Below, one piece after another: positions 1 through 64,000 of a DNA stretch of 64,000 nt; positions within the stretch are counted from its first letter, which is position 1, and the number at the start of each line of letters is the position of its first letter. Origin of the DNA: Rugalucina vietnamica (taxonomy: Eukaryota; Mollusca; Bivalvia; Lucinida; Lucinidae); NCBI GenBank assembly GCA_964017185.1, contig OZ024878.1, positions 14,207,351-14,271,350 of the forward strand, in the 5' to 3' direction. Made by a program: the position numbers and the translations under genes. The notes below the pieces were generated by a model that did no database searches, was not told the origin of the DNA, and saw nothing but the letters and a program-made list of their open reading frames with translations.

Positions 1-1440
1 CAATCTTCGTCATTTTTATGCAAGCAAAATGTGAAGGTGGATTGGTTAACTTTAGCCATGGTTATGTGACATAGCCTTACAGCTGGTGTGTAACAAGGCA
101 CTATAGGGCTAAACTTGTTGACGCTACATAAAAAATGAGCCTTGCAGATATGTCTATTGGCGTCAAGATTGGTGTCATCAAGGCTTTTGAGTGAGTGTGC
201 TATAGCTTATTCATACCATAATCCAGGGGATCGACAAAATGTTGGATTTTTGTGGGGTTGGCAAGATATCTTTATTTACTTCTATTATGTTAAAACTATT
301 GCGTTCTAAATTGTTATTTTCTACCGGAAACTACAAATGATGTTGTAAGGTTAGACCATCATGTGTTTCGTATTACACAGAACAGAAACTCTCATGTGTT
401 TGCTTAAATGTGACCGCTGAATAAATGTTGGCAAAATTTACTTTGTTAGTGAAATTATAAATGATTATATATGTAATTATACTGGACCGATGTGGTAAGA
501 CAGAGAGTGTCAGTGCTAAACGAGCGTTCTTCTCCATTGAGAGCAACATTAAGCGCGACTCCTTGAGGCTGTGTTCCTTTTTTGATTGGTTATACACCTT
601 ACATGCATTAAATGGTTATTGAAAGATGGATACTTGTATGAATTCTGCAAAACCCAACATAATTAGGTTGCTAATGATGATAATGCAGTCACTAATGTAG
701 TCACTACTTAATTCTAAACCAAGATACACAGTGGGGAGCGTGGTGACCTAGTTGTACAGGGTCGAGCACAGGAGTGAGAACTTGGTTGTTCAAAACTTTC
801 TTTACCGTGAATTTTCTACAAGTATACGGTCAAAAACAAAAACGGCAACAAAGGAACAATATTGTATCTACTCCATCTAACATCAAGTAAGAATCACTTT
901 AAAATAACCAGTAGCAAGCAACAATGGTGGTTATGGGACAGAAAAAACAACTTAATAGCTGCCCTCTTTATCACGAAAAGTTTTCATTTTGCGCATTTAC
1001 TGTCTGCGATACCGCAAGCTACATTTACTTTATTTAGACGGATACAGTTCTGTAGTTTAAATGCATAAGAAAAAAAACAGATCAGAACAGAACTCCGGTT
1101 TCCATGAAAATGTATAATATTAATGGGTGAAAGTACTATGGTCACTCTAACGCTTATATCTTTGATCGCATCTCCTTTGAACTACGGTATAAGCTGCCCT
1201 TGAGAACAAGACAAAACATGTTACACGTAAAATGGTGAATTTTTAAGTGTGGCCATTCTATAGCACTTTCAATATCTTATTTAAACTTCTGTAAGAAGTT
1301 CATGTCAGGGATGAAAATTCACATTACTGGCGTGTCTGGAAATATTGTTCAAGTAGGCTGGGCTGGGGCAGACCCTTCGTGTGTCTTACTCAGTCCACTG
1401 AGGTTCATATGGCAGTTTTTTTTGCTCCAATGTTTCTTTG
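1..1440. other. No recognisable feature
   Basis: AT-rich sequence. Short open frames lack coding character and no family motif was seen on either strand. No clear inverted or tandem structure was noticed. Confidence 0.5.
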
Positions 1441-1448
1441 TTTGTTTG

Positions 1449-1700
1449 AATTGATGCTCGGCGTCCCAGTCAACAGCTTTGGTCATGTCGGGACGTTGCC
1501 TTCATTTTATTGGACTTACATGTAGACCCAAAATTAAGACGTCATGACATCCAAAAATCACTTCAAATATAACCACCCAACTAAACCATTGAGACTTATA
1601 TGCATGAATGGCTTGACTTAACCACTTTTTCTGGACAGGCTCAGACCTGAGCGGTTAACCAGTAATCAGATGGTCAGTCAGTCAGTAGTTTCAGTTGTGT
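1449..1700 (-). repeat. Dispersed SINE-like repeat, 'GTCCCAGTCAACAGCT' family
   Basis: The block carries GCGTCCCAGTCAACAGCT, then GTCATGTCGGGACG, and ends in a GCTCAGACCTGAGCGGTTAA segment. The same ordered blocks recur at 42130-42470 and 42582-42860, and in part at 11095-11205 and 56043-56125. Full copies end in a GC-rich head (GGGCCCGCGCC on the minus strand) and have a TTTG/GAAT-type simple tail at the other end. This fits a short non-autonomous retroelement on the minus strand. This copy lacks the GC-rich head. Membership is seen directly; SINE identity is inferred. Confidence 0.6.
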
Positions 1701-1714
1701 TACCTGTGATCCTA

Positions 1715-2045
1715 AAAAGGTACACGTAGGCAATGGACAGGAAAAGGCGCAATCAGAAAGAAATTCACACTCCAAAAACCGAGGTGGGAAAAAAACTAAA
1801 TTGACAATTAGGCACTAATACTTAGAAAGGCTGTATCTGTGGTGTAGTTTTAGTTTTATTGTGAAAACATGGATGCATTTTATGAGCAAATCCACATAAA
1901 TACACAATTTTACATTGCTTCACAAACGTCCCAAGGTTGTATTTCTTTTGTGGTCCTACATGTTTTTGTTTTAGGTTTTGATGTCGATTTCTGAAGTCAC
2001 ACGGAGGTAGTTGTATGGCCACCTTTAGTGAAATGGCTGCTCACT
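1715..2045 (-). repeat. Dispersed repeat, 'CACTCCAAAAACCGAGGTGGG' family
   Basis: Contains AAAAGGCGCAATCAG followed by CCAAAAACCGAGGTGGGAAA, and further right GGCTGCTCACTCAG. The same sequence occurs at 8057-8360 (same strand) and on the opposite strand at 55240-55640 and 59515-59890, with fragments at 57130-57285 and 62105-62215. This copy is diverged in its middle third. No coding content was seen. Confidence 0.55.
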
Positions 2046-2111
2046 CAGCTAATATAATGTTCTTTAGAGCCTTCACTTTATGGTCCATTTGATACGTATG
2101 ATATATTATAC

Positions 2112-2243
2112 CAATCGTAGTAGACTGACGTCACAGCTTTACCATTAACATTATGAAGGAATTGAATGTATTTCACCAATCGCAACAAGCGAGTTATTCA
2201 GTTTTATAACAGTAAATCTGTGACGTGAGTCTACGATCATAAT
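2112..2243. mobile_element. Small palindromic MITE-like repeat
   Basis: GTAGACTGACGTCACAG at the left is mirrored by CTGTGACGTGAGTCTAC at the right, about 110 bp apart, flanked by AATCGTA and ATCATAA. The ~20-bp imperfect inverted repeat and short length suggest a MITE. No target duplication was identified with confidence. Confidence 0.4.
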
Positions 2244-2410
2244 AGAACTATACAATTATGTGAATACACAAATTTATATTTTAGCAGAATAGAACCGCAA
2301 TAGATAATTTTTATTCCATTCCTGTTACTGATTTAATCCTTTTCAGACTTACATGTAATTGTTATCAGGCGAGCGATTGTTGCCCTTTTGGCTCTCATTT
2401 CTTTCATTTT

Positions 2411-3160
2411 AGGACAGATATTCAGTAAATTTAATTTACTAATTGAAATAATTATGGGAGAAGAATGATTATCTGCTATAGATTATAAGTATTTAATTCT
2501 ATAGATAAAATACAAATTTGTAACGTACGTTACCATGCCATTACGTAAAATATGTTACCGTGACCATGAAGCATGGTCTGTAGTTGATTTTTGTGTGCTT
2601 TTAATACCTTTTTTTAGACCGGCCTCGGTAGCTCAGTACGTAGTGTGTCCGCTCCGAGATCGGGAGGTACCGGGTTCGATCCCCGGTCGCGACATACCAA
2701 AGATGTTAACAATGGTACTAGTTGCTCCCCGCCTGGCACTAGGATTTTCGGGGTAGGGCTAGGACTGGTCGCTCCGGTGTCAGTATAATGTGACTGAAGG
2801 TGGTATCAGGTAAAGTGTCTGGGATCTGATACCACAGTGAGGCAGCACTATAAAAGTGAGCATTGGGGTCCCTGTCACAACCAGGCACCTTCGTGATATG
2901 ACAGATAATGTTGAAAGCGACGTTAAACCCGAACAAACAAACAAACAAACAAACAAACAAACAATACCTTTTAGGACAGATATTCAATAAATTTAATTTC
3001 CTAATTGAATAACTGTGAGAGAAAAAAACGAAAATCTTCAATTAATCATTGAAGTATATGATTCTATAGTGAAAATACAAAACTGTGACATACGTTACCA
3101 TGACAATACGTAAAATATGTTACCATTATCATGAAGCATGCTCTGTAGTTGATTTTTTCA
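2411..3160. repeat. Direct ~190-bp duplication split by a SINE
   Basis: The segment from AGGACAGATATTCAGTAAAT (2411) to GAAGCATGGTCTGTAGTTGA (about 2588) recurs at 2973-3152 in the same orientation, with scattered substitutions. The SINE at 2613-2962 lies between the copies. This is a tandem duplication of about 190 bp with the SINE at or near the junction. Confidence 0.7.
2613..2962 (+). mobile_element. tRNA-derived SINE with (AAAC)n tail
   Basis: The tRNA-like head contains a box A (TAGCTCAGTACGTAG) and a box B (GGTTCGATCCC), the internal Pol III promoter pair. The body ends in GCGACGTTAAACCCG followed by an (AAAC)n tail. The element is flanked by a 10-bp target duplication, AATACCTTTT (2603-2612 and 2963-2972). 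A single tRNA gene is excluded by the ~270-bp body, tail and target duplication. The head-body-tail arrangement is that of a typical metazoan SINE; I do not name the family. Confidence 0.85.
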
Positions 3161-3169
3161 AGTTCGTTT

Positions 3170-4830
3170 AATTCCCATGGAAGTTTTATTTCAAAAACTG
3201 GGATGTTGTTCAGGAAAGGAAGTGTCTTTGTTCTGTTTCTGCTGGGACATGGTTATTTATGGGCATATTATTTAAATGGGGGTAGGGGAAGACAATCAGC
3301 ATCTGTGGAGTGATGGAAGGTCACAGAGAGCTCTACTATATGTCATTTTAAAGGGCAAGGACTGTAGATAACTATAATGGAAATTGTATTTTGGTATTTG
3401 GTCTAAGCTATATTCTATAAGAAACGAAACACGGTGAATATGCCAAATTATATGGGTTATTTACGTTACTTCTGTTGTACCAGTAGTCATGAAATCTAAA
3501 TACGAGGGATTATCAAAAATTACGTGGACTTTTCCCATAACTTGACAACGGTTCAGGCAAACATATTCAAATTTCAGCTGACAATAAACTTGCTTAACTC
3601 CACTAGATTCTGAAAGTTTGGTTAATCTAAAATGTTTTATTAGCTGTTGGTGATGGTTTTTTGTACCCCACCCTCTCCATCACGGAGCACGTCAGAAATG
3701 ACGTTAAGTTTGGCATTGAAGTATCGCATTTCTTTTGCGTTTTCTTCAAAACGGTTTTGCAGATCACAGCCAAACGTGCCATGTGTCTTAATGAATCCAT
3801 AATAAAACAATGTATGCTTGCTCAAAAATTACGGTGGACCGGTTGTGCACCTACGTTGTATTGCTTAGGCATACATGTTTGCCGTTTTCATAATGTTTAA
3901 GCGATGGCTGTATTTCATGCAACACATATCAACCGGCAATAATGTACAACGCCCATTTGAAACTAATCTTAATTTCTTATTTGCCAGTAAAACTTCAAGG
4001 TCCTTCGATAAAGCATTACAAATGAAACATTGCGTGCACGTTTGAACAAATAGGACCCAAATAAATATCGAAATTCATATCCGTCATTTAAAATGTTCTA
4101 TCGTCTAAATTATAATGTTAAAAGTCAGCATCCTTATGCCCAGTCCAAATTTATTCTCAAATCAAGGCAATACATTAAATTTTTTTTTATACATATTGGT
4201 AATTTTAACCATGCTCCAATAGTTAAACAATCTTTTAACATACTTTGAGCAGTAAAACTGTAAAAGTCAGTAGCCCTAAAGAGCACATTTTGTGGTTCAA
4301 AATCGGTGTTTTTGCGTCGACGTCACTGACGCCAGTCTGCTTTTGAATGAATCCACTATTACATTGAGTAAATTCAAATTCAAATATTTTATTGTTTCAC
4401 CTCAATAATGAGACATTCACAATTAATAAATACATATATGTATCAATCAAAATACATGTAACGCATGAACACGACAAGAAAATCGCACACAAACACACAT
4501 ACATTCTCCAGTCAAATGATTTAACATGAGCAAATGATGAAGTAACAAAAATACTAAATGACAAAATTTTGCGACGGCTCTTATGAGTATGCTTCTTTTG
4601 ATATTAGCCAACATGTCGTTTGCTAAAATTATCATTTTTCCATTATGATATATTCACACTTTACTAACTACAGCGACTGCCATAATCATTTCGAATGTAG
4701 GAATTGTACACATTTCCCATGAAACATGTACATATATAAAGCATATGCCATAAGTCAAAGATTACCTAGCATGTACACAGATCATACCGCAACAATTAGC
4801 TTTTCAAACAAGTGCGATGACTTAGCGTCT
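3170..4830. other. No supported gene
   Basis: AT-rich sequence. A stretch near 3500 (TACGAGGGATTATCAAAAAT) resembles a mariner-type terminus, but no matching second end or transposase was found. Short overlapping frames around 3640-3900 match nothing I recognise. Confidence 0.4.
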
Positions 4831-6070
4831 GTAGGGGACCGGAATGTCCGCGGCCCGGAATGTCCGCAAAAAAAATAAGTTGTTTTAAATATGTATAAAA
4901 ACATAAATAATCATTAAATAAGTCTATTAAATGCAAAAAATCGGAGAAATCATTTTCATAAAAGTGAAAAAAGAACTTAGAAAAAATTCCTTGCGGACAT
5001 TCCGGGACGCCTCAAAGGGCCCGAAATGTCCGCAGGCCCGAAATGTCCGTAAATGTTTTTTTCTCTTTAAACCGATAAAAATAGCCATCGATTATGCTTT
5101 ATTAGTGCGATGAAAGAAATAAATTATAAATATAATGACCATATGACCCACAAACCTCGAATGTCTGATTATACTAAAACATGTTTGACCGTTTGGTCAC
5201 AATTTCTTCCATGTTTACACAATTGTAATTCTGTCGTTCAAATTATTGCATTTCAACGGTAAACTTTAACTCTTGAGTGAGTTTACATGACATTATTCAT
5301 CGTAATTAACAGTTTTAATAGCTATAGTTTCAATAAAAAAATCTTGCCGACATCCCGGACCATTTAGAGCGCCCCGCAATGTCCGCAACATTTAAAATTT
5401 ATACTAAATGATGAAAACGGTTAATGATTAAAGAGCATGGCATATTATTGCGAAAGTTGAAGCAATTAATCATAAACTATTTGTAAATTATGGTCCACAG
5501 TGCCTATTATACAACAGATCCGATCACTTTGGTCCCCACTGATTTCTATTATTGATAACAAATACATTTTCTTTAAGATATGCTTTGCTTGTGTTTCAAC
5601 GAACAGTCGGAACCCTTTTTAGTTTACATCCTTGTAATTCTTACGTAACAAATGCATTTCAACCGGACATCTTCAATGAGTTTACATGACAATATTTATA
5701 GTTTTTAACAGATATAATAGGGATAGTTTCAATAAAAATGTTGCAGACATTCCGGTCCATTTTGGACGTCCTGCAATGTCCACAAAATTTAAAGTTTATT
5801 AAGATCTGATCACTTTGTTGTTATGTTATTTGAATACATCATCTTTAAGATATACATTTCTTGTGTTTCAATAGACAGTCGGGCCTTTTATATGTTCACA
5901 TGTCTTAATAAATAGTTATAAACGGTTTTAAATATTATTTACCAATATAAAATGTTGATGACATTTCGGGTCACCGGTTATAAATACTCGTAAATTTTCA
6001 GAGAATTCCATTCTTGTAACTTTTATTACGTTTGTTCGAGGCCAATCCAATATTAGTTTCTGTATACATA

Positions 6071-6882
6071 CACTTAGGGGCACTTCTAACGCAACACTTA
6101 CATTTTTGGACATAACTCAAAAATCGTTTAACTGATCTTCATGAAATTTTCAAGAAATTAAGTTCATCTATTTTTGTTCACTGTCTGTAATTTTCACAAA
6201 AATCGGTGGTCTATACTGCAATAAATTGGATGTTTATATAATATGACTGAAAAACAAAAAGTCACAAAATTCCGATTGAACTGATAACTAAATGCAAGTG
6301 ATTTGGATATCACAGCAGTGAAGTGTATCATAGTCAGTTAATATCCCGTGTGTCCCGAATGGAACTGGACGACACAGGGACACCTCCTCCTCATGGACAA
6401 AACATATTTATCAATTTCATATCAAACCCCTGTGGGATGTTTCTCCTCCTCCACAAGGATCTACTTCAGTTACTGCGAATTTCTTGATACAACACGGTGT
6501 TTCCGCATACGCCTGTTTTTAAACACATCCCAGAGATTTCTTTACGCTAAATTTCTTGGAATAAACACGTCATAATTTTTTTATTGCTTGGAAACTTATT
6601 TTCAAGCTCGCGGTGTTGGGGCTGGATATGATACTTTTCTGAGACGCCGCTGTGATACTATGAAATTCTTCAATGGAGTGGCTTTTTGCGACTTTTCATT
6701 GTTGAGTCTTGTTAGATAAACTAAATATTTTATAAGTTGTGGACAATCAATTTCAATGAAAAATACAGACAACACGCAAGCATAATTGATTTATATTTGC
6801 GGAAAATTTAAATAAATTTGGTGGTTTAATTGTTTAGAAATGATGGAAAATGTAAGTGTTGCGTTAGAAGTGCCCCTAAGTG
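6071..6882. mobile_element. TIR element with TA target duplication
   Basis: The left end CACTTAGGGGCACTTCTAAC is mirrored exactly at the right end (GTTAGAAGTGCCCCTAAGTG), extending to a ~35-bp TIR. TA dinucleotides flank it at 6069-6070 and 6883-6884. The inverted X copy at about 44730 has the uninterrupted sequence (CTGTATATTAAAACAACG), which is a paralogous empty site. TA duplication is typical of the Tc1/mariner group. No transposase was recognised in the 812 bp, so it is non-autonomous. Confidence 0.85.
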
Positions 6883-8056
6883 TATTAAAAACAACGTAAT
6901 TAGGGGGGGGGGGGGCGTTAGCATTACTTGAAGACTGTTTGAAATACTTTTAAATCATATACAATTTACTGAAAATGTTCCCATATTCACAAACATGGAA
7001 TTTGGGTATCGAAAACGTTACATGGGAAATAAGGGAAATTAAATGCTGAGTGTCTGCAAAACAAGTGTTTTATTTGTGTATTGAAAAGGTAAGCGGAATA
7101 GTTCTTAGTCCGTGCAATATCCGACTCTGTGTATTCGTAACAGGGGAATACCTGTCATTATTACACCTAATAAACAATCCAGGTACAATATCCCATATCA
7201 AATGCGTACCTAATCTAGGTGATTATGAGCTTATATGGTTCAAACGACCCGAGGCTATTTACAATTGAAGCATGTGCAATACGGGTGGGACTAGATTGCG
7301 AAAAGATGCTCTTTTTGCGGAAAGATGCGAAAAGAGGTATTTGAATGCCAAAGAGTCGTTTATGATGCATATGAAGCTATATACAAATAAGTTATTTCAG
7401 AGAGACGATAGTAGCAGCATGTCAAAATACAACTATAAGAATTTCTGAAACATTTTATTTCTTTTTAAAATGTCGACAAAAAGTGACAGGGTATCTTTAA
7501 TTACTAGGTGTGAATTATCACGGTAGGTGTTGGCTGGCACGCACGTGTATTGCCATATGACACTTTGGTTAATATACCCATTACTAAATGTACAAATAAA
7601 GATAATCGTCGATATCGTGATTTTTAAATAGAGGCAATACTACGGAAGCGTATACGTGCACCGTGTTGTTGCGTTAGTTGGCATCATCTCGACTTTGCGT
7701 TTGTCGATTTGTTTAGTTGATCTACCGAATCTCGACAAATTAATGTCTAGATGTCGAGTTAAAATGGCACAAATCGATATACTTTCATTCTGATAGGATT
7801 TAAAGTTGCAATAATCTTCTCGGATAATCGAATTGATTATGTTAATCGTCTAGAATTATCCTGTGAAACATAATCGTAGTGTTATCTTCATTTAAATGAT
7901 GCCACTTCTAGAGATTATTATGTCGAAATACACATTGTAACGAAACAGTTTGACATAAATTTCGCACCGATCAGAGGTATATGGCAATATGTATCTCGAC
8001 TTATTTAACTGATTTTATTAGTCGATATTAGTTAAGTCGTATAATAACATAATGAA

Positions 8057-8360
8057 AAAAAAGGTACAAGTAGGCAAAGATCAGGAAAAGGCGCAATCAG
8101 AAAAAGATTCCCACTCCAAAAACCGAGGTGGGAAAAAACCAAACTAACAATCAGGTACTTATACCATGAAACATATCGTAAGCCGAATGAGCAGCTATTT
8201 TCCCAATAGGTGGCCACTCAGTTACCTTAACTTAACTAAAAATATGAAAACATACATAAGGCGCCAACAGCACAAAAAATTTAAACACCAAGACATAAAA
8301 CAAAAAGAACCACTACAGAAGTATCGACTTGGAACGATCAGAAGGGCACCAGTAGATACC
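8057..8360 (-). repeat. Dispersed repeat, 'CCGAGGTGGG' family
   Basis: Matches the block at 1715-1800 and, on the opposite strand, 55380-55640. Shared landmarks are AAAGGCGCAATCAG, CACTCCAAAAACCGAGGTGG, CCCAATAGGTGGCCACTCAG and GTATCGACTTGGAACGATCA. It is a better preserved copy than the one at 1715. Confidence 0.7.
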
Positions 8361-8419
8361 TGTACGTCTCAGCTACGATCAGATGCAACTTTTTGTTGTT
8401 GAGTTTTGATCTGTTCCAT

Positions 8420-9240
8420 CCTATATTCTAATGAAACGTTTGTCCCGCTAAAGAGCATCATGTGAAATTTGATGGCTCTGGGTTTATTGGTTTCAGAAAT
8501 TTTGCATTTTTGTTGTAAATATTTTCTCTACGGATAGGACATTTCTGACAGAATTATTATTTCTATAATTCTGCATTGTCATTGGCGCTGGTATAATATT
8601 TTTCTTATGACAATTATCAGTTCTGAAGACTCCATCCCCAATGTGATTTTAAACTTCCAGAAGTATTTGACATCGTAGAATAATGAATGTCTTACGGACA
8701 GGACACTTTTTTGTTACATCGTCTTCATTAATTTGGTATATAAATTTCTATCCAGTGATAATAGTAATCCTAGCGACTGGTTATTTTAGGTATGTCAAAA
8801 TATTGTCTATAACCCATTGAAAGTAGTATTGGATGTAGCAGTCTGATTTATCAGGCAGGCCTTCATCACTTTAGAATCACATGTCAGCAGTTTTAGTAAT
8901 CATTGCATAACTCAAAAACAAATAATCGTGGCCCATTCAAATAAACGGCAGAATAAAGGGGATACGATTGTTTACTAGCTACAGACTATGTACATAAAGT
9001 GTCAGTTTTGATCCCCTTAAACATAAAAAGAAGCAATTTTCAAGTGAGACAGTATAACACCTGTTTTCGGGGGTAGTTTTTTTATTTAAACTTAAACTGT
9101 GACAAATAGCTTGTCCAACCAACATGAAATTTTTAGGCCAGGGAGAGATACTTGATTCTGACATCCTGCAATTCAACTTACTAGTTAGTGTTGAAGTATT
9201 TGTTACACAAGTGCATTACACTCGATAAAATAAAATTTTT
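8420..9240. other. Interior of element Z, nothing recognised
   Basis: AT-rich sequence between the dispersed repeat and the minisatellite. I see no coding similarity, tandem repeat or clear inverted structure. Confidence 0.4.
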
Positions 9241-9244
9241 CATC

Positions 9245-10035
9245 TGATCCTGGCTGACCCGTGTAGCATACAAAAACTGACAGTATGGTGTCGTTTGGTA
9301 CATCTCACATACAACAACTGACCGGCAGGTACCTGTAGCCTACCACAGTTGTCAGTAGGGTACCTGTAGTTTCCTGTAGCCTGCCGCAACCGAAAGTAGG
9401 ATACCGGTCAGTACCTTTAGCCTACCACAACTGATAGTAGGGTACCAACAGATACCTCTAGCCTATCACAACTACTAGAAAGGCTAGAGGTACCGGCCGG
9501 TATGCTTCAGTTGTGGTAGGCTACATGTACCTATTGGTATCCTACTATCAGTTGTGGTAGGCCACATATACCTTCCCCTGGCCGTTCGTCTCTCACTAAT
9601 GAGAAAGCCCATCATTACTTCTTGAATAGGTTCGTGTGTGTGTTTGTGAGTTCTTTGATGGCTGACTAGGCCAATTCTGGCTCTAAACTGTCGCTTGCAA
9701 GTAGAGCAAATCATTGTATCAGCATGTACCTACCGGTATCGTACTATCAGCTGTGGTAGGCTACAGTTACCTACCAATATATTTCTATCAATAATTATTG
9801 TGATAGGCTAGATGTACCTGTTGGTACCCTAAGGCTAAAGGTACTGACCGATATCCTACTTTCAGTTGTGGTAGGCTACAGGAAACTACAGGTACCCTAC
9901 TGTCAACTGTAGTAGGCTACAGGTATATACCGATACCCTTTTCTGGTAGTCTACATGTACCTGCCAGTCCGATACCTTATTTTCAGTTGTTGTATGCTAC
10001 AGGTATCTACTGGTGCCCTACTGGTATTATATCAT
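9245..10035. repeat. Inverted minisatellite, GGTAGGCTACAGGTACC words
   Basis: Left of about 9480 the repeats read as GGTACCTGTAGCCTACCACA; to the right they read as the complement (TGTGGTAGGCTACATGTACC). The block is therefore itself a foldback with arms of degenerate ~40-50-bp units. A unique spacer at about 9575-9720 interrupts the right side and carries a zinc-finger-like frame on the minus strand. Confidence 0.75.
9646..9714 (-). pseudogene. C2H2-like fragment of a non-LTR retrotransposon C-terminus
   Basis: The minus-strand frame beginning with ATG at 9714 contains C-x2-C-x12-H-x3-H with core FRARIGLVSHQRTH. This 'ARIGL-SH-RTH' zinc finger is, to my knowledge, typical of the extreme C-terminus of endonuclease/RT non-LTR retrotransposons of the type decayed at 48950-51480. 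The rest of that protein is absent, so it is probably a 3' scrap captured in the minisatellite. It could alternatively be a scrap of an unrelated zinc-finger protein. Confidence 0.5.
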
Positions 10036-10698
10036 TATACAACTTAACTTATATCGACTAATAAAATCAGTTGGGTAAGTCGAGAAGTATATTGCAATAT
10101 AACTCTGATCGGTGCGAAATTTATTTCAAACTGTTTTGTTACAATGTGTTATTTCGACATAATCATCTCTAGAAGATGCAGTATTTAAATAAAGATAACA
10201 CTATGATTATGTTTCACAAGCTAATTCTAGACGATTAACATAATCAATTCGATTATCCGAGAAGATTATTGCAACTTTAAATCCTATCAGAATGAATGTA
10301 TATCGATTTGTGTCATTTTAACTCGACATCTAGACATTAATATGTCGAAATATGGTAGATCAACTAAAAACATCGACAAACGCAAAGTCGAGATGATGCA
10401 AACTAACGCAACAACACGGTGCACATATACGCTTCCGTACAATACTATGATTTTACTTTAAATACATGGAAAAGATGGAATTCACGCAAATTTTGTCTCG
10501 ATTTAATAGTAAAATGCCTCTCTTCGCATCTTTTTGCCTCTTTTCCCGCAAAAGCCTCTTCTCGCTTTCTAGACCTACCGCCCAATACGGAATATAGACA
10601 TTATGCATGTAAAGCGGTCGATGTAAATAAATTCACTTGTGAAATTTCATTAAGAGCACAAATTGGCATTTTCGCACCAAGTTAGTCGGAAGATTTGT

Positions 10699-11050
10699 AG
10701 CTCCATCACGGCATGACTTAAAAATGATGATTAGGCACCACAAACACACACACAAACACGCACACACACAAACTGGTGCGGTATTGTTTCACCAGTCTGA
10801 ACCATTATGCCGAGGAATCATATAACATGGGCACGGCAACGTTATAGCGACGCAGTATCTTCATCACGGCATGACTGAAAATAGTTGACCTAGACGTTAA
10901 CCAATATGCTAAGTTTATTTTATACATATGAAACAAACATGCGTGGCATAAGACGTCCAAATGTCAATTAACCATAATAAACATGTGCATAGCGACGATA
11001 GCGATCCATTATCGTCATCACGACATGACTGAAAATAGTTGACTGACAAT
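10699..11050. repeat. Three-copy ~155-bp degenerate tandem repeat
   Basis: The phrase TCATCACGGCATGACTGAAA recurs in diverged form at about 10699, 10859 and 11013 (spacings about 160 and 154). A CA-rich tract (10740-10770) lies in the first unit. Confidence 0.6.
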
Positions 11051-11094
11051 AAGTTAAGTATATTTTATTTCTGATGCTTATATGTTTTAATGGA

Positions 11095-11205
11095 ATTGCC
11101 ATAACCACTTTTCCTGGGTAGGCTCAGACATTCTGGGTAGTTAACCCGTAATCATATGGTCAGCCTAGCAATTTCTCACGGCCGGAATTGGCGCGGGCCC
11201 ATATT
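11095..11205 (-). repeat. Fragment of the SINE-like 'GTCCCAGTCAACAGCT' family
   Basis: Carries only the head half: CCACTTTTCCTGGGTAGGCTC, GGTTAACCCGTAATCA and the GC-rich terminus AATTGGCGCGGGCCC, as in the copies at 42350-42460. Confidence 0.6.
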
Positions 11206-11209
11206 TCCA

Positions 11210-11998
11210 TCAGAATATTTAATTTGTCCATATGTGATATAATTCATTGCTTCTTGAAAGTTTTTGCTTTAAAAGCGCGCAGTTTCATATTATGACAAAA
11301 ACAATGCAGATAAAACTGAAAAGATATATCAAGTTCTGTGTGGTTTCTAGGACTGATAGTTCGTGCAAGTACATGTACTTCTCTCTAAGTAAAGGTTTCT
11401 ACTTGTAAAATGATAGTGTTATTAACCTAATCTTCTAGGTGTGAACATAGGTATTTGTTTGGGATAAATACGAGGTGTGAACACACGTATTTGTTTTCTG
11501 AATGACGATTCACTCACTCTTACTCAAAGTGTCATTTTACTTAGTATAAATACCAAACTGTTAATTCAATTTTTCCTCATCTCTGTTTTTGGAGCAGACA
11601 TTTCTTTCTGGTTGCGCCAAACCTACTTTTACGTTTATAAAGCTTCTCTAATTCTGGTTCCGGGAACGGACATTATTATTGATACTATTATTTCTTGATT
11701 AATGATAATGCTACGAATGCGATCCGGCTTAGAGAGTGTGCTGGTCGTGTTTATTGTTTCTGTTTCAATCAAAACATAAAAAGTGCGAATGCGCAAATTA
11801 GAAACAGTTTAGGTGACGTGATGTTGCGTTTCTTTTTTGTTCAGTATATATTTGTCTTAGTTATTTACAAGGGGGGGGGGGGGGGGTTACATCAATGAAG
11901 CTTATAACATTATTTAATCATTTATTTCCATAGAATGTCACCTTTGAAAACTTATGAGGGTGGTTAATATGGACAAAATTTCGCTTCATATGAATGCT
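11210..11998. other. No recognisable feature
   Basis: AT-rich sequence with a poly-G run at 11871-11886. No gene or repeat family was recognised. Confidence 0.4.
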
Positions 11999-12001
11999 AC
12001 A

Positions 12002-12641
12002 CGAGGGGTTGCAAAGTGGGCGGAGCTCACACACAGCAGGGCCGTCGCCGCGTTTTAAAAAGTGGTCCGGCGGAAGATATGGTCGAGTACCGAAGGTACG
12101 AGAGGGGGAGAGCACGAGAGGGGGTTAGCCCCCTCTCGAAACGGGTGTTCGGGGGATCTCCCCCGAGAAAATTTTGATAAATTGGTGCCTCTAAAAGCGT
12201 TCTGAGTGCGTTTTGGGATCAGAGTTTCGATCGTTTTTGTTAACAAAAATGACCGAAATTCAGAAAGTTTAAATTGGAAGATCATCAGAAAAACAGTATC
12301 TTTCTAACAACTATTTCGACCCCTTTGCGAGTCTCATCAGGCAGTGGCCTAATGTCGAACCAAGACGGATTAAAACTTTTCAAACCGAATGTACGTTGTG
12401 GGATCCGAAAAGTTTTAGGCTGATTTGGAACGGGCGGCACTTTCATATCCCGGATAGGGGAATTACAATGACACATTACTATTAACACAGTCTCAGAGCT
12501 TAAAAATATACATGCATGCAAATCCAAAATGTTTTATACATTAATTATTTGCCAGTCGACATTTTCTTTGATAAACTGCATTTCGAGATTAACAGTGTTA
12601 TCCCATGTTCCGTCTTTTTTCATTTCATCGCGGCATGCAAA

Positions 12642-12675
<34 letters not shown>

Positions 12676-13055
12676 AAAAAAAAAACGAAGATTGGATTAA
12701 AAGGCAACTATTTAATTACAACTCTAATCTATTAATCCTAAAATCCATTCATATAGGTGTCATTTTAATGACCGCAATGTTTTGACACGTCTCGTGATTC
12801 CTGTGGTGTTTTCGCACCTTTGCCTTGATGACACGAGGATAATTTCATCAATAAGCTGTGACTCGTTCAAGATGAGCCGATTAGAAGAACAATGACAGGC
12901 AAGCACTGCTGCGGCGATAAAAAAAAAAATGGTACGGCGGATACCATGGTCGGCCAAAAAAGTGGTCCGGCGCTCGCCGGACCTGCCGCACCGGCGACGA
13001 CGGCCTTGCACAGGTACACACGCTATACAAAGGGTTGCAAAGTGGGCGGGGCTTT
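12002..13055. mobile_element. Foldback-like element flanked by ~20-bp direct repeats
   Basis: GGGTTGCAAAGTGGGCGG occurs on both sides (about 12005 and 13031) in the same orientation. Inside, the left GGGCCGTCGCCGCG and GTGGTCCGGCGG are matched inversely at 12935-13005 (GGTACGGCGGATACCATGG, GACGACGGCC). A CGAGAGGGGG hairpin lies at 12098-12145. The interior is AT-rich with a poly-A tract at 12642-12686. The flanking direct repeats are longer than usual target duplications. Confidence 0.5.
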
Positions 13056-13825
13056 AAAAGACGCAGGTAGCTGGCTACCTTTAGGGGTCATAAAACTGAC
13101 CATATTTGTGTGTCGTAATTGGTTGCAATAGACATCTACTTATTTATTAGATTTGGACATCCAAAAATTACTTTTCATATTCTAGAAACAAGCAATGAAA
13201 CCTATTCCAACATATGTACTATTCCAATTTTGTATTTTATTCTGAATATAAAGTCTAATTTATACGCGCACATTTGTCCAAACAGGGACAGAATAAAACG
13301 CTGAATTTTCTGCTGAATTCAGCAACTGACTATACTAAAACGCTGAAATACTGAACTGCTGATTTTTTGTTGTAAACCACTTTTGATCGTTGTTACAGGT
13401 TAAGCAAATGCAAATTGTAATTTTATGTATTTGATAACATTTGTCAGTCTTTGTCCGTGTGCGACCATATCATTTCGAAACTTGACAGTCGTTTGCTGAT
13501 TTTAAGTAAATTAGCTATGATGTATTGAAATACGTCGAAAGTTTTCAAACTGTTTTGTTTTCGGTATAGTTCCTGCAGTTTCATATATGTATGCATGTGG
13601 ACAGTTTGATCAAATCACCGTAATTCAAGATAATTACATTTAGCTTAGCTTAGAAAGAAATCAAAACTTTCCACAGTGGCTATGGTTTCATATGATGTGT
13701 TGTGCTCTACTTGGTCAGAATTCTCACAGAAAAGTGTTTATCGTAGAATGTGCAGTCCGGTTTGAGTTCGATTAGAAATGCATGTAACATTTACCAATTT
13801 AAGAAATTGAATAAGTGCAAGAAGG

Positions 13826-13834
13826 GCCTTCCAG
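13826..13834 (+). repeat. Left 9-bp target-site duplication of the giant foldback
   Basis: GCCTTCCAG directly precedes ACGAACGTCAAGTTAG, the first bases of the inverted repeat. The identical 9-mer follows the mirrored end at 42073-42081. Confidence 0.85.
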
Positions 13835-13989
13835 ACGAACGTCAAGTTAGTTGTCGGTTGTCGGTTGACGGTTGACTATTCAAAAAACTAAGTTATTTTT
13901 GGTCAACTTTGCACTTAGCTTTTTTCTGCCACTATTCGATCTTAGTTTTTTTGTGTCAAAATCAAAGTTTTTTCTATGTTGGAAAAAAA

Positions 13990-16900
13990 GTCGAACTTAG
14001 TTTTTCGAATAGTCAACCGACAACTAGTTGTCAGTTGACTATTCGGACTTAGTTTTTTTGGGTCAAAATCAAAGTTTTTTCTATGTTGGAAAAAAATCGA
14101 ACTTAGTTTTTCGAATAGTCAACCGACAACTAGTTGTCAGTTGACTATTCGGACTTAGTTTTTTTGGGTCAAAATCAAAGTTTTTTCTATGTTGGAAAAA
14201 AATCGAACTTAGTTTTTCGAATAGTCAACCGACAACTATTTGTCGGTTGACTATTCGGACTTAGTTTTTTTGGGTCAAAATCAAAGTTTTTTCTATGTTG
14301 GAAAAAAATCGAACTTAGTTTTTCGAATAGTCAACCGACAACTAGTTGTCAGTTGACTATTCGGACTTAGTTTTTTTGGGTCAAAATCAAAGTTTTTTCT
14401 ATGTTGGAAAAAAAACGAACTTAGTTTTTCGAATAGTCAACCGACAACTAGTTGTCAGTTGACTATTCGGACTTAGTTTTTTTGGGTCAAAATCAAAGTT
14501 TTTTCTATGTTGGAAAAAAATCGAACTTAGTTTTTCGAATAGTCAACCGACAACTAGTTGTCAGTTGACTATTCGGACTTAGTTTTTTTTGGGTCAAAAT
14601 CAAAGTTTTTTCTATGTTGGAAAAAAATCGAACTTAGTTTTTCGAATAGTCAACCGACAACTAGTTGTCAGTTGACTATTCGGACTTAGTTTTTTTTGGG
14701 TCAAAATCAAAGTTTTTTCTATGTTGGAAAAAAATCGAAGTTAGTTTTTCGAATAGTCAACCGACAACTAGTTGTCGGTTGACTATTCGGACTTAGTTTT
14801 TTTGGGTCAAAATCAAAGTTTTTTCTATGTTGGAAAAAAATCGAACTTAGTTTTTCGAATAGTCAACCGACAACTAGTTGTCAGTTGACTATTCGGACTT
14901 AGTTTTTTTGGGTCAAAATCAAAGTTTTTTCTATGTTGGAAAAAAATCGAACTTAGTTTTTCGAATAGTCAACCGACAACTAGTTGTCAGTTGACTATTC
15001 GGACTTAGTTTTTTTGGGTCAAAATCAAAGGTTTTTCTATGTTGGAAAAAAATCGAACTTAGTTTTTCGAATAGTCAACCGACAACTAGTTGTCAGTTGA
15101 CTATTCGGACTTAGTTTTTTTGGGTCAAAATCAAAGTTTTTTCTATGTTGGAAAAAATCGAACTTAGTTTTTCGAATAGTCAACCGACAACTAGTTGTCA
15201 GTTGACTATTCGGACTTAGTTTTTTTGGGGTCAAAATCAAAGTTTTTTCTATGTTGGAAAAAAATCGAACTTAGTTTTTCGAATAGTCAACCGACAACTA
15301 GTTGTCAGTTGACTATTCGGACTTAGTTTTTTTGGGTTAAAATCAAAGTTTTTTCTATGTTGGAAAAAAATCGAACTTAGTTTTTCGAATAGTCAACCGA
15401 CAACTAGTTGTCGGTTGACTATTCGGACTTAGTTTTTTTGGGTCAAAATCAAAGTTTTTTCTATGTTGGAAAAAAATCGAACTTAGTTTTTCGAATAGTC
15501 AACCGACAACTAGTTGTCAGTTGACTATTCGGACTTAGTTTTTTTGGGTCAAAATCAAAGTTTTTTCTATGTTGGAAAAAAATCGAACTTAGTTTTTCGA
15601 ATAGTCAACCGACAACTAGTTGTCGGTTGACTATTCGGACTTAGTTTTTTTTGGGTCAAAATCAAAGTTTTTTCTATGTTGGAAAAAAATCGAACTTAGT
15701 TTTTCGAATAGTCAACCGACAACTAGTTGTCAGTTGACTATTCGGACTTAGTTTTTTTGGGTCAAAATCAAAGTTTTTTCTATGTTCGAAAAAAATCGAA
15801 CTTAGTTTTTCGAATAGTCAACCGACAACTAGTTGTCAGTTGACTATTCGGACTTAGTTTTTTTGGGTCAAAATCAAAGTTTTTTCTATGTTGGAAAAAA
15901 ATCGAACTTAGTTTTTCGAATAGTCAACCGACAACTAGTTGTCAAGTGACTATTCGGACTAAGTTATTTTGGGTCAAAAACTAAAGTTTTTTCTATGTTG
16001 GAAAAAAATCGAACTTAGTTTTTCGAATAGTCAACCGACAACTAGTTGTCAGTTGACTATTCGGACTTAGTTTTTTTGTGTCAAAATCAAAGTTTTTTCT
16101 ATGTTGGAAAAAAATCGAACTTAGTTTTTCGAATAGTCAACCGACAACTAGTTGTCAGTTGACTATTCGGACTTAGTTTTTTTGGGTCAAAATCAAAGTT
16201 TTTTCTATGTTGGAAAAAAATCGAACTTAGTTTTTCGAATAGTCAACCGACAACTAGTTGTCGGTTGACTATTCGGACTTAGTTTTTTTTGGGTCAAAAT
16301 CAAAGTTTTTTCTATGTTGGAAAAAAATCGAACTTAGTTTTTCGAATAGTCAACCGACAACTAGTTCAGTTGACTATTCGGACTTAGGTTTTTTTGGGTC
16401 AAAATCAAAGTTTTTTCTATGTTGGAAAAAAATCGAACTTAGTTTTTCGAATAGTCAACCGACAACTAGTTGTCAGTTGACTATTCGGACTTAGTTTTTT
16501 TTGGGTCAAAATCAAAGTTTTTTCTATGTTGGAAAAAAATCGAACTTAGTTTTTCGAATAGTCAACCGACAACTAGTTGTCAGTTGACTATTCGGACTTA
16601 GTTTTTTTTGGGTCAAAATCAAAGTTTTTTCTATGTTGGAAAAAAATCGAACTTAGTTTTTCGAATAGTCAACCGACAACTAGTTGTCAGTTGACTATTC
16701 GGACTTAGTTTTTTTGGGTCAAAATCAAAGTTTTTTCTATGTTGGAAAAAAATCGAACTTAGTTTTTCGAATAGTCAACCGACAACTAGTTGTCAGTTGA
16801 CTATTCGGACTTAGTTTTTTGGGGTCAAAATCAAAGTTTTTTCTATGTTGGAAAAAAATCGAACTTAGTTTTTCGAATAGTCAACCGACAACTAGTTGTC

Positions 16901-19900
16901 AGTTGACTATTCGGACTTAGTTTTTTTGGGTCAAAATCAAAGTTTTTTCTATGTTGGAAAAAAATCGAACTTAGTTTTTCGAATAGTCAACCGACAACTA
17001 GTTGTCAGTTGACTATTCGGACTTAGTTTTTTTGGGTCAAAATCAAAGTTTTTTCTATGTTGGAAAAAAAACGAACTTAGTTTTTCGAATAGTCAACCGA
17101 CAACTAGTTGTCAGTTGACTATTCGGACTTAGTTTTTTTGTGTCAAAATCAAAGTTTTTTCTATGTTGGAAAAAAATCGAACTTAGTTTTTCGAATAGTC
17201 AACCGACAACTAGTTGTCAGTTGACTATTCGGACTTAGTTTTTTTGGGTCAAAATCAAAGTTTTTTCTATGTTGGAAAAAAATCGAACTTAGTTTTTCGA
17301 ATAGTCAACCGACAACTAGTTGTCAGTTGACTATTCGGACTTAGTTTTTTTTGGGTCAAAATCAAAGTTTTTTCTATGTTGGAAAAAAATCGAACTTAGT
17401 TTTTCGAATAGTCAACCGACAACTAGTTGTCGGTTGACTATTCGGACTTAGTTTTTTTTTGGGTCAAAATCAAAGTTTTTTCTATGTTGGAAAAAAATCG
17501 AACTTAGTTTTTCGAATAGTCAACCGACAACTAGTTGTCAGTTGACTATTCGGACTTAGTTTTTTTGGGTCAAAATCAAAGTTTTTTCTATGTTGGAAAA
17601 AATCGAACTTAGTTTTTCGAATAGTCAACCGACAACTAGTTGTCAGTTGACTATTCGGACTTAGTTTTTTTGGGTCAAAATCAAAGTTTTTTCTATGTTG
17701 GAAAAAAATCGAACTTAGTTTTTCGAATAGTCAACCGACAACTAGTTGTCAGTTGACTATTCGGACTTAGTTTTTTTGTGTCAAAATCAAAGTTTTTTCT
17801 ATGTTGGAAAAAAATCGAACTTAGTTTTTCGAATAGTCAACCGACAACTAGTTGTCAGTTGACTATTCGGACTTAGTTTTTTTGGGTCAAAATCAAAGTT
17901 TTTTCTATGTTGGAAAAAAATCGAACTTAGTTTTTCGAATAGTCAACCGACAACTAGTTGTCAGTTGACTATTCGGACTTAGTTTTTTTTGGGTCAAAAT
18001 CAAAGTTTTTTCTATGTTGGAAAAAAATCGAACTTAGTTTTTCGAATAGTCAACCGACAACTAGTTGTCGGTTGACTATTCGGACTTAGTTTTTTTTGGG
18101 TCAAAATCAAAGTTTTTTCTATGTTGGAAAAAAATCGAGCTTAGTTTTTCGAATAGTCAACCGACAACTAGTTGTCAGTTGACTATTCGGACTTAGTTTT
18201 TTTTGGGTCAAAATCAAAGTTTTTTCTATGTTGGAAAAAAATCGAACTTAGTTTTTCGAATAGTCAACCGACAACTAGTTGTCAGTTGACTATTCGGACT
18301 TAGTTTTTTTGGGTCAAAATCAAAGTTTTTTCTATGTTGGAAAAAAATCGAACTTAGTTTTTCGAATAGTCAACCGACAACTAGTTGTCAGTTGACTATT
18401 CGGACTTAGTTTTTTTGGGTCAAAATCAAAGTTTTTTCTATGTTGGAAAAAAATCGAACTTAGTTTTTCGAATAGTCAACCGATAACTAGTTGTCAAGTG
18501 ACTATTCGGACTTAGTTATTTTGGGTCAAAATCAAAGTTTTTTCTATGTTGGAAAAAAATCGAACTTAGTTTTTCGAATAGTCAACCGACAACTAGTTGT
18601 CAGTTGACTATTCGGACTTAGTTTTTTTGGGTCAAAATCAAAGTTTTTTCTATGTTGGAAAAAAATCGAACTTAGTTTTTCGAATAGTCAACCGACAACT
18701 AGTTGTCAGTTGACTATTCGGACTTAGTTTTTTTTGGGTCAAAATCAAAGTTTTTTCTATGTTGGAAAAAAATCGAACTTAGTTTTTCGAATAGTCAACC
18801 GACAACTAGTTGTCAGTTGACTATTCGGACTTAGTTTTTTTGGGTTAAAATCAAAGTTTTTTCTATGTTGGAAAAAAATCGAACTTAGTTTTTCGAATAG
18901 TCAACCGACAACTAGTTGTCGGTTGACTATTCGGACTTAGTTTTTTTGGGTCAAAATCAAAGTTTTTTTCTATGTTGGAAAAAAATCGAACTTAGTTTTT
19001 CGAATAGTCAACCGACAACTAGTTGTCGGTTGACTATTCGGACTTAGTTTTTTTGGGTCAAAATCAAAGTTTTTTCTATGTTGGAAAAAAATCGAACTTA
19101 GTTGCCGAATAGTCAACCGACAACTAGTTGTCAGTTGACTATTCGGACTTAGTTTTTTTTGGGTCAAAATCAAAGTTTTTTCTATGTTGGAAAAAAATCG
19201 AACTTAGTTTTTCGAATAGTCAACCGACAACTAGTTGTCAGTTGACTATTCGGACTTAGTTTTTTTGGGTCAAAATCAAAGTTTTTTCTATGTTGGAAAA
19301 AAATCGAACTTAGTTTTTCGAATAGTCAACCGACAACTAGTTGTCAGTTGACTATTCGGACTTAGTTTTTTTGGGCCAAAATCAAAGTTTTCTCTATGTT
19401 GGAAAAAAATCGAACTTAGTTTTTCGAATAGTCAACCGACAACTAGTTGTCAGTTGACTATTCGGACTTAGTTTTTTTGGGTCAAAATCAAAGTTTTTTC
19501 TATGTTGGAAAAAAATCGAACTTAGTTTTTCGAATAGTCAACCGACAACTAGTTGTCAAGTGACTATTCGGACTTAGTTTTTTTGGGTCAAAATCAAAGT
19601 TTTTTCTATGTTGGAAAAAAATCGAACTTAGTTTTTCGAATAGTCAACCGACAACTAGTTGTCTATTCGGACTTAGTTTTTTTGGGTCAAAATCAAAGTT
19701 TTTTCTATGTTGGAAAAAAATCGAACTTAGTTTTTCGAATAGTCAACCGACAACTAGTTGTCAGTTGACTATTCGGACTTAGTTTTTTTTGGGTCAAAAT
19801 CAAAGTTTTTTCTATGTTGGAAAAAAATCGAACTTAGTTTTTCGAATAGTCAACCGACAACTAGTTGTCAGTTGACTATTCGGACTTAGTTTTTTTGGGT

Positions 19901-20685
19901 CAAAATCAAAGTTTTTTCTATGTTGGAAAAAAATCGAACTTAGTTTTTCGAATAGTCAACCGACAACTAGTTGTCAGTTGACTATTCGGACTTAGTTTTT
20001 TTGGGGTCAAAATCAAAGTTTTTTCTATGTTGGAAAAAAATCGAACTTAGTTTTTCGAATAGTCAACCGACAACTAGTTGTCAGTTGACTATTCGGACTT
20101 AGTTTTTTTTGGGTCAAAATCAAAGTTTTTTCTATGTTGGAAAAAAATCGAACTTAGTTTTTCGAATAGTCAATCGACAACTAGTTGTCAGTTGACTATT
20201 CGGACTTAGTTTTTTTGGGTCAAAATCAAAGTTTTTTCTATGTTGGAAAAAAATCGAACTTAGTTTTTCGAATAGTCAACCGACAACTAGTTGTCAGTTG
20301 ACTATTCGGACTTAGTTTTTTTTGGGTCAAAATCAAAGTTTTTTCTATGTTGGAAAAAAATCGAACTTAGTTTTTCGAATAGTCAACCGACAACTAGTTG
20401 TCAGTTGACTATTCGGACTTAGTTTTTTTGGGTTAAAATCAAAGTTTTTTCTATGTTGGAAAAAAATCGAACTTAGTTTTTCGAATAGTCAACCGACAGC
20501 TAGTTGTCAGTTGACTATTCGGACTTAGTTTTTTTGGGTCAAAATCAAAGTTTTCTCTATGTTGGAAAAAAATCGAACTTAGTTTTTCGAATAGTCAACC
20601 GACAACTAGTTGTCAGTTGACTATTCGGACTTAGTTTTTTTGGGTCAAAATCAAAGTTTTTTCTATGTTGGAAAAAAATCAGCAG
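13990..20685 (+). repeat. 106-bp satellite array, left arm (~63 copies)
   Basis: Successive ATTCGGACTTAG landmarks are 106 bp apart. Each monomer holds a 40-bp near-perfect palindrome starting CGAATAGTCAACCGACAACT and centred on CAACTAGTTG, followed by CGGACTTAG, GGGTCAAAATCAAAG and TCTATGTTGGAAAAAA. Variation is mainly in T- and A-run length and in CAGTTG versus CGGTTG in the right half of the palindrome; the CGGTTG form is a perfect palindrome. Apparent open frames here are repeat artefacts. Confidence 0.97.
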
Positions 20686-20800
20686 AGTGAAGTTAGTTTG
20701 TTTTTCGTTTTTCGTTATTCGACATTCAAGATCAGGTGAAGTTAGTTTGTTTTTCGTTTTTCGTTATTCGTTTTTCGTTATTCGTTTTTCGTTTTTCGAC
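20686..20800 (+). repeat. Junction block between the two satellites, left copy
   Basis: CAGCAGAGTGAAGTTAGTTTG is followed by GTTTTTCGTTATTCG-type words, then a second GTGAAGTTAGTTTG and more TTTTTCG words, ending at the first 52-bp monomer. It is mirrored at 32785-32905 with no difference that I can see. Confidence 0.9.
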
Positions 20801-23522
20801 ATTCGAACTGGGACCGAATTTCGTATTTTGACATTCTAAATCCCATTTTGACATTCGAACTGGGATGGAATTTCGTATTTTGACATTCAAAATCCTATTT
20901 TTACATTCGAACTGGGACCGAATTTCTTATTTTGACATTCAAAATCCCATTTTGACATTCGAACTGGGACCGAATTTCGTATTTTGACATTCAAAATCCA
21001 AATCCTATTTTGACATTCGAACTGGGACCGAATTTCGTATTTTGACATTCAAAATCCTATTTTGACATTCGAACTGGGACCGAATTTCGTATTTTGACAT
21101 TCAAAATCCTATTTTGACATTCGAACTGGGACCGAATTTCGTATTTTGACATTCAAAATCCTATTTTGACATTCGAGCTGGGACCGAATTTCTTATTTTG
21201 ACATTCAAAATCCTATTTTGACATTCGAACTGGGACCGAATTTCTTATTTTGACATTCAAAATCCTATTTTGACATTCGAACTGGGATCGAATTTCTTAT
21301 TTTGACATTCAAAATCCTATTTTGACATTCGAACTGGGACGGAATTTCGTATTTTGACATTCAAAATCCTATTTTGACATTCGAACTGGGACGGAATTTC
21401 GTATTTTGACATTCAAAATCCTATTTTGACATTCGAAATGGGACCGAATTTCTTATTTTGACATTCAAAATCCCATTTTGACATTCGAACTCGGACCGAA
21501 TTTCGTATTTTGACATTCAAAATCCCATTTTGACATTCGAACTGGGACCGAATTTCGTATTTTGACATTCAAAATCCTATTTTGACATTCGAACTGGGAC
21601 CGAATTTCGTATTTTGACATTCAAAAACCTATTTTGACATTCGAACTTGGACCGAATTTCGTATTTTGACATTCAAAATCCTATTTTGACTTTCGAACTG
21701 GGGACGAATTTCGTATTTTGACATTCAAAATCCTATTTTGACATTCGAACTGGGACCGAATTTCGTATTTTGACATTCAAAATCCTATTTTGACATTAGA
21801 ACTGGGACCGAATTTCGTATTTTGACATTCAAAATCCTATTTTGACATTCGAGCTGGGACCGAATTTCGTATTTTGACATTCAAAATCCTATTTTGACAT
21901 TCGAACTGGGACCGAATTTCTTATTTTGACATTCAAAATCCTATTTTGACATTCGAACTGGGACCGAATTTCTTATTTTGACATTCAAAATCCTATTTTG
22001 ACATTCGAACTGGGACCGAATTTCGTATTTTGACATTCAAAATCCTATTTTGACATTCGAACTGGGACCGAATTTCGTGTTTTGACATTCAAAATCCTAT
22101 TTTGACATTCGAACTGGGACCGAATTTCGTATTTTGACATTCAAAATCCTATTTTGACATTCGAACTGGGACCGAATTTCGTATTTTGACATTCAAAATC
22201 CTATTTTGACATTCGAACTGAGACGGAATTTCGTATTTTGACATTCGAAATCCTATTTTGACATTCGAACTTGGACCGAATTTCTTATATTGACATTCAA
22301 AATCCTATTTTGACATTCGAACTTGGACCGAATTTCGTATTTTGACATTCAAAATCCTATTTTGACATTCGAACTGGGACCGAATTTCGCATTTTGACAT
22401 TCAAAATCCTATTTTGACATTCGAACTGGGACCGAATTTCGTATTTTGACATTCAAAATCCTATTTTGACATTCGAACTGGGACCGAATTTCGTATTTTG
22501 ACATTCAAAATCCTATTTTGACATTCGAACTGGGACCGAATTTCGTATTTTGACATTCAAAATCCTATTTTGACATTCGAACTGGGACCGAATTTCGTAT
22601 TTTGACATTCAAAATCCTATTTTGACATTCGAACTTGGACCGAATTTCTTATTTTGACATTCAAAATCCTATTTTGACATTCGAACTGGGACCGAATTTC
22701 GTATTTTGACATTCAAAATCCTATTTTGACATTCGAACTGGGACCGAATTTCGTATTTTGACATTCAAAATCCTATTTTGACATTCGAACTGGGACCGAA
22801 TTTCGTATTTTGACATTCAAAATCCTATTTTGACATTCGAACTGGGACCGAATTTCGTATTTTGACATTCAAAATCCTATTTTGACATTCGAACTGGGAC
22901 CGAATTTCGTATTTTGACATTCAAAATCCTATTTTGACATTCGAACTGGGACAAAATTTCTTATTTTGACAATCAAAATCCTATTTTGACATTCGATTTG
23001 GCCTTGAATATGCTATTTTGATATTCAAAATACTATTTTGACATTCTATTTGGTCAGGAATATGCTATTTTGATATTCAAAATCCTATTTTGACATTCCA
23101 TTTGGTCAGAAATATGCTATTTTGACATTCAATATCCTGTTTTGACATTCCATTTGGTGAGGAATCTGCTATTTTGATATTCAAAATCCTATTTTGACAT
23201 TCAAATTTGCCAAGTATATGCTATTTTGATATTCAAAATCCTATTTTGACATTCTGTTTGGTCAAGAATATGCTATTTTGATATTTGGTAGTGGTCGCCC
23301 GTTCAGATTCGTTGGTTTTCCCCTGGTTCTCCGAGCTCCTCCACTACGTTGGACCACATAACGCCAACATCCGCGCCTTCAAGAATGCGTATATAAGTTC
23401 AATGAGCTTTCTGTGTGATTGAAATAAAATAAACCTTTTTAGTTTGATATTCAAAATCCTATTTTGACATTCGATTTTGTCAAGCATATGCTAGTTTGAT
23501 ATTCAAAATCCTATTTGACAGG

Positions 23523-23525
<3 letters not shown>
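20800..23525 (+). repeat. 52-bp satellite array, left arm
   Basis: The unit is GAACTGGGACCGAATTTCGT followed by ATTTTGACATTCAAAATCCT and ATTTTGACATTC, period 52 bp, about 45 copies to 22980. From 22980 to 23525 the units are much more diverged (for example TTTGGTCAGGAATATGCTAT). These diverged units have no counterpart at the inner end of the right arm. A 160-bp foreign insertion lies at 23284-23443. Confidence 0.95.
23284..23443 (+). other. Unique insertion with a polyadenylation-like signal
   Basis: A non-repetitive segment interrupts a diverged 52-bp unit, entering after TTTTGATAT and leaving before TTTGATAT. It contains TTCCCCTGGTTCTCCGAGCT, resembling a phrase common in 3' ends of animal non-LTR retrotransposons, and ends near AAATAAAATAAACC, which includes AATAAA. 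It could be a short 3'-end retro-insertion; identity is uncertain. Confidence 0.45.

Positions 23526-23526
<1 letters not shown>

Positions 23527-23561
<35 letters not shown>
23527..23561 (+). repeat. Poly-T tract
   Basis: A run of about 35 T marks the inner end of the left arm and the start of the central loop. Confidence 0.9.
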
Positions 23562-23562
<1 letters not shown>

Positions 23563-24339
23563 TATGTTATAATGTGCATACCCATATTGTTTGTTAAGGG
23601 GTGCTCACACCACAGCGTATAGCGCCAGCGTATGACGACGTATGCGACATTTTGTCCATACGTTGGTGTACGTTGCACATGTTCGGCATAAATTTTGCAT
23701 AAGTTACGGGTACGCTACAATACGCTGTCATACGTTGTCGTGCGCCGTGTACATGCACAAAATTTCCAACGTATGGCGACGTACTGATAATACGTTACTA
23801 ATAAGTTAGGCGTACGCAACGAATACGCTTATATGCATAAGTTCACGAACGTTACCTGTAAGTAACTCATACGCTCGCATACGTTGTCATACGCCAAAGC
23901 TCTCCTGTATTTTTAGCGTATGAGAAGCGTATTACCAACGTACGAGCAGCGTTTGCCTGGCGCACTCGGAACGTATGCAGCGTATGTGAAACGTGTGAAG
24001 AACGTTCGCAGCGTATGCGCAACTTACGCGTAGCGCATTGGTCGGGATTTTATATATAAAAATGGAAGGAATAGGTACTGTGTTCATGATTAAATAGTCA
24101 CACGGAAGCATCAAAATGGTATACTCGACCAAAAACAATCTGCACAATTGTGTGTATGGCTAAAATTTTATCCACTGTTATATTATCGCTTGTCAAGATA
24201 ATATTTTTGTAAGGACGGGATGCCTTCAAAGCTCATATTGAATGGCCCTTTATAAAATTGTCGACATATAAAGTTCTAAAGGTTTTTATACCCCGCCACT
24301 TGAAAAAGTGCCGTGTATTATGTTATACCCTCCGCAAAA

Positions 24340-25180
24340 AATTGCGCTCGAGTGTCCGTCCGTCCGTCTGTCTGTCCGTCCGTCAGCGCTTCGTTTCCGG
24401 GCTCTATCTTGAGCATTTATTGACCAATTTTCTTCAAACTTTGTATAGGAGTTCATATTAAGAAGGAGTGGTTTGTGATTGAAGATGAGTAAATTTCGTC
24501 AAATATGTGCAGAGTTATGGCCCTTGATTTACGTTAAAATTGCGTTTCCGGGCTCTATCTTGAGCATTTATTGACCAATTTTATTCAAACTTTGTATAGG
24601 AGTCAATATTAGGAAGGAGTGGTTTGGGATTGAAGATGAGCAATTATTGATCAATTTTCTTCAGACATAGTATAGGAATTCATATTAGGAAGGAGTGGTT
24701 TGGGATTGAATATGGGTAAATTTCGTCAAATAAGTACAGAGTTATAGCCCTTGTTTTACGTTAAAATTTCATTTCTAGGCTCTTTGAGCATTTATTGACC
24801 AATTTTCTTCAAAGTTTGTGTAGGAGTTCACATCAGGAAAAAGTGGTTGGGGATTGAAGCTAGATAAATTTCGTCAAAATAACTACAGAGTTATGGCCCT
24901 TGATTTACGTTAAAATGTCATTTTGATTATTTATCTTGATTTTTATTGACAATTTTTCTTATCAAATTTTGTATAGGAGTTCATATCAGGAAGGAGTGGT
25001 TTGGGATTGAAGATGGGTAATTGTTTTCAAATAAATACAGAGTAAATGCCCTTGATTTATGTAGCAATTTCTTTTCCATGCTCTATCTTGAGCATCTTTA
25101 GACCAGTTTGCTTCATCCTTTGTATATGAATTCATATCTGGAAGGTATGGTTTGGTATTGTAGATTAATGTCATCAAGAT
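24340..25180 (+). repeat. ~150-bp tandem repeat, bivalve type
   Basis: After a GTCCGTCCGTCTGTCTGTCC leader, the phrase TTGACCAATTTTCTTCAAAC recurs at 24418, 24570, 24646 (half-spacing), 24795, 24947 and 25097. Each is followed by TAGGAGTTCATATTAGGAAG, GTGGTTTGGGATTGAAGATG and GTTATGGCCCTTGATTTACG. I recognise this as a dispersed repeat common in bivalve introns and intergenic DNA. It is non-coding. Confidence 0.8.
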
Positions 25181-25246
25181 ATTCTGTGTATTTGTACTAA
25201 ATTAAATTTGCGTGGCGGGTATCATGCATGCCTGCAGCGCTTTTAT

Positions 25247-25248
25247 TT

Positions 25249-25283
<35 letters not shown>

Positions 25284-25505
25284 TTTTTTGTATTTTTTTT
25301 TTTCAATTCAGTTTAACGTCCCTTTCAAGATTATTTCAACTCATATTATAAGACGGATCAATCGAGAGGTGGGGCAAAACTGACCCATAAACTAATTTCA
25401 ACCTAATTATAGGAAATGATCCTTCTGAGAAACGATATAAGAACTCCACAAAATGCACCTGAAGAATCAGGTATGTAGATTTCCTTAATCATTTTTCTTT
25501 TTCTT

Positions 25506-25584
<79 letters not shown>

Positions 25585-25588
25585 TTTT
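25247..25588 (+). repeat. (ATTT)n microsatellites
   Basis: Perfect ATTT runs lie at about 25247-25285 and 25506-25588. Between them is a SINE fragment (about 25300-25380). Confidence 0.95.
25300..25380 (-). mobile_element. SINE 3'-half fragment
   Basis: TTCAGTTTAACGTCCCTTTC, AAGATTATTTCAACTCATAT and GGATCAATCGAGAGGTG match the tail half of the SINE at 50681-50920. The tRNA-like head is missing. Confidence 0.6.
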
Positions 25589-25611
25589 TCGCTTTTTACT
25601 GGATATGTCTA

Positions 25612-25824
25612 AAGTGCCGGTCCCACTGCGCTTACGATCGCTTAAGATCGCAATACGATTCTCTAAATAATAATTTGGGGATCGTTTCTTTGACCCCAAT
25701 ATGCAAATTAAGTAAGCATAAACACGCTGGAAAACATTTTACATAGTTTGTCTGCGCAGTCTTATCGCAAAACTAATGATTGCGCAATCGTACGATTGCT
25801 TACGATTCAGTGGGACTGGCACTT
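25612..25824. mobile_element. Short foldback with CTTACGATCG words, TA-flanked
   Basis: The left terminus AAGTGCCGGTCCCACTGCGC is mirrored at the right (CAGTGGGACTGGCACTT), with TA at 25610-25611 and 25825-25826. Subterminal sequence consists of TTACGATCGCTTAAGATCGC-like words. At ~213 bp it is MITE-sized. Confidence 0.7.
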
Positions 25825-26249
25825 TAGACTCACCTTTTTGACGAACATTGAGTTCGTCAGAAGCACGCTGTGCGTACGTTTGGAAAACGTCAGACGTGCG
25901 TTGTACATACGCTCCTTATAAGTCACGAACGTTATGCTAACGCTGGGCGTACGCTGTTATAAGTCATGGTACGCCAGGGATACGTTATAAATAAGCCACT
26001 CATACGTTAGACATACGTTTGCGCTAAGCATACGCTTTGCATAAGTTCAGAGAGAGCCTATTCCGGATTTTTAACATAAAATGAACAGCGTATAACAACG
26101 TACAACAGCGTACTGGATATTTTTTCATACGCTGCTCATACGTTGGCTAATACGTCAAAGTGGTCTGAACGGGCCTTTAAGTTAATGTAGCTCAGTGACC
26201 ATCATTAAGGGAATAGATGCTTATCCGGCGTATCGCTTCATCAGAATAG

Positions 26250-26460
26250 CATGTCCGTGACATGTATACCCCCTTGAACCAAACGTTTGTAGCAAAGCTA
26301 GGGTTTGAAGGGGTATACAATTGTTTTGATCCAAAACATAGATTTTGTGGGTACTCGTTAGCAATGCCTCGCCGAGATGGTTGTAACGTGAACACAAAAT
26401 CCATGTTTCGAGCAAAAATATGGAAAATATCAAACTTTTTCCTCTGAAAATTTTCAATTT
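26250..26460. mobile_element. Hairpin MITE, 'AAAACATAGATT..GTGGGTAC' family, diverged copy
   Basis: GATCCAAAACATAGATTTTG, GGGTACTCGTTAGCAATGCC then CTCGCCGAGATGG mirror into TTGTAACGTGAACACAAAAT and CATGTTTCGAGCAAAAATA. The upstream part carries TATACCCCCTTGAACC and GAAGGGGTATAC. Better copies lie at 57296-57420, 61930-62095, 63258-63440 and 63728-63815. Confidence 0.65.
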
Positions 26461-27646
26461 GTCGCGGCAGTTCAAATTGCTGAATATTGCATGGTCGAGG
26501 TTTCGTAATGCATTCTTATTGCTTTCTCACAACGTATTCATGGTTGTGTTTTGCTACTGGTTGCACCAGTCCCTGTTGATTGCTTACTTTTAACTTTAAA
26601 CAAACCCAGAACTCAAACAACAACAAACGTAAGAATCATGTTTTAAGCCTAGGTTACATTTGCCCCGATCATCGTACGATGTTTCGGTCTGCGATTTTCC
26701 CTACGATTTTTAGACATCGTAGATGATCGTGGGCTACGACGTATGTGTTTAAAATTCATACGGGCATCGTACGATTTCTTTATCTTCCTTTTGTCGACGT
26801 TCTGATACAAAAACGCAAGGCCGCATCGTACGGTTGCCGTAGGTCTCCGCAGATTTTAAGTGGATATCGTACGGATCTCGTGCGATGTCCGTACGGAGTC
26901 CCTACACGTTCTGATACAAACGCAAGGAGGCCGTACGGTAGTCGTAGGGTCTCCGCAGACCTTAAGTGGAAATCGTATAGCTTGCCATGATCGTACGATG
27001 CCAATTTTTGCATTTTCGTGCAGTCTCCGTAGGGTGACCTTACGTTGTCACCACGATTATACGACTTCCTACGAACTCCGTAGCCTCTACGATTTTGTAA
27101 TAGTCTGCACTATTACAGATTTTTAAAATCGTAAGACCGTAGCCCGTAGATACGTCGTAGGGCATAATACAGGCGCCATACGGAGACCCTGCGATGATCG
27201 AGCGGTTACCGCACGATTTTTGTACGATAATTTGTGGACAAAAATCGTACAGTTATCGTAGGGAGGCCGCAACGGGTTCCATAGTATGTTACATTTGCCC
27301 AGATCGTTGTACGATTTTTCGGTCTGCGATTTTCCCTACGTTTTTTTTTCAACATCGAAGGTGATCATGGGCTACGACGTAGGTGTTTACAATTCATATG
27401 GGCACCGTACGATTTCTTGTTCTGGCTTTCTTCGATGTTTTGAGTCAGAACCTCTTGGAGATCTTAGGGAAATGGTAGGGTCTCAACACACTTAAAGTGG
27501 AAATCGTACGAAGCCCGTGCGATGCCCGTGAGGAGTCCTTACGATTTCTGACTCAGCCCTTGCGATCTCCCTACGATAGTCGTACGATGTTAGGTGTCCG
27601 TCCGTCTTTCGTGTACTACCAAACGTGTACAACCTCACAGTGCATC

Positions 27647-27840
27647 ATGGCTAGGGCAAGCGGTTCACACAAGAAACATCACAGAATTATACAGATGACG
27701 GGGAAGCAAACCGCACTGAGCAACAGGATTGTGCAGTTCTTCGAAGACAGGCCGTACTTCTATGATATTTCAAACGAACAATAGAACAACAAAGAATTGA
27801 AAGACTCAGAACTGCAGCAGTTTGCCGACACTATCGGCAG
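27647..27840 (+). pseudogene. MADF-domain protein relic
   Basis: A frame from ATG 27647 reads a short basic N-terminus (SHKKHH), then RIVQFFEDRPYFYDISNEQ, an in-frame stop at about 27782, then NNKELKDSELQQFADTIG. This is the N-terminal half of a MADF domain (pattern: L-I-x-V-x-x-RP-x-LYD-x-x-N-x-x-Y-K-N-K). The expected Tyr codon is replaced by the stop, and the second half is not found. Harbinger-type transposons commonly carry such a DNA-binding accessory protein. The position inside the foldback supports that origin; a host MADF gene fragment is the alternative. Confidence 0.6.
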
Positions 27841-27853
27841 GAAACGTAATAGC

Positions 27854-28993
27854 TCTGTCACACATTCACGTATCAGCGGCGTATCGCTCGCGTATCTATG
27901 AAAATGTCAATACGCCGAGGTCTGAGCCGTATTTTGCTCGTGCGACGTATGTACCACGTATGTGTGACGTTCCTGCTACGTTCCCGTGGCGTATACGTGA
28001 CGTATCTGAACTCGTATGGAATTTCACTTTCGTATGTACGGCGTATCAAGGCGTATGTGCTAGGTATGTGTGACGTATGTATGGCTTATGAAGTGTACGC
28101 GTGACGAATATACGACGTATGTACTACGTTCCATTCTTATCTGCGGCGTATCTGCTTTGCACCAATTGCTTTTTAATACCTATGAGAACAAACGATTGTG
28201 TTCACTTTGTTCATGCAGTTCGCATATTATAGCTATCAATTATCAGGGGTCGAAGATGCCACCGGAGAAATCTAGAGCAACACCGAAGGAAAAAAACAAA
28301 CAAATGTGGTGGTGGTGGGGGAGGGGGGCATCTCCTAGTTCCCCATCCTGGTCGTAAGAGGACATTAACAAAGATAGAGGCTACACCAAGCATAGCCCTG
28401 AAAGAACCCTGCATGGCACTCAGAACCGTGAGAAACAACTGATCCATGGCTTCGGAAAAACGAAAACATGCATATAGAAGCATTAAGATTCTCTTAAAAA
28501 GCCACAAAATGTTCCCAATACGTCGCACATACTCCACAGCAGCGAAACGTGCGTAGCACATACGTAGCACATACGCCATTGATACGCGAGATACGCCACA
28601 CGTACGTCGCTGATAGAAACAAAAAGAGAGTCGATGATACGCCACACATACGTCACACATACGTTGCAGATACGAAAGGTACGCTGTACATACGTCACGG
28701 TTACGTGACATCTTAACCGCGACGTACGTGTGGCGTATGAGGAGTATGAGCTACGTATCTACGGCGTACCTGCCATGTTGCTTTCTATGTACCACGTATG
28801 TGTGACGTATGTACGGCGTATCCGACCTGCCACGTACGTGCCACGAATTTTTAAGTGCACACAAGAAAACGTAGCACCTCGGCGTATGAGGAGTTTGAGC
28901 TACGTATTCTCACGTATGTACGTACGCGTGACATACCTTTCGTATCTCGATAAGCCGTAGATACGTGAGTCGATACGCGATAGTGTGACAGCG
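27854..28993. mobile_element. Nested foldback with CGTATGTGACGTATG words
   Basis: The left terminus CTCTGTCACACATTCACGTA mirrors the right terminus ATACGCGATAGTGTGACAGC. Arms 27860-28150 and 28520-28975 consist of degenerate GTACGGCGTAT, CGTATGTGTGACGTATG and ATACGCC words. The central ~370 bp is unassigned and includes a G-rich GTGGTGGTGGGGGAG stretch. The insertion lies just after the MADF relic. Long frames on either strand here are consequences of the repeated words. Confidence 0.7.
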
Positions 28994-29949
28994 GTTTAAG
29001 TATAGGGAAAGTGTTCTCTTTAAACATCGAAAGAAAAACTTAATTATTATCGTATTCTGTTGTAGGTTCGCTTATAAGCTATTGAAAATAGCTACATGCA
29101 CGAGTACTCTCACTGGGCATGAGTATTCACAACTTTCGGAAAAAAGCTACAGCGACTTCGGTTTACAAGAAACAAATATCCTCCCTGTGGCGAATAATTA
29201 TGTTCAGCGGCTGTTTGGTTCAGATTTTAGAATCATGCGCATTTTCATGGGATGTGGCATGTAGCTGGTTGTTAGGCAGTCTACCGTACTGAGCTGACGG
29301 GTCCCATTTGGCTTCACCAAGAAAGGTATCATGTTCGCCAAATCTCGTCGGGCCATCGGACATGATCGATAAAAACCACCCTGGGCCGACTTATATTTCT
29401 GAACGCAAGACACTGTGAACGACGTCATTTTTGGTCGAAATTTGTTCGAAACGTAAGGTCATGAAACTGATCGTTTCGGTTCATTAATGTCCATTCGGTT
29501 TTATTTTGACTGGTTGTCATTGTCGCAAAATATTCGTGATCTATCCATATGATGACCGCACGATACCCGTACGATTGTAATAACCTTGCGATATAGCCGT
29601 ACGTATGTCGCACGATCACCCTGAAGGTCTACAATTATCTTACGATTTTAGTCCCCAACTTATCATAAAAACCGTGCGGTGACCGCTCGATCACCGCATG
29701 GTTTCCGTAAGGCGCCCGTACGATACTACCTACGACGTGTCTACGGGCTACGGTCTTACATTTTTTAAAAAATTATAAAATTGCAGACTACTACAAAATC
29801 GTACTGGAGGCTACGGAGATCGTAGAAAGCCGTAGGAAGCCGTAGAATCGTAGGAACATCGTAGGGTCACCCTGTGGAGACCGCACGAAAATGCAAAAAA
29901 TGACATCGCACGATCATCGCAAGCTAATCGTAGGCCAAATATAACCTAG

Positions 29950-30240
29950 TCTCTACTCATAGCATTTATCAATTACAAGCAATTACTGTAAAAAAATCTC
30001 TAACAGTTTTCCCACTAATGTTTTGGTAACACTAGCACTTACGGATAGTTTCGGATGAAATTTTTAAACCTTTTTGAGCTAAGCTAAAATAATTTGACTG
30101 GGGTTAGATAAGGGTACTTAAGGATGAACATATTATATCCTTAAGTACCCTTGTCTTGCATAAATTCGTCACAAAATCTTAGCTATGCCACAAAAATATC
30201 CACAAAAATATCAGAATTTCACCCAAACTATTCTTAAGAA
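29950..30240. other. Loop spacer with a short perfect hairpin
   Basis: Unassigned AT-rich sequence. At 30110-30152 a 16-bp stem (AAGGGTACTTAAGGAT) is mirrored after an 11-bp loop. No other feature was noticed. Confidence 0.5.
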
Positions 30241-30257
30241 ATAGTGTGACATACGCC

Positions 30258-30650
30258 CCTGTCTCACTGGAATGCGAGAACTGGAGACAAAATGTTGCGG
30301 CGACAGGTTCGCGACACTCGCGCGACAGTCTTGCGAAATATTTTGGCATAAAATTTTTTACCATGTTTAAAACTTTCGCGACCAGTTCTCGACTAGTTAA
30401 GCTAGTATCTCACTGGCATGCGAATTTAATCTAGTATTCTGCTGGCATGCGAATGTCCCTCGACTGTTTTGCGAATTTAATCGGACTTTCGCACGACAAT
30501 CGTGCGAGTGTCGCACGAGTGTCGTGAGAATTTTCAAGTGTCGCGAACAGGTCGCGAAGGTTTTGAACATGTTTAAAAATTTAATGCAATTTTTTTTTGC
30601 CAAAATGTTTCGCAAGACTGTCGCGTGCGCGACTGTCTTGAAACAGTCGT
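30258..30650. mobile_element. Foldback with TCGCGACAGGTTCGCGA words
   Basis: GTTGCGGCGACAGGTTCGCG through CTTGCGAAATATTTTGGCAT and ATGTTTAAAACTTTCGCGAC (30290-30385) is mirrored at 30545-30640. The middle is dense in degenerate TTCGCACGACAATCG and TGTCGCACGAG words plus TATCTCACTGGCATGCGAAT repeats. It abuts the inner end of the right 52-bp array. Ends are approximate. Confidence 0.6.
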
Positions 30651-30654
30651 ACGA

Positions 30655-32785
30655 CGTTTGAATGTCAAAATACGAAATTCGGTCCCAGATCGAATGTCAT
30701 AATAGGATTTTGAATGTCAAAATACGAAATTCGGTCCCAGTTCGAATGTCAAAATAGGATTTTGAATGTCAAAATACGAAATTCGGTCCCAGTTCGAATG
30801 TCAAAATAGGATTTTGAATGTCAAAAGTTCAAATGTCAAAATAGGATTTTGAAAGTCAAAATACGAAATTCGGTCCCAGTTCGAATGTCAAAATAGGATT
30901 TTGAATGTCAAAATACGAAATTCGGTCCCAGTTCGAATGTCAAAATAGGATTTTGAATGTCAAAATAAGAAATTCGGACCCAGTTCGAATGTCAAAATAG
31001 GATTTTGAATGTCAAAATAAGAAATTCGGTCCCAGTTCGAATGTCAAAATAGGATTTTGAATGTCAAAATAAGAAATTCGGTCCCAGTTCGAATGTCAAA
31101 ATAGGATTTTGAATGTCAAAATACGAAATTCGGTCCCAGTTCGAATGTCAAAATAGGATTTTGAATGTCAAAATAAGAAATTCGGTCCAAGTTCGAATGT
31201 CAAAATAGGATTTTGAATGTCAAAATACGAAATTCTGTCCAAGTTCGAATGTCAAAATAGGATTTTGAATGTCAAAATAAGAAATTCGGTCCCATTTCGA
31301 ATGTCAAAATAGGATTTTGAATGTCAAAATAAGAAATTCGGTCCAAGTTCAAATGTCAAAATAGGATTTTGAATGTCAAAATAAGAAATTCGGTCCAAGT
31401 TCGAATGTCAAAATAGGATTTTGAATGTCAAAATAAGAAATTCGGTCCCAGTTCGAATGTCAAAATAGGATTTTGAATGTCAAAATAAGAAATTCGGTCC
31501 AAGTTCGAATGTCAAAATAGGATTTTGAATGTCAAAATAAGAAATTCGGCCCCAGTTCGAATGTCAAAATAGGATTTTGAATGTCAAAATACGAAATTTG
31601 GTCCAAGTTCGAATGTCAAAATAGGATTTTGAATGTCAAAATACGAAATTCGGTCCCAGTTCGAATGTCAAAATAGGATTTTGAATGTCAAAATACGAAA
31701 TTCGGTCCCAGTTCGAATGTCAAAATAGGATTTTGAATGTCAAAATAGGATTTTGAATGTCAAAATAAGAAATTCGGTCCCAGTTCGAATGTCAAAATAG
31801 GATTTTGAATGTCAAAATAAGAAATTCGGTCCCAGTTCGAATGTCAAAATAGGATTTTGAATGTCAAAATACGAAATTCGGTCCCAGTTCGAATGTCAAA
31901 ATAGGATTTTGAATGTCAAAATACGAAATTCGGTCCCAGTTCGAAAGTCAAAATAGGATTTTGAATGTCAAAATACGAAATTCGGTCCAAGTTCGAATGT
32001 CAAAATAAGTTTTTGAATGTCAAAATACGAAATTCGGTCCCAGTTCGAATGTCAAAATAGGATTTTGAATGTCAAAATACGAAATTCGGTCCCAGTTCGA
32101 ATGTCAAAATGGGATTTTGAATGTCAAAATACGAAATTCGGTCCGAATTCGAATGTCAAAATGGGATTTTGAATGTCAAAATAAGAAATTCGGTCCCATT
32201 TCGAATGTCAAAATAGGATTTTGAATGTCAAAATACGAAATTCCGTCCCAGTTCGAATGTCAAAATAGGATTTTGAATGTCAAAATACGAAATTCCGTCC
32301 CAGTTCGAATGTCAAAATAGGATTTTGAATGTCAAAATAAGAAATTCGATCCCAGTTCGAATGTCAAAATAGGATTTTGAATGTCAAAATAAGAAATTCG
32401 GTCCCAGTTCGAATGTCAAAATAGGATTTTGAATGTCAAAATAAGAAATTCGGTCCCAGCTCGAATGTCAAAATAGGATTTTGAATGTCAAAATACGAAA
32501 TTCGGTCCCAGCTCGAATGTCAAAATAGGATTTTGAATGTCAAAATACGAAATTCGGTCCCAGTTCGAATGTCAAAATAGGATTTTGAATGTCAAAATAC
32601 GAAATTCGGTCCCAGTTCGAATGTCAAAATGGGATTTTGAATGTCAAAATAAGAAATTCGGTCCCAGTTCGAATGTCAAAATAGGATTTTGAATGTCAAA
32701 ATACGAAATTCCATCCCAGTTCGAATGTCAAAATGGGATTTAGAATGTCAAAATACGAAATTCGGTCCCAGTTCGAATGTCGAAA
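30655..32785 (-). repeat. 52-bp satellite array, right arm (~40 copies)
   Basis: Reverse complement of the left array: TTCGGTCCCAGTTCGAATGT, CAAAATAGGATTTTGAATGT, CAAAATACGAAA. Variants such as GAAATTCGGTCCAAG and TAAGAAATTC occur in both arms but in different orders. The heavily diverged units seen at 22980-23525 are absent. Confidence 0.95.
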
Positions 32786-32905
32786 AACGAAAAACGAATA
32801 ACGAAAAACGAATAACGAAAAACGAAAAACAAACTAACTTCACCTGATCTTGAATGTCGAATAACGAAAAACGAAAAACAAACTAACTTCACTCTGCTGA
32901 TTTTT
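32785..32905 (-). repeat. Junction block between the two satellites, right copy
   Basis: CGAAAAACGAAAAACGAATA words and two CAAACTAACTTCAC segments, ending at TCTGCTGATTTTTTTCCAAC. It mirrors 20686-20800 without a visible difference. Confidence 0.9.
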
Positions 32906-35900
32906 TTCCAACATAGAAAAAACTTTGATTTTAACCCAAAAAAACTAAGTCCGAATAGTCAACTGACAACTAGTTGTCGGTTGACTATTCGAAAAACTAA
33001 GTTCGATTTTTTTCCAACATAGAAAAAACTTTGATTTTGACCCCAAAAAAAACTAAGTCCGAATAGTCAGCTGACAACTAGTTGTCGGTTGACTATTCGA
33101 AAAACTAAGTTCGATTTTTTTCCAACATAGAAAAAACTTTGATTTTGACACAAAAAAACTAAGTCCGAATAGTCAACTGACAACTAGTTGTCGGTTGACT
33201 ATTCGAAAAACTAAGTTCGATTTTTTTCCAACATAGAAAAAACTTTGATTTTGACCCAAAAAAACTAAGTCCGAATAGTCAACTGACAACTAGTTGTCGG
33301 TTGACTATTCCAAAAACTAAGTTCGATTTTTTTCCAACATAGAAAAAACTTTGATTTTGACACAAAAAAACTAAGTCCGAATAGTCAACTGACAACTAGT
33401 TGTCGGTTGAATATTCCAAAAACTAAGTTCGATTTTTTTCCAACATAGAAAAAACTTTGATTTTGACCCCAAAAAAACTAAGTCCGAATAGGCAACTGAC
33501 AACTAGTTGTCGGTTGACTAGTATTCGAAAAACTAAGTTCGATTTTTTTCCAACATAGAAAAAACTTTGATTTTGACCCAAAAAAACTAAGTCCGAATAG
33601 TCAACCGACAACTAGTTGTCGGTTGACTATTCGAAAAACTAAGTTCGATTTTTTTCCAACATAGAAAAAACTTTGATTTTGACCCAAAAAAACTAAGTCC
33701 GAATAGTCAACTGACAACTAGTTGTCGGTTGACTATTCGAAAAACTAAGTTCGATTTTTTTCCAACATAGAAAAAACTTTGATTTTGACCCAAAAAAACT
33801 AAGTCCGAATAGTCAACTGACAACTAGTTGTCGGTTGACTATTCGAAAAACTAAGTTCGATTTTTTTCCAACATAGAAAAAACTTTGATTTTGACCCAAA
33901 AAAACTAAGTCCGAATAGTCAACCGACAACTAGTTGTCGGTTGACTATTCGAAAAACTAAGTTCGATTTTTTTCCAACATAGAAAAAACTTTGATTTTAA
34001 CCCAAAAAAACTAAGTCCGAATAGTCAACTGACAACTAGTTGTCGGTTGACTATTCGAAAAACTAAGTTCGATTTTTTTCCAACATAGAAAAAACTTTGA
34101 TTTTGACCCAAAAAAACTAAGTCCGAATAGTCAACCGACAACTAGTTGTCGGTTGACTATTCGAAAAACTAAGTTCGATTTTTTTCCAACATAGAAAAAA
34201 CTTTGATTTTGACCCAAAAAAACTAAGTCCGAATAGTCAACTGACAACTAGTTGTCGGTTGACTATTCGAAAAACTAAGTTCGATTTTTTTCCAACATAG
34301 AAAAAACTTTGATTTTGACCCAAAAAAACTAAGTCCGAATAGTCAACTGACAACTAGTTGTCGGTTGACTATTCGAAAAACTAAGTTCGATTTTTTTCCA
34401 ACATAGAAAAAACTTTGATTTTGACCAAAAAAACTAAGTCTGAATAGTCAACTGACAACTAGTTGTCGGTTGACTATTCCAAAAACTAAGTTCGATTTTT
34501 TTCCAACATAGAAAAAACTTTGATTTTGACAAAAAAAAAACTAAGTCTGAATAGTCAACTGACAACTAGTTGTCGGTTGACTATTCGAAAAACTTAGTTC
34601 GATTTTTTTCCAACATAGAAAAAACTTTGATTTTGACCCAAAAAAACTAAGTCCGAATAGTCAACTGACAACTAGTTGTCGGTTGACTATTCGAAAAACT
34701 AAGTTCGATTTTTTTCCAACATAGAAAAAACTTTGATTTTGACCCAAAAAAACTAAGTCCGAATAGTCAACCGACAACTAGTTGTCGGTTGACTATTCGA
34801 AAAACTAAGTTCGATTTTTTTCCAACATAGAAAAAACTTTGATTTTGACCCAAAAAAACTAAGTCCGAATAGTCAACCGACAACTAGTTGTCGGTTGACT
34901 ATTCGAAAAACTAAGTTCGATTTTTTTCCAACATAGAAAAAACTTTGATTTTGACCCAAAAAAACTAAGTCCGAATAGTCAACTGACAACTAGTTGTCGG
35001 TTGACTATTCGAAAAACTAAGTTCGATTTTTTTCCAACATAGAAAAAACTTTGATTTTGACCCAAAAAAACTAAGTCCGAATAGTCAACTGACAACTAGT
35101 TGTCGGTTGACTATTCGAAAAACTAAGTTCGATTTTTTTCCAACATAGAAAAAACTTTGATTTTGACCCAAAAAAACTAAGTCCGAATAGTCAACCGACA
35201 ACTAGTTGTCGGTTGACTATTCGAAAAACTAAGTTCGATTTTTTTCCAACATAGAAAAAACTTTGATTTTAACCCAAAAAAACTAAGTCCGAATAGTCAA
35301 CTGACAACTAGTTGTCGGTTGACTATTCGAAAAACTAAGTTCGATTTTTTTCCAACATAGAAAAAACTTTGATTTTGACCCAAAAAAACTAAGTCCGAAT
35401 AGTCAACCGACAACTAGTTGTCGGTTGACTATTCGAAAAACTAAGTTCGATTTTTTTCCAACATAGAAAAAACTTTGATTTTGACCCAAAAAAACTAAGT
35501 CCGAATAGTCAACTGACAACTAGTTGTCGGTTGACTATTCGAAAAACTAAGTTCGATTTTTTTCCAACATAGAAAAAACTTTGATTTTGACCCAAAAAAA
35601 CTAAGTCCGAATAGTCAACTGACAACTAGTTGTCGGTTGACTATTCGAAAAACTAAGTTCGATTTTTTTCCAACATAGAAAAAACTTTGATTTTGACCAA
35701 AAAAACTAAGTCTGAATAGTCAACTGACAACTAGTTGTCGGTTGACTATTCCAAAAACTAAGTTCGATTTTTTTCCAACATAGAAAAAACTTTGATTTTG
35801 ACAAAAAAAAAACTAAGTCTGAATAGTCAACTGACAACTAGTTGTCGGTTGACTATTCGAAAAACTTAGTTCGATTTTTTTCCAACATAGAAAAAACTTT

Positions 35901-38900
35901 GATTTTGACCCAAAAAAACTAAGTCCGAATAGTCAACTGACAACTAGTTGTCGGTTGACTATTCGAAAAACTAAGTTCGATTTTTTTCCAACATAGAAAA
36001 AACTTTGATTTTGACCCAAAAAAACTAAGTCCGAATAGTCAACCGACAACTAGTTGTCGGTTGACTATTCGAAAAACTAAGTTCGATTTTTTTCCAACAT
36101 AGAAAAAACTTTGATTTTGACCCAAAAAAAAACTAAGTCCGAATAGTCAACTGACAACTAGTTGTCGGTTGACTATTCGAAAAACTAAGTTCGATTTTTT
36201 TCCAACATAGAAAAAACTTTGATTTTGACACAAAAAAACTAAGTCCGAATAGTCAACTGACAACTAGTTGTCGGTTGACTATTCCAAAAACTAAGTTCGA
36301 TTTTTTTCCAACATAGAAAAAACTTTGATTTTGACACAAAAAAACTAAGTCCGAATAGTCAACTGACAACTAGTTGTCGGTTGACTATTCCAAAAACTAA
36401 GTTCGATTTTTTTCCAACATAGAAAAAACTTTGATTTTGACACAAAAAAACTAAGTCCGAATAGTCAACTGACAACTAGTTGTCGGTTGACTATTCCAAA
36501 AACTAAGTTCGATTTTTTTCCAACATAGAAAAAACTTTGATTTTGACCCCAAAAAAACTAAGTCCGAATAGTCAACTGACAACTAGTTGTCGGTTGACTA
36601 TTCGAAAAACTAAGTTCGATTTTTTTCCAACATAGAAAAAACTTTGATTTTGACCCAAAAAAACTAAGTCCGAATAGTCAACCGACAACTAGTTGTCGGT
36701 TGACTATTCGAAAAACTAAGTTCGATTTTTTTTCCAACATAGAAAAAACTTTGATTTTAACCAAAAAAAAACTAAGTCCGAATAGTCAACTGACAACTAG
36801 TTGTCGGTTGACTATTCGAAAAACTAAGTTCGATTTTTTTCCAACATAGAAAAAACTTTGATTTTGACCCAAAAAAAACTAAGTCCGAATAGTCAACTGA
36901 CAACTAGTTGTCGGTTGACTATTCGAAAAACTAAGTTCGATTTTTTTCCAACATAGAAAAAACTTTGATTTTGACCCAAAAAAACTAAGTCCGAATAGTC
37001 AACTGACAACTAGTTGTCGGTTGACTATTCGAAAAACTAAGTTCGATTTTTTTCCAACATAGAAAAAACTTTGATTTTGACCCAAAAAAACTAAGTCCGA
37101 ATAGTCAACCGACAACTAGTTGTCGGTTGACTATTCGAAAAACTAAGTTCGATTTTTTTCCAACATAGAAAAAACTTTGATTTTGACCCAAAAAAACTAA
37201 GTCCGAATAGTCAACTGACAACTAGTTGTCGGTTGACTATTCGAAAAACTAAGTTCGATTTTTTTCCAACATAGAAAAAACTTTGATTTTGACACAAAAA
37301 AACTAAGTCCGAATAGTCAACTGACAACTAGTTGTCGGTTGACTATTCGAAAAACTAAGTTCGATTTTTTTCCAACATAGAAAAAACTTTGATTTTGACC
37401 CAAAAAAACTAAGTCCGAATAGTCAACCGACAACTAGTTGTCGGTTGACTATTCGAAAAACTAAGTTCGATTTTTTTCCAACATAGAAAAAACTTTGATT
37501 TTAACCCAAAAAAACTAAGTCCGAATAGTCAACTGACAACTAGTTGTCGGTTGACTATTCGAAAAACTAAGTTCGATTTTTTTCCAACATAGAAAAAACT
37601 TTGATTTTGACCCAAAAAAACTAAGTCCGAATAGTCAACCGACAACTAGTTGTCGGTTGACTATTCGAAAAACTAAGTTCGATTTTTTTCCAACATAGAA
37701 AAAACTTTGATTTTGACCCAAAAAAACTAAGTCCGAATAGTCAACTGACAACTAGTTGTCGGTTGACTATTCGAAAAACTAAGTTCGATTTTTTTCCAAC
37801 ATAGAAAAAACTTTGATTTTGACCCAAAAAAACTAAGTCCGAATAGTCAACTGACAACTAGTTGTCGGTTGACTATTCGAAAAACTAAGTTCGATTTTTT
37901 TCCAACATAGAAAAAACTTTGATTTTGACCAAAAAAACTAAGTCTGAATAGTCAACTGACAACTAGTTGTCGGTTGACTATTCCAAAAACTAAGTTCGAT
38001 TTTTTTCCAACATAGAAAAAACTTTGATTTTGACAAAAAAAAAACTAAGTCTGAATAGTCAACTGACAACTAGTTGTCGGTTGACTATTCGAAAAACTTA
38101 GTTCGATTTTTTTCCAACATAGAAAAAACTTTGATTTTGACCCAAAAAAACTAAGTCCGAATAGTCAACTGACAACTAGTTGTCGGTTGACTATTCGAAA
38201 AACTAAGTTCGATTTTTTTCCAACATAGAAAAAACTTTGATTTTGACCCAAAAAAACTAAGTCCGAATAGTCAACTGACAACTACTTGTCGGTTGACTAT
38301 TCCAAAAACTAAGTTCGATTTTTTTCCAACATAGAAAAAACTTTGATTTTGACACAAAAAAACTAAGTCCGAATAGTCAACTGACAACTAGTTGTCGGTT
38401 GACTATTCGAAAAACTAAGTTCGATTTTTTCCAACATAGAAAAAACTTTGATTTTAACCCAAAAAAACTAAGTCCGAATAGTCAACCGACAACTAGTTGT
38501 CGGTTGACTATTCGAAAAACTAAGTTCGATTTTTTTCCAACATAGAAAAAACTTTGATTTTGACACAAAAAAACTAAGTCCGAATAGTCAACTGACAACT
38601 AGTTGTCGGTTGACTATTCGAAAAACTAAGTTCGATTTTTTTCCAACATAGAAAAAACTTTGATTTTGACACAAAAAAACTAAGTCCGAATAGTCAACTG
38701 ACAACTAGTTGTCGGTTGACTATTCCAAAAACTAAGTTCGATTTTTTTCCAACATAGAAAAAACTTTGATTTTGACCCAAAAAAACTAAGTCCGAATAGT
38801 CAACCGACAACTAGTTGTCGGTTGACTATTCGAAAAATTAAGTTCGATTTTTTTCCAACATAGAAAAAACTTTGATTTTAACCCAAAAAAACTAAGTCCG

Positions 38901-41900
38901 AATAGTCAACTGACAACTAGTTGTCGGTTGACTATTCGAAAAACTAAGTTCGATTTTTTTCCAACATAGAAAAAACTTTGATTTTGACCAAAAAAACTAA
39001 GTCTGAATAGTCAACTGACTAGTTGTCGGTTGACTATTCCAAAAACTAAGTTCGATTTTTTTCCAACAAAGAAAAAACTTTGATTTTGACAAAAAAAAAA
39101 CTAAGTCTGAATAGTCAACTGACAACTAGTTGTCGGTTGACTATTCGAAAAACTTAGTTCGATTTTTTTCCAACATAGAAAAAACTTTGATTTTGACCCA
39201 AAAAAACTAAGTCCGAATAGTCAACTGACAACTAATTGTCGGTTGACTATTCGAAAAACTAAGTTCGATTTTTTTCCAACATAGAAAAAACTTTGATTTT
39301 GACCCAAAAAAAACTAAGTCCGAATAGTCAACTGACAACTAGTTGTCGGTTGACTATTCGAAAAACTAAGTTCGATTTTTTTCCAACATAGAAAAAACTT
39401 TGATTTTGACCCAAAAAAACTAAGTCCGAATAGTCAACTGACAACTAGTTGTCGGTTGACTATTCGAAAAACTAAGTTCGATTTTTTTCCAACATAGAAA
39501 AAACTTTCATTTTGACCCAAAAAAAACTAAGTCCGAATAGTCAACTGACAACTAGTTGTCGGTTGACTATTCGAAAAACTAAGTTCGATTTTTTTTCCAA
39601 CATAGAAAAAACTTTGATTTTGACACAAAAAAACTAAGTCCGAATAGTCAACTGACAACTAGTTGTCGGTTGACTATTCGAAAAACTAAGTTCGATTTTT
39701 TTCCAACATAGAAAAAACTTTGATTTTGACCCAAAAAAACTAAGTCCGAATAGTCAACTGACAACTAGTTGTCGGTTGACTATTCCAAAAACTAAGTTCG
39801 ATTTTTTTCCAACATAGAAAAAACTTTGATTTTGACACAAAAAAACTAAGTCCGAATAGTCAACTGACAACTAGTTGTCGGTTGACTATTCCAAAAACTA
39901 AGTTCGATTTTTTTCCAACATAGAAAAAACTTTGATTTTGACCCCAAAAAAACTCAGTCCGAATAGTCAACTGACAACTAGTTGTCGGTTGACTATTCGA
40001 AAAACTAAGTTCGATTTTTTTCCAACATAGAAAAAACTTTGATTTTGACCCCAAAAAAACTAAGTCCGAATAGTCAACTGACTAGTTGTCGGTTGACTAT
40101 TCGAAAAACTAAGTTCGATTTTTTTCCAACATAGAAAAAACTTTGATTTTGACCCAAAAAAACTAAGTCCGAATAGTCAACTGACAACTAGTTGTCGGTT
40201 GACTATTCGAAAAACTAAGTTCGATTTTTTTCCAACATAGAAAAAACTTTGATTTTGACCCAAAAAAACTAAGTCCGAATAGTCAACTGACAACTAGTTG
40301 TCGGTTGACTATTCGAAAAACTAAGTTCGATTTTTTTCCAACATAGAAAAAACTTTGATTTTGACCAAAAAAAACTAAGTCTGAATAGTCAACTGACAAC
40401 TAGTTGTCGGTTGACTATTCCAAAAACTAAGTTCGATTTTTTTCCAACATAGAAAAAACTTTGATTTTGACAAAAAAAAAACTAAGTCTGAATAGTCAAC
40501 TGACAACTAGTTGTCGGTTGACTATTCGAAAAACTAAGTTCGATTTTTTTCCAACATAGAAAAAACTTTGATTTTGACCCAAAAAAACTAAGTCCGAATA
40601 GTCAACTGACAACTAGTTGTCGGTTGACTATTCGAAAAACTAAGTTCGATTTTTTTCCAACATAGAAAAAACTTTGATTTTGACCCAAAAAAACTAAGTC
40701 CGAATAGTCAACCGACAACTAGTTGTCGGTTGACTATTCGAAAAACTAAGTTCGATTTTTTTCCAACATAGAAAAAACTTTGATTTTGACCCAAAAAAAA
40801 ACTAAGTCCTAATAGTCAACTGACAACTAGTTGTCGGTTGACTATTCGAAAAACTAAGTTCGATTTTTTTCAAACATAGAAAAAACTTTGATTTTGACAC
40901 AAAAAAACTAAGTCCGAATAGTCAACTGACAACTAGTTGTCGGTTGACTATTCGAAAAACTAAGTTCGATTTTTTTCCAACATAGAAAAAACTTTGATTT
41001 TGACACAAAAAAACTAAGTCCGAATAGTCAACTGACAACTAGTTGTCGGTTGACTATTCCAAAAACTAAGTTCGATTTTTTTCCAACATAGAAAAAACTT
41101 TGATTTTGACCCAAAAAAACTAAGTCCGAATAGTCAACTGACAACTAGTTGTCGGTTGACTATTCGAAAAACTAAGTTCGATTTTTTTCCAACATAGAAA
41201 AAACTTTGATTTTGACCCAAAAAAACTAAGTCCGAATAGTCAACTGACAACTAGTTGTCGGTTGACTATTCGAAAAACTAAGTTCGATTTTTTTCCAACA
41301 TAGAAAAAACTTTGATTTTGACCCAAAAAAACTAAGTCCGAATAGTCAACCGACAACTAGTTGTCGGTTGACTATTCGAAAAACTAAGTTCGATTTTTTT
41401 CCAACATAGAAAAAACTTTGATTTTAACCCAAAAAAAACTAAGTCCGAATAGTCAACTGACAACTAGTTGTCGGTTGACTATTCGAAAAACTAAGTTCGA
41501 TTTTTTTCCAACATAGAAAAAACTTTGATTTTGACCCAAAAAAAACTAAGTCCGAATAGTCAACTGACAACTAGTTGTCGGTTGACTATTCGAAAAACTA
41601 AGTTCGATTTTTTTCCAACATAGAAAAAACTTTGATTTTGACCCAAAAAAACTAAGTCCGAATAGTCAACTGACAACTAGTTGTCGGTTGACTATTCGAA
41701 AAACTAAGTTCGATTTTTTTCCAACATAGAAAAAACTTTGATTTTGACAAAAAAAACTAAGTCCGAATAGTCAACTGACAACTAGTTGTCGGTTGACTAT
41801 TCGAAAAACTAAGTTCGATTTTTTTCCAACATAGAAAAAACTTTGATTTTGACCCAAAAAAACTAAGTCCGAATAGTCAACTGACAACTAGTTGTCGGTT

Positions 41901-41985
41901 GACTATTCGAAAAACTAAGTTCGATTTTTTTCCAACATAGAAAAAACTTTGATTTTGACACAAAAAAACTAAGATCGAATAGTGG
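32906..41985 (-). repeat. 106-bp satellite array, right arm (~85 copies)
   Basis: Reverse complement of the left 106-bp array, about 22 units longer. It carries variants that I do not see in the left array: AAGTCTGAATAG for AAGTCCGAATAG, GAAAAACTTAGTTCG, and ACTATTCCAAAAAC. The TCTGAATAG variants recur as blocks at about 34437, 35706, 37941, 38998 and 40376, indicating higher-order duplication inside this arm. The left-arm palindrome and CAACTAGTTG centre are retained. Confidence 0.97.
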
Positions 41986-42072
41986 CAGAAAAAAGCTAAG
42001 TGCAAAGTTGACCAAAAATAACTTAGTTTTTTGAATAGTCAACCGACAACCGACAACTAACTTGACGTTCGT

Positions 42073-42081
42073 GCCTTCCAG
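42073..42081 (+). repeat. Right 9-bp target-site duplication of the giant foldback
   Basis: GCCTTCCAG directly follows TTGACGTTCGT, the mirrored terminus, and is identical to 13826-13834. Confidence 0.85.
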
Positions 42082-42129
42082 ATATGTCAGTTCTAAAACA
42101 CTTTTTTTTAAAACAAAAATAGAAACAAG

Positions 42130-42470
42130 AAATGGGTGCGGGTGTTAGTTTCATTGATTTGTAGTTTAGCGTCCAAGTCAACAGCTATATATGGCCATGT
42201 GGGAATGTTGCCTCCGCTGTATGGAACTTTTACTCACTATAAGAATGTCATGGCAATCATAATTAGCTTGAAACTATAACGACCCGAGTACACAACTGAT
42301 GCTTACATGTATATGTATAGATGGATTGGCCTGAACCACTTTTCCTGGGCAGGCTCAGACAACCCAGAAGTCTGACTTCTGGGCGGTTAACCCGTAATCA
42401 GATCGTCAGTCAGTTAAGCAGCCTATCAATTTCTCACGGCTGGAATTGGCGCGGGCTCATTTTTCCACCA
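42130..42470 (-). repeat. SINE-like 'GTCCAAGTCAACAGCT' copy
   Basis: Runs from TTTAGCGTCCAAGTCAACAG through GCCATGTGGGAATGTTGCC, CTTTTCCTGGGCAGGCTCAG and GCGGTTAACCCGTAATC to AATTGGCGCGGGC. It is nearly full length, on the minus strand, within the right remnant of the outer TIR element. Confidence 0.65.
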
Positions 42471-42479
42471 GAAATTTTA

Positions 42480-42581
42480 CCAGAAAATGAATGAATGAAT
42501 GAATGAATGAATGTATGTTTGTTTGTTTGTTTGTTTGTTATGTTTTTGTGAATGAATGAATGAATATTTGTTTGTTTGTTT
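42480..42581 (+). repeat. (GAAT)n and (TTTG)n microsatellites
   Basis: ATGAATGAATGAATG at 42486 is followed by TTTGTTTGTTTG at 42512 and a second pair of runs near 42552-42580. They form the simple tail of the next SINE-like copy. Confidence 0.85.
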
Positions 42582-42860
42582 GAATTGATGCTTAACGTCC
42601 CAGTCAACAGCTAATGGTCATGTCGGGACGCTGCTTCCATTTTATGGGACTCTTACCCAAAATTAAGGACGTCATCACATCAAAAAGTGTTTCTAAAAAA
42701 AACACCCAACTAAACCAACAATGTTATATTTGTATGGATAGTCTGACATGAGCCACTTTCCTGGGCAGGCTCAGATCTGAGCAGTAATCTGATGGTCAGT
42801 CAGTACAAGCAGTCCATCTATTTCTCCTAGGCCCCAATGGGCGCGGGCCCGAATGAATGA
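42582..42860 (-). repeat. SINE-like 'GTCCCAGTCAACAGCT' copy with simple tail
   Basis: AACGTCCCAGTCAACAGCTA, GGTCATGTCGGGACG, TCCTGGGCAGGCTCAGATCT and ATGGGCGCGGGCCC in order, followed by another (GAAT)n run at 42851-42880. Same family as 1449-1700. Confidence 0.7.
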
Positions 42861-42879
42861 ATGAATGAATGAATGAATA

Positions 42880-43420
42880 CGATTGTACGATTGTTTTCGA
42901 TTCTTTCCGATTGATTCAAACATACAAACGTGTAGCGCTTAATATTCAAATGAATGAATGAAGTGGGAAGTTCTTTTCCTCTTAATTCTACTTTTTCTTT
43001 TTTTCGGAAACACATTTAAGATTGTCATTATGATAGACTTAGAATTTCTTAGAAGAAAGGTAGATGTTCATCTCAGGTATTAAGCAGAGACCTCCATGCA
43101 CCTTCAGATATTTTAATTGAATTAACTTTATGTAAGGATAATATTAGCTAAAAAAAACTTTAGTGTCACATTCAAGCAATCTACATGTACACGCGTGCCA
43201 TGCAATGGCTATCGTGAAATTTTACACCTACTGATTAAAGGTGCTCTGCCTTCGTACTATCAAAACATTTGGTAATTGCATAGGTGCAATATACATGTAC
43301 ACGCGTGCCATTCGGCTACCGTGAAAATTTGCATCTACATTCATTTATAATTAATATTTTGTATCAAGATCATTGTATAATATGCAAAACAACGTCTAAA
43401 ATTGACAACGAACAAAAAAT
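42880..43420. other. Mostly unassigned; local 109-bp-spaced direct repeat
   Basis: ACATGTACACGCGTGCCAT occurs twice (about 43184 and 43293) with similar flanks (CTATCGTGAAATTTTACACC and CTACCGTGAAAATTTGCATC). Nothing else was recognised. Confidence 0.55.
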
Positions 43421-43549
43421 CAGCAGTTCAGTATTTCAGCGTTTTAGTATATTTCTGCTGATCAGTCAGTTGCTGAATTCAGCAAAAAATTCAGCGTTTT
43501 AGTCTGTCCCATATACAAACACACGTACATGTAAGCATGCAAATAAACG

Positions 43550-44235
43550 CACACATATGAATACACATTATACAGAAGAACCTTTGTGCAGTACAGAACC
43601 AAGCTGAGACAGACGTACGGCCGGACGGTAAACACAGGCTCAATCATCTATGTCAACATACAAACATGAAGGTTAGAAATAAGAAGTAAGAAGTTAGAAA
43701 AATAAGGAATAATCTGGTCTGACACACGTGCCATAGCGCATAATCGCCCAAGCACGCACACTCGCACATATGTGTACATACAGGCATGAATATACGCAAA
43801 CATGCATGCATGCAAGCGCACACACAAACACCCGCTCGAATGTACGGACATGTGCATTTGCGCGCGCACACACACACGCACGCACATGCGGACATGCACG
43901 CATGCACACACTCGTGCACTCGCACGAACATACGAGCATGCGTGATGCATATATCGAACATAAGCATTTATTTATACATACATATACAGAAACATCCATG
44001 TGCAGTACAGACCCAAGCATAGACAGACGTACGGACGGACGGTATGGTGTCTGCACACGCGAATATATATACAGGCTCAAGCATCTATGTCGACATACAA
44101 ACATGGAAGTTAGAAGTAAGAACTTAACAGTTAGAAATAAGAAGTTATAAGTTAGAGATACGGAATAACCTCCCGAGCACGGGCGCAGGCACGCGTGAAG
44201 GCACGCGCACGCCAGTTCGCATGCACACACATGTG
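43550..44235. repeat. Direct duplication around CA/ATGC-rich tracts
   Basis: The block GTGCAGTACAGAACCAAGC, GACAGACGTACGGCCGGACG, ATCTATGTCAACATACAAAC and AAGTAAGAAGTTAGAA (43589-43715) recurs at about 43999-44160, spacing about 410 bp. CACACG/ATGCATGCA-rich sequence lies between them. Long frames on both strands, some cysteine-rich, arise from the low-complexity CA/GT composition and are not genes. Confidence 0.7.
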
Positions 44236-44237
44236 CA

Positions 44238-46370
44238 CTTGGTGCGAAAATGCCAATTTTGTGCTTTTAATGAAATTTCACAAGTGAATTTATTACATCG
44301 AACGCTGAACATGCATTATGTCTATGTTGCGTATTGCACAGGCTTCAATTGTAAATAGCCCCGGGTCGTTTGAACCATGTGAGCTCATAATCACCTAGAA
44401 TAGATACGCATTTGATATGGGATATTGTACCTGAATTGTTTATTAGGGGTGATAATACCATGTATTCCCCTGTTACGAATACACAGAGTCGGACATTGCA
44501 AGGACTAAGAACTACTCCGCTTACCTTTTCTATACACAAATAAAACACTGGTTTTGCAGCCACTCAGCATTTAATTTCCCTAAATGTATTTCCCATGTAA
44601 CGTTTTCGATACCCATTTCATGTTTGTGAATATGGGAACCGTCAGTAAACTGTATATGATTTAAAAGTGTTTCAAACAGTTTTCAAGTAATGCTAACGCC
44701 CCCCCCCCCCAATTACGTTGTTTTAATATACAGAAACTAATATTGGATTGGCCTCGAACAAACGTAATAAAATATTTAAAATCGTTTATAACTATTTATT
44801 AAGACATGTGAAATATAAAAGGCCCGACTGTATATTACCCTATAGATCATTCACTGTACAACAGAAAAAGAGAGAGGTAGCTGTCTCCAGTGGAGTAGCG
44901 CAATTTCGGACAAGTATAAGTATTTTGCGTGTTTTCTGGTAATCGGATTTGTTTATGTGCCACTTTTTACCTTTGATTGCTTTTACACACGCATGCATGT
45001 CGTGCTATGGCAAAATTACCACAAAAGGTGTTAGTAGGAGCATGGGGTAGGCATTCTTTTTTGATGGCAGTCGAAAAAAAAGTCGAAAATTGCAACATTG
45101 TCTCTTCTAGTTTGACAATCGAACACTTTTGTAGAAAATGAATGAAACCAGAAGTATGCGCTATCTTGGATTCTTTAACATGACAAATCGCAGTCTGGTT
45201 TGATTTGTCTATTACGAGATTTTCAGCAATTACTGACTGTACAGTGGTTTTAGAAGAGGTGCGCGATTGTACAGCTACCTCTCTCTTTTTCTGTCGTACA
45301 GTGAATCTATAGGGTGTCTATTGAAACACAAGAAATGTATATCTTAAAGATGATGTATTCAAATAACATAACATAACAACAGTGATCAGATCTTAATAAA
45401 CTTTAAATTTTGCGGACATTGCTGGCCGTCCAAAATGGACCGGAATGTCCGCAACATTTTTATTGAAACTATCCCTATTATATCTGTTAAAAACTATAAA
45501 TATTGTCATGTAAACTCATTGAAGATGTCCGGTTGAAATGCATTTGTTACGTAAGAATTACGAGGATGTAAACTAAAAAGGGTTCCGACTGTTCGTTGAA
45601 ACACAAGCAAAGCATATCTTAAAGAAAATGTATTTGTTATCAATAATAGAAATCAGTGGGGACCAAAGTGATCGGATCTGTTGTATAATAGGCACTGTGG
45701 ACCATAATTTACAATTAGTTTATGATTAATTGCTTCAACTTTCGCAATAATATGCCATGCTTTTTAATCATTAACCGTTTTCATCATTTAGTATAAATTT
45801 TAAATGTTGCGGACATTGCGGGGCGCTCTAAATGGTCCGGGATGTCGGCAAGATTTTTTTATTGAAACTATAGCTATTAAAACTGTTAATTACGATGAAT
45901 AATGTCATGTAAACTCACTCAAGAGTTAAAGTTTACCGTTGAAATGCAATAATTTGAACGACAGAATTACAATTGTGTAAACATGGAAGAAATTGTGACC
46001 AAACGGTCAAACATGTTTTTAGTATTATCAGACATTCGAGGTTTGTGGGTCATATGGTCATTATATTTATACTTTATTTCTTTCATCGCATTAATAAAGC
46101 ATAATCGATGGCTATTTTTATCGGGTTAAAGAGAAAAAAACATTTACGGACATTTCGGGCCTGCGGACATTTCGGTCCCTTTGAGGCGTCCCGGAATGTC
46201 CGCAAGAAATTTTTTCTAAGTTCTTTTTTCACTTTTATGAAAATGATTTCTCCGGTTTTTTGCATTTAATAGACTTATTTAACGATTATTTATGTTTTTA
46301 TACATATTTAAAACAACTTAATTTTTTTTGCGGACATTCCGGGCCGCGGACATTCCGGTCCCCTACAAGC
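44238..46370 (-). mobile_element. Element X, right copy
   Basis: Reverse-complement homologue of the left X copy. It starts at TTGGTGCGAAAATGCCAATT and ends at GAATGTCCGCG-type words and CATTCCGGTCCCCTAC. It lacks the TA element and elements Y and Z, but has its own insertion at 44837-45315. About 75 bp of the left copy (near 5950) is also absent. No transposase was seen. Confidence 0.75.
44837..45315. mobile_element. TIR element inserted in the right X copy
   Basis: The left end ACCCTATAGATCATTCACTG, then TACAACAGAAAAAGAGAGAG, is mirrored at the right (CTCTCTTTTTCTGTCGTACA, GTGAATCTATAGGGT). The flanks GTATATT (44830-44836) and GTCTATT (45316-45322) are a 7-bp duplication with one mismatch. 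The left X copy near 5880 reads straight through (GACAGTCGGGCC), giving an empty site. Non-autonomous; no coding frame. Confidence 0.75.
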
Positions 46371-46374
46371 GTCT

Positions 46375-46560
46375 TTAATTACTACACTTAGGTGTGGATT
46401 ATCACGATAGATGTTGGCTGGCACGTTCGTGTATTGCCTCATGACACTTGATAATATACCCATCACTGACTCTACAAAGATAACGTATATTTTTAAAAGA
46501 AACAATATTAACATTTTATCTTAAATAAATGACAAAATTGGATTTTATGCATATTTTGTC
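46375..46560 (+). repeat. Diverged relative of the element Y interior, without Z
   Basis: TTTAATTACTACACTTAGGTG, ATGTTGGCTGGCACGTTCGT and AATATACCCATCACTGA match 7490-7610; continuing past about 46503 it matches 10440-10515 (CATATTTTGTCTCTATTTAA). The Z insertion site is unoccupied here. It abuts the outer end of the right X copy. Confidence 0.65.
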
Positions 46561-46569
46561 TCTATTTAA

Positions 46570-47440
46570 TTGCGGGAGATGTGCGATTTGTCCAGGCATA
46601 GGCATGTCAACAGTCGCCATTTGAATATAAGTTTCTCACTACATCTCTGTTGTTTATTGTTTTTGTGTTTTTTTTTTTTTAATTGCGAGCACTCGCTATT
46701 CACAATAATCCATTTACCACATCGTATTACCTGAACCTTTAGTATGGTGTATACAACTACACATGCCCAGTACTATAAATCGTGTAAAATAACATGAAAA
46801 CCGCTATAAATAAATGAATAAAATAAAAATGTTAGATCCTTTGGAACCAGTGAAAATATCCACATTGGGCAATTTCGGGTAATGAATCCACATCGGTGGC
46901 CCTTGAGCATCCGCATATTATAAATTGGATATATTCTCTACAAAGTTTTAAATTCAATTGCATATTTCAACGGGAAACGATTTCCCATGTGCCAGATTAC
47001 ATCGGTACTGACTATGTATTCGTGCGACAAATGGTAAAGATTCATTACCATGCAAAACAAATTTATTATAGAACATTTTGTATTATTTCAGCGTCATTAT
47101 CCTGTACGATATAAATGCTCTCCGAATTCTTAAATCATGTTACACTGAAGCTCATGCAACAGAGTAAAATAATTTAATGTTACATCTGCCTAACATAACG
47201 TTCGATGACGACAACATATTTGATAATTAGTATGCTGTAGACTTGAAAGTGTGGTTCTGCCAGGAAGCATTCCAATTAGCTTAGTGTCCACCAGGTTTTT
47301 TTATGACACAATATCATAAAAATAGAAAAAGTTACAGCTACGAAAGACAATCCAACGCCAATAGGTTATAGTCCGTTAACACCTGACTTTGTTATGACCA
47401 TGCCTAGCATGTGTTGTACTAGGTTCTAGAATTTCCCTGC
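46570..47440. other. No recognisable feature
   Basis: AT-rich sequence with no family motif. A frame at 46896-47114 has no recognisable similarity. Confidence 0.4.

Positions 47441-47443
<3 letters not shown>

Positions 47444-47518
<75 letters not shown>
47444..47518 (+). repeat. (GA)n microsatellite
   Basis: About 37 uninterrupted AG/GA dinucleotides. Confidence 0.97.
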
Positions 47519-47520
<2 letters not shown>

Positions 47521-48584
47521 TGACCAAACATTTATCTATCTTACATGATTAAGCAGATGGTTTATATTTCGATAGCCAGTTTTCTTACAGGTAAATGTAA
47601 AGTAGCGCATCACACTTTCCTAAACTATGCTGGTCTGTTTATTTGTCCACAGCATGATGGTCAAGTTTTTTTTTTATGTCAAATGATGTTAGATACGCTG
47701 TGATTGTGTCGCTCGGACTACCCGTCCAGAATTTTAGGGGAATTTGCATCATAAATTCAGCATATTAGTGCTCGGAATACCCGTTCAGTGGAAAGCAACA
47801 TTGTTCGAAAAATACTGTACAGATCTGGGAACAAAGGGTATGTGTACATGTACAGTGGAATAAAATGTTTTTCTCAATAATTAATATTGTTTTAACATCA
47901 GTGTCACATTCATTCGTTCAAAAAAGCTGACCGATACTTTTTCATTCTGTTTTATAGTGGAGATGGAAACGTCAGGATTTTGAGACAATCCTGCACTTCC
48001 GGATACAAGTATGAGACTTTCAGAATATGTTCTTTAATCCTTTCTAACAAATATTTTCTCGTTAGCCATCTCAATTTTTTCCATTTTCAAGGTGGCTAAC
48101 GCAATTTTCAAGATGGGCGTCATAATCATTTGATTTTACGATTAATCGACAAACTATACTACTGGAATTTGTAAATGGGTGGATTTTATTGCACTACTGA
48201 TTGTCATTGCTTAAACCATTGTTCTGGGACTCATCAACGTGTCCAACAATGCCATAAAACTGCGTTTGTGAAAATATAATACCGTAAATTGCCATAATGT
48301 AAGCATCACTCAACAAGTACACATTCATATGGATCATTACAGGCTCCTGTGTGAAAAGACACAATATATATATGATTTAAGCATTACAAATATTTATTAT
48401 CTACTCGACTGATCTTTCAAAGTTGAACAACTGATATTTTTTTTTATTTAATCATAGTAGTATAGGGGTATATTTAGCTACAGTCAACATGTACGGATGG
48501 TCAATATTGTTTTTCTTCTTTGTATTGAGTCGACTTTTTTGCAGTCATGCCTGCACTGAACTAACACTACTTGGTATGATTCAA

Positions 48585-48715
48585 TTCTGTGGTGAGTAAA
48601 TGTGTCTTGCTCAAGGACACAACACGACGCCCCCAGTGGTGTCCAAACCCAGGACCTCTCGATGCAGTCAGTCCGACGCTTTACCACAAGGCTACCACTC
48701 TCCCCTGGTCATAAT
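48585..48715 (-). mobile_element. tRNA-derived SINE fragment
   Basis: On the minus strand: GAGAGTGGTAGCCTTGTGGT (box A region), CCTGGGTTTGGACACCACTG (box B region), then TGTGTCCTTGAGCAAGACAC, a phrase shared by several animal SINE bodies. A tail-half relative occurs at 62320-62440. Confidence 0.6.
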
Positions 48716-48949
48716 TGTTATGTAGGAAAACATAATATTTAACATGAATTTATGTAAAGCACATTTATTAATCAGTCAATATTGTCTCCCAAATTCTGAG
48801 ATGTTAGTCATACCATTAAAGATCGGCAGAGGAATGTTCGCCCCTTAATAGGTAATCCTGGGTCGACTGGACAACAGCGTAGAACAGTCAATTGTTAGTC
48901 ACAGTTAAGCAGATAGCTGTACTGAGTGAGACTTAGTTTGTAGAGGTTA

Positions 48950-51480
48950 TGGAAAGAGTTGGTGCCGGCTGTACTTTCTCCTAGTGTGGAGGCCAAAGTG
49001 AGAAGAGCCATAAAGGAGAAGTTGGCTTTGTGTAAGCTGTCAGGATTGCCATAAGGCATCAATGACCACCTAATGACTTCGATACTTCCTCTGACGGGCG
49101 ATAAATATGTCAATATTGTCCATCTCATACACCTACAATGATCAGTCCAGATGAAGTGATATACAAGAGAACATCATGGGTGCATCTGCGATCCAAACAT
49201 GGGCGTCTCATAAACTGTATGTCATACTGTGGAGAGAAGACAGGCAGGGTGTCAGATTGACAAATGTAATGTAGAGCAGGGTGCTGGATAGATTATAGAC
49301 TGGTGTCATCAAACACAAGCCTTAGAGGCGACTTTTAAGCAAGAAACCACCATACACTGTAGAGACTGGGTGTCTCGAAATTGAACCAAAATAGAATGGT
49401 ACATTTGCATCCAACTTGGTGCAATCAATCTCAGTTTGGAAGAAACAGAAGAAAACTGGAACATTCTTCATCTATAGAACTTTTAGGACATCCATCTCGA
49501 AAACTCAATTGCTGGTTTGATGAGAATGGTTAAGATATTCGGAGGCTTCTAGAATCTTGAGGAACAGCACAAGCATTAAGATGATACTAGCTCCTTATTC
49601 AAGAAGACAAACCAGCAGTAATATTTGTCAATCTATATCAAAAGTCAGAGACATGCAAGACTTTTGAAAGAAAATAGAAGAAATTCAGTTTGTTTGCTTG
49701 ATAAATACCAAACCGTAATAGATGAAATACAATAAAATACTAATAAAGTACTAAATCGTCATCAGTGATCTCATATAAATCGGCAACGATAGACAGAAAA
49801 ATATACTTCAAACTAAAATCAAATATGCAAGGGTAGTTTAAAGGAGTCTCTAGCAGTTCAACAGACTCTCAGCTGGCAAATTTCCATGTTCAGATGCAAG
49901 TTCCGCTGCCGTCTGGGGGCTATCCATGACAGAGAGACTGAAAGAGCTGTTTCACCGTGGCTGCGTGGAGGAAGGAAGAATTCCCACAAGACATTCATCT
50001 TTACACACAGAAAGGAAATCCTGAAGTCTTTGACAGACAGGATTTATTCCGGAAAGTGAATGCTGATTCAGAGATGACAGGAAGACAATAGATGATTTTC
50101 ATATAGCAAGACAATTTCATGAGAAATGTCAAGAACAGAAAGCAGACCTATATATGGCGCTTGTCAACTTCACCAAAAATTTAAACAAAGTTGTGAGAGA
50201 CTTGCGAAGATATGGGCTGTCTAAGTAAATCATGGTAAATGGTCATCCTGTGGGAGTGATGATATGCATGCACAGGACGATGGGGAGTTCCATTAACCTT
50301 GTGATATGTCAAACAGGGATGCGCTAGGGGACAACACCTTTGTGTATGATATCATTTGCGATGCTCATTGAAGCCGTTTAAGTCTGTGATACTCATTTTC
50401 CAATCAGGAACGTTTTTGATGGAAAGTTATTCAACCAACGGAAGTTGAAAAGGTGCACATAGATGTGCTGGATGATATACTCAATGCAGATGACAAAGAT
50501 AAGGGAAATGGCGAAGAATACCAACTCAAAGGCATAAATGCATGGTGCAACAGATCCACATGGATTACCCGTGATAGCTACTCGTATGACCTTACAATCA
50601 ACAAAAAAGACAAATGTTGTGCTCCAATCGGCACCGGAAAGCTGTATAATAATCCGCTAATCACTACGAATGGACAAATACTTTTTTATTCAGTTTTACG
50701 TCCCTTTCGAGATTATTTCAGCTCATATGAGTCGGGCCAATCAGTAGGTGTGCGAAAACGGGAGATTCCCGAGAAAAAACACCTGACACACCCGAAAGCA
50801 GAAGTTAGCTTGTCTCACATGTTGCCAGCGCGGGGCAGCCGGGGCTCGAACCCACACCAGACACAGAGGACATACACTGATTTGTTTAATACATCCATCT
50901 ACCCGAGAAGTAAATTCTCCAGAACAGTGCGTTTTGATGACTAGAACAGCAAAAGCCAGTTTGGCATTTGGAAGAATATGTGCAACTGTATAAGCGAAAT
51001 GAAACAAAGGTCGATACCAAGCTGAACGTCTACATGGCTCAGTCAACTCTCCTATATTCATGCGTGGCATGGCTATTATATTAACATCATTCAAAGAGAT
51101 CACCATGTCTACTTAAGGTGCTTGAGAAAACTTAAAATCAAGCGTTAAAACAAGCTTACAGACACAGTGGTCTGGAGAAATCAAGGACGCAAAAAATGCA
51201 AATGGTATTATAGTTTCAAGCTAAGATGCACCAACTTTATATAGGAATGCCTGATGAGCAACATCTAAAGAAAGGTTTTCTACAGAGACTTATAGGATGG
51301 AATCCACTCTCAAGGCGAAAAAACGGAAATGCTACAAAGACACCCGTTAAGTCTCATTAAGAATTAAAGACGCCGACAGAGTCTAGCGACCAGGCTTCAT
51401 GAACCAATCAAGCTGGCAGCAGCACATTATGAAGAAAATAAAATCTGTGACGATGCAAGCATATAGATGAAATCCAGAAT
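48950..51480 (+). pseudogene. Decayed non-LTR retrotransposon (AP endonuclease plus reverse transcriptase)
   Basis: Fragments in shifting frames match, in correct order, the endonuclease-RT protein of Jockey/CR1-like elements as I know the family. Endonuclease: GINDHLM then LPLTGDKYVNIVH (about 49050-49125), TSWVHLRSKHGRLIN (49171), and WIDYRLV (about 49285), where the family's usual catalytic His of 'TDHRLV' is Tyr. Linker: WFDENG (about 49515). RT: ESECRFR (about 50057), FHEKCQEQKADLYMAL (50118), then a deletion, and DDILNADD (50471), where the usual FADD box reads NADD. After a SINE insertion: RTAKASLAFGRICATV (50943), STLLYSCVAW, GMPDEQHLK, KKRKCYKDT and KLAAAHYEENKICD (about 51410). Many stops, frameshifts and two internal deletions make it non-functional. 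It resembles the source of the zinc-finger scrap at 9646. Confidence 0.85.
50681..50920 (-). mobile_element. tRNA-derived SINE inserted in the retrotransposon relic
   Basis: On the minus strand: box B GGGTTCGAGCCCCGGC, then TGTGAGACAAGCTAACTTCT, a TCTCCCGTTTTCGCAC block, ATGAGCTGAAATAATCTCGA and the end ACGTAAAACTGAATAAAAA. It splits the RT relic between the NADD box and the C-terminal region. Same family as 60348-60540 and the fragment at 25300. Confidence 0.8.
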
Positions 51481-51778
51481 GAATGAAAACTTTCTAATAG
51501 ACTTCCTTAACTTTCAAGCGGGAGGTTAGAGCTTAAATTGTCCTATTCATCCACTATCAAAAATGTACAACTAAAGATTAAAAATGTGCACAGAATGTAC
51601 ATTAAAGATGAAAAGTATTAGTAGTACATGCACTTGTTGTTGTTTCTGTTGTCGTCGTTGGTGTGAACGAAAACTATTTGGAAGCATCAGTAACCAGCTT
51701 AAGTTTATTGCAATCCTAAGTAGCACTTTTTGCCTGTATATAGTTCATTTCATGTTACAATCATTCATCATGATATTT

Positions 51779-51798
51779 TATAATAATAATAATAATAA

Positions 51799-51829
<31 letters not shown>

Positions 51830-51855
51830 AAAAAGAAGAAGAAGAAGAAGAAGTA
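51779..51855 (+). repeat. (AAT)n/(GAA)n microsatellite
   Basis: AATAATAATAAT passes into AAGAAGAAG, about 75 bp. An apparent poly-Lys frame results from it. Confidence 0.95.
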
Positions 51856-52499
51856 AACGAAGAAGAATTGTATTATCAAAATGTGTAGAGCAAAGTGTAT
51901 TTGCATTATAATTTTTCATATTTCCCAGTAAAGGTTAGAATCTTCACGATTCTTCATGAAAGCCATTCTAATCAGTTTCAAATTTTGCCCCTCAGCAACC
52001 CCATAATTCAAATAGACCTTATTTCAAGTACCCATTAAAACTGAAACTATGTTATTCATGACTTGAGTAAAGGCAATAATGACAATTGAATTTAGTTTCT
52101 TTTTCACTTAAGTATAAAAAGAGTTTTGTTGCAAAACAGCTTTTTCAGTTAAATTGCCTCACTTTTCCCCATTGTGGGCCCCTTCTATAATCCCACAAAG
52201 GCAATATTGACTCAATTAAATATTTATTTATTTGTAAATAATCCAAAATTATTATTTTCAGCATTATTAAGTTTTTTTTTCTCACTGACTAGAACACCAT
52301 TTTCTGATTTAATATTTATTTTGGCAGCCGTCTTGGAATTTCGAGCCGCCATCTTGAAAATTGGAGTAATTTTGATTGGCTAACGAGAAAATTTCAAATA
52401 GTTCATGCTTATAAACATATCTGCCAAGTTTCATGCTTGTATCCGGAAGTGCAGGATTCATGTCATTTCCATCTCCACTATTACACGTTTTCCTAATTT

Positions 52500-52975
52500 T
52501 AAATGTATGACATCGCTAAACTAGGTGAGCACACCACTTTCTAATGCATCCGGAAACTAGATTTGACAAGCCAGCTATAAATTAATGATCATTTTTCTCC
52601 ATAAATGCTGTGTAGGAACAGTGACATATGGTTAAAATCCTTTAATTTTCCTTCGTTCGGGACAGGTAATCCAAACTTTGGATTGTCCGGCATTATTTGC
52701 TCGAAAAAAATCGTCCCATACGGCCAGTGTCCTATAGCGTGTTAATGATTTAGACAAAATTAATTGAATTGTCTTCAGGGGATACACCAACACGAGTACT
52801 TTCGACTGGTATACAGGAATGATGGGCAAGCCCTTAGCCGATAACCGAAGTCACGCCCAACATGCGGTGACAGGTAGGCACTCAAGTTAAGCCTTTTAAA
52901 ACAAGAGATCCTAGAAAACGACACAAATGAATTTAAAATCCCAACTCAGACACCAGGTCGTAAAATGACAATAGA
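52500..52975. other. No recognisable feature
   Basis: Intron-like or intergenic sequence between the inverted-repeat segment and the hairpin MITE cluster. Nothing recognised. Confidence 0.4.
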
Positions 52976-52981
52976 GATAAT

Positions 52982-53216
52982 TGAGCCGCCTCGTGGGAAA
53001 ACAAACAATGTGGTTTCCGAACAGGCCCGACACAAACCGGCCTGTACAGTCACAGAAGATGGCTAGAGGCTGGAAATTTTGTTTTAGAAAGTAGAGGAAT
53101 TGTACTATCCGTGTTGCGAAAACAAAGGCGCTGATCAGCTTCGCAGTTACTGCGAAGCTGATCTGCGCCTTTGTTTTCGCGTATGCATATTGTTGGTTTT
53201 TCCATGGAGCGGCTCA
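52982..53216 (-). mobile_element. Hairpin MITE, GCGAAAACAAAGGCG family, full copy
   Basis: TGAGCCGCCTCGTGGGAAAA at the left and GGCTCA at the right are the termini. A perfect long hairpin (53116-53181) is made of GCGAAAACAAAGGCGCTGAT and its complement around a GTTACT-type loop. Flanks GATAAT and TATAAT may be a 6-bp duplication with one mismatch. Related copies are at 54599-54834, 62525-62759 and 62898-63125, with fragments at 53360-53470 and 57455-57795. Confidence 0.8.
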
Positions 53217-53359
53217 TATAATACGAATTTTCACAATATGCATCAACAGCAAGATGGCTACCCTTTTCTCGGCAAATGTCCCTCTGGAAAAAATCAGGTA
53301 AAACAAAGATGACGTGCTCAACTTACAGTCAACATTAATAATTCACGGCAAAAACACAT

Positions 53360-53470
53360 TATACAGCTGATCAGCGCCTTTGTTTTCGCTACACGGATAC
53401 TAAATCTGAAATTTCAAGCTTCTAACCTTTTTCTGAGAGTGTTCAGACCGGTTTATGTCAGACCTGGTGA
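53360..53470 (+). mobile_element. Hairpin MITE fragment
   Basis: CAGCTGATCAGCGCCTTTGT, TTTCGCTACACGGATACTAA, AAATTTCAAGCTTCTAACC and TTTATGTCAGACCTGG are the right half of the family in + orientation. The left half of the hairpin is missing. Confidence 0.7.
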
Positions 53471-53582
53471 GAAACATATTGCCTTGCGGCTTATAAGTGG
53501 TTGAGGAAATTCATGACTGCCCAGCCTTCATGTGCAAGGAACAACGAGAGGTAATTTTCCAAATACATTTTAAAGTGTGTTT

Positions 53583-54445
53583 TAGCTCACCTGAGCCGAA
53601 TGCTCATGGGGAGCTTATGGGATGGTACTCGAGCCGGCGTCCGTGCGTGCGTGCGTGTGTTCACATATTCAAATATCTCTGAAATAGAAAATCGTGCAGG
53701 AAATGGACAGTAGGACTGAATATCAATGATTCTTAAACAAATTCGACCCCAGGGGCTCATCTGCACCCCCCCCCCCAACCGTGGTCAATATACACGTATG
53801 TTTCCATAATGTGCAAACATCTCCTGTGAAACCGCTTGGCCAATTAAAGCCAAATTTTATATGAAACATTTATAGGAAGGGGAAACTAATGTATATATAA
53901 ATAATCCAGGTCATATGACCAAGAAGGCCGCCTTGCCCATATGTGGTAAATCCTTTTCAAAAATTTTCTCCAGAACTGGTGGACCGATTTCAACGAACTT
54001 GGCATGAAGCATAAATGACTAATTTACTACAATAAATATATAAATAGTGACCCTGTGATGACCTTGACCTATTATACGGCAAGGTCAACATAGGTCGACT
54101 ATGCATTTGGGGGAAATTGTTAAAATGTTACTTAAAGGGAAAATCTCGTAGGAAATGGCCAGTTTGACTAAAATTTAATCTTTACGATTCTGAAATAAAT
54201 TGGACCACAGGGGCTCATCTGCCCCCACCACGGGGCAATATACTTCTTCTCCTCTGAAACCGCTTGGCCAATCAAAGCCATTTATAAAGCATCTATAGGA
54301 ATGGAGAATCAATGTGTATATAAACAATTAATGTCACATGACCAAGATGGACGCCATGCCCATATCATGTAAAACGACTACTTTTCTTTTGTCCAGTGAC
54401 GGTACTTCCTGATTTTCAGGTGAACGATCGTTGCCTTTGTGCTAC
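53583..54445 (+). repeat. Bivalve dispersed repeat, TTAGCTCACCTGAGCC head
   Basis: Starts TTTAGCTCACCTGAGCCGAA, has GTGCGTGCGTGCGTG, internal units with CCGCTTGGCCAATTAAAGCC and ATGACCAAGAAGGCCGCC, and ends CAGGTGAACGATCGTTGCC. I recognise this head-units-tail arrangement as a very common non-coding repeat of bivalve genomes. Non-coding. Confidence 0.75.
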
Positions 54446-54598
54446 TTGTTTTCAAATACTACCCAAAGCATTCAGGAGCACTTTAATTTAACTACGATGT
54501 AATCACCAAAATGTTTATAATGATAAAACTGGACCGCACACATGCTGTATTGAAATAGCAAGGTGTGGAAGAAATGACAATACAAGATACCATATAAA

Positions 54599-54834
54599 TT
54601 AGCCATCTCATGGGAAAACCAACAATCTGCATATGCGAAAACAAAGACGCAGATCAGCTTCGCGGTAACCACGAAGCTGATCACCACCTCTGTTTTCGCT
54701 ACACGGATAGTACACTTCCTCTTCTTTTTTAAACCGAAATTTCAAGCTTCTAGCCTGCTACTGTGACTGTACAGCCTGATTTGTGTCAGACCTGTTCGGA
54801 AACCACATTGTTTGTTTTCCAACGAGGCGGCTCA
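54599..54834 (+). mobile_element. Hairpin MITE, GCGAAAACAAAGGCG family
   Basis: TAGCCATCTCATGGGAAAAC at the left, hairpin ATGCGAAAACAAAGACGCAG/CACCACCTCTGTTTTCGC, then TCAAGCTTCTAGCCTGC, and CAACGAGGCGGCTCA at the right. It ends 33 bp upstream of the sulfotransferase exon at 54868. Confidence 0.75.
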
Positions 54835-54867
54835 ATTACTAGTAATTTCAAAATGCTTTCTTTCTAG

Positions 54868-55024
54868 GTGATTTAAGCGCTAGCACCCTTTGGCAAAATT
54901 CATTTTGGCCAAAAATTGAAGACAACTCTCTCCCTCTAGAACCAACGTTTACAAATGCTGACTTTATCTACCATCTCAACAATAAAACCAAGATTATTGC
55001 CATTCTCCGGAATCCTATAGACAG
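54868..55024 (+). CDS. CHST15-like: Carbohydrate sulfotransferase (CHST15-like), internal exon A
   Basis: A 157-nt exon between a pyrimidine-rich acceptor (CTTTCTTTCTAG) and a donor AG|GTACAT. Read in phase 1 it gives DLSASTLWQNSFWPKIEDN, then FTNADFIYH and KIIAILRNPIDR. In CHST15/GalNAc4S-6ST and relatives (Golgi type II enzymes moving sulfate from PAPS to chondroitin-type GalNAc), the same order 'S-x-T-W', 'FTNADFI', 'RNP-x-x-R' leads into the 3'-phosphosulfate-binding site. The exon ends within the Arg codon and exon B supplies the rest (LYS), so the R-x6-R-L-Y-S site is split by the intron. No frame disruption is visible. The 5' exons with the 5'-phosphosulfate loop were not found. Family-level identity is strong; orthology to CHST15 versus an expanded invertebrate paralogue is open. 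Confidence 0.85.
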
Positions 55025-55239
55025 GTACATCACGAAAACTCACATAGGCAATAATTAGCGACTATTTTGCCTTTCTTCTGTTTAGCTTACCTGAGCCGTT
55101 AGGCTAACAAGGTGAGCTGATGTAGTATACCCATGCTCCGTCGTCGTTTTCGTTCACACTTTCCAACGAATTCTCATCTGAGACCACTGGGCCAATCAAA
55201 GTCAAACTTCCTGGTTTTTGATTCATCAGGATGTTTATC

Positions 55240-55640
55240 GTGATTTATTTGTTTGTTCTTGATGATTCATTCACTAGTTAGAGATTCACCACAAGGACCG
55301 AAGAACTAACTAAATGTTATGAACCACTGCAGAAGCTGAGGGTGAGCGCCAGTAACTTTGTGTTACTGATCGTTCCAAGGCGATACTTCTGTGGTGGTTC
55401 TTTTTGTTTTATGTCTTGGTGTTTAAATTTTTGTGCTGTTGGCGCATATTTTAGTTAAGTTAAGGTAACTGAGTGGCCACCTATTGGGAAAATAGCTGCT
55501 CATTCGGCTTACGATATGTTTTCATGGTATAAGTACCTGATTGTTAGTTTGGCTTTTTCCCACCTCGGTTTTTGGAGTGGGAATCTTTTTTGATTGCGCC
55601 TTTTTCTGATCTTTGCCTACTTGTACCTTTTCATGTGCAG
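55240..55640 (+). repeat. Dispersed ~400-bp repeat, 'CCGAGGTGGG' family, + orientation
   Basis: TTCACTAGTTAGAGATTCAC, GAACCACTGCAGAAGCTGAG, GATCGTTCCAAGGCGATACT, GAGTGGCCACCTATTGGGAA, CCCACCTCGGTTTTTGGAGT and TCTTTGCCTACTTGTACC in order. The same series recurs at 59515-59890 and in reverse at 8057-8360. Its consistent ends suggest a transposable unit. Confidence 0.75.
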
Positions 55641-56042
55641 CGTCCTTACAAAGGGGGAACTCAGTTTGTATAAATGGTCCAAGTGAGGGCTTATAGCACA
55701 AATTTCAAAAAATCTTCTCCGGAATCGGTAGCCCGATTTCAAAGAGACTTGGTATGTGGCATCAAGGACTCCAGTCCATCATAGTTTGTATAAATCATGA
55801 CCTTCGGTTGACCTTGACCTAATTTATGGCATATTTGATCAAAGAGGTTTTTCAGAGGGGAAAAGTATAAACATTGGATTTTTGAGACAGTTTTGTAGCC
55901 TGTGACCTGCATGCTGGAAGATATAGATAACTAAGTCTGAGCCTGACCAGGAAATGTGGGTTAGCCAAACAATCCATACACAGAAGCCTTATTGGTATGC
56001 TTGGGTTGTTATATTTATGAATCACATCTTGTGTGTCATGGC

Positions 56043-56145
56043 ATCCTAATGTTTGGTAAAAGTCCCATAAAATAGCGATAACGTCCCGACATGGCCATTG
56101 CTGTTGGCTGGGACGTAAAGCATGAACTCAAACAAACTTATTGAA
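56043..56145 (+). repeat. SINE-like 'GTCCCAGTCAACAGCT' fragment, + orientation
   Basis: AAAAGTCCCATAAAATAGCG, GTCCCGACATGGCCA, GTTGGCTGGGACGTAAAGCA and TGAACTCAAACAAAC are the tail half of the family in the opposite orientation to the other copies. Confidence 0.55.
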
Positions 56146-57295
56146 TTGATGAAGTTATGTGAGTATAAAAGGTCAATGTCATTTTGTGACCTTGACTCAA
56201 GGCTTTGTACCTGCCAAAGAGTAAAACTTAAATTCTCAGAAACCGCATGGCCTATCAAAACCAAATTTTATGTGGAGCCTCCTTGGGTAGAATACAAGAA
56301 TCAAAGGCTTTATAAATGATCAAGGTCACTTGACAAAGATGGCCGCCTGGATATAAATAGCCCAAACCTTAAAGAATCTTCTCCGGAATATGTAGTCCGA
56401 TTTCAACGAAACTTTGCATGTAGCATAGGCGACTCCGGTCCATCATATATTGTATAAATCATGACCTTAGGTAGACTTTGATCAAATTTACGGCAAGGTG
56501 AAATTTGGTCAAATAGGATTTTCAATGGGAAAAGGTGTAAGTCAGAAAGCTGGTCAAGATACAGACAACTTAATGAATTGATGTGCGTATTCAAGGTCAT
56601 GGTCATTTCGTGACACTGTGACACTGGCTCAAGGCTATGGATATGTCAAAAATTAAAACTTAATTTTCTCAGATTGCACATGACCTATCAATACCATATT
56701 TTATTGGAAGCCTCCTTGAGAAGGTAGATTGAAAGTCTATATGATATGATCAAGGTCACATGACCAAGATGGCCGCCATGCACGTATATGTGAAAAACCC
56801 TTCAAAACTCCATAGCTCTTGAACCGATTAACAGATTTCAATAAAACTTGGAATGTGGTATCATTGACTCTAGCTTATTATAATTTATATAGATCATGAC
56901 CTTGGATTGACCTTGACCTATTTCACAGCCAGTTCAATTTTGGTGCCGTAGGCTTTTCAATGGGAAGGAGTGTAACCAATGAATTTTCAGAAAGTTTAAT
57001 AGCATTTTACCTACAAATTTGTAGATACATACATGTACAGTACAGTAGTTACATGCGTATTCATGGTCAAGGTCAGTTTTGGCGATTGTCAAAAATGTCA
57101 TTTTCAAAAGCCAAATCTGAGTGAACGTTCTCAGGACCATTGGTCCTCTGGTTTCGGCTGTGGTTCCAGTTGTTTTATGTTTTGGAGTCGAAGTTTTGCG
57201 CTGTTTGAACCTTATGTACGTTTTCATATCTTTATTTAAGTTCGGGTTACTGAGTGGCCGCCTATTGGGAAATATTTGCTATTTTTCTTATTTTT

Positions 57296-57420
57296 GCTCA
57301 AAACATAGATTGTGGGTACACGTTAGAACCGCCTCGTCAAGGTGGTTCTAACGAGTATCCACAATTTATGTTTTGGAGCAAAAATAAGAAAAATAGGGGT
57401 ACCCTTGCATACCCCAGTTT
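57296..57420. mobile_element. Hairpin MITE, 'AAAACATAGATTGTGGGTAC' family
   Basis: TTGCTCAAAACATAGATTGT, GGGTACACGTTAGAACCGCC are mirrored by GGTGGTTCTAACGAGTATCC and ATTTATGTTTTGGAGCAAAA around a CTCGTCAAG loop. The tail GGTACCCTTGCATACCCC follows. Confidence 0.75.
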
Positions 57421-57454
57421 GGCTATATAAAAGTGTGATTTGAGGGTGTTCACA

Positions 57455-57795
57455 TTTCATGGACAGTCACAGAAGATGGCTAGAGGCTGGAAATTTTGTA
57501 TTTAGAAAGTAGAGGAATTGTACTATCCGTGTTGCGAAAACAAAGGCACTGATCAGCTTCTTTTCTCGGCAAATGTCCCTCTGGAAAAAATCAAGTAAAA
57601 CAAAGATGACGTGCTCAACGTAATAAAATACTTAACAGTCAACATAGATAATTCACGGAAAAACACATTGGACAGCTGATCAGCGCCTTTGTTTTCGCTA
57701 CAACTTCCTAAATCTTCCAGTTACTGCGAAACTGATCTGCGCCTTTGTTTTCGCTTAGGCAGATTGTTGGTTTTCTCATGATGCGGCTCAAATGG
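57455..57795. mobile_element. Chimeric GCGAAAACAAAGGCG hairpin MITE copy
   Basis: 57455-57560 matches 53045-53135. It then jumps to TTTTCTCGGCAAATGTCCCT..AAGATGACGTGCTCAAC, which matches 53266-53325, and continues as 53360-53400. Finally comes a second hairpin half (GTTACTGCGAAACTGATCTG, CGCCTTTGTTTTCGCT). It looks derived from the 53-kb locus with an internal deletion and rearrangement. Confidence 0.65.
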
Positions 57796-57799
57796 GAGG

Positions 57800-58345
57800 A
57801 AATAGAGGAGCTTTAATTTGTTTAAGGTGTTAGTTTCTGCCCTGCATGACACCAGTTGCTTATTTATTCTTGTGCTGCTACGAAAGAGATTTCATGTATC
57901 CGGTAGGTACAAATTGCGCCCCTCTCGTAGCTTATTTATTTTTGTGCTGCTACGAAAGAGATTTCATGAATCTTTTTGGAATGCCGATGGGTACAAATTG
58001 CGCCCCTCTCGTAGCTGATTTATTTTTGTACTGCTACAAAAGAGATCTCATGAATCCTCTTAACCATGACAATCAAGCCGATGTTATCGAGGCTTAAAAT
58101 TCGACTTCCAGGTAATTCGATGACCTTTTGAACAGTGACAATCCTTATTTTGAAAGCACCCGAACTAGAGTTGAATAGAGCCAAAACCACAGATACCAAA
58201 GCACCGCTTTTAGATTAACATCTTTCTATTGCAAATGGATTTGTTACGTCTAAAATTTATGATAAACGCGGTCACATTGATTTTGAAATAGTAAATTTTT
58301 CGTTTTTGGATGGTGATGTTCCTCACCGTGTTTTGGTGTATACAC
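57800..58345 (+). pseudogene. Penelope-like reverse transcriptase relic
   Basis: The frame contains GMPMGTNCAPLVADLFL (about 57981-58030), the RT motif 'G-I-P-M-G-T-N-C-A-P-L-x-A-D-L-F-L' I know from a large Penelope-like RT family in fish, corals and molluscs. It continues NQADVIEA, then a stop, then FDDLLNSDNPYF (the catalytic Y-L-D-D box with the Tyr codon replaced by a stop and Leu by Phe). After a gap come KTTDTKAPLLD, IANGFVTSKIYDKRG and FEIVNFSFLDGDVPHR. Stops, a frameshift and missing N- and C-terminal parts (no GIY-YIG endonuclease) make it dead. An 84-bp in-frame unit at the RT motif is repeated. Confidence 0.8.
57859..58052 (+). repeat. 84-bp in-frame partial triplication inside the RT relic
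   Basis: CCTCTCGTAGC occurs at 57921 and 58005, exactly 84 bp apart. The adjoining TTATTTATTCTTGTGCTGCTAC-type block (CTACGAAAGAGATTTCATG) appears three times (about 57866, 57930 and 58015). The unit is a multiple of three, so the RT frame is preserved. Confidence 0.8.
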
Positions 58346-58538
58346 ATACAATACAAATACAAATAATTTTATTCAGCATTAAGCATACACATGCCTATAG
58401 CCTACAATAACATATATACAGTGGTGAGGACAAAATACAACAAAAAAAACAGTACTATATGCAACAATGGTCAATGAGTTTACAGTATGTTTACCGAGGA
58501 GCATATACACAGCAGACATGATGTTAATATAATTGAAC

Positions 58539-59290
58539 TTAAACAACTTGCAATGACAATTGTCTTGATTTAAATGCACAATATATGAATTTAGACAGAT
58601 TTGAGATAGTAGTTATGTTCCGTTTACTCATTAATTCATCGAATTTATTTAGTGTATGCCAGTGACAAAAGTATGGTTTCATGTAACGTTGTCTTAACTC
58701 TCTATACAAAGGACATGCAAGAAGAAAATGATACTCGTTTTCAATTAAACTTCCATTACATAATTTACAAATTCTATCATTTCTGTTTGTATCATCATAT
58801 CTACCGCGTTCAACAGCTAGGTGATGAGATGACAATATAAACTTGGTGAGTGCTATTCTATTTTTTTTATTTTCTATGTAGTCTAAATAATTTTCTAAGT
58901 CAAACTCATGTTTATAACGAGAATACATTTCAAGTCTGTTAGAATTATTTATAGACGGGTACCATGATTGTTTATATGAATCTAATATACATTTCGCAAC
59001 TTATTAGGTTCGCTAGAGTTTGCAATCATGTTGCGGACGACGCCTTTACATAGGACCTTTCGGAACCTTAATTTTCTGGTGACTTGGTTTATAAAGTTAT
59101 CAAATTTATAGGAGGAATGATTTTTCTATTCAGTTTAGAAAAATCATTATACTTATTAGGTTCGCTAGAGTTTGCAATCATGTTGCGGACGACGCCTTTA
59201 CATAGGACCTTTCGGAACCTTAATTTTCTGGTGGCTTGGTTTATAAAGTTATCAAATTTATAGGAAGGAATGATTTTTCTATTCAATTTA
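58539..59290 (-). pseudogene. C-terminal fragment of a non-LTR retrotransposon RT
   Basis: The minus-strand frame 58928-58539 reads RYKHEFDLENYLDYI, HHLAVERGRY, then CKLCNGSLIENEYHFLLAC, a C-x2-C..H-x4-C zinc-knuckle-like segment followed by PLYRELRQRYMKPYF. This is the conserved C-terminal end of a non-LTR RT family widespread in molluscs and cnidarians ('CxLC..xExEFHFLLxCPxY'). Upstream sequence (to 59290) includes a 152-bp tandem duplication and a related short frame (KLNRKIIPSYKFDNFIN). The RT core and endonuclease are missing. It lies antisense in the sulfotransferase intron, so it is a 5'-truncated insertion. Confidence 0.8.
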
Positions 59291-59300
59291 GAAAAATCAT
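59001..59300 (+). repeat. 152-bp tandem duplication
   Basis: TTATTAGGTTCGCTAGAGTT at 59001 recurs at 59153, and the following ~150 bp (GTTGCGGACGACGCCTTTAC, GAACCTTAATTTTCTGGTG) is nearly identical between the two units. High identity suggests it is recent. Confidence 0.9.
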
Positions 59301-59514
59301 TATACGTTACAGTCGTAAAGAATATAACTTAAGTGTTATGCAACAGTCTGTATGCTAAGTTTTAACCCATTCAACGTTGATAACTCTGCTGCCTTCTTTA
59401 ATTGCACGCCGATGGGTCGGGCGTCAGACTTTATGATGGTTCCGACTTAAACTTATTCATTTTAGTTGGTTTGGGCCGTAGCTTTTTGTCTGAGTCCTCG
59501 TTTTTGATTCATTA

Positions 59515-59890
59515 TGGTGGTCATTAATTATTTGTCCTTGATGATCCACTGACTAGGTATAGATTCACCACGAGTACCGAATAACTAACTAAATATTGTG
59601 AACCACTGCAGAAACCGAGGGTGAGGTAATGGCCATGCAAAACTAGTTCAAGCAGTCAGTTATTTTATATTTCTGATCGTTCCAATGCGATACTTCTGTT
59701 GTGGTTCTTATTGTTTTATGTCTTGGTGTTGAAATTTTGTTCTATTTGCACTGTATGTGCGTTTGCATATTTAATGTTAGGTTTGGGTAACTGAGTGGCC
59801 ACCTGTTTGTGACTGAATAGCTGCTCACTCGGTTTACGATTTTTTTCTTTGTATATTCCTGATTCCTGATCATTGCCTACTTGTCCCTTT
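59515..59890 (+). repeat. Dispersed ~400-bp repeat, second + copy
   Basis: Same landmark order as 55240-55640: TAGGTATAGATTCACCACGA, GTGAACCACTGCAGAAACCG, TGATCGTTCCAATGCGATAC, ACTGAGTGGCCACCTGTTTG, ATCATTGCCTACTTGTCCC. Its CCCACCTCGG block is deleted. Confidence 0.7.
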
Positions 59891-59901
59891 TTAAAACTTG
59901 C

Positions 59902-59904
<3 letters not shown>

Positions 59905-59953
<49 letters not shown>

Positions 59954-59955
59954 TT
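59905..59955 (+). repeat. (ATT)n microsatellite
   Basis: About 16 perfect TTA/ATT units. Confidence 0.95.
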
Positions 59956-59959
59956 CTTT

Positions 59960-60345
59960 GTTTGTTTGTTTCTTTACGACGTATAACTGTCTACACTCTA
60001 TGTTTTGGAACAAAATATACAATTGTATAATTCGGCAAATAGGTTACTGTATGGGCGTTATCTCATGAATACATTATTGGGTTTGGTCTACTTTTGACCT
60101 AGGTAAAAACTAAAGATATACAGTTCACATGTTTTCCTTTAGAAAATAAGAATGGACTACGAGTTTGTCTAATTCCTTGGTTTGGAAAATTACAGGTAGC
60201 TACGGTAAATATGTGACAGCACTCCTGGCTGAATGAGTTCGACTTTTCTATAATCTCCCTACTTGAACAGATGGACTAGGCAACCACGCCCAGATATGAA
60301 TATAAAAGCTGCCTCCTATACAGTGACCTATTTGCCCAATTATAC
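59960..60345. other. Intronic sequence, nothing recognised
   Basis: Unassigned sequence of the sulfotransferase intron upstream of a SINE. Confidence 0.4.
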
Positions 60346-60347
60346 CC

Positions 60348-60646
<299 letters not shown>

Positions 60647-60664
60647 GCGTGGATGTATTTCAGG

Positions 60665-61661
60665 CACAGGCGCTCGACGACTGGATTTTTTTTTTTTTTT
60701 TTTTTTTTTTTGCATTTTCATCCGTTTGGAGACCCTAACGATATGTTCATGCAATTATTTTACCTTTAAAACCTTTTCTATCAATCCTCAATCAACCCTC
60801 GTCTATATGCTGCTATATAGACAAGGTCGGAAACGCGGTGTCCTAGTTTTATTGGGGCCATGGGATTCCCCGCATCTCAAACTCATACTTCACCCTTTAC
60901 CGTTATTTCAATGCTGGCTGTCAACACAAGAGCGTCCTTGTTAAAGGTCTCACATATTGCCTTTATCCTAAATAAGCAGCACCGCTCGTAAAAACTAATA
61001 ATTACAGCATTCTACAAAATTGGAGGACATCCCGAATGAAATCTGCAATCGAGCCGTGACATTACTATAAATACACTGGTCACACGACATGTTACGCCAG
61101 CGCGTGATAAATGTTACGTTGGTTTTCATAGGTTGCTTGAATTAATATCCAGTCAAAACCCATTGTGTTCTAGTGTCATGGCAACAATACAACTACAATC
61201 ACCAATAAGATTGATTCTTTCATAAGATATTTACAGTGACCTTCCACTGATTTCTAGAAACGACAGGTCATCGTACAAAAACCTTCGGGATCCCATACAA
61301 GTGATCACAAGTAGACAGGTAGTGCTATAAAATATAAGTTTACGGGCGGTGATGCGTATTTTGGAAAAAGACAATGGGTGAGACCTTTTACAAAGGTGTT
61401 CACGAGTAAGACATTCAGCATTGAAATAACGGTAAAGGGTGAAGTATGAGTTTGAGATGCGGGGAATCCTATGACCCCAATAAAACTAGGACACCGCGTT
61501 TCCGACCTTGTCTATGTAGTAGCCCATAGACGAGGGTTGATTGAGGATTGATAGAAAAGGTTTTAAAGGTAAAATAATTGCATGAACATATCGTTAGGGT
61601 CTCCAAACGGGAGAAAAAAAAAAAAAAAAAAAAAAAAAAATCCAGTCGTCGAGCGCCTGTG
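60665..61661. mobile_element. ~1-kb foldback inserted at a splice acceptor
   Basis: The left arm starts CACAGGCGCTCGACGACTGG, then a poly-T run, GGAGACCCTAACGATATG, AATCAACCCTCGTCTATATG, TCGGAAACGCGGTGTCCTAG and GGTAAAGGGTGAAG-complement. It is mirrored at 61400-61661, giving arms of about 270 bp. TTTCAGG is duplicated at 60658-60664 and 61662-61668; adding the ambiguous C gives 8 bp, compatible with hAT-type insertion. The spacer (60955-61395) is non-coding. The duplicated 7-mer contains the AG acceptor of sulfotransferase exon B. Confidence 0.85.
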
Positions 61662-61667
61662 TTTCAG

Positions 61668-61827
61668 GCTGTATTCTGGCTACAAGCACTTTAATAAAAC
61701 ACGGCGAAATGATCCGAAACAGTTTCACCAAGATGTCGTCAAAAGTATTGATTATTTTACCAACTGCTTTGAGATGTATTCAGTTAGGAGCTGTGTACAC
61801 GCGGGAGGAAACCAAGCAATGACGTTG
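61668..61827 (+). CDS. CHST15-like: Carbohydrate sulfotransferase (CHST15-like), internal exon B
   Basis: A 160-nt exon after TTTCAG and before donor GTAAGC. Its first base completes the Arg codon of exon A, giving DR|LYSGYKHFNK, followed by FHQDVVKSIDYF and CFEMYSVRSCVH; it ends in phase 0 after AMTL. CHST15-type enzymes have 'RLYSDYxxF..FHxxVxxSIxxFxxC..YSxRxCV' at this point. The Ser of RLYS is the 3'-phosphosulfate-binding Ser, and the Cys pair is a family feature. The acceptor AG now lies in the right copy of a transposon target duplication, so the exon is preceded by transposon sequence (GAGCGCCTGTGTTTCAG). The original AG survives 1 kb upstream. No stop or frameshift was seen. Confidence 0.87.
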
Positions 61828-61929
61828 GTAAGCATTCTTATTCAAAACATTACGAAAACATGTACATGTAATATACAGATTTTTCCTGAGTTGTAAAAAA
61901 TTTTCAGTAGAAAATGTTCGATATTTCCC

Positions 61930-62095
61930 TTTTTTTTCGGGTACACGTTAGAACCACCTCGTTGAGGCGGTTCATACGGGTACCCACAATCTATGTTTTG
62001 GAGCCAAAAAATAGGTTTACCCCGCCTGCTTACCCCTGCAAACCCTATCATTCTTTATAAAAGTAGGGTTCAGAGGGGTATTCGACACCAAAACA
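61930..62095. mobile_element. Hairpin MITE, 'AAAACATAGATTGTGGGTAC' family
   Basis: GGGTACACGTTAGAACCACC, GTTGAGGCGGTTCATACGGG, TACCCACAATCTATGTTTTG, then CCCCTGCAAACCC and AGGGTTCAGAGGGGTATTCG. The left arm is trimmed by a poly-T tract. Confidence 0.7.
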
Positions 62096-62104
62096 TACGA
62101 CAGA

Positions 62105-62215
62105 GAGAACCATAACAGTAGTATCGCCTTGGAACGATCAGTTATATAAAATTACTGGGGGGTTAAACCGATTTTACAGGACCCAAATTTCGCCCCCTGC
62201 TTCTGCAGTGGTTCC
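62105..62215 (-). repeat. Fragment of the 'CCGAGGTGGG' dispersed repeat
   Basis: AACAGTAGTATCGCCTTGGA, ACGATCAGTTATATAAAATT and CCCTGCTTCTGCAGTGGTTC match the reverse complement of 59605-59710. Confidence 0.55.
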
Positions 62216-62319
62216 ATTATACACAAATGTAAGAAATACGGAAAATCATGTTAAGAAAAATTAAACATAGGTACCAACAAGTAACGTGAATAGCTCAAAA
62301 CAGGGTTAGCAGGTATTGA

Positions 62320-62440
62320 AGGTAAGGTGGTCACATTGCCCACTGGCAGCACCTTGTTGTGTCCTTTGGCAAGGCACATTAACTCATTCAGGAAGCGTCG
62401 GCTCCGTCCTGAAAATTGTTGACTGTGACGTTGAACCCTA
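62320..62440 (+). mobile_element. SINE body/tail fragment
   Basis: TTGTTGTGTCCTTTGGCAAG, GCACATTAACTC and TGTGACGTTGAACCC are the body and 3' end seen in tRNA-derived SINEs (compare TGTGTCCTTGAGCAAGACAC at 48610). No tRNA-like head remains. Confidence 0.5.
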
Positions 62441-62524
62441 AAGTCTATTAGAATTAACTACACAAAGATAAAGGGTGCTAGCTAGCAGCTAAATATTATA
62501 ATCAAGATGCCCGGCAAATGACAT

Positions 62525-62759
62525 TGAGCCAACGCATGTGAAAACCAACTATTTGGGTTTCCGACTTGGACTGACACAAACCGGACTGAAGAGCCACAGT
62601 AGCAGCCTAGAAGCACCAAATTTCGGATTTAAAAAGTAGAGAAATGTACTACCGGTGTAGCGAAAACAAAGGCGCTGATCAGCTTCGTAGTTACTGCGAA
62701 GCTGATCTGCGTCTTCTTTTCACATGAACAAAATGTTGATTTTCTCATAATACGGCTCA
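62525..62759 (-). mobile_element. Hairpin MITE, GCGAAAACAAAGGCG family
   Basis: TGAGCCAACGCATGTGAAAA at the left and CGGCTCA at the right. The hairpin AGCGAAAACAAAGGCGCTGA is mirrored by CTGCGTCTTCTTTTCACAT around GTAGTTACTGC. Similar in length (235 bp) to the copy at 52982. Confidence 0.75.
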
Positions 62760-62897
62760 CATTATATGGAAAGCTAAATCAAATTGTTTCGCAAGTAAAT
62801 GTCTATATCATTCATCATTGTTTTAATGTTGAAATTTATTTGAACTTGCACCTTCGGCACAGAAGTCAAGGCGAGGACTGGGCCAATTTAAACCAAT

Positions 62898-63125
62898 TGA
62901 GCCAATGCACCAGGAAATCAACAATTTGCATATGTGAAACCAAAGGCGCAGATCAGCTGTGCAGTAACTGCACAGCTGATCAGCGCCTTTGTTTTCGCTA
63001 GTACAATATCTCTTCTTCTTTAATCCGAAATTTCAAGCTTCTAGCCTGCTTCTGTGACTGTACAGCCTGGTTTTGTCAGACTTGGTCGGAACACCAAATT
63101 GCAGGTTTTCTCATGCACATGCTCA
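62898..63125 (+). mobile_element. Hairpin MITE, GCGAAAACAAAGGCG family
   Basis: TGAGCCAATGCACCAGGAAA at the left, a hairpin with GCGCAGATCAGCTGTGCAGT, CAGCGCCTTTGTTTTCGCTA, then TCAAGCTTCTAGCCTGCTTC, and CATGCTCA at the right. Opposite orientation to the neighbouring copy at 62525. Confidence 0.75.
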
Positions 63126-63257
63126 GTTAAATTAATTCCTTGACTGATCATTACAAGATTTCTGTTTGTTTATTCTGCATATCTCACTACGAAAACACGC
63201 CCGTGTAATATACACATTTTTCTGAAATTGAAAATTTCCGTAGATTTATATAATCTT

Positions 63258-63440
63258 ATTTTTGCTCAAAACATAGATTTTGGGTACACGTTAGAACCGC
63301 CTCAGCGAGGCGGATCTAACGAGTCCCCACTATCTATGTTTTAGAGCAAAAATAAGAAAAAGAGGTATACCCGGTATACCCCTGCATACCCCAGTTTTAC
63401 TTTATAAAAGTCAGGTCCAAGGGGGTATACATTACATGGG
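63258..63440. mobile_element. Hairpin MITE, 'AAAACATAGATTGTGGGTAC' family
   Basis: TTTTGCTCAAAACATAGATT, TGGGTACACGTTAGAACCGC, CGAGGCGGATCTAACGAGTC and TCTATGTTTTAGAGCAAAAA form the hairpin. CCCGGTATACCCCTGC and CAAGGGGGTATACATTAC form a second inverted pair. Confidence 0.75.
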
Positions 63441-63727
63441 CATGTTTTTGATGTGTTGTACTTGTCATCCGTCTCTTGGTTGATGTAAGCCAGATAACTT
63501 ACTTGTAGGAAAGAGCTAGTCATCTTGCTTTTCATGTGTGTTGTTAAAAGGTCTTATTTTGTCCTTTCTTTTCCATCTGTTTTTTTTTAGTTTGGATTAT
63601 AGATTAAATCATAATGATACCAAATCCTGAGCTTTCTATTCTTACAAAATCCACCATTAAAACATGGCCGTGTGATAATTAACCCCCGTAAGCCCCACTT
63701 TTATAATGACAGGATAATATAGTTTTC

Positions 63728-63815
63728 CTTAGTTTTGATCCAAACCATAGATTGTATGTACTCGTTTGGATCGTCTCACCGAGGCGGTTCTAACGTGTAC
63801 CCAAAATTTATTTTT
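63728..63815. mobile_element. Hairpin MITE fragment, 'AAAACATAGATT' family
   Basis: TTGATCCAAACCATAGATTG, CTCGTTTGGATCGTCTCACC and GAGGCGGTTCTAACGTGTAC with CCAAAATTTATTTTTTGAGC are the diverged hairpin core. Confidence 0.65.
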
Positions 63816-63939
63816 TGAGCAAACAATCAAAAAATATCAAAATAAAATTCATCTGAAAACTTTCATTTTACAGCTGAAACATAATTATGTTTATTGTATA
63901 AGCGAGGTTTCGTTATGAAATCTTTTTTTTTTTTTTCAG

Positions 63940-64000
63940 GTTTATGTTGGCCTCTATTATATACATCTTCTAGAGTGGTATCGTGTCTTCCCCAGAGACC
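63940..64000 (+). CDS. CHST15-like: Carbohydrate sulfotransferase (CHST15-like), exon C, cut by the window edge
   Basis: A strong acceptor (a run of T followed by CAG) is followed in phase 0 by VYVGLYYIHLLEWYRVFPRD, then the window ends. This joins exon B's AMTL in frame and matches the family segment 'LxVGLYxxxLxxWLxxFxxxQ' that precedes the acidic 'LRxExY' part of the fold. The exon continues beyond 64000, so the C-terminus and stop are not visible. Confidence 0.82.

What the first reader, a model, noticed from the sequence alone, without database searches (positions are those of the whole stretch)
13826..42081. A 28.2-kb satellite-armed foldback element with a perfect 9-bp target duplication
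The structure is a giant inverted repeat whose arms are two ordered satellite arrays. Both outermost ends are ACGAACGTCAAGTTAG followed by the same unique block, and the flanks are an identical 9-mer, GCCTTCCAG. This says it moved as one unit, or was born from a smaller foldback that expanded its arms after insertion. FB-type and Mutator-like elements give 9-bp duplications (established), but satellites as arms on this scale and in this order are not something I know as described.
Basis: partly seen in the sequence, partly recalled or inferred. Interest (0 to 1): 0.92.

Follow-up and report, generated by a model that had tools for sequence, protein, structure and literature searches.

The report
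Giant satellite-armed foldback transposon family
This 28-kb stretch is one copy of a family of DNA elements, 72 bp to 61 kb long, that share the same ends and mostly sit between matching 9-base duplications, so they likely jump as whole units; their arms are long satellite arrays whose outer part has apparently turned over much faster than the core they enclose.

Summary
The window element (13835-42072) has inverted ends, two mirror-ordered satellite arrays per arm and a perfect 9-bp duplication. In its own genome the end motif recurs as convergent pairs. I examined 32 pairs: 24 with the window's end type (592 bp to 61 kb) and 8 with a sister end type (72 bp to 10.4 kb). Of these, 28 of 32 have a perfect 9-bp duplication; of 992 mismatched left/right combinations none does. 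A core marker lies in 13 of the 24 (capped list); the cores of four fully read copies differ by 0.5-0.6% with no shared substitutions. The inner 52-bp arrays keep monomer order between arms and copies; the outer 106-bp arrays mostly do not. So core and inner arrays moved together, while the outer satellite was re-sized during or after each jump (inferred). It works as a non-autonomous foldback transposon, closest to Tetris and Mutator/Foldback elements but with arms several times longer. No MULE, Merlin or KDZ domain found genome-wide lies inside any of the 32, so the transposase is unidentified. New variant of a known kind.

The parts
13826..13834 (+). left copy of the 9-bp target-site duplication GCCTTCCAG
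13835..13943 (+). left terminal block, starting ACGAACGTCAAGTTAG; near-identical to most of the other ends compared
13931..20680 (+). left outer array, 106-bp satellite, 63.6 copies, 97% matches
20680..20800 (+). left 121-bp junction block between the two satellites
20794..23285 (+). left inner array, 52-bp satellite, inner edge degenerate
23440..23520 (+). isolated degenerate 52-bp-type piece behind a ~150-bp unrelated insert
23286..30656 (.). core of about 7.4 kb without a recognisable protein domain in the ten ORFs scanned; holds nested inverted-repeat pieces (about 23596-26180, 26650-29945, 27850-28995, 30250-30650); ~99% identical in C1a, C1b and C2
30657..32785 (-). right inner array, 52-bp satellite, truncated at its inner edge
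32779..32899 (-). right 121-bp junction block
32899..41983 (-). right outer array, 106-bp satellite, 85.6 copies; a run of eight monomer types occurs three times here and not in the left array
41971..42072 (-). right terminal block, ends CTAACTTGACGTTCGT
42073..42081 (+). right copy of the 9-bp target-site duplication GCCTTCCAG

Best explanation
The feature is one copy of a dispersed family of foldback elements with shared ends and 9-bp target duplications, which is likely moved by cut-and-paste by a transposase supplied in trans (predicted to be of the Mutator type) and whose outer satellite arms would be re-sized during or soon after each move. Shown: shared ends, perfect 9-bp duplications at 28 of 32 end pairs, a shared core and shared inner-array order at different sites, outer arrays of different length and order, and no transposase-family domain of three families inside any pair. 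Inferred: the terminal block and the repeated motif GTTGTCGGTTGACTATTC (about two per 106-bp monomer, on opposite strands) are transposase binding sites; whole elements of 20-61 kb are excised and inserted; replication slippage, unequal exchange or gap repair through the repeats grows and shrinks the outer arrays; and the same process collapses some copies to a hairpin of 592, 111 or 72 bp.
For: 59 exact end hits, reversed control 0; 83 hits of a 24-mer at up to 3 mismatches, control 0. 28 of 32 pairs have a perfect 9-bp duplication, against 0 of 992 mismatched combinations; 20 of the 22 pairs of 20 kb or more are perfect. 13 of 24 C-type pairs hold the 541-bp core marker. Cores of window, C1a, C1b and C2: 34-38 substitutions in 6.2-7.2 kb; 61 single-copy changes, no 2:2 site, i.e. 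a star. 52-bp arrays keep order: 17 of 21 arm comparisons beat all 60 shuffles, the other 4 are reached by 1 or 2 of 60; window left against right 0 of 300. 106-bp arrays lack shared order between the window's arms (27 of 300 and 256 of 300 shuffles reach the score at two gap costs). End block conserved. 291 copies of the motif at up to 2 mismatches in the window element, none in the rest of the window. Three of 16 single ends examined are 21-58-bp remnants inside a repeated 9-mer (two perfect, one with one mismatch). A MULE in this genome has its own 9-bp duplication.
Against: Four of 32 pairs lack the perfect duplication: C1b (7 of 9 mismatched), C2 (3), A-C8 (5), A-C7b (2). One perfect duplication (C3a) lies in a TTTA microsatellite and says little. 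No autonomous copy: 0 of 59 MULE, 0 of 56 Merlin and 0 of 2 KDZ domain matches lie inside any of the 32 pairs, and the MULE match nearest to an end is 879 kb away. The one MULE whose ends I found has other ends (GGAAGTGTC...). Only 8 of 24 C-type and 7 of 8 A-type interiors were read in full or nearly so (C17a has an N gap), so a transposase of a family I did not search could be missed. The 106-bp monomers are more alike (97.5-97.9%) than the 52-bp ones (90-93%), so order is harder to see; the C3a macro-copies show that the test can see it. In C1b the two outer arrays do share order (0 of 20). Left and right ends of one element are no more alike than ends of different elements (603 of 5000 shuffles).
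Confidence: 0.85

Rival explanations
1. Small foldback elements (like the 72-1009-bp copies) inserted, and the large ones grew in place by satellite expansion; nothing of 20 kb ever moved.
For: Copies of 72, 111, 260, 592, 730 and 1009 bp with perfect duplications exist; outer arrays have copy-specific length and order.
Against: The ~7.4-kb core with its nested pieces, the 121-bp junction blocks and the ordered 52-bp arrays are shared by copies at different sites, so a unit of at least about 10 kb must have moved. The length of the outer arrays at the moment of insertion stays unknown.
Confidence: 0.12
2. The copies spread by segmental duplication or ectopic recombination between satellite arrays, not by transposition.
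For: Two large pairs (C1b, C2) have unlike flanks; Galileo has chimeric copies with unlike flanks (passage). C12 holds 6 of 24 C-type pairs, expected 1.2.
Against: Breakpoints fall on the same base in all 32 pairs, and 28 have a direct 9-mer duplication that differs between sites.
Confidence: 0.03
3. The moving enzyme is not a Mutator-type but another DDE transposase that makes about 9-bp duplications (Merlin, KDZ, a P relative or an undescribed family).
For: No MULE domain lies in or near the elements; the foldback shape is known to arise in different superfamilies (Galileo is a P relative).
Against: 8-10-bp duplications together with tandem repeats in long TIRs are the Mutator/Foldback pattern in Tm1, Muta1 and, by its authors' suggestion, Tetris. 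No Merlin or KDZ match lies inside a pair.
Confidence: 0.35
4. Assembly artefact: hairpin reads or collapsed satellites produced the inverted arms.
For: Inverted satellites are hard to assemble; C17a has an N gap in its middle.
Against: Six large copies read in full (window, C1a, C1b, C2, C3a, C3b) hold no N and have unequal arms, unrelated flanks and a direct 9-mer duplication in four of the six.
Confidence: 0.02

Closest known systems
Tetris, foldback transposon of Drosophila virilis (PMC4079207; abstract and first parts of Results and Discussion read)
   Same: Non-autonomous; end domain, then tandem repeats, then inner domain and a variable middle; 8-10-bp duplications; repeats share a short stretch with the end domain; repeats also found as longer satellite arrays of up to 66 copies.
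   Different: Tetris TIRs reach 1,735 bp with ~220-bp repeats, and three structurally complete copies were reported. Here the window's arms are about 9.4 and 11.4 kb with two satellites in fixed order and a junction block; 22 of 32 end pairs span 20 kb or more, up to 61 kb; and outer and inner arrays differ in how well order is kept.
Tm1, Mutator/Foldback family of root-knot nematodes (PMC3169594; passages)
   Same: Composite TIRs with tandem repeats, 9-bp duplications at most copies, MITE-like small copies.
   Different: 13-15-bp repeats, elements of about 1-2.6 kb in the passages, a Phantom-type transposase known, other end motifs.
Muta1 and other Aedes aegypti MULEs (PMC5225508; passages)
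   Same: 8-9-bp duplications, long TIRs with subterminal tandem repeats (10 of 12 long-TIR families), non-autonomous derivatives.
   Different: Repeats of 9-15 bp; autonomous copies known.
Galileo of Drosophila (P superfamily; PMC3573991; passages)
   Same: Foldback-like, tandem repeats inside TIRs, independent change of the two TIRs, chimeric copies with unlike flanks.
   Different: TIRs of 18-1,250 bp; 7-bp target sequences.
Satellite-bearing Helentrons of oysters (PMC7492417; passages)
   Same: Satellite-like arrays carried by a mobile element.
   Different: Rolling-circle elements without target duplication or long inverted arms.

Membership tests
Foldback elements (structural class) | long inverted arms built of tandem repeats | tested here: met
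Foldback elements (structural class) | precise ends with a target-site duplication at independent copies | tested here: met
   28 of 32 pairs
Mutator (MULE) superfamily | 8-10-bp, mostly 9-bp, target-site duplication without strong consensus | tested here: met
   28 of 32 with exactly 9 bp; weak A/T preference at positions 4-6
Mutator (MULE) superfamily | MULE-domain transposase between the same ends | tested here: inconclusive
   59 MULE matches in the genome, 0 inside the 32 pairs, nearest 879 kb from an end; not every interior was read
Mutator (MULE) superfamily | terminal sequence shared with an autonomous MULE of the genome | tested here: inconclusive
   6 of 59 MULE loci read (6 kb each): one has a TIR with a 9-bp duplication, but other ends; the other five gave none under this scan; 53 loci not read
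P superfamily (Galileo type) | 7-bp target sequence | tested here: not met
   9 bp; the 7-bp value is from a passage
Helitron/Helentron | no target-site duplication | tested here: not met
Merlin superfamily | Merlin-type (DDE_Tnp_IS1595) transposase between the same ends | tested here: inconclusive
   56 matches in the genome, 0 inside the 32 pairs; a trans-acting partner is not excluded
KDZ superfamily | KDZ transposase between the same ends | tested here: inconclusive
   2 matches in the genome, 0 inside the 32 pairs

The most novel reading that the evidence does not exclude
Each jump re-makes the outer satellite: transposition (through gap repair or slippage on palindromic 106-bp units that carry transposase sites) is itself the engine that grows and resets kilobase satellite arrays, so one end sequence yields elements from a 72-bp hairpin to a 61-kb giant, and the family is a satellite-making machine that seeds new arrays across the genome.
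Probability: 0.35. Interest if true: 0.9.

Novelty: new variant of a known kind. Interest (0 to 1): 0.8.

Why it matters
How satellites are born and spread is an old question. Here many copies that differ by about 0.5% in a common core, each in its own 9-bp duplication, give a dated series in which satellite arrays of one sequence run from a few units to over 160 in a row; that allows array growth rate to be measured against a substitution clock inside one transposon family. It also bears on how large a DNA segment a foldback transposon can move: 20 end pairs of 20-61 kb have perfect duplications, and the hundreds-of-kb Ising TE between Drosophila foldbacks is the known extreme (passage, PMC6431247).

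Tried and rejected
Assembly artefact, segmental duplication, Helitron and P-type membership: see rivals and membership rows. Element as carrier of a gene: ten core ORFs scanned against Pfam gave only sub-cut-off matches, as did ten flank ORFs; no Rfam match in the window. Autonomous partner: MULE, Merlin and KDZ searches gave no match inside a pair. Two odd single ends were followed inward and led to unrelated sequence. Pattern scans of viral contigs (106-bp piece) and genome contigs (end piece) found nothing. A protein search with a satellite reading frame found one protein of unnamed origin; its sequence resembles the reading frame of the sister end type's array. Species not identified: no call names it; I suspect a mollusc from recall only. 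Papers: besides those in Closest known systems I saw passages of PMC8268682, PMC6431247 and PMC10783647 (the last holds no mention of Tetris) and search listings only for the others. My paper searches showed no description of satellite arms at this scale in the open library, which lacks most subscription journals. Not used further: ages in years (no rate at hand).

Limits of counts: the core and junction searches score only the best 40 of 226 and 194 candidates, so 13 of 24 is a lower bound, and one of the 13 matches only 400 of 541 bases. Left out: the C1b.B 52-bp array (6 monomers). Left out: arrays with fewer than 10 monomers (C2.B2, C9). In one search, 14 of 120 comparisons beat all 20 shuffles: 6 are the C3a macro-copies, 1 is C1b left against right, and 7 have tiny scores (3-6), about what 120 tests would give by chance. 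In one search, 16 of the 17 single ends were examined, over about 300 bp each; besides the three remnants, one (L085) shows a one-mismatch recurrence at 254 bp that I take as chance. In one search one end (C12e left) departs after 36 bp because the outermost of two nearby end copies was taken.

Full report
OBSERVATION. The window element spans 13835-42072 and is flanked by GCCTTCCAG at 13826-13834 and 42073-42081. From each end inward come a terminal block, a 106-bp satellite array (63.6 and 85.6 copies), a 121-bp junction block and a 52-bp satellite array, then a core of about 7.4 kb. The arms are inverted relative to each other and unequal in length. About 72% of the element is satellite. 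The ten core ORFs scanned have no Pfam match over its cut-off.

THE FAMILY. The end motif has 59 exact hits in the window's own genome (1.09 Gb, 47 contigs); the same motif read backwards has none. A 24-mer with up to 3 mismatches has 83 hits, control 0. They form 32 convergent pairs and 17 singles (two further hits are extra end copies next to a pair). Twenty-four pairs carry the window's end type: 592 bp, 8.1 kb (with an N gap) and 22 pairs from 20.0 to 61.0 kb. Eight carry a sister end type (ACGAACGTAAAGTTAG): 72, 111, 260, 688, 730, 1009, 3360 and 10361 bp.

DUPLICATIONS. Of 32 pairs, 28 have a perfect 9-bp duplication; the failures are C1b, C2, A-C8 and A-C7b. Of 992 mismatched left/right combinations none is perfect and one has a single mismatch. 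Among the 22 pairs of 20 kb or more, 20 are perfect. One (C3a) lies in a TTTA microsatellite and is weak evidence. The duplications differ from each other and show only a weak A/T preference in the middle. Three of 16 single ends examined are remnants of 31, 58 and 21 bp between repeated 9-mers (the third with one mismatch), as expected of failed excision or internal deletion (that reading is inference).

WHAT IS SHARED BETWEEN COPIES. Six large elements were read in full: window, C1a, C1b, C2, C3a, C3b. Window, C1a, C1b and C2 share the core (98.5-99.0% over their main blocks by BLAST) and the junction block and 52-bp arrays; C1b and C2 are inserted the other way round. Their cores differ by 34-38 substitutions; 61 sites are changed in one copy only and none groups two against two, a star that fits one source and separate moves. 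A 541-bp core marker lies in 13 of the 24 C-type pairs (14 hits), but also in 26 listed places outside them: part of it is a dispersed repeat and part belongs to copies without a detected partner end. C3a has the same ends and outer array but a 169-bp inner satellite, a 46-bp spacer and a ~3.2-kb unit repeated in tandem; a 3-kb sample of C17b matches its core. C3b has another core, which a 3-kb sample of C12b matches. C17a is 106-bp satellite throughout apart from an N gap. C9 (592 bp) is two ends and four units.

TWO TEMPOS. Monomer order of the 52-bp arrays is shared between arms and between sites: 17 of 21 comparisons beat all 60 shuffles and the other four are reached by 1-2 of 60; window left against right beats all 300. 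For the 106-bp arrays, window left against right is reached by 27 of 300 or 256 of 300 shuffles depending on gap cost. Across 16 arrays (120 comparisons, 20 shuffles each), clear shared order appears only among the C3a macro-copies, which serve as positive control, and between the two arms of C1b; seven more beat all shuffles with tiny scores, near the chance number. Outer arrays run from a few units to 163.6 (C1a). In the window's right array a run of eight monomer types occurs three times and is absent from the left. So while the cores gathered about 12-25 private substitutions each, the outer arrays lost common order. Caveat: 106-bp monomers are more alike, which lowers power.

MECHANISM. 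Ends with a constant block, direct 9-bp duplications and remnants point to cut-and-paste by a DDE transposase acting in trans (inference from established transposon biology). The motif GTTGTCGGTTGACTATTC of the terminal block recurs in both orientations in each 106-bp unit: 291 copies at up to 2 mismatches in the element, none in the rest of the window; the unit folds into a strong hairpin. Extra transposase sites in tandem TIR repeats are proposed for Galileo and Tetris (passages); here this is a prediction. Array growth by slippage, unequal exchange or gap repair is inferred.

TRANSPOSASE. MULE: 59 matches in the genome; Merlin: 56; KDZ: 2; none inside the 32 pairs. The MULE match nearest to an end is 879 kb away. 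One of six MULE loci read has a 25-bp perfect TIR and a 9-bp duplication (AACACTGAA), so MULEs here make 9-bp duplications, but its ends are GGAAGTGTC...; in the same scan, control stretches of the window scored up to 23 of 25, so only that perfect case is used. The superfamily therefore stays open; Mutator is favoured by duplication length and form.

DISTRIBUTION. Six of the 24 C-type pairs lie on C12, expected 1.2 (P = 0.0016; 0.007 allowing for choice of chromosome). The genome holds 2577 exact copies of a 65-base satellite piece, 1254 and 1323 on the two strands, of which 478 lie in seven elements read. Of 40 listed junction blocks 20 lie outside end-bearing pairs.

KNOWN KINDS. Tetris is the closest: same plan, TIRs up to 1,735 bp, 8-10-bp duplications, expanded arrays of its repeats. 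Tm1 and Muta1 show the Mutator link. What is new here is scale, two ordered satellites per arm, the size range in one family, the number of dated copies and the two tempos. Hence: new variant of a known kind.

Noticed in passing
C3:17477875-17508775 (L022-L025): Copy with a third, 169-bp satellite and a macro-repeat of about 3.2 kb (106-bp array + spacer + 169-bp array) repeated in tandem.
   Followed up: partly
C12:17.4-24.0 Mb: Four large copies within 6.6 Mb, six on this contig: possible local hopping or a preferred region.
   Followed up: partly
C15:22.150-22.193 Mb, C10:54.097-54.119 Mb, C15:28.539-28.575 Mb, C4:7.444-7.471 Mb, C7:19.282-19.332 Mb: Convergent junction-block pairs without detected outer ends: degraded copies, or satellites that outlived their transposon ends.
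   Followed up: no
C14:25966145-25972144 (L099): MULE with a 519-residue open frame around the domain, a perfect 25-bp TIR and a 9-bp duplication; not the partner by its ends.
   Followed up: partly
L082, L067, L088: Remnants of 31, 58 and 21 bp of the end between repeated 9-mers: excision footprints or collapsed copies.
   Followed up: yes
C5:59602891-59602962 (L073): 72-bp hairpin made of two ends only, with a perfect 9-bp duplication.
   Followed up: yes
window 23286-23439: Insert of about 150 bp with an AATAAA-like end inside the 52-bp repeat edge, perhaps a small retroelement or solo LTR.
   Followed up: no
window 23596-29945: Nested inverted-repeat pieces in the core, rich in CGTACG/CGTATG words, like MITEs of other families.
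   Followed up: partly
C1:94793244 (L061, L069): An end fragment about 0.8-1.8 kb from zinc-finger coding sequence that looks like an ovo gene (label from recall).
   Followed up: partly
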